Shown here: positions 1 through 25,278 of the stretch, piece by piece
How the letters are laid out: each line of letters opens with the position of its first letter
Numbering within the stretch: the first letter of the stretch is position 1
DNA from: a virus
Length of the DNA: 25,278 nt
Reading direction: 5' to 3' (one strand)
Virus record (IMG/VR): IMGVR_UViG_3300046810_000495
Location: 1 to 25,278 of that record
Position numbers and translations under genes: made by a program
The notes under the pieces: model-generated
Database searches by the model: none
Seen by the model: the letters and a program-made list of their open reading frames with translations, nothing else
Told to the model about the DNA's origin: nothing

Positions 1-107
1 GTTAGCACGACAAGATAGAAGATCGTAGTGAAGAACATCAGGACTTCACGGATGACTAAGGCAGTAGCGAAATGAAGACCAGTAACGATTTGATTGTACT
101 TAAGCAT
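1..107 (-). CDS. Small hydrophobic protein, N-terminal part only (runs off the window)
   Basis: Reading leftward from an ATG at 107-105, an open frame of 35 codons continues to the window edge. A good ribosome binding site (AAAGGA, about 7 bases before the ATG) precedes it. The visible peptide starts MLKYNQIVTGLHFATALVIR and continues with a hydrophobic stretch rich in Phe, Val, Leu and Ile, so a membrane segment is likely. A CTATATTAC element in the same orientation lies 55 bases upstream and a second one 131 bases upstream, which suggests an early-expressed gene. The product is not recognised, and the rest of the gene is outside the window. Confidence 0.6.
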   Translation of the reverse strand, partial: MLKYNQIVTGLHFATALVIREVLMFFTTIFYLVVL

Positions 108-162
108 GTGCGTTCCTTTACGAAAAGTAATTAAGAGCCAATCTCTTAACCAGTTCGCAGCG

Positions 163-171
163 GTAATATAG
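163..171 (-). promoter_or_regulatory. Candidate early promoter element CTATATTAC
   Basis: The leftward strand reads CTATATTAC. TATATTAC is, as I recall, the conserved core of phiKZ early promoters read by the virion RNA polymerase. The element lies 55 bases upstream of the leftward gene starting at 107 and points toward it. The identical nonamer recurs at 239-247 on the same strand and at 2837-2845 on the other. Promoter activity is inferred, not shown. Confidence 0.5.
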
Positions 172-238
172 ACTTGAAAAAATCTAGTACAATACACAAA
201 CAAAGAAGTTAGTGTCTGAGTAACTTTACTCTACGTAA

Positions 239-247
239 GTAATATAG
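239..247 (-). promoter_or_regulatory. Second candidate early promoter element CTATATTAC
   Basis: This is an exact copy of the 163-171 nonamer in the same orientation, 76 bases further upstream of the leftward gene. It may be a tandem early promoter for that gene or a decayed copy. Confidence 0.45.
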
Positions 248-290
248 CTTCCTGGCGTACTAGCACCATAAACTTTTGACGGCATAAAGC

Positions 291-304
291 CCGCCCGACG
301 GCGG
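291..304 (-). terminator. GC-rich hairpin with adjacent TATG (leftward)
   Basis: CCGCC (291-295) pairs with GGCGG (300-304) around a CGAC loop. On the leftward strand the stem is followed by 4 bases and then TATG (286-283). This is the same hairpin-then-TATG arrangement seen after several genes in the window. There is no U-tract. It could end a leftward RNA coming from the 305-800 region, supply a late start site for the gene at 107, or both. Confidence 0.4.
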
Positions 305-397
305 ACAAAAATCCCCCATTATTTTTGTTAGTATTAGTAAGAGAGATGCTACGCATCTCTAAGGAAAGGCCCCCTTTCCCCCAAACGTACTAATACT
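304..397. other. Clustered hairpins with a predicted three-way junction
   Basis: A hairpin formed by CAAAAAT (306-312) and ATTTTTG (321-327) is followed at once by a 10-base-pair outer stem, AGTATTAGTA (330-339) with TACTAATACT (388-397). The outer stem encloses two perfect hairpins: AGAGATGC (342-349) with GCATCTCT (353-360), and GGAAAGG (363-369) with CCTTTCC (373-379). This gives a compact three-way junction in single-stranded form. There is no open frame worth calling here. It could be a small RNA, a 5' leader structure or a DNA-level cruciform. The strand is undetermined. Confidence 0.5.
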
Positions 398-821
398 TGC
401 TAATGACTCCGTTCGTTCCGCTTCGCTTCACTCACAACGTCTTACAGCTACATAGAAAAATGAATCAACAATAAAAAAATATTGCTATGGATTTGATGGT
501 CGAAATAGACGTGAAAGAGATTGCTTGGCAATCTCTGCTGAGGTAAGTGAGAACGTTGCTTAGAGCGCCCTTTAGAGGCGCCTGATGTTCTTTAAAAGGA
601 TTTTTAGCCGTTGGCTTGACAAAAGAAACAGAATGGATAGGAAAGTCTATGTAATAGACGAAAGCTGAAAGTGAATGTAAATGTGAGAAGGGGGCGCTGT
701 TGTCATGTTGACAACGTTAACGTTTTGAAAGTCTGCATTCCTTAACCATACTGTGACAATGCAGCTCTCGAACTAGGAGTGTGTTGACAACCGACTTTTA
801 TTACATGCAAAGGATCTTGCA
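398..821. other. Non-coding region upstream of the 822 gene
   Basis: No credible gene is present. The region holds several inverted repeats: AGAGATTGC (516-524) with GCAATCTCT (528-536), resembling the hairpin at 342-360; GCGCC (565-569) with GGCGC (577-581); and GTTGTCA (699-705) with TGACAAC (709-715), which overlaps the palindrome AACGTTAACGTT (713-724). TTGACAAC occurs twice (708-715 and 784-791). TTGACA also occurs at 616-621, with TATGTAAT at 648-655. These could be operator or promoter elements for the rightward gene at 822, but I cannot assign a start site. Confidence 0.4.
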
Positions 822-1520
822 ATGAGCAATCAATTCCGCACCCTGCTGGGTACGCGTCACCGTCACCACCTGGCGATCGAAGAGATCGACACCACTACCG
901 CTGCTCCGGATGGCACTCCGCCTGAACAAGTTGCCACCGAAGACACCACCGTTGTGATGAAAGGTCCGCTGGCGGACGTGTACTCCGACGCCCTGTCCAA
1001 AGTCTACGACAAAGATGTTGCGCCTCCTGGCGATCCAGCAGCAGCTGCTGAACCAGCGTCCGAGACCGGCGCCGCAGTGAACACCACCGACCTGACACCA
1101 GTTGTACCGGAAGAGCAGAACACCGTCGAAGCGGCGATCTTCTCCGAAGTAAGCCAAGTGGTTCTGGAATCCCAAGCCATCGACGCCGCTGTTGCTTCCA
1201 GCCTGGCCGCTGCCATCGCTGACGCCCCACCAGCTGACGGCGCTGCTTACCAGACGCTGTACGCGATCGACGAAACCCAGGTTAAACCAGACGACGTTAA
1301 GGACGTGACCGCGATCCTGGCCGAAGCCGACAAACCGGAAAACGTCACCGTGCTGATCGACAGCGTGGTACCGGACTCCGTGCTGGACGCTGCCGATCCA
1401 GAAGTAACCGGCAGCAAGGAACTGGCCCTGGGCCTGGAATCGATCGTCATCGCCATGGGCGGTAACGTCGTGCACAGCTTCAAGGACTACCTGGCTTCGC
1501 GCCCACGCAAAGCAACGTAA
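822..1520 (+). CDS. Unrecognised acidic, Ala-rich protein; possible internal head protein
   Basis: The product is 232 residues. The start is supported by AAAGGA about 9 bases upstream. The first 17 residues are basic (several Arg and His), followed by Ala18-Ile19-Glu20 and then a long acidic segment rich in Ala, Thr, Val, Asp and Pro, with a short basic C-terminus (RPRKAT). No enzyme motif is visible. phiKZ-type prohead proteases cut after Ser/Ala-x-Glu. A short basic leader ending at A-I-E would fit a processed inner-body or internal head protein, but this is inference from a weak motif. Codon use is strongly C-ending, as in the sheath and tube genes, which suggests high expression. A hairpin follows the stop. 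I do not recognise a family. Confidence 0.85.
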   Translation: MSNQFRTLLGTRHRHHLAIEEIDTTTAAPDGTPPEQVATEDTTVVMKGPLADVYSDALSKVYDKDVAPPGDPAAAAEPASETGAAVNTTDLTPVVPEEQNTVEAAIFSEVSQVVLESQAIDAAVASSLAAAIADAPPADGAAYQTLYAIDETQVKPDDVKDVTAILAEADKPENVTVLIDSVVPDSVLDAADPEVTGSKELALGLESIVIAMGGNVVHSFKDYLASRPRKAT

Positions 1521-1538
1521 GTAACCTTACCGTAACAC

Positions 1539-1571
1539 GCTCCACTGGGGTCACCTGGTGGAGCTGTTATG
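1539..1571 (+). terminator. Terminator-like hairpin followed by TATG
   Basis: GCTCCAC (1539-1545) pairs with GTGGAGC (1558-1564), 18 bases after the stop of the 822 gene. There is no U-tract. Three bases later comes TATG (1568-1571), the core of phiKZ late promoters as I recall it. From there to the next start codon (1626) is 54 bases, a sensible leader. The site may end one transcript and start the next. Confidence 0.55.
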
Positions 1572-1625
1572 CCGTCGGCCGATTCTCATCCTGTGTGAAT
1601 CATGCCCTTACCGAAGGAATAACCC

Positions 1626-2885
1626 ATGTACGTGTCCACAGCACAACAGCCTGAACAGACGCTGTTGGTGCGGAATGTCTTTGAGCAACAATGCCACAGT
1701 GTAATCATTGGCGAAAGCCTGGCTAAAAAGATCGTTCAGTACCAACTCGCCTTTGTCGCCAAGAACGACGAGCACGTGAAGTTCTTCGGTGGCCACCTGA
1801 CCGGTGTACAAATCGTCCGCTTTACCGACGCTGATCGCTTGGTTTGGTTCCAAGAGATTTTGCAGGTTAATGAACACGTATTGCAAGAAGCGCTCTTCGA
1901 GTTGCCTACTGTAAACCGTGATCACCAAGTTGCATCCGACGCGATGAACCTATCGTGCTTCTGGCTGGTACACGTGCTGATCAACGCCGTTAACATTCCA
2001 GACAAACTGAAACATGATGCGCTGGTCTCTGTCATCCTGATTATGCAGTACAAGTTCTTAACCAGCCGCTTGTATCGTCACTTCCACTACCCAGCTGACA
2101 AAGCGGTAGCGGAGGCAACGTATGCTTCACTGTCGATGAAGTTTGACTTGAAGCAATACGGTAGCTGGGGCGCTTACCTGCACGGTCGTGCAGAAGACAT
2201 CCTGGACACGAAGACGAACCGCTTCCAGCAGTTTACCAACATGGGCGATGACCGCGAGATCGAGAAGATCATCAACGACATCCAAACCCGTTTGCGTAAA
2301 ACGCTGCGCTTGATTGCAGGCGTGCATTACAACGTCAACGCATCAGGCCGCCGTCATACTGCGATGTCCCAGACCGTGGAACATGACGGCAAGGAAATCC
2401 TAAAAGATCGCGTGAAGAGTCTGGCAAACTACACACGCTACGTGCAATCGATCATCCCCGACAAGACTTCGTTCATGCGAGAAGAACTGTTGGTGGTGAT
2501 TGAAAAGATGATCCACACCATGCCGCCCCATCTGTTCCGCAATACCCTGGGTTGGTTGTCGGAGAATTTCCAAGGCAACCGCTCCACGGAGATGCAGGAC
2601 TTGGTGAAAGAAATCATGGTGCACTGTTTCGACTATCTGTCACACAACACTGATTCGATCCAGAACGGTCACGACCTGCCGTCACTGTTGGTTCGTTTAC
2701 GTGGTGTGTATACAGCAGCTCGGTCTACCGACCCTGTGCTGATGCAGATCCGAGAACGCACCGAAGCCCTGGTTAAGGAAGCCACCGGCACACGCAACAT
2801 CAGCCTGCTTCCGCCTATTCGCACCGGCGTTCTTCTCTATATTACGTTGAGGGCGCTCTCGAAGCGCTTCTACGCTGACAGCTAG
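1626..2885 (+). CDS. Unrecognised protein of 419 residues
   Basis: The ATG at 1626 is preceded by GAAGGAATAACCC, a good ribosome binding site. The protein is mostly alpha-helical in character, with no signal peptide. It has a hydrophobic helix-like stretch around residues 105-140 (FWLVHVLINAV, then VSVILIMQYKFL), too polar at its edges to call a membrane anchor. No nucleotide-binding or catalytic motif stands out. It lies between the hairpin-TATG unit at 1539-1571 and the small gene at 2916. Its 3' end carries an internal CTATATTAC element (2837-2845) directed at the next gene. Position next to terL suggests a phiKZ-family conserved protein, but I cannot name it. Confidence 0.85.
   Translation: MYVSTAQQPEQTLLVRNVFEQQCHSVIIGESLAKKIVQYQLAFVAKNDEHVKFFGGHLTGVQIVRFTDADRLVWFQEILQVNEHVLQEALFELPTVNRDHQVASDAMNLSCFWLVHVLINAVNIPDKLKHDALVSVILIMQYKFLTSRLYRHFHYPADKAVAEATYASLSMKFDLKQYGSWGAYLHGRAEDILDTKTNRFQQFTNMGDDREIEKIINDIQTRLRKTLRLIAGVHYNVNASGRRHTAMSQTVEHDGKEILKDRVKSLANYTRYVQSIIPDKTSFMREELLVVIEKMIHTMPPHLFRNTLGWLSENFQGNRSTEMQDLVKEIMVHCFDYLSHNTDSIQNGHDLPSLLVRLRGVYTAARSTDPVLMQIRERTEALVKEATGTRNISLLPPIRTGVLLYITLRALSKRFYADS
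2837..2845 (+). promoter_or_regulatory. Candidate early promoter element inside the upstream gene
   Basis: CTATATTAC lies within the last codons of the 419-residue gene, 70 bases before the start of the 133-residue gene and oriented toward it. It is identical to the two elements at 163-171 and 239-247. It would give the downstream gene its own early transcription. Activity is inferred. Confidence 0.45.
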
Positions 2886-2915
2886 AGAATCTACCGATAA
2901 GGGAATGGCGACATT

Positions 2916-3317
2916 ATGAGAATTGTAAAAACACTCTTTGGTGTCGTGCTTCTACTCTTTGAACGTCTGCGTGGTTCGAAGACCGTGTCTGAAATAAAGC
3001 GACCTGACAATTCGTTAGGTAGCCTAAAAGGCTTTGCGGTGCGTGGTTATGAGTTAGCCATTTATTGTCAACGAAAAGAATACCACGTGAAGTACGACCG
3101 GTGGTACATCCCTGATCGCATCGAAGTGACCTACAACGTGTTCTCCGTGGTCTCTAATGATGCGCCCAAGGCGCTTCGAAAGGCATGTGAACTCGATGTT
3201 GATTTACCAGCGCTCGTACACAACTGGAACTTTGACAATGAGATCCGGCGCGCGCAAGTGCATGCTTATCTTGATCTGCTTGAAAAGCGGATGACAAAAA
3301 TCGATGCGACAGCATAG
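2916..3317 (+). CDS. Unrecognised small protein (133 residues)
   Basis: The ATG at 2916 follows AAGGGA at about 9 to 12 bases, a slightly long spacing. The N-terminus (KTLFGVVLLLFERL) is hydrophobic and amphipathic and may associate with membrane or a partner. The remainder is mixed, with a Tyr-rich segment (YELAIYCQRKEYHVKYDRWYIP, roughly residues 48-69) and a helical C-terminus. No family is recognised. It is the last gene of the rightward block. Its stop codon abuts a strong hairpin, and a CTATATTAC element lies 70 bases upstream, so it may be expressed separately from the 419-residue gene, perhaps early. Confidence 0.75.
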   Translation: MRIVKTLFGVVLLLFERLRGSKTVSEIKRPDNSLGSLKGFAVRGYELAIYCQRKEYHVKYDRWYIPDRIEVTYNVFSVVSNDAPKALRKACELDVDLPALVHNWNFDNEIRRAQVHAYLDLLEKRMTKIDATA

Positions 3318-3351
3318 CTCCCGCTACCCTTTCGGGTAGCGGGAGTGTATG
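3313..3351. terminator. Bidirectional terminator hairpin flanked by TATG on both exits
   Basis: CTCCCGCTACCC (3318-3329) pairs perfectly with GGGTAGCGGGAG (3334-3345) around a TTTC loop, between two convergent genes. Neither side has a U-tract. Instead TATG follows two bases after the stem rightward (3348-3351), and TATG read leftward follows one base after the stem (3316-3313). The symmetry argues that TATG belongs to the termination or processing signal, since no gene in either direction would be started from it sensibly. Confidence 0.75.
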
Positions 3352-3354
3352 CCG

Positions 3355-5556
3355 TTATCCGAAGAAACTGCGTTGGTTATAGCCCATCATGTTCCGGTAG
3401 TAATCCTGATCATTCATGGCCTCGCCGTTACGTTGGATGCTGTTCAGCTGGACACGTTTCTTCTTCTTATCCTTGATATCGCCGATCAATTGGTCGATGT
3501 TATTCAAAGTACCTTGTGCGTACACAAGGCCCTGAGCAAGGCTTCGAATCTGATGCTCCAGCTTATCCGACAGATAGGTATCTGACGTTTCTTCCAGTTG
3601 GACACTCATGGCTTGGATCTGTTCTTGCAGCTCTTGTTGCTTCTGCAAAGCCAGATACTCGTCGTACGTCATTTGACGTTCGTCGCCGATGTTGGTCATG
3701 ATGTTGGTCAGACCGTAGTGCGACATGTTCTTGCCATTGGTCAGGAACCAATGCGCCATCAGCCAAGCAATGACCATGTCATCGTGCTTACCAGCTGCGT
3801 GGTCAACCCGATCGTTCTTCTTCACCAGACCAGCAATCTGCGCCACCAACTTCTTGTCGTAGACTTTATCACCACCACGCTTCGCAGCGTTCTGTAATGT
3901 ATTGCCGTACAACTCGCTACGCGCGAAACGACCCGAGCCAGAGGTATTGAAACCAAAGGCCGACTTGTTCAGTGTGTAGACGGATTCATCACGACGCGCC
4001 AAAGGCATACGCAATTGTTCGAAGCGAGCAGGATTGACGTCCTTGTCCTGCACAACCAAGTTGAACATCCGTTTGTATGGATCTTCTCCCATGGTAGGCA
4101 AAGCCATGTTCAAGATATCGACAATGGTCTCACCGGACGATTTGCGTTCGATGATCAGCGTGACATTCTTGTTCTCGACCAAGTATACCGCCAGCCAGTT
4201 GGAAAACATTAGGATGTTGGTTTCGTTAACAGACGCTGCAGCTGCAACATCGAGCGTATCTGCATCTACCCACACCATCGCGATATCATCGTTACCGTTA
4301 GCAGAGGAGCTGTCGATACTCAGGATCAGCTTGTTGTTCGCCAAGTAGTTCGCCAAGTTCCGCTCAGCAACGTTCCACTTGATGATGTACTTCTGATGCG
4401 GGAAGTATTGGTCATACACCGCATCGTTCTGTGAAGCCACAATCCGTTTTAGCAACGCTGGGGTGAGGGGATGCGATTCGGTACCAGAGGTCCAGACGTT
4501 GAAGTAATCTCGGTCAGCTGCATCGCCTTCGGATTTCGAGTCTTGCATCTTTTCCCACAACCAAGCGTCGGATTTACCGAGCTGACGGTGACTCATCACG
4601 ATGGCCATCTGGAAGTTACCTTTGCCGTTCTTACGAACGTAGGCTTCCAGCTCTTCGAAGTTCTTCTGATCGTAGACGGTCTCAGACCAAGCCATGGCAT
4701 TGACCATGTATTTCTCGTAGACGAACTTGCCTTCGTTGGTGTCCAGCTTGCCGGCAGTGGTCGTCATGATGTTGCAGTACGGCGAGCCAGCAGTCTTCGC
4801 ACGATCGCGCACCGCGTTACCTGCGGACAACAGAGCAGGAATCGAGATGTGTGCGTTGGTGCAGAACGGACCTTCGTCAATCCAGTTGATTGCGGAGCCG
4901 AAACCACGACCGACGTTGTTGGCGTCCTTCTCGGAAGAACGCGGTACGAAGGTCTTCAGTTTGTTGTCCAGCAGATTGACAGTGACTTCTTCGGTGTTGT
5001 TTGCATCGGTGCGTTGGTTACGCAAGTCGATGTAAATCGGCAAGGTATCGAACACCTTCTTCATGATGTCCACCGATTCCTTGCGCAGCTTCTCGTCCTT
5101 GGTGTACAAGTTCATCAGCGTGCCCTCGCAGCGAACTGTCATCAAGTAAACGAACAACTCAAAGATGGTGTAGGACTTACCTGTCTGACGTGGCTGGATC
5201 AACGTCATCGAAATGTGATTGAAGAAGCACCACCACATGGCAATGTTGCCGCGGTTTGCTTCAACAGGAATGGCTTTGTCACCGGCCTGGCCTGGAATGC
5301 GCGCTACCTCACGGAAGAAGTACCATGGGTTGACTTTGCATTCTGCCACGATCATGTCCATCTGATCACGCGTCAGGAATGGATCATGCGGGTCGATGTA
5401 CTTTAAGTGCGGGTTAATGAGAGCCAAATGGAACATGTGGTTGCTAATCCCCATGCTCTTATAAACGCCCGCCATCTTGACCCACGACTCGTTCTTCGTA
5501 GTTAAGTGTGGTTCGGCACTGGGGTATCTATCCCAGTCTTCTTCGAAAAGAATCAT
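3355..5556 (-). CDS. terL: Terminase large subunit (phiKZ gp25-like)
   Basis: This 733-residue DNA-packaging motor cuts concatemers and pumps DNA into the prohead at the portal vertex. The ATPase domain shows the terminase Walker A QPRQTGKS (121-128), Walker B INWIDE (223-228, catalytic E228) and the coupling motif TTTAG (265-269). The RNase H-like nuclease domain has its three acidic sites: D415 in ILSIDSS, E470 in LIIERKS, and D592/D593 in KHDDMV. A helical, Gln/Glu-rich C-terminus follows (about 640-690), probably for partner binding. AAGGATAGCAA precedes the ATG. A leftward TATG lies 18 bases upstream of the start codon, just past the hairpin at 5590-5614, and is a plausible late start site. 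No small terminase is recognisable nearby. Confidence 0.96.
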   Translation of the reverse strand: MILFEEDWDRYPSAEPHLTTKNESWVKMAGVYKSMGISNHMFHLALINPHLKYIDPHDPFLTRDQMDMIVAECKVNPWYFFREVARIPGQAGDKAIPVEANRGNIAMWWCFFNHISMTLIQPRQTGKSYTIFELFVYLMTVRCEGTLMNLYTKDEKLRKESVDIMKKVFDTLPIYIDLRNQRTDANNTEEVTVNLLDNKLKTFVPRSSEKDANNVGRGFGSAINWIDEGPFCTNAHISIPALLSAGNAVRDRAKTAGSPYCNIMTTTAGKLDTNEGKFVYEKYMVNAMAWSETVYDQKNFEELEAYVRKNGKGNFQMAIVMSHRQLGKSDAWLWEKMQDSKSEGDAADRDYFNVWTSGTESHPLTPALLKRIVASQNDAVYDQYFPHQKYIIKWNVAERNLANYLANNKLILSIDSSSANGNDDIAMVWVDADTLDVAAAASVNETNILMFSNWLAVYLVENKNVTLIIERKSSGETIVDILNMALPTMGEDPYKRMFNLVVQDKDVNPARFEQLRMPLARRDESVYTLNKSAFGFNTSGSGRFARSELYGNTLQNAAKRGGDKVYDKKLVAQIAGLVKKNDRVDHAAGKHDDMVIAWLMAHWFLTNGKNMSHYGLTNIMTNIGDERQMTYDEYLALQKQQELQEQIQAMSVQLEETSDTYLSDKLEHQIRSLAQGLVYAQGTLNNIDQLIGDIKDKKKKRVQLNSIQRNGEAMNDQDYYRNMMGYNQRSFFG

Positions 5557-5574
5557 TTGCTATCCTTGAAAACG

Positions 5575-5614
5575 TCATAACCCAATCAACTCCTCGCTGC
5601 TTGGCAGCGAGGAG
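5575..5614 (-). terminator. Terminator hairpin with TATG, upstream of terL
   Basis: CTCCTCGCTGC (5590-5600) pairs perfectly with GCAGCGAGGAG (5604-5614) around a TTG loop, just past the stop of the 563-residue gene. Reading leftward there is no U-tract, but TATG occurs 11 bases after the stem (5578-5575), and the terL ATG follows 18 bases later. The hairpin probably ends the upstream message, and TATG may start the terL message. Confidence 0.65.
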
Positions 5615-5623
5615 GAGAAGGTA

Positions 5624-7315
5624 TTACTGATGGTAAACAGGCATTGCGCTGATTGCCAGTTGGATGTCCGTATCAACGGTCCGGATGAAGAACTTGATGA
5701 ACACCGTGCTGCTATTTGCCAACGTGTGCGTCAGCGAGAGCTGCTCATTCCACTTGTCGATCGGGTATGCCGTTTCCCAGCCTGGCATGCAAATCGAGAA
5801 GTGGGTTGGATCAGGAGCACGAACTTCACGCCCTTGGTCTGACAACGGCTTGACAAGACGGTAGAGGCGTTCCAGCCACGCTTCTTGCGTACCTTCGGCA
5901 CACGACACATCCAGCTTCATCAGGTTCTGGTCGATGATGGTTGCTTTGGCGTAGTTACCTTCGCCGAACAACACTTCCTGATGCGGGATGAAGCCGATGG
6001 CCCAGTTGCTAGTGCGAGCCGTACCTGGTTGACGTAGAACGATGTCGATCGTTTGCACATGGTTCAGCGCCAGGCCACTTGGGTTGACGTCTTTCAGATT
6101 GATCGACACGCCCAACGCTTGTTTGTAACCGTAGCCGATCGGATTGAACGGCGCAGCGTTTTCGTTGAACTTCACGAATGGGGTGACCAATTGTGCCATG
6201 CGGCGTTCCATGTCGTACAGCCACCATTCCAGACGGTAGCCATTGACATCATCCACCCATACTGGGAAGCCGTACAACTTAGGCGAGTACATGCCTTCGT
6301 AGTTGGTCGTCAGAGCGCTGTAGAGGCGCGTGATGGAACCGGCCGGGGTAGTTTGAACACCGAGTACCACATCGTCCGCTGACAGCTTGTAATCGAGCAC
6401 CAGGTCGAATACTTGACCAGCGTACGTCGACACGAAATTGTCCAGACCACGCAGGCTGAACTTGGTGTTGTTCACCGGATAGCGCATCTTGCTGCCGTCG
6501 CTGTAATGCACCACGCCGATGAGCGCCAGGCCGTTGAGTGGGATATTGAGCGCGAAGCGCAGCTGAGTCGGATCGTTCGGCGAAATGAACGGCGATTCAA
6601 GGCTGATGTTGGTGATGTACTTGGTCGATGCATCGGCGTTAGGCACGAACTGAGTATTCTCTACCAACAGCTCGCACTTGGACACCTGATGGCCGGAATC
6701 CGAATACGTGATAACCACCAGCTTTTCGCCATTGGGTACGTTTTCGGTGGTGTAGCACATCGGGAAGGCTTTCACCGTCCGGTTGTCGCCAGTGGTTTCT
6801 GCCAACACCAGCGGGATCGAAGTGCCTACCAATTCATTCGACTGGTTGTACAGTTGACTGATTGGCTTGGAGTCACCTTCGATATTGGTGCCACGGAAGA
6901 TGGTGAAGCGCTCTGCTTCTGCGGTGTAGGTGTGCAACCGCGCATCCATCGTCAGCGTGTGCGGCAACACGTTCGTGTTCAGGTAAACCCGGAACGTATC
7001 CGCAATACCGCCAGGTCCGACGCCGAGGATCAGGTCCGTGTTGGTGAACTGTTGATCCTGTTTGAGTGGGTCGATCGGGTTCATGCGCGAGACCAGCGTC
7101 GTCGCATCCACCGCTACCACCTCGTAGAAGCTCGAGGATGCGCGATCGACGACCCAGTCGTGGAGCTTCGGCACGTAACGCTTGGTGCCAACACCGGTTG
7201 GACCAGTGAAGATTTCGTTCAGCTCCCAGATGGTCCACCGGGCATCTGGTTCGTACACTGGGGTCACGCCGTCTGCACCGGCAATGCCCATGGTGCTAAT
7301 TACGGTATAAGTCAT
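5624..7315 (-). CDS. Probable virion structural protein (phiKZ gp26 position)
   Basis: The product is 563 residues with a beta-rich composition (many Thr, Val, Asn and Gly, few long helices) and no signal peptide or enzyme motif, as expected of a tail or baseplate-type component. GTGGAGAAACC precedes the ATG. It starts 12 bases after the stop of the 857-residue gene, so the two are co-transcribed. The gene order terL, this gene, the 857-residue gene, the 321-residue gene, then sheath and tube on the other strand matches phiKZ gp25 to gp30, and the structural role rests mainly on that synteny. The exact location in the particle cannot be told from the sequence. Confidence 0.7.
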   Translation of the reverse strand: MTYTVISTMGIAGADGVTPVYEPDARWTIWELNEIFTGPTGVGTKRYVPKLHDWVVDRASSSFYEVVAVDATTLVSRMNPIDPLKQDQQFTNTDLILGVGPGGIADTFRVYLNTNVLPHTLTMDARLHTYTAEAERFTIFRGTNIEGDSKPISQLYNQSNELVGTSIPLVLAETTGDNRTVKAFPMCYTTENVPNGEKLVVITYSDSGHQVSKCELLVENTQFVPNADASTKYITNISLESPFISPNDPTQLRFALNIPLNGLALIGVVHYSDGSKMRYPVNNTKFSLRGLDNFVSTYAGQVFDLVLDYKLSADDVVLGVQTTPAGSITRLYSALTTNYEGMYSPKLYGFPVWVDDVNGYRLEWWLYDMERRMAQLVTPFVKFNENAAPFNPIGYGYKQALGVSINLKDVNPSGLALNHVQTIDIVLRQPGTARTSNWAIGFIPHQEVLFGEGNYAKATIIDQNLMKLDVSCAEGTQEAWLERLYRLVKPLSDQGREVRAPDPTHFSICMPGWETAYPIDKWNEQLSLTHTLANSSTVFIKFFIRTVDTDIQLAISAMPVYHQ

Positions 7316-7327
7316 GGTTTCTCCACT

Positions 7328-9901
7328 TTACACCGTTGCCGTCACGAAGTGTGACAAGACAACAGCATTGTTTAAATAAAGCGATACTGCACGGGACAGG
7401 AAACGGTATTGGAAGATTGACAGGTTCGTCACCTCGTCCTTGTAATACGGTTGCACGCTGACGTAGTTGGTATCGACCTGATTCGGTGCCCGGGTTGGTT
7501 CGAACTCCAACAGCGGTTCGTAGTACTTGCAGATATCACGCAAGATGTCGTCGTTGTATTGACTTTCAATGCGCGAATCTGCCAGCACACCCGTTTTCAG
7601 GTCGTCCAGCAAACCGGACACGAACGGACTGTACACTGGGTAGAGCCGCTCGATTGGACTCAATTCAGTGAACGTCGGAGGCGGCAGCTTCAGGGTCATG
7701 TAATCCGACACGTGTTTATCCACGATCAATGCAGCGTCACGCAGTTCATACGTTTTCGCATTGGTCGTTCCACGCATCGGTACCACGATGTCCCGCACCA
7801 CGTAAGGTACACCGTTCTTCACGCCAGGAACGTTCACGCCGTTGTGTGTCTCCGCGAATGACAACTCAGAACGATCGTACACAGCACCACCAATGGCGAT
7901 ATGCACTACGCGGTCATCCCGCAGATCGTACTTCTTGTTGTTGGACAGCACCCCGTGGGTAACGAAACCGCGATCACCCAACACAGCGCGTGTCAGATCC
8001 GACTTGCAGTGTCCGCAGAAGCGTACCGTGATCTGCTGTTTCACCTTGTCAAGGTCGATGAAGGACTTGTTGATGATGACGATCTCTGGGAACTTAACCA
8101 GGTAGTCAATCCCTTCGACCAACGCCCAACCATTGAGGAACAGATCGAGTTCACCCATCGCCACTTGCATCAGTGTGTTCACCGCACCAAGGCCACGATC
8201 TTGATCGGACGTCAGCACAAAGCGCAGTACACCACCTTGCATCGGGATGTTCAGATCGTAACCCAGGAAGTCACGGTTGCTCCGCACCATGGTGTACGTG
8301 GTGTGGGGAGAAGTCACCCAAGTCAGACCACCACTGTTACCGTTGATTACGTACGACGCCGAACCCGTAACGTCCTGCCAGTTGTTATCTGGCAAACCGC
8401 CGAACATGCCGCAGGTGTACATCCGGTAATCCAGATTCGCATCCAGCGTAGCGCCCGCCTGACCGTATTTCTCGTCCAGTGCGGTAACACCGTAGCCGGA
8501 GATGATTTGCACCAGATGAGTGTCGGAGTGCTGAGCACGCCAGATAGCACCCAGGACATGACGATGCCACCCCAACAGCTTGCCATCGAAGTTGTATTCG
8601 TAAACCGTGCTGCGGTACTGCAGGTTCAGAGGAATGTCTACCACAGCTTGGTTCGAAATGGTCTGCGTGAATTGCGGCGTAGGTGCCAAGTACAGACTCA
8701 TGGCGTTGTAACCAAAAGCGTCTTGCACCACAGCGGTGGTAACGTCTTTAATTGGACTGCGCATGATCTTGGTGTAGCTCGCCGCTTCCAGATGCGCTGC
8801 GCGCCATTCAGGCACCGTGGAGTCGATACCGATCATGGCCGCTAAGATCTCCGCATCAGGCAACTTGTACAGTTCCTTGATGCGGTTCGTTTCGTTGACC
8901 AGCGGACGACGATAGCCGGACTTACGCAGATGCAAACGAATCGTCAGGTCTGCGCGGTTATCCCAGCCTTCTTGGCTGTTAGCGTAGGAGTCGATATACG
9001 GAATGGCAATCGCATAATCAGCATGGGTTACCTGACGCACGGCGTCGAGTTGGTTGCGATGGTAGTACAGGCCGTTGAAACGGCCGGCTTCATCCTTCTT
9101 CATCACAAACACGTCGACGTCATCTTGGTACGTGATACTGGTCTTGAGTGCCGACGATGGGTGCAGCAGGTACTTACGCTTGGTGTCCATCGTGCTGTCG
9201 AAGACATACAGGTCACGCATCGACAAATCTTCGACAGCATAAATCGAACCGTCGTAAACATACTCCACCACATCACCCACCTTGGCAGTGATCATGTCGA
9301 TCTTGTTCACCAGGTAGCCGTTGACGAATGCATACGCCACACCGTTCAGCGTTGCTGCATTGAACGCAGCTTGGAGCATCAGGATGTCATCCACTGATTG
9401 GGTGACTGCGCCTTTTACTTCAACGTAGTCCGTTGCTGGGTTGTGCCGCGACGTACCGTAGTACGCGTTGTGATACACCCGCATGAACAAGTCTTCGTTG
9501 TTGTAGTCGATGTTGACTTTATCGAAGCGTTGGATAGCCACCACCAGATCGCCATCGTCAGTGACGGTGTACCATGCCAAGATGCGCGGTGACTGAATAC
9601 CCTTGACGTTGTAGAAGTCAACGATGGTTTCTTCGATCGCACAGACGTCGGAGAACTTCATCCAGTAACCAGCTTTCGGTGGCATCGTCAGACCCAACTG
9701 TCGTGGGGAGATACCACCAACTTGGTAGCAGTGGTACAGTGTTGCCAAAGTCGGCAAGCGATACTCCCGCCACATCACATCGAGCTTGGTGTAGACACCA
9801 CCATAGCGCGTGATCTTAGCGAGCTTGATGATCGACTGTTGATCCTGCGTCGGAGTGCACCACACACTTTGTATGGCCTGTTTGACAAGGAAGTCAGACA
9901 T
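7328..9901 (-). CDS. Probable virion structural protein, large (phiKZ gp27 position)
   Basis: The product is 857 residues from the ATG at 9901, preceded by CTAAGGACGACC. A longer frame reaching 9940 exists, but its extra 13 codons are the U-tract of a terminator, so that start is rejected. The protein is rich in Tyr, Val and Asp with short alternating segments, which suggests a beta-rich virion protein. Residues about 510-560 are rich in Gly, Asn and Ser (GLPDNNWQDVTGSASYVINGNSGG region). The isolated Cys pair around CGHC does not amount to a zinc site. It is followed closely by the 563-residue gene. The role is inferred from position in the conserved phiKZ gp25-30 cluster. Confidence 0.72.
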   Translation of the reverse strand: MSDFLVKQAIQSVWCTPTQDQQSIIKLAKITRYGGVYTKLDVMWREYRLPTLATLYHCYQVGGISPRQLGLTMPPKAGYWMKFSDVCAIEETIVDFYNVKGIQSPRILAWYTVTDDGDLVVAIQRFDKVNIDYNNEDLFMRVYHNAYYGTSRHNPATDYVEVKGAVTQSVDDILMLQAAFNAATLNGVAYAFVNGYLVNKIDMITAKVGDVVEYVYDGSIYAVEDLSMRDLYVFDSTMDTKRKYLLHPSSALKTSITYQDDVDVFVMKKDEAGRFNGLYYHRNQLDAVRQVTHADYAIAIPYIDSYANSQEGWDNRADLTIRLHLRKSGYRRPLVNETNRIKELYKLPDAEILAAMIGIDSTVPEWRAAHLEAASYTKIMRSPIKDVTTAVVQDAFGYNAMSLYLAPTPQFTQTISNQAVVDIPLNLQYRSTVYEYNFDGKLLGWHRHVLGAIWRAQHSDTHLVQIISGYGVTALDEKYGQAGATLDANLDYRMYTCGMFGGLPDNNWQDVTGSASYVINGNSGGLTWVTSPHTTYTMVRSNRDFLGYDLNIPMQGGVLRFVLTSDQDRGLGAVNTLMQVAMGELDLFLNGWALVEGIDYLVKFPEIVIINKSFIDLDKVKQQITVRFCGHCKSDLTRAVLGDRGFVTHGVLSNNKKYDLRDDRVVHIAIGGAVYDRSELSFAETHNGVNVPGVKNGVPYVVRDIVVPMRGTTNAKTYELRDAALIVDKHVSDYMTLKLPPPTFTELSPIERLYPVYSPFVSGLLDDLKTGVLADSRIESQYNDDILRDICKYYEPLLEFEPTRAPNQVDTNYVSVQPYYKDEVTNLSIFQYRFLSRAVSLYLNNAVVLSHFVTATV

Positions 9902-9913
9902 GGTCGTCCTTAG

Positions 9914-9969
9914 GAAAAAAGAAATAAAAAAAGACACCACCCAGACCGATCTCTCGATCTAGATGGTGT
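9914..9969 (-). terminator. Classical intrinsic terminator between the 321- and 857-residue genes
   Basis: ACACCA (9934-9939) pairs with TGGTGT (9964-9969). Inside, AGA (9943-9945) pairs with TCT (9958-9960) and CGA (9947-9949) with TCG (9954-9956). Read leftward, the stem is followed by a 20-base T-rich tract (9933-9914) with two runs of six or more T. Unlike the other hairpins in this window it has a U-tract and no TATG. Confidence 0.8.
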
Positions 9970-9981
9970 AAAGGCAGGGAC

Positions 9982-10947
9982 TTAGGAAATCGCTTTCTCG
10001 ACCAGCTTACCGGCAGTATCCGGTGCCATGGACTTGATTACCTGGGCCAGTTTACCCAGACCATCTTGATATTGGCGCCGCTCGGCAATCTTCGACAAAC
10101 CTACCTTCTTCATGGCCATGTTGGTATGCGCTTCCAGCAGCAGGGAGATCCAGGTTGGCGGATGCTCCAGCGCAACAGCGCACAGCTCAACGTGATTGTC
10201 GCCGCCCCAGGTGGCGCCCATCAGCGAGACCAGCACACCATGGTTCAGATTGTCCAGACGAACGTTGTTCAGGAACACCTTGACTTTCGCGCAGAACTCT
10301 TCGATCGAGCCGATCGCTTTGGTCACATCGTAGATGCGTGCCACATCAGCCACGTTGGCTTTCAGGGCATTGGCAATCGCTGACAGGTAACGCGCTTCGT
10401 TCGCCTTGTCAAACTCGACACCTTCCACATGGTTCGAGGTGTAGAAGATCGCTGCGATGATCATGGTCTCGATGCGTGCTTTCGGATCGAGGTTGTAGCG
10501 GAAGCCGATGGTTTCAGCAACCCAGCTCGAGAACACCGCCATGGCCACTGGCGTGATGCTGCGGAACGCGTTGGGGCCATTGGTCAACCAAAGCGAGGTC
10601 AGTGCCGAGCGGTACAGCATGTTCTTGTACATGCTCGAGTTCGTGATCTTGAACTGGCCAGAGATGGCATCCATACGACCCGAGGCACGGACATCCATTG
10701 CCAAGAATGGCTGCACACGGTTTTCGTTCGAGTGGCGGATATCGGTGGAATGGATCTTGCTGATGTACAGCGGATGCTTGAATGCGGTGACTGCGGAGCA
10801 CGCGCCGGTGCTGCTTTCCACATAGAGAACGCTGTCAGCTTGTGGCAGCCAATCGCGCAGCCGTGCTTCCTGGATGGCGTCAATTACTTTCCCCATCTGG
10901 TAGTTATTGCAGGCCGTGGTATCGTAGGCCGTATTGTAGACAGTCAT
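9982..10947 (-). CDS. Probable virion structural protein (phiKZ gp28 position)
   Basis: The product is 321 residues and largely alpha-helical. The start is supported by GAAGGACCACGACA before the ATG. It has no signal peptide, no transmembrane segment and no catalytic motif. The C-terminal third (about 240-321) is helical and ends in a Lys-rich segment. It is the first gene of the leftward structural block, divergent from the tail sheath, and is followed by the intrinsic terminator at 9914-9969. Position matches phiKZ gp28, a gene I recall as encoding a virion protein. Function beyond that is not known to me. Confidence 0.7.
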   Translation of the reverse strand: MTVYNTAYDTTACNNYQMGKVIDAIQEARLRDWLPQADSVLYVESSTGACSAVTAFKHPLYISKIHSTDIRHSNENRVQPFLAMDVRASGRMDAISGQFKITNSSMYKNMLYRSALTSLWLTNGPNAFRSITPVAMAVFSSWVAETIGFRYNLDPKARIETMIIAAIFYTSNHVEGVEFDKANEARYLSAIANALKANVADVARIYDVTKAIGSIEEFCAKVKVFLNNVRLDNLNHGVLVSLMGATWGGDNHVELCAVALEHPPTWISLLLEAHTNMAMKKVGLSKIAERRQYQDGLGKLAQVIKSMAPDTAGKLVEKAIS

Positions 10948-11180
10948 TGTCGTGGTCCTTCTAACGAAATCAGTATGTGAAAAATTATTCGGTACCTCTT
11001 AGTGTCCAGACATTGTATGTTAAACCAATGTCGAGCACGCTCAGGTTGTTTTAACATTTACAGGTAGGAGTTAGAGCCGATCCTGCCAGTATTTTTTTAA
11101 GATTACTATGATGCTGGGCATCGACTTCGAAACATTACCGAAACCATACCATTCATTATCAGTGACAGGAACCGGACATA
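10948..11180. promoter_or_regulatory. Divergent promoter region between the 321-residue gene and the sheath gene
   Basis: This 233-base, AT-rich spacer separates two divergent virion gene units. It contains the inverted repeat GACATTG (11009-11015) and CAATGTC (11026-11032), with TATG (11016-11019) inside the loop. A second rightward TATG at 11107-11110, after a T-rich stretch, is 71 bases before the sheath ATG. Either could be a late start site. A 35-codon frame beginning near 11107 overlaps the sheath start in another frame and is not called. Confidence 0.5.
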
Positions 11181-13262
11181 ATGAAAATCCCCAACGCAAC
11201 ACCTATGTCGTATAACACCGGCATGCATGATGTGTCTGGTCGGAAGCTGCGCCCGCAACCTCTTGATCAACCATCGCACTTGCCGAAAGTCTTTGGCTTC
11301 TTCCAGAAAGGCAAAGTAGGCAAATCACACCTGGTCGTTGGCGACAGCCGTGCCATGATCTATGGCCTCAGCAGCTTCGACCCGCTGAAGCAGTACTTCA
11401 ACCACGCAACCGCTTTCGCCAACATCTTCAACGCCGCAGGCAATGCGGTGATGATGGAACGTGTGCTGCCGGAAGATGCGAAGCCGCCAGCGGCTGTCCG
11501 TCTGTCGCTGGACCTGCTGCCTACCCTGGTGCAGGACTACGAGCGCAACATCGATGGCAGCTATCGCGTCGACAACGCTGGCGTCAAAGTTCCGACAGCA
11601 ACCAAGATCCCGGGCTACCTGGGCAAGTGGGTTGCTGAACCGATCGAAATCGACGAAGGCGTTCGTGCCTTCGGCCAAGGTTCCATCATGGATGGTGACC
11701 AGCTGGATGGTGTAACCACTACCCAGTCGACCCGCTATCCGATCATGGACCTGATGGTCTCGTCGGAAGGCAGCTGGGGTAACGATTTCGGCGTGAGCAT
11801 CTGGGCGCTGACCTCGATGTCGGACACCGCGGTGGACGAACGCCTGATCACCGACCAGAAAGTTTACCCGTTCCAGATCGCTGTGAAGGCCCGTCAAGAC
11901 GGTCTGACCACGCCGTCGATCGTGACGACCCTGGGCGGCGGCCAGTCGATCCCATTCGTGCTGAAGCCGAAGACCATCGACCGCAACACCGAAGCACAAA
12001 TGTATCTGGGCGACGTCTTCGTCGACGCTTACCAGGACATCAAGTCCAAAGGCATCTCGCCAACCTACGGCGCCTTCGACCGGCTGAAGATCTACGACAG
12101 CAATGTCAAGACCGCGCTCGATCTGCTGTACGCTGCTGAATTCCCGCACGCTGACAACTTCAGCGACTTCGACGGTTCGGACGACGAGTCCTACCGTTTC
12201 AACCCGTTCTCGGCGGTGTCGTCGAACAACGTGCCTTACCATTCGTTCCAGCTGGTCACCGGTTCGCCGAACAGCCTGCGCATGGTAGCAACTTCGACGG
12301 TCTTCGCTCGCGACGGCTTCGACGGCACCATGAACGACGAAGTATTCGATCTGCTGGTTCGCGCTAAGCTGCAAGAATACGGCGACAAGAACAGCTATCG
12401 CCAGGACTCGGTCAACCACCCGGAAAACATCATCTGGGACTCCGGCCACTCGCTGGCGACGAAGAAGGCTATGGCCAACTTCATCGCGGTGCGCAAAGGT
12501 ACCTACGTGCAAGCATCGACGCACGTTGTCGGCGGTCCTCCGCTGAGCGACGACCAAGAGCGTTCCGTGGCGATCTCGCTGATGACGGCTTTCCAGAACT
12601 TCCCTGAATCGGAAACCTACGCCACCCCAACGGTGCGGGCTTCGATCATTGCGGGTTCCGGTCATCTGTTGGCCAGCAAGTACACCGAAGAAGTGCCGGC
12701 GTCGATCGACCGTGCTGCGAAGTGGTCTGCCTACATGGGCGCCACCAACGGCAAGTGGATCTCGCGTCTGAAACCGGACGTGTCACCGAACAATCAGGTG
12801 TCGCTGCTGAGCGATCTGAACGTGGTCTTCCGTCCAGCTACCGCCCGTTACAAGGACTGGGATGCTGGCATGGTGTGGCCTGAGCCGTACACGATGGACA
12901 CCCAGTACTTCCCGCAACACCAAACGGTGTACCCTGACGACACGTCGGTGCTGAACTCGGCCATCACGGCCTTCGGCTGCACCACGCTGATCGCCGTGGG
13001 CGAGAAGGCTCACCGTGACAACACGGGCCGTAGCGATCTGACCAAAGATCAGATGGTGGCTTCGATCAACAGTAACATCCTGGAGCAGGTTGACGGGAAG
13101 TACGACGATCGTTTCATCATCATCCCCGAAACCACTTACACTGCGGACGATGATCTCCGCGGCTACAGCTGGACGACGGTGATCAAGGTCGGCGCTCCAA
13201 TGATGCAGACGGTTCAAACCCTGACCATCGAAACCTACCGTAAAGAGGACCTCCAGCAATGA
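11181..13262 (+). CDS. Contractile tail sheath protein (phiKZ gp29-like)
   Basis: The product is 693 residues, the size expected for phiKZ-type sheaths. Polymerised around the tail tube, it contracts to drive the tube through the host envelope. The N-terminus is the extended arm type (MKIPNATPMSYNTGMHDVSG). The middle is a large variable domain, and the C-terminus ends in a beta-rich segment (WTTVIKVGAPMMQTVQTLTIETYR) typical of the strand-exchange region of sheath proteins. AGGAACCGGACATA precedes the ATG, and an in-frame TGA lies just upstream. Codon use is strongly biased to G- and C-ending codons, as expected for a very abundant protein. Its stop overlaps the start of the tube gene (ATGA). 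Assignment rests on length, pairing with the tube gene, and synteny. Confidence 0.9.
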   Translation: MKIPNATPMSYNTGMHDVSGRKLRPQPLDQPSHLPKVFGFFQKGKVGKSHLVVGDSRAMIYGLSSFDPLKQYFNHATAFANIFNAAGNAVMMERVLPEDAKPPAAVRLSLDLLPTLVQDYERNIDGSYRVDNAGVKVPTATKIPGYLGKWVAEPIEIDEGVRAFGQGSIMDGDQLDGVTTTQSTRYPIMDLMVSSEGSWGNDFGVSIWALTSMSDTAVDERLITDQKVYPFQIAVKARQDGLTTPSIVTTLGGGQSIPFVLKPKTIDRNTEAQMYLGDVFVDAYQDIKSKGISPTYGAFDRLKIYDSNVKTALDLLYAAEFPHADNFSDFDGSDDESYRFNPFSAVSSNNVPYHSFQLVTGSPNSLRMVATSTVFARDGFDGTMNDEVFDLLVRAKLQEYGDKNSYRQDSVNHPENIIWDSGHSLATKKAMANFIAVRKGTYVQASTHVVGGPPLSDDQERSVAISLMTAFQNFPESETYATPTVRASIIAGSGHLLASKYTEEVPASIDRAAKWSAYMGATNGKWISRLKPDVSPNNQVSLLSDLNVVFRPATARYKDWDAGMVWPEPYTMDTQYFPQHQTVYPDDTSVLNSAITAFGCTTLIAVGEKAHRDNTGRSDLTKDQMVASINSNILEQVDGKYDDRFIIIPETTYTADDDLRGYSWTTVIKVGAPMMQTVQTLTIETYRKEDLQQ

Positions 13263-14128
13263 CACGTCCACAAGGAACCATTCTCCAACAAGGTTCGGCC
13301 TACGGCCTGGGCGCTAACTCGCCAATGGTGAGTCTGAGCACCAATGGTCAAATGGGCTGGTCCCCGGAGCACGCGTCTTTCACCAGCAATCAGGCTTATG
13401 TGCGCAAGCACCTGATCCCGATTCTGATCGAGGCGCCGAAGCTGTTCCAATACCTGCCGAACCCGGCAGACTGGAACGCCGCGCTCCGCGCTCTGATCGA
13501 GACGCAGTGGCTGCAAGTCGACGGCCTGAATGCCGGCCTGACAGCCACGTTTACCGAAAACGCGTTCGGTGGTTCGGGTCTGAAACAACAGGACCTGACC
13601 AACATCGTGGAAGCGGAATCGCGTCCGAAGCACACCTACCTGGAACGCTACGGCCGTCCTATCCAACGTTTCATCCGTGCCTGGATGACCTACGCTGGTA
13701 TGGACCCGTACACCAAGTTCCCGATGGTTTCGAATCTGGCAAGCGCCGCCAATCTGGCGGACCTGCTGGCTGACCAAACCACGGCTACCGTGCTGTACAT
13801 CGAACCCGACGCAATGGGCCGCAAGGTCCAGCAATCGTGGCTGGTGTTCAACATGTTCCCGGAAAGCACCGGCGATGTGATCGGTTCAGCTGACAAAACG
13901 CAAGACATGCAGACGACCAACATCGACCTGCAATTCACGGGCCTGCATCAATACGGTCCGGGTGTCGATGCGCTGGCGCAGCAGATCCTGAACACCATCT
14001 CACTGGTTGGCGCCAGCCCGTACATGAAGCAAGCTGCGATCCAAGAGATCTCGGCGGATGTACGTGCTGCGCAGAACGGCTTTGCGGCTGGCGTGTCGTC
14101 CCTGGCACAACGTCAAGTGCAGGTGTAA
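13259..14128 (+). CDS. Tail tube protein (phiKZ gp30-like)
   Basis: The product is 289 residues. It should form the inner tube of the contractile tail through which DNA and virion proteins pass. The start ATG overlaps the sheath stop by four bases (ATGA), which indicates translational coupling. A GAGGACCT element 8 to 15 bases upstream serves as ribosome binding site. Segments such as the Phe/Tyr-rich MFPESTGDVIGSADKT (about 200-215) and the following NIDLQFTGLHQYG are consistent with a tube beta-barrel, and the C-terminus is helical and Ala/Gln-rich. The gene immediately follows the sheath in phiKZ and in myoviruses generally. A strong hairpin follows the stop. Confidence 0.88.
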   Translation: MTRPQGTILQQGSAYGLGANSPMVSLSTNGQMGWSPEHASFTSNQAYVRKHLIPILIEAPKLFQYLPNPADWNAALRALIETQWLQVDGLNAGLTATFTENAFGGSGLKQQDLTNIVEAESRPKHTYLERYGRPIQRFIRAWMTYAGMDPYTKFPMVSNLASAANLADLLADQTTATVLYIEPDAMGRKVQQSWLVFNMFPESTGDVIGSADKTQDMQTTNIDLQFTGLHQYGPGVDALAQQILNTISLVGASPYMKQAAIQEISADVRAAQNGFAAGVSSLAQRQVQV

Positions 14129-14142
14129 CAGTCCTGTCATAC

Positions 14143-14180
14143 CCCTCCTCTCCCGCTGTACGGGGAGAGGAGGGTTTATG
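14143..14180 (+). terminator. Terminator hairpin after the tail tube gene, followed by TATG
   Basis: CCCTCCTCTCCC (14143-14154) pairs perfectly with GGGAGAGGAGGG (14163-14174), 14 bases after the tube stop codon. Two bases later comes TATG (14177-14180). The run after the stem is only TTT, so it is not a classical U-tract terminator. This matches the hairpin-TATG pattern at 1539, 3318, 14314 and 16070. Confidence 0.75.
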
Positions 14181-14307
14181 ATGTCATTAGGAATGCTTTA
14201 CAGCCCCATAGGGCGTTTTAAATATGGTAGAGGTAGTTTCTAGTGAACTGTATTCTGCAACGTCTTGTAGCGCGTTCTAGATGAAAACAAACAAAAAAGA
14301 TAGAGGT

Positions 14308-14343
14308 CATACATCCCTCCCCAACCCGAAGGTCGAGGAGGGA
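14308..14343 (-). terminator. Leftward terminator-like hairpin with TATG
   Basis: TCCCTCC (14314-14320) pairs with GGAGGGA (14337-14343); inside, ACC and GGT can add short pairing. Read leftward, TATG (14311-14308) follows two bases after the stem, and a T-rich run lies about 15 bases beyond. By analogy with the other units it should end leftward RNA coming from the genes at 15914-14858, leaving a roughly 540-base untranslated tail. Confidence 0.5.
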
Positions 14344-14372
14344 GTATTTACCAAGTTAAACAACAACTTCGA

Positions 14373-14667
14373 ACTTGCAGGGACACGACCGGAGAATCGC
14401 TCGAATTGAATCATCAACGGCTCCGGTATGGATACAAGATCAGGCTTTGGGTACCTAGCCCGTACCTGCCCAAGGGCTTTTTCTCTAACGAGAGGGAAGG
14501 AGGATACGGACCCCTTATTACCCGAAGTGGAGCCTTAGACCACGTGCTACAACCGGCAGTGTTTCGGGCAATTTTTTGTCACTGATCCTAGGCATCCCTA
14601 GATCTCAGCAACTTGACGCCTGCTGCTTACGCTTGCGCGAGGTTAGCTTAGTTACTTGCAGGGACAC
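14373..14667. repeat. Pair of 14-base direct repeats ACTTGCAGGGACAC
   Basis: Exact copies lie at 14373-14386 and 14654-14667, 281 bases apart. The similarity fades into AGGGACACGACCGGAGAA and AGGGACACAGCTCAGGAA beyond the exact match. An 11-base repeat, AACCCGAAGGT, lies 5' of the first copy (14323) but 3' of the second (14716). The reading frames of the copies do not agree, so the repetition looks RNA- or DNA-level rather than peptide-level. Confidence 0.6.
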
Positions 14668-14681
14668 AGCTCAGGAACAAC

Positions 14682-14807
14682 ATGCCGCTACGCCAGGTGT
14701 CTTTCGACATCGTCGAACCCGAAGGTTACATGTTGTCTGAACAATGGATGCTTTTACAAAGGGAGCGTCAAACTCCTTATCGTCGAACCAGCAACCGCAC
14801 CGCCTGA
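14682..14807 (+). CDS. Doubtful small ORF (41 residues)
   Basis: An ATG at 14682 follows AGGAACAAC, a reasonable ribosome binding site, and opens a 41-codon frame with a plausible amphipathic peptide (MPLRQVSFDIVEPEGY...). It lies inside the structured, repeat-containing region and is convergent with the gene ending at 14858. It uses more A/T-ending and rare-type codons than the surrounding phage genes. No family is recognised. It may be a real small gene expressed past the tube terminator or a chance frame. Confidence 0.25.
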   Translation: MPLRQVSFDIVEPEGYMLSEQWMLLQRERQTPYRRTSNRTA

Positions 14808-14857
14808 CATCGGGCGTTTACCATCAATCAGGTCGGTGCAGCGCCGTCCAGGCCGAA

Positions 14858-15373
14858 TTACTTGGTGCCGAACAGGTCCATGGCCGCAGCCTTTTGGCGT
14901 TTCGCGACTTTGTTCAGTTCGCCGACGGAGGCGTCGGTGCCGGTGACGGACAGTTTGGCGGTCATGGTGCCGTAGACGGTTTTCTTCGCAACAGGCGGTT
15001 CGCCGGCGCGCTGGATGCCAGCGTTGACTTCTTTCGATTTGGTCCAGTCGACGGTGAAGGTATCCTTGCCGACCATGTGCAGGACGGCTTTGGCTTCGGT
15101 GATACCTTTCTGCTTGGCGGCAGCGCCGGAGGCCACGGTGCCGACGGCGTCGAAGGCAGCTGCGAACAGGTGGGTGTTGTGCTCTTGCAGGGCTTTCAGG
15201 GTCGCCAGCGGGATGGAGGCAGGCAGCAGTTTTTCATAGGCGTCGGCGTCGATGGTGATGTCACCGGATTTCGCGTCGATGGTCATGTGCTTCTGCAGCG
15301 CTTCCGACAGCTCGGCGGTGGTAGCGTGCAGGGTTGGCAGTTCTTTGACTTGGGCGGTAGCGGTAGTGCTCAT
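14858..15373 (-). CDS. Unrecognised small protein (171 residues), probable virion component
   Basis: The start is taken at the ATG at 15373 (MSTTATAQVKELPTLHATTA), because AAAGGAAGACAAGC sits immediately upstream. A longer frame to 15535 would overlap the stop of the preceding gene and has no such site. The protein is soluble and Ala/Lys/Thr-rich, with a helical N-terminal half and a beta-prone segment (KKTVYGTMTAKLSVTGTDASVGE) before a basic, helical C-terminus. C- and G-ending codons dominate, as in the abundant virion genes. It lies downstream of the 154-residue gene in the leftward series from the prohead protease. No family is recognised. A structural role is inferred from composition and neighbourhood only. 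Confidence 0.75.
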   Translation of the reverse strand: MSTTATAQVKELPTLHATTAELSEALQKHMTIDAKSGDITIDADAYEKLLPASIPLATLKALQEHNTHLFAAAFDAVGTVASGAAAKQKGITEAKAVLHMVGKDTFTVDWTKSKEVNAGIQRAGEPPVAKKTVYGTMTAKLSVTGTDASVGELNKVAKRQKAAAMDLFGTK

Positions 15374-15449
15374 GCTTGTCTTCCTTTGGTTATTAAAGAT
15401 AATTGCTCTGGACGAGCAGGTGGTACTACGAGGTGCTGATGAATCAGCT

Positions 15450-15914
15450 TTAGCCGTAACGCGAATTCGACTTCGGAGGTGGCGAACGGCTAAATGCGGT
15501 GTTGCCGCGATACGGCGCCGTTGGCGGCGTAGCACGGACTTCAGTTACAGGTTCTGCAACTGGTTGATTGATGCGAGTTTTCTTCAGCGCCGGCGAGGAA
15601 AGCAGACGACCGGAGATCTCGGTTTGTTTCTTGTCCTTGGCGCGCAGGATGAGATTGCGGCCGGCCAGTACGAGGTACGAACCCTGGTGCTTGAAGAACA
15701 CCAGATTGGCTTCGTGGATCGCGTCGTTGTTGGGATCGATCAGAACCTTGTTGTCCGGGATGTCAGAATCGAGAGGGGTGATCTCGTTCAGCTTGACCGT
15801 AATCATGGGTCCTGAAGCGGCGGTGGTCAAAACCGACTGCAGGTTGTGCTCAATGCCTTTGAACATGAGCGACGTGTTTTTCCACTGACTCAAATCTTGT
15901 TTATTAGCGGGCAT
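15450..15914 (-). CDS. Unrecognised protein (154 residues); weak ParB/sulfiredoxin-fold resemblance
   Basis: The start is supported by CGAGGATTTGA before the ATG. Residues about 40-115 read as a short alpha/beta domain: a strand (MITVKLNEI), DSDIPDNKVLIDPNNDAIHE, a second strand pair (ANLVFFKHQGSYLVLAGRNLI), then a helix with basic residues. The Gly-Arg after the second strand sits where ParB-like domains carry their G-x-x-R motif, but the family signature is incomplete, so this is only a suggestion. The C-terminal 40 residues are a Pro/Ser/Arg-rich tail, probably disordered. A hairpin-TATG unit (16095-16063) lies about 150 bases upstream and may supply its late promoter. Confidence 0.7.
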   Translation of the reverse strand: MPANKQDLSQWKNTSLMFKGIEHNLQSVLTTAASGPMITVKLNEITPLDSDIPDNKVLIDPNNDAIHEANLVFFKHQGSYLVLAGRNLILRAKDKKQTEISGRLLSSPALKKTRINQPVAEPVTEVRATPPTAPYRGNTAFSRSPPPKSNSRYG

Positions 15915-16062
15915 TCAAATCCTCGAGAAGGTTAAGTAGTGAGCGTGGTGCTCTATAGCAGGGTATCTCCGGCTATTTTTCTACCGAATTGTTAGGGATG
16001 GGCAATTCCTCATTACCACTCAGTAAAGTGATATAGGCGTATTTTAGTCTAGAACCATACGT
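15915..16062. other. Leader region of the 154-residue gene
   Basis: This non-coding spacer lies between the hairpin at 16070-16095 and the ATG at 15914. It contains a second leftward TATG (16059-16056) and, at 16028-16036, GTGATATAG. The latter is one mismatch from the complement of the CTATATTAC element and is in the orientation of the downstream gene. No open frame is supported. Confidence 0.35.
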
Positions 16063-16095
16063 CATACAGCCCTCCAGCCCGGTTGGACTGGAGGG
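16063..16095 (-). terminator. Terminator hairpin after the prohead protease gene, followed by TATG
   Basis: CCCTCCAG (16070-16077) pairs with CTGGAGGG (16088-16095), six bases past the protease stop codon. Read leftward, TATG (16066-16063) follows three bases after the stem, and a second TATG follows at 16059-16056. No U-tract is present. It probably ends the RNAP-protease message, and TATG may begin the message for the 154-residue gene. Confidence 0.7.
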
Positions 16096-16101
16096 ACTGC
16101 G

Positions 16102-16896
16102 TTACCAGCCGAGGGACGGCGGACGTTGTGCAGCTTGCGATGGGAGATTCCAACCCATGGCATTGAACAGGGCTTGGCCTGAAATGATGCATGACTCTTG
16201 CGTGACGCCGACTTGTTGGCTGTCAACGTAGAGAGCCTTCTCCAAGTTAGCGCGAGTCATTTCCATTTCGAAGCCTTCCAGCGCTGGCGAGAAGTACTTC
16301 TCCGCCGTTGCAATACCAGGCTCGTTGACGTAGTCAAACGTCACCACTTCACGCAGTGCGCGTTCTTCGATGCCGAAACGAATCCGGTTATCGGTGAACG
16401 AACGAATGGAGAAGCAAACGTTCTCGTGTGGGTTCTGGAGTTGTTTCTCCAGTACAGCGCCCATCGGACCGTTAGGAGCCACCAGCGACATGATGACCAC
16501 GATTGGTTTGCCATCTTTGTCTTTTACGCTATCATGGTCCAGCCACAACTTCATGTGGTGGCAGCACACATTCTCTTCGTAGATCGACAGATTGCGACGA
16601 GCGAACTCTTGCTCACGGACCTTTTGTTCACGCGGGTCCATAGCACGTGGAGGTGGTTTCGGATGACCGTATTCACCACGCAATGCAGCGCGACCGATGC
16701 GACGCTGCAGCGAGCTGGACTGGTCTTCGAACAGATGGCGCGATGGTGCCAGCGGATAGAAAGCGCCGCCGGAGTTAAACACGTTCAACGCGCCAACGAT
16801 CATCGGGTAATAACCCTCAGGCGTTCGCTTCAGCTCACCCACCTTATTCGTACCAACCAACGAGTGGCAGGCATACATCACTGAATTGGGAGACAT
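16102..16896 (-). CDS. Prohead maturation protease (phiKZ gp175 / T4 gp21 type)
   Basis: This 264-residue serine protease of the herpesvirus-assemblin fold should cleave scaffold, capsid and inner-body proteins during head maturation. Three conserved elements are visible in the expected order: the His box GEYGHP (74-79, catalytic H78), the Ser box VCFSIRSF (160-167, catalytic S163), and VVTFDYVNEPGIATA (184-198), which matches the D-x-V-x-x-P-G element carrying the third residue, probably D188. The C-terminal 60 residues, rich in Gln, Ala and Pro, may be removed by self-cleavage. AAGGAAATAGC before the ATG overlaps the end of the upstream gene, whose stop lies one base away. Its position before two virion genes and the beta subunit gene mirrors phiKZ gp175-178. 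Confidence 0.88.
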   Translation of the reverse strand: MSPNSVMYACHSLVGTNKVGELKRTPEGYYPMIVGALNVFNSGGAFYPLAPSRHLFEDQSSSLQRRIGRAALRGEYGHPKPPPRAMDPREQKVREQEFARRNLSIYEENVCCHHMKLWLDHDSVKDKDGKPIVVIMSLVAPNGPMGAVLEKQLQNPHENVCFSIRSFTDNRIRFGIEERALREVVTFDYVNEPGIATAEKYFSPALEGFEMEMTRANLEKALYVDSQQVGVTQESCIISGQALFNAMGWNLPSQAAQRPPSLGW

Positions 16897-16897
16897 G

Positions 16898-17623
16898 CTA
16901 TTTCCTTAACAGGGCTTCAATGCGTTCAACCCGTTCCGTTGGCGTAACCAGTGCCGATACCAAGCCGTCCTTCGCATAGCTACCAGCCAGCTTATTCAGG
17001 GTATTGGTTGCAGCATAGGCCACACTACGTAGTGGGATGGTCGCGGGTTTCTTTTTGATCAGGTCTTCTTCGGTGTTGATGACTTGGCGGTAATAGATCG
17101 CGCGGTCTTCCTCATCACGAGTGATCAGGGAAACCATCATTTCCGTTACCTCTTGCTGCTGACCAATGCTGGCACCTGCGTGGTAACCAGCTGTGTCGAA
17201 CAACATACCCATCTCTTCGTAACCGAGGTACCAAGGCGCTCGACCTTTAGCGAGGATCTCGTCGTAGATGGAATACACCAACGTATCCACCTTCACCAAT
17301 TGCAACGAAGGACAAACCGTCGCACCTGGATCAAACGTGAACTCGTAATACTCATCTTCATCGTACATCACCTTAGAGGTGGAACTTGGCGTGAGCCGCA
17401 TCATGGCATTGGCAATTGAAACACCGTAGTACTGGTCTTCTACGATGATCGCAAAAATACCAACAATACGTGTTTCAATCCCAACGAAAGCTAAGTCCCG
17501 TTCAGCAAAGCGAACCGGAACGACGATCTTACAACCTTTGGTCGTAACCAAACGATCGCCTTCCAATTCACGCAGATAGGACTGAACCTTAGCGGCATCA
17601 TGGATGTAATGGCGGTGATCCAT
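16898..17623 (-). CDS. Probable virion-associated protein (phiKZ gp176 position)
   Basis: The product is 241 residues. The ATG at 17623 has a modest ribosome binding site (AAAGGG, about 9 bases upstream). The N-terminal half is beta-rich, with alternating hydrophobic strands (KIVVPVRFAERDLAFVGIETRIVGIFAIIVEDQYYGV, about 32-68), and the C-terminal half is helical with acidic stretches. No catalytic motif, signal peptide or membrane span is seen. The stop lies one base before the protease ATG, and 18 bases separate it from the upstream gene, so the three are one operon. The structural assignment is by synteny with the phiKZ gp175-178 cluster only. Confidence 0.68.
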   Translation of the reverse strand: MDHRHYIHDAAKVQSYLRELEGDRLVTTKGCKIVVPVRFAERDLAFVGIETRIVGIFAIIVEDQYYGVSIANAMMRLTPSSTSKVMYDEDEYYEFTFDPGATVCPSLQLVKVDTLVYSIYDEILAKGRAPWYLGYEEMGMLFDTAGYHAGASIGQQQEVTEMMVSLITRDEEDRAIYYRQVINTEEDLIKKKPATIPLRSVAYAATNTLNKLAGSYAKDGLVSALVTPTERVERIEALLRK

Positions 17624-17641
17624 CGATGCTGCCCTTTACGG

Positions 17642-19069
17642 TTACGGGTTGCCTGGAACGATCAGCGAAGCAACCCACGCGGAGATGTACCACAGGGTTG
17701 CGATGGCGCCGGCTTCGCGTGGTGTCAGGGCGGGATTTCGTTTGGCTTCTTCGTCCATCTTGCCCAGGATCAGTTCGGCCGGGGTGTTCGAGAACGAAGT
17801 ACGGCATACCAGACGCAAGCACATCACGTGCAGATCTTCCGTGTCCTTGATGGTCATGGTGCTCAGCACCTGCTTGAAGCAGTCCATCTCCATCTTGATG
17901 TTCTGCGGCGTACGGGTTTCGCCGGCTTCGTTCGGCTTGGCTAGGATGCTTTCGTACGACAGGATCAGCTGGTCGCGCAGGTAGGTGAAACGAGCTGTGC
18001 TGTCACGCGAGGTCAGGATGTTCGACGTGATGCGCCACGAGTTCAGGTACTCAGCCGCGTTTGCGGTGATCGCGTCCACGGTGAACTGCTGCTTGCCGGA
18101 AGCGGCCATGCCGTACAACACGTCGGTGTTACCACCCTGTGCCAGCCATTCGCGATACACCGGCGGGAAGACGCGGATCTCGTTCATGACGATAGCACGC
18201 ACCAGCGTGCCATTCTTGATGGCGGCATCGTTGCGTTCCATCTGGATCGACAGCATGTGGCCGGCCTGGCCCATGATCTGCTTGAGCGCTTCGCGATAGT
18301 CCTTCAGCGACAGCGAGCTGCCTTCGAACACGGTATCGTTCTCGGACAGGTTGCGGGCGATGCAGAACACCAGCGTCATGTTCATGGCTGACTTATCCAT
18401 GCGCTCGAAGAAGCCACGGTTGTCGCCGCCGTTCTTGAACGTGAAGAAGTTCTCGTACACGGTTATCAGCTGGTATTCCGGCAGCGAAGCCGCCCACGGG
18501 ATCAACACTTCGTCGATGGACGCGATGCCCGTTTCCAACAGCTTCAGCACTTCGTCCGGCGCCAGGGTAGGACCGTTGATAGCCAGACGTGGTTCAGCGT
18601 TCGGCCAGTTGACGAACTGGTCTACCAGCTTACGGAAGTTCGGACCGTACAGTGCTGGGCAGTCTTCTTCTTCCGTGATCTTGATCTTGGACAGTTCAGC
18701 CACCGGCGCATTCGACAGACGCATGGTGACCAGATCCAGCAGCTCAGCGATGCGCGGGGCCACACCACTGCGGGCCACGTTCAGGGCATTGAGCACGCCG
18801 GTCTTGCCGGCTTGGATGAAGTCCTGCATCGCGTAGTCGTGACGGGACTTGTCGAAGACGCCTTCCTTGGTGTTAGCGCTTTGTTCGAGGCGGAAGAAGT
18901 CCAGCGACACTTCGCCGGAGTCCAGCTTGATCGCCATGTCAGGCGTGGCATAGCACGACTCGACCAGGTGATGCAGCGGCGAGCCAGCCAGCGGTTTCAG
19001 GATGACGTTGTTGGCGTCGAATTGTTCTGCCAGCGCCATCGCTGAGAAAATTGCGTCAGAGCTGAGCAT
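17642..19069 (-). CDS. Probable virion (head/inner-body) protein (phiKZ gp177 position)
   Basis: The product is 475 residues and predominantly alpha-helical and acidic, with many Asp/Glu-Leu-Ala segments and no catalytic motif. GGAGGTGTATAA directly precedes the ATG, the strongest Shine-Dalgarno sequence in the window, and overlaps the stop of the 65-residue gene, which ends one base before this ATG. Codon use is strongly C/G-ending, so high expression is expected. The C-terminus has a hydrophobic segment (EAGAIATLWYISAWVASLIVPG, about 450-471) that could be a membrane-active or packing helix. The phiKZ protein at this position is, as I recall, a processed head protein. I have no direct evidence here. 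Confidence 0.7.
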   Translation of the reverse strand: MLSSDAIFSAMALAEQFDANNVILKPLAGSPLHHLVESCYATPDMAIKLDSGEVSLDFFRLEQSANTKEGVFDKSRHDYAMQDFIQAGKTGVLNALNVARSGVAPRIAELLDLVTMRLSNAPVAELSKIKITEEEDCPALYGPNFRKLVDQFVNWPNAEPRLAINGPTLAPDEVLKLLETGIASIDEVLIPWAASLPEYQLITVYENFFTFKNGGDNRGFFERMDKSAMNMTLVFCIARNLSENDTVFEGSSLSLKDYREALKQIMGQAGHMLSIQMERNDAAIKNGTLVRAIVMNEIRVFPPVYREWLAQGGNTDVLYGMAASGKQQFTVDAITANAAEYLNSWRITSNILTSRDSTARFTYLRDQLILSYESILAKPNEAGETRTPQNIKMEMDCFKQVLSTMTIKDTEDLHVMCLRLVCRTSFSNTPAELILGKMDEEAKRNPALTPREAGAIATLWYISAWVASLIVPGNP

Positions 19070-19267
19070 TTATACACCTCCACGGAAAACGGAGAACTGG
19101 GATTGGATCTGGGTCAGCGCCATCGAGCGCACGGCGCCCGTGGTCAGCTCATTGCCGCCCACCATATCGGCGACGTCATTGCCCAGTACTTCTTTGGCGA
19201 TACCGCAAACCAGTTCCGCAGCGTTAGCCAACGTCACGACGGTCTGCAGCGATGCAGGGTTTTTCAT
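19070..19267 (-). CDS. Small unrecognised protein (65 residues)
   Basis: The ATG at 19267 follows AAAGGAATCATAC, a good ribosome binding site. The peptide is Ala/Val-rich with amphipathic helices (TLANAAELVCGIAKEVLGNDVADMV) and a polar C-terminus ending FRGGV. Its stop codon directly abuts the start of the 475-residue gene, and the ribosome binding site of that gene lies in its last codons, so the two are translationally coupled. It is the first gene after the palindromic hairpin at 19305-19328. Tight coupling to a probable head protein suggests a partner or chaperone-like role, but that is a guess. Confidence 0.7.
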   Translation of the reverse strand: MKNPASLQTVVTLANAAELVCGIAKEVLGNDVADMVGGNELTTGAVRSMALTQIQSQFSVFRGGV

Positions 19268-19304
19268 GTATGATTCCTTTGGTTACAGAAAGAGAAAGCG
19301 AATC

Positions 19305-19328
19305 GCAGAGGAGCCTAGGCTCCTCTGC
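19305..19328 (-). terminator. 24-base perfect palindrome after the beta subunit gene
   Basis: GCAGAGGAGC (19305-19314) pairs with GCTCCTCTGC (19319-19328) around CTAG; the whole 24 bases are self-complementary. It lies three bases past the stop codon of the beta-subunit gene. Read leftward, it is followed by a pyrimidine-rich stretch rather than a clean U-tract, and no TATG is adjacent. It probably attenuates or ends the RNAP message before the 65-residue gene. Confidence 0.65.
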
Positions 19329-19331
19329 TGG

Positions 19332-22300
19332 TTAAGACTCGTATGCCGCGACCGCCTCTTGACCTACCAGGTCCGAGAGGATGTTGTACATGCCGATGAC
19401 GTAAGGGGACTCAACAATACGGTTATCGATCGAAACTGCACCGAATACCGCGTCAATCATTTCCCCCTTCTCCGTGCGATACTCACCAACCAGCTTCTTA
19501 CCAACAACGGTTTTCATCTGGTTAGCGAACACACCCTTATCGCCTTCCCCCATAATGACTTCTGAGGTAATGTAGATGCGGATGCAGAGATGGTCGTACT
19601 GCAGAGGCTCACCTTCGACGCGGAATGCTTCGTCCACGTTGCCGGTCAACACTTTACGGCCAGTCGATTTGAAGCGATCGGCAAAGACTTTGTCGGAAGC
19701 ATCGGCAATGGCACGCAGCGAATCGCTCATGTCTTCTTTATCGCCGTGATAGTACGCTTCGATGCGTTCAACCACCCCTTTCACTTTCGCTTGAGGAGCA
19801 AGGTTGCTCAGGATTTTCAAGGTATCCAACGACTCGGCGTCAAACAGATTCGCTTGACTCGTGACGGCGTCCTCGATTATGCATAAAATATCTTCGCTAT
19901 TGAGCAGCTGGCCGACTTTCACCAAATTGTTTACAGCCTGATCGAACGTGACGACGATGTCCGAGAACTTGGAGACTTTGGTGCTCAGCTTTTCAGCGAT
20001 CCGGGATGACAAGGCCGAAGAGTCTTCCAGCGTCTCAGGAATTTCCATCAACACTGTCTTCACCAACAGACCTGCTTTCCAAACAACGTTGCTCGGATTC
20101 AAGATATCCGGTTCGAAGAATCCCGTGTTGTAGACCACAACGTGGCCTTTCTTGAACTCTTGACCAACTTTCACGTTAGCCACGATTTCGTGGGGGATTA
20201 CCAAACCTGCCGCATTGCCGAAACGACGACCAATCTCGTAACCCTGCAGCGTGCCATCGGCAAACTTCACGATAACGCCGGTTGGTGCAACAGAGACCAC
20301 CTTACCATCTTGCGGTACCGAAGCAGCGTACATGTCACCAGTGCGATGAGCGATCACTTGCTCGTAGCCAGTACGAACTGGCATCTGGTGATAACCAGCA
20401 CAGGCCACACCGTGGGAGTGTTGAATGCCGATGAAGTTAACACGCTTTGGATCATCACGGTCACTGGCCACTGACAACAGAGCTGACGTGGACAGCAGTG
20501 GGGTCGCGCCCATCGACTTGTCGTAAGGACGCCCCATACCACGCAAGGACACGAACTGTGGGTCAGCACTGGTGTAGGTATTGATTGCCACATCAGAGCT
20601 ATCCACCGTATCGCTGGAGATCATCCCCATGTCATTGCGGTGATACTTACGAGTTGCCTTCGTCATGGTCCGACTGTTACGTCCGCCCACACCGTTGTAC
20701 GTTACCGCTTCCTGTTCCTTCAGGTTCTGGATCGGGTTGATGTCGTTAACTTGCGTCTTCGACGGATCGGTTTGGATATTGGTAAAGACAGCAAACGGGT
20801 CCATGTTCAGCGGCGAGCGCGACTTACCTGCGCTACCATTGTGTTGACGGATAGAACGCACCATCTCCGAATACACCGCACCCGCCATCCGTTCGTAGCC
20901 ACGCAAGCGCAGCACAGAACCGTCCAGCTCATCCGGATGGCTATCCGACAGCAACATGCTAGCAGCGCGAATCAGCAGCGCCCGCATGTCGGTTGGTTCA
21001 CCCATCTCCAACAACAAGTCATGCGTGATCGGATCAATGAACATCTGGTAAAACAGATCCATCTCACGGATGTACCGCACGCCCAAACCAGCTGCTTCCA
21101 GCACGTTCAGGTAAACTTCCTTGCTGTTGAACAGATGCACGTTGTAACGACGAATGTGCTTGTGGTACTCGTTGAAGCCACCCAGCAGCAAACCGGCCAA
21201 ATGATCGCTTTTGCTGAACACGATGCTTTCGTCGTTAAAGACAACCGACTCTTCGCCGCTGTGCATGTTCAAACGCGTACCCGCTGGAACGCGACGGATC
21301 TTGGTTTGCAACAACGCAAGCATGGGTTCCAGACCCATCTCGTACGCCAGGATGACACCCAACGGCATAGGCGCTCCGCTGATCTTCATCACTGCGATAT
21401 CAACCGGCGCTTTCTGACGATCCAGTCCAGCCAACGGCTCAAAGGCACCGACGTTAGTCAACAGCTCGCCTTCCCCTTTCCAATCTGCACCCGCAATGAT
21501 AACAGACGAGGATTTGTCGATCAGCAGGTAATGCGAACCCATGGTCGACTTACCTGCGATAATGGTTCCATCCTGTTCTAGGTGTGCCATCACATCCTTG
21601 CCGAACAACTCTTCACGCTTGGTGTGGTCGAACGACAGGTTAAAGGTCAGCGTGCCGAGGTTGCGAGGATACACTGCCAGCTTAAGCGTAAAGCTCACGA
21701 AGCCAGAAGCCAGGATGGAATACAGTCGCGGTACCTTGGACAGGTTATCCGACATGTCACCAGGGTGACCGTTGGTGATGAACTCGTCCGCATCGTCGAG
21801 CATCTTCGCCATCAAGTTGTTGATCAACCAAGTGGCGTAGTTATTTACCTTCTTCTCGCTACGGCGAACGAACGCCTTGCCGTAATAGCTGGTCAGGGCT
21901 ACCGAGTCAGGCGACACCTTGACGATCGGCAGTTCGGTACGCTGCTTACGCAGACTGTACTTTACACCATTCGACATGTAGCTACCGTCAGGGTCAATCA
22001 CAGGCAACTTGAAGCGCACCGTAGAAGCTGTGCCGTCGGTCGGCATAACCCGCGCGGTGTAGATCTGATAGTTACCCATCAGACTGTAGACCTGTTCGAC
22101 TTCGTAGTCGGTGATCGCATAGCCGGCCTGTGAGAAGCACATCACCATCGACGCAACGTCACGTTGCATGATGTCTTTGATGTAGCGCTTATCGAAGTCC
22201 AGCAAGGACGACTTCAGCATGGATTTGTCCGGAACAGACGGCAGGTCAATGATCGACGACGATGCATCCACCTTGAGTGCTTCAGGTGGAATGGTCACGA

Positions 22301-23774
22301 ACTGATCCAGCGTCATGTGGGCGTCTGGCGAGACGATCGTCTTGTACTTGCTGGACAGGGTTTCGTAGTGGCGATACTGCGCTGCCGACAACGAGCCACT
22401 ATTCAGCTGACGATTGGCGATTTTCATCAGAGCCAAGTCATGTGGCAGACGTTTCATCTCAGGGATAGGAACGTTCACCACTTGCGGCGTATCGACCCAG
22501 GAAGCACGCTTGTCTACCTCACCAGCGTCAGCCACGGTAGTAACCGCGTTAACGTCCCGCAGCTTTTCCATCTCTGCCAGGTCGTCGTCAATTTGTTGAT
22601 CGAGTTTCGTATCAACCACCACGGTTTGCGCAGTGTCTTCCGGTTTCTCGTCCAACACTTCATCCACACGGTTGCGCATGGTCTGCGTTGCGATCTTGGC
22701 CACACCAGTGGTTGGGTCCAAGGTTGCGGGACCTGACCCAACCTTCGTCACCGTTGTTCCCAGCTCCTTCTTCAGGTCAACGGCGTCGTCGTGATCAAGC
22801 ACTTGGTTATTGGCCAGGTCCGTGATCTCTGGCGCAGCCACGGTACGCAGCTGAGTGATCGACATGAAGAAACGCAAGATGCGGTTCTGGTAACGTTCAG
22901 GGTCGATCAGGTTCGGTGCTGGCTTTTCGTTAGGACCCAGTTCACTGTCCAACGGTTTACGCCATGCATCCAGCATCCCCAGATTGAGGGTAGTCCACTT
23001 GCCGGATTCGATGAACACCAGGTTCACACGGCTGAGTTTGTCCTTTGGTACCAGCGACAGCAGCGAGTTACTGCGGTTAGGGCCGAACCATTTCCATACT
23101 TCAGCGAGGAACAGCCGCTCCTGCGTATCGAAGATGGAAACCAGGCGCGTTTGCGGTGCGGTAGGAACCATCTTCTCGTACAGTTGCAGTTGCGAACGTG
23201 CTGGCAGGATCTGTGGCATACGGCACACCACGAACTGGGGACGGTCGGTCATCTTCGCCAGCTTGGCGATTTCTGTCCAGACAGTCAGTTCAATGTTGTA
23301 CCACTCGTTGTAGTTGTTAAATGCGTTACGTGGATAACGCACGGTGTGTGGCAGCAGACCGTAGTTGTATACCAACAGACTGGTAGCATCCGGCAGAGCA
23401 CGCTCCACATCCGGCGCAGGTTTGAAGCGACGGTAGTGATGGTGGTACTGACGAATCATGGCAGCTGGCTGCACCGTGGAACGAACTGGTTGACCAACCA
23501 CACCAGGTGCCATACCCAAGACGTGGTGCATCAACACAGGACGCGATACTGCTTTCTGCAACACACGGTCATCTTTGACGATGGCGGCAGAGAAACCCTG
23601 CAGCGCTACGTCTTGTTCAGTGGGACCGTACTTGGTCGGGTTGTCGTGAGCCAGGTGAACAATCGAACGACGCGGCAGCTGGAAGGTTTCCAGATGACCG
23701 AAGCGCGGTTGCATCAACTGTTCTACACGACGCACACCGAAGTTCCGGTAGAAGATAGGGAAATCAAGAAGCAT
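19332..23774 (-). CDS. Virion RNA polymerase beta-like subunit (phiKZ gp178-like)
   Basis: This 1480-residue homologue of bacterial RpoB should be packaged in the virion and injected to transcribe early genes. Residues 1008-1069 (QVNDINPIQNLKEQEAVTYN onward) correspond to the fork-loop/rifampicin-pocket region ([20 protein letters not shown] in E. coli). Residues 1114-1138 (FIGIQHSHGVACAGYHQMPV then RTGYE) match the SNMQRQAVP...VGTGME block. Residues 1409-1420 (GEGDKGVFANQM) match the GRHGNKGV catalytic-lysine block; the second lysine (K1413) is retained, while the first appears replaced. About 430 N-terminal residues precede any part I can align, ending in an acidic Asp/Thr-rich linker (about 330-430). 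The ATG lies two bases after the beta' stop. Confidence 0.92.
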   Translation of the reverse strand: MLLDFPIFYRNFGVRRVEQLMQPRFGHLETFQLPRRSIVHLAHDNPTKYGPTEQDVALQGFSAAIVKDDRVLQKAVSRPVLMHHVLGMAPGVVGQPVRSTVQPAAMIRQYHHHYRRFKPAPDVERALPDATSLLVYNYGLLPHTVRYPRNAFNNYNEWYNIELTVWTEIAKLAKMTDRPQFVVCRMPQILPARSQLQLYEKMVPTAPQTRLVSIFDTQERLFLAEVWKWFGPNRSNSLLSLVPKDKLSRVNLVFIESGKWTTLNLGMLDAWRKPLDSELGPNEKPAPNLIDPERYQNRILRFFMSITQLRTVAAPEITDLANNQVLDHDDAVDLKKELGTTVTKVGSGPATLDPTTGVAKIATQTMRNRVDEVLDEKPEDTAQTVVVDTKLDQQIDDDLAEMEKLRDVNAVTTVADAGEVDKRASWVDTPQVVNVPIPEMKRLPHDLALMKIANRQLNSGSLSAAQYRHYETLSSKYKTIVSPDAHMTLDQFVTIPPEALKVDASSSIIDLPSVPDKSMLKSSLLDFDKRYIKDIMQRDVASMVMCFSQAGYAITDYEVEQVYSLMGNYQIYTARVMPTDGTASTVRFKLPVIDPDGSYMSNGVKYSLRKQRTELPIVKVSPDSVALTSYYGKAFVRRSEKKVNNYATWLINNLMAKMLDDADEFITNGHPGDMSDNLSKVPRLYSILASGFVSFTLKLAVYPRNLGTLTFNLSFDHTKREELFGKDVMAHLEQDGTIIAGKSTMGSHYLLIDKSSSVIIAGADWKGEGELLTNVGAFEPLAGLDRQKAPVDIAVMKISGAPMPLGVILAYEMGLEPMLALLQTKIRRVPAGTRLNMHSGEESVVFNDESIVFSKSDHLAGLLLGGFNEYHKHIRRYNVHLFNSKEVYLNVLEAAGLGVRYIREMDLFYQMFIDPITHDLLLEMGEPTDMRALLIRAASMLLSDSHPDELDGSVLRLRGYERMAGAVYSEMVRSIRQHNGSAGKSRSPLNMDPFAVFTNIQTDPSKTQVNDINPIQNLKEQEAVTYNGVGGRNSRTMTKATRKYHRNDMGMISSDTVDSSDVAINTYTSADPQFVSLRGMGRPYDKSMGATPLLSTSALLSVASDRDDPKRVNFIGIQHSHGVACAGYHQMPVRTGYEQVIAHRTGDMYAASVPQDGKVVSVAPTGVIVKFADGTLQGYEIGRRFGNAAGLVIPHEIVANVKVGQEFKKGHVVVYNTGFFEPDILNPSNVVWKAGLLVKTVLMEIPETLEDSSALSSRIAEKLSTKVSKFSDIVVTFDQAVNNLVKVGQLLNSEDILCIIEDAVTSQANLFDAESLDTLKILSNLAPQAKVKGVVERIEAYYHGDKEDMSDSLRAIADASDKVFADRFKSTGRKVLTGNVDEAFRVEGEPLQYDHLCIRIYITSEVIMGEGDKGVFANQMKTVVGKKLVGEYRTEKGEMIDAVFGAVSIDNRIVESPYVIGMYNILSDLVGQEAVAAYES

Positions 23775-23776
23775 GT

Positions 23777-25278
23777 TTAATCGCCTGTCAGATTGTGAAG
23801 CACCAACGCCGTAGTGGATACGTCGGTGCTAGAAATGAATCGTCCATCCGTACCCACATAGGCCCGACGCGTGTTGAAGTAGTTGCGCACTTCTTTGATG
23901 GCTTCATCTGAATAGCTGATGTTGCAGTTCATCATATCGCCGTCGAAGTCGGCATCCAGCTTAGCCAACTTAGTTGGGTGAGGAGACATCGACTTCATGT
24001 ACGGACCAGGGATAGGGAACTCCATGGCGGTGTGGTCGTCATCCAGCGGCTCCCAGTTACGACCCAGTTCACGGCGGCGCTCAGCAACCGTGGTGGTGCG
24101 GGTGTACAGCATGGTCGGGTAAACCGAACCCACACCGGTAATTGGGTAACGCGTTACAGTGGCTGGATAATTATTCCACACGCGATAACCGGACAAATAA
24201 ATTAATTCGCAGAACGTCAGCGGGAAGACGTGTTCTTTGCTACGACCCGGTGGCAACTCGTCGATGTCGTTGAAGATCTTGAACGTACCATCCGGACCTT
24301 TGTAAATCAGGCCCAGATAACGTCCTTCGATTTCCATGGCCTTATCCCGCACGCCTTCGTCGCGGAAAGCATTCACGACCTTCTCCAACCCTTCGTTGGT
24401 TTGGTAGCGGTCGTAGTACATGGTCTTCAGCGTGACATCTTCGCGCTTCAGTGTTTTCTTGTTGACCAACTGTGCTGGCAGATTGTAGTCAGGGAATACC
24501 TGCGACAACCAGCCACGCTTGAGATGGTACAACGTAATGGGGAGCAAACCCTTGATGACTTGGAACAAGCCGATCGCTGTGTCGTTGAAACCCATGGACT
24601 TCGGTTCGCCAAGGTAACGCACTTCTGCAGGCAGAGCGGTGATCACGTTACCCGTACCGTTCATGATGCGCCGGCTAGCCCATTTACCCTGGATCAGTTT
24701 GTTCTTGCCGTAGATGATGCGCTCGAACAATTCGTAGATCGCATTGAACGTGGTTTGCAACTTGAAGCGCGCACGGTCAATCAGTTCTGGGTTGGAACGA
24801 ATGGCGATGTCGGACAGCGTGTTTGCCACTGACAGCAGCTGACGATACAGCGGGTTGACTTCGTCTTCCCGGGGGCGACCGTCAGGGCCGATCTCAACGT
24901 CGCGCAGTCCGGCAGGCAGCACCAGCACTTTAGAAGTGGTGGCATAGGTCCGGTACTTCTCGATCACCTTGATGGCTTGGTCACGCTTGTCGGAGTTGTT
25001 ACGCACGAATTCGATCTTGTCCCAGTATTTCAGGAAGAAGTGGAATCCGGTATCGCCGTCAACCGGGTCCGAACGTTCGAAGTCTTTCTTCTCTGGATTC
25101 CAGACGGCATATTCGTTGCCGGACATGATGCCGCCGTACAGACGCTTGAGTTGAATCAACAGACCGTAAATCACGGGATGGAAAACTGGTACCTTCACGT
25201 CGATGTAGGCGTAGCGGCGTGAACGAACATCGTCACCAATTCGACCAAAGATCTTGGTCGAGAACAGGCCATCCGGAT
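23777..25278 (-). CDS. Virion RNA polymerase beta'-like subunit, N-terminal fragment (phiKZ gp180-like; 5' end outside window)
   Basis: The frame runs open from the window edge, so the GTG at 25198 is not the true start. The peptide before it (PDGLFSTKIFGRIGDDVRSR...) matches the beta' N-terminal PERDGLFCARIFGP. Counting from that GTG, GKWASRRIMNGTGNVITALP (171-190) matches the GKRVDYSGRSVI region, and LDADFDGDMMN (414-424) is the absolutely conserved NADFDGD motif; D417, D419 and D421 bind the catalytic magnesium. The protein ends 52 residues later, at LHNLTGD, aligning with YYMTRD of E. coli beta'. The bridge helix and trigger loop must therefore come from other proteins, as in phiKZ, where beta' is split. 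The zinc-binding domain with its four cysteines is absent. Confidence 0.93.
   Translation of the reverse strand, partial: PDGLFSTKIFGRIGDDVRSRRYAYIDVKVPVFHPVIYGLLIQLKRLYGGIMSGNEYAVWNPEKKDFERSDPVDGDTGFHFFLKYWDKIEFVRNNSDKRDQAIKVIEKYRTYATTSKVLVLPAGLRDVEIGPDGRPREDEVNPLYRQLLSVANTLSDIAIRSNPELIDRARFKLQTTFNAIYELFERIIYGKNKLIQGKWASRRIMNGTGNVITALPAEVRYLGEPKSMGFNDTAIGLFQVIKGLLPITLYHLKRGWLSQVFPDYNLPAQLVNKKTLKREDVTLKTMYYDRYQTNEGLEKVVNAFRDEGVRDKAMEIEGRYLGLIYKGPDGTFKIFNDIDELPPGRSKEHVFPLTFCELIYLSGYRVWNNYPATVTRYPITGVGSVYPTMLYTRTTTVAERRRELGRNWEPLDDDHTAMEFPIPGPYMKSMSPHPTKLAKLDADFDGDMMNCNISYSDEAIKEVRNYFNTRRAYVGTDGRFISSTDVSTTALVLHNLTGD

Follow-up and report, generated by a model that had tools for sequence, protein, structure and literature searches.

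The question raised by this locus is why terminator-like hairpins should carry the word TATG on their exit side, and whether such sites end transcripts, restart them or mark where RNA is cut. The window, that is the whole 25,278-base stretch analysed here, comes from a phiKZ-type jumbo phage, and its terminase, tail sheath, head protease and beta-type RNA polymerase subunits have matches in phiKZ-family PHROGs. The terminase shows 71-75% identity to three environmental contigs (G001, G002 and G003); its best match in a named phage, Burkholderia phage FLC9, reaches at most 47% identity. A megablast search with the window found no match among phage records, and no known RNA family or tRNA was detected in it.

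TATG is present at all eight hairpin exits named in the original prediction, which read TATGCCGTC twice and TATGCCGTT, TATGCTGTC, TATGATGTC, TATGACGTT, TATGACGTA and TATGACCTC once each. Seven of these eight exits fit TATGNYGTN, and the motif is thus longer than TATG. Some details needed correction: the first stem, given as 291-304 with a gap of 4, extends to 289-306 with a gap of 2, the gap at 5590-5614 is 10 and not 11, and the list had omitted the leftward exit of 14143-14174. Compared with shuffled sequence the window hairpins fold better, with z from -2.4 to -7.5. The statement that these exits have no good U-tract was right only near the stem, since T-runs lie farther out at two of them (T6 at 14293-14298 and T5 at 3296-3300), and the hairpin at 9934-9969 has, as described, a T-run and no TATG. 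An early-promoter core at 16028-16035 indicates that minus is the early strand in the window, and the T-run exits of 9934-9969 and 14314-14343 face this strand. The sites are as follows.

289-306, minus strand: hairpin with a 7 bp stem (291-304 plus two further pairs), -14.4 kcal/mol, z -2.4
278-286, minus strand: TATGCCGTC element, gap 2; putative left-facing terminator, behind which no minus-strand gene was called
1539-1564, plus strand: hairpin after the gene at 822-1520, -28.2 kcal/mol, z -4.6; hairpin and TATG kept at ortholog ends
1568-1576, plus strand: TATGCCGTC element, gap 3, conserved in G001-G003
3318-3345, either strand: bidirectional hairpin between the convergent genes 2916-3317 (plus) and terminase 3355-5556 (minus), -33 kcal/mol, z -7.5
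3348-3356, plus strand: TATGCCGTT element, gap 2, without T-run
3308-3316, minus strand: TATGCTGTC element, gap 1
3296-3300, minus strand: T5 run on the early-strand exit of 3318-3345, 17 nt past the stem and within the opposite gene; weak
5590-5614, minus strand: hairpin after the structural gene 5624-7315 (minus), z -6.2
5571-5579, minus strand: TATGACGTT, gap 10, the weakest case; similar gap in G001, lost in G003
9934-9969, minus strand: hairpin with T-run (CTTTTTTTATTTCTTTTTT) and without TATG; putative early-type terminator on the early strand
14143-14174, either strand: hairpin after the gene 13259-14128 (plus), TATG on both exits, z -6.7
14177-14185, plus strand: TATGATGTC element, gap 2
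14133-14141, minus strand: TATGACAGG on the leftward exit of 14143-14174, gap 1
14314-14343, minus strand: hairpin predicted to end leftward (minus-strand) transcription, z -5.1
14303-14311, minus strand: TATGACCTC element, gap 2
14293-14298, minus strand: T6 run 15 nt past the stem, making a putative dual terminator (TATG and T-run) on the early strand
16070-16095, minus strand: hairpin after the head protease gene 16102-16896 (minus), z -4.7
16058-16066, minus strand: TATGACGTA element, gap 3
16028-16035, minus strand: early-promoter core TATATCAC of the next minus-strand unit, conserved in G002, G003 and FLC9

To compare the window with other phages, we used near-complete sequences of G002, G003, G012, phiKZ, Noxifer, PhiPA3 and FLC9, about 200 kb each of RAY, EL, 201phi2-1, AR9, LucasX, OBP, G007, SPN3US, FLC6 and Psa21, and a 50 kb sample of phiR1-37. 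A simple stem scan served to detect hairpins, and genes were called with a purpose-written program based on codon usage. Gene calls and hairpin thresholds are our own, except in the phiKZ virion-gene test, where the annotation of the phiKZ record was used.

In 14 TATG-type phiKZ-like genomes, TATG lies beside the stem at 215 of the 337 convergent gene-end hairpin exits and in 17 of 337 control windows shifted 23 nt downstream, counts that, like the others given here, include homologous sites of related phages which are not independent samples. The two exits of a convergent site are also not fully independent, because TATG can pair with the opposite CATA. The per-genome p values at convergent gene ends range from 2e-6 to 2e-36, so the original view that TATG exceeds chance held, and the enrichment extends to the hairpins of all 14 genomes. 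Convergent exits with TATG amounted to 21/25 in G002, 23/30 in G003, 25/33 in FLC9, 21/27 in LucasX, 17/20 in RAY, 15/20 in phiKZ and 17/28 in PhiPA3. For strong hairpins (score of at least 28), TATG was found on the exits in 38/82 cases in G002 and 38/116 in G003, and reading into the hairpin in only 2 and 3 cases, respectively; hairpins within genes had TATG on 23 of 598 exits. An open k-mer count returned TATG, or a word overlapping it, as the top minor-strand word in most TATG-type phages.

The reverse search gave the same association. Most intergenic TATGYYGT copies have a hairpin (-12 kcal/mol or lower) in front of them, namely 28/34 in G002, 29/33 in G003, 28/30 in G012, 33/38 in phiKZ, 47/51 in Noxifer and 48/51 in PhiPA3, and in each of these six genomes only 0-3 copies have one behind them. 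Aligned on TATG, the consensus reads TATG-C/T-C/T-G-T-C/T, its last five positions being looser than the first four; some phages, OBP and RAY among them, show the extension only weakly. The stem-to-TATG gap is mostly 0-3 nt, and the complete element is therefore a hairpin, 0-3 nt and TATGYYGTY. Where orthologous genes end in FLC9, LucasX, Noxifer and the clade of the window, hairpin and TATG are both kept despite diverged stem sequences. Many gene-end hairpins have neither TATG nor a T-run, and 22% of tandem hairpins have TATG on the back exit. The earlier description of the signal as a hairpin with TATG stands, and it had missed both the longer motif and a second, strand-specific element, the T-run.

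The T-run follows the strand of the early promoters. Intergenic early-promoter cores, found de novo, total 142 for the major strand and 3 for the minor one over the genomes tested, with one each from the window and G001 included; phiKZ alone gave 26 vs 0, which fits the figure of 28 early promoters in PMC13282480. Among 141 convergent hairpins with both exits scored, 66 had a T-run on the early-strand exit and 6 on the opposite one (McNemar p=2e-16); the same 141 hairpins had TATG on 77 early-strand and 97 other exits. The T-run class is thus almost confined to the early-promoter strand, except in SPN3US, where T-runs show no strand rule. On many early-strand exits TATG and T-run stand in series, as in CGTATGCCGTCTTTCTTTTTTG, and at such dual sites the T-run starts a median of 13 nt past the stem. 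An early promoter lies within 60 of the 185 transcription units ended by a T-run and within 20 of the 146 ended by TATG only (p=9e-5). On the phiKZ plus strand the preceding gene is a virion gene, by the record's annotation, at 13/29 TATG-only sites and 1/23 T-run sites (p=0.001); the PhuZ gene and the gp71-75 nvRNAP/helicase unit of this phage both end at T-run sites. We rejected the idea that the T-run is a piece of the next gene's early promoter, because T-runs also occur at convergent early-strand exits, with no downstream gene on that strand.

The TATG element was found in phages of Pseudomonas, Erwinia, Burkholderia and Xanthomonas. Convergent hairpin exits had TATG in 0/30 cases in E. 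coli, in 2/33 in AR9 and in 1/25 in SPN3US, the two phages being counted as negative, and the TATG form was absent from the 50 kb of phiR1-37 examined. EL was weakly positive (8/34). A signal for the host RNA polymerase is ruled out by the E. coli count together with the occurrence of the element in phages of four host genera and its absence from AR9 and phiR1-37. The terminators of EL and SPN3US are mostly TTATT(T), and TATG persists at their presumed late promoters; these numbers are small, and they give no support to a strict coupling in which promoter word and terminator word are the same.

TATG exits lie at tandem or convergent gene ends and almost never in divergent gaps, and hence look like terminators and not promoters. 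A stable GC-rich RNA hairpin just past the gene end is found as in intrinsic terminators; a U-tract directly at the stem is lacking in the TATG-only class. The original prediction had named TATG as the core of phiKZ late promoters, which agrees with PMC4666361, and had suggested a combined signal: the phage polymerase would stop or be cleaved at the hairpin and start again, or the RNA would be processed there. In the restart reading, nvRNAP would begin anew at the TATG beside the hairpin; TATG with G as +1 does match the late promoter core (PMC4666361, PMC7618050), and the next unit could start from tandem sites. The part of this proposal that places hairpin and TATG at RNA 3' ends is strongly supported, but re-initiation is very improbable. 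The sites shun divergent gaps and abound at convergent ends, where they face an opposite gene. Promoter-position TATGs, defined as those that precede minor-strand genes in divergent gaps, the necessary place of late promoters, seldom have the nnGT extension (12/135, vs 141/366 at hairpin TATGs, p=1e-11), and only 6/92 have an upstream hairpin. The phiKZ late promoter P119L, proven in vitro and shown by mutation to need TATG for nvRNAP (PMC4666361), reads GCTATATTGCTATGTAGACAG, with neither hairpin nor YYGT.

It could also be that TATG is simply the outer part of a longer CATA...TATG palindrome, favoured for the stem length that it adds and not for its letters. Predicted folds at convergent sites do pair CATA with TATG, and 70/151 pairs have TATG on both exits, but tandem hairpins carry it on the front exit alone in 153 cases and on the back exit alone in 52, only 39 of the 153 front-only ones have CAT or ATA in the 5' flank, and a word as specific as TATGYYGT is not expected from selection on stem length. 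Stem extension is rejected as the sole cause by the tandem counts, and we give this account the least credence of all. A general pyrimidine richness of the 5' arm is weak only (0.58 vs 0.48). RNA processing, in which transcripts run past and a host or phage RNase cuts at or just after hairpin-UAUG, as in histone mRNA processing, is a better candidate, though still unlikely. Its expected anatomy and placement are the same, release and cleavage look alike in sequence, and the motif lies close to the stem with little variation in the gap. The TATG core, however, is that of the nvRNAP promoter (PMC4666361), the early-strand rule of the T-run suits polymerase specificity better than a nuclease acting on all transcripts, and the element is common to phages of unrelated hosts.

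The composite element, its 3'-end placement, the strand rule and the family-wide conservation are established at the level of sequence, and they indicate that the hairpin-TATG and hairpin-T-run sites are probably transcription terminators for the phage's own multisubunit RNA polymerases. Support for the link of TATG to the late polymerase is indirect, and the assignment of each element to one polymerase is inferred, as is the release step. The late non-virion polymerase (nvRNAP) would stop at a GC-rich RNA hairpin followed, usually after 0-3 nt, by TATGYYGTY in place of the U-tract, and the early virion polymerase (vRNAP) at a hairpin whose T-run lies, in most cases, several to about 16 nt beyond it; where both enzymes must be stopped, TATG and T-run would stand in series. 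TATGYY^G may be a pause site akin to the bacterial elemental pause (G-10, Y-1, G+1). The transcript would then end at the second Y, some 6-9 nt beyond the stem, and the hairpin would strip the paused complex. Bacterial intrinsic terminators release RNA at a distance from the stem close to this. This spacing, together with a Y-G step that matches the elemental pause, leads us to favour, with modest confidence and at less than even chances, a hairpin that acts on a complex paused by the sequence TATGYY^G. If G were +1, as in the promoter register, only about 4 nt would separate the 3' end from the stem, a distance that looks too short. Equally tentative is the proposal of a two-polymerase stop code in series, in which nvRNAP would read TATG both for starting, without a hairpin, and for stopping, with a nascent hairpin and YYGT, and vRNAP would respond to a different stop signal.

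The open-access literature has hardly dealt with how nucleus-forming phages stop their two phage-encoded multisubunit polymerases, and our data propose a concrete, testable stop signal for each of nvRNAP and vRNAP. The TATG element shows why U-tract-based predictors miss most such terminators. In uncultured jumbo phages it should help to define transcription units and early or late classes where sequence is the only information, and it offers terminators that may be specific to phage polymerases.

No description of hairpin-TATG terminators was found in the open-access literature: PMC7618050 and PMC7909554 do not mention terminators, and the sole remark in PMC7598289 is that termination by the AR9 nvRNAP must differ. 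Bacterial intrinsic (Rho-independent) terminators are alike in having a GC-rich hairpin just past the stop codon that often serves both directions between convergent genes, but the TATG class has the defined word TATGYYGTY and no stem-adjacent U-tract; a U-tract terminator scan of the window picked up one of the eight exits (14143 rightward), with no more matches than in shuffles. The phiKZ late promoter shares the nvRNAP-recognised TATG core (PMC4666361), but it lies upstream of genes, without a hairpin and mostly without the YYGT extension. The vRNAP of Thermus phage P23-45 is likewise phage-encoded and related to cellular RNA polymerases, and has its own unusual 26-nt termination motif (PMC10770324). 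That phage belongs to another group, and its motif was mapped by long-read RNA sequencing whereas the TATG element was recognised from sequence only; the passages of PMC10770324 consulted give no motif sequence and do not mention a hairpin. The hairpin-stabilised elemental pause of bacteria (G-10, Y-1, G+1; PMC12288461) resembles TATGYY^G in layout only, with a hairpin upstream and a Y followed by G at the proposed 3' end.

Among the tandem gene-end hairpins of the 14 TATG-type phiKZ-like genomes, 115 of 518 carry TATG on the back (antisense) exit, far above background, and this motif is perhaps a stop for late antisense transcription. At convergent sites of phiKZ, such as 25214-25234 and 167840-167860, the hairpin is flanked by CATAA and ATTATG, so that CATA/TATG pairing is possible, with a recurrent one-base bulge.

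One hairpin of the window showed neither TATG nor a T-run:

19305-19328: perfect hairpin directly after an RNA polymerase subunit gene, within an operon

A hairpin is likewise present at the matching position of the related environmental contig G003, and a possible role is that of an attenuator or mRNA stabiliser. In G003 and a second relative, G002, many early-strand genes are preceded upstream by a repeated leader, ATAACYAACAACA (sequence pieces L032-L057); AACTAACAA occurs in 16 copies in G003 and in none on the opposite strand.

Two long stretches of the window, 305-820 and 14344-14857, hold no convincing genes and gave no match in Rfam and tRNA searches. No minus-strand gene was called behind the leftward terminator 278-306, which suggests a small gene or RNA on that strand.

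In phages EL (pieces L154-L163) and SPN3US (L214-L223), TTATT(T)/CTTTTATTT mostly replaces TATG after gene-end hairpins, with the T-rich form found on both strands in SPN3US, while the presumed late promoters of both phages keep their TATG enrichment. The use of TTATT(T) versus TATG in these phages may mean that the stop word switched during evolution.
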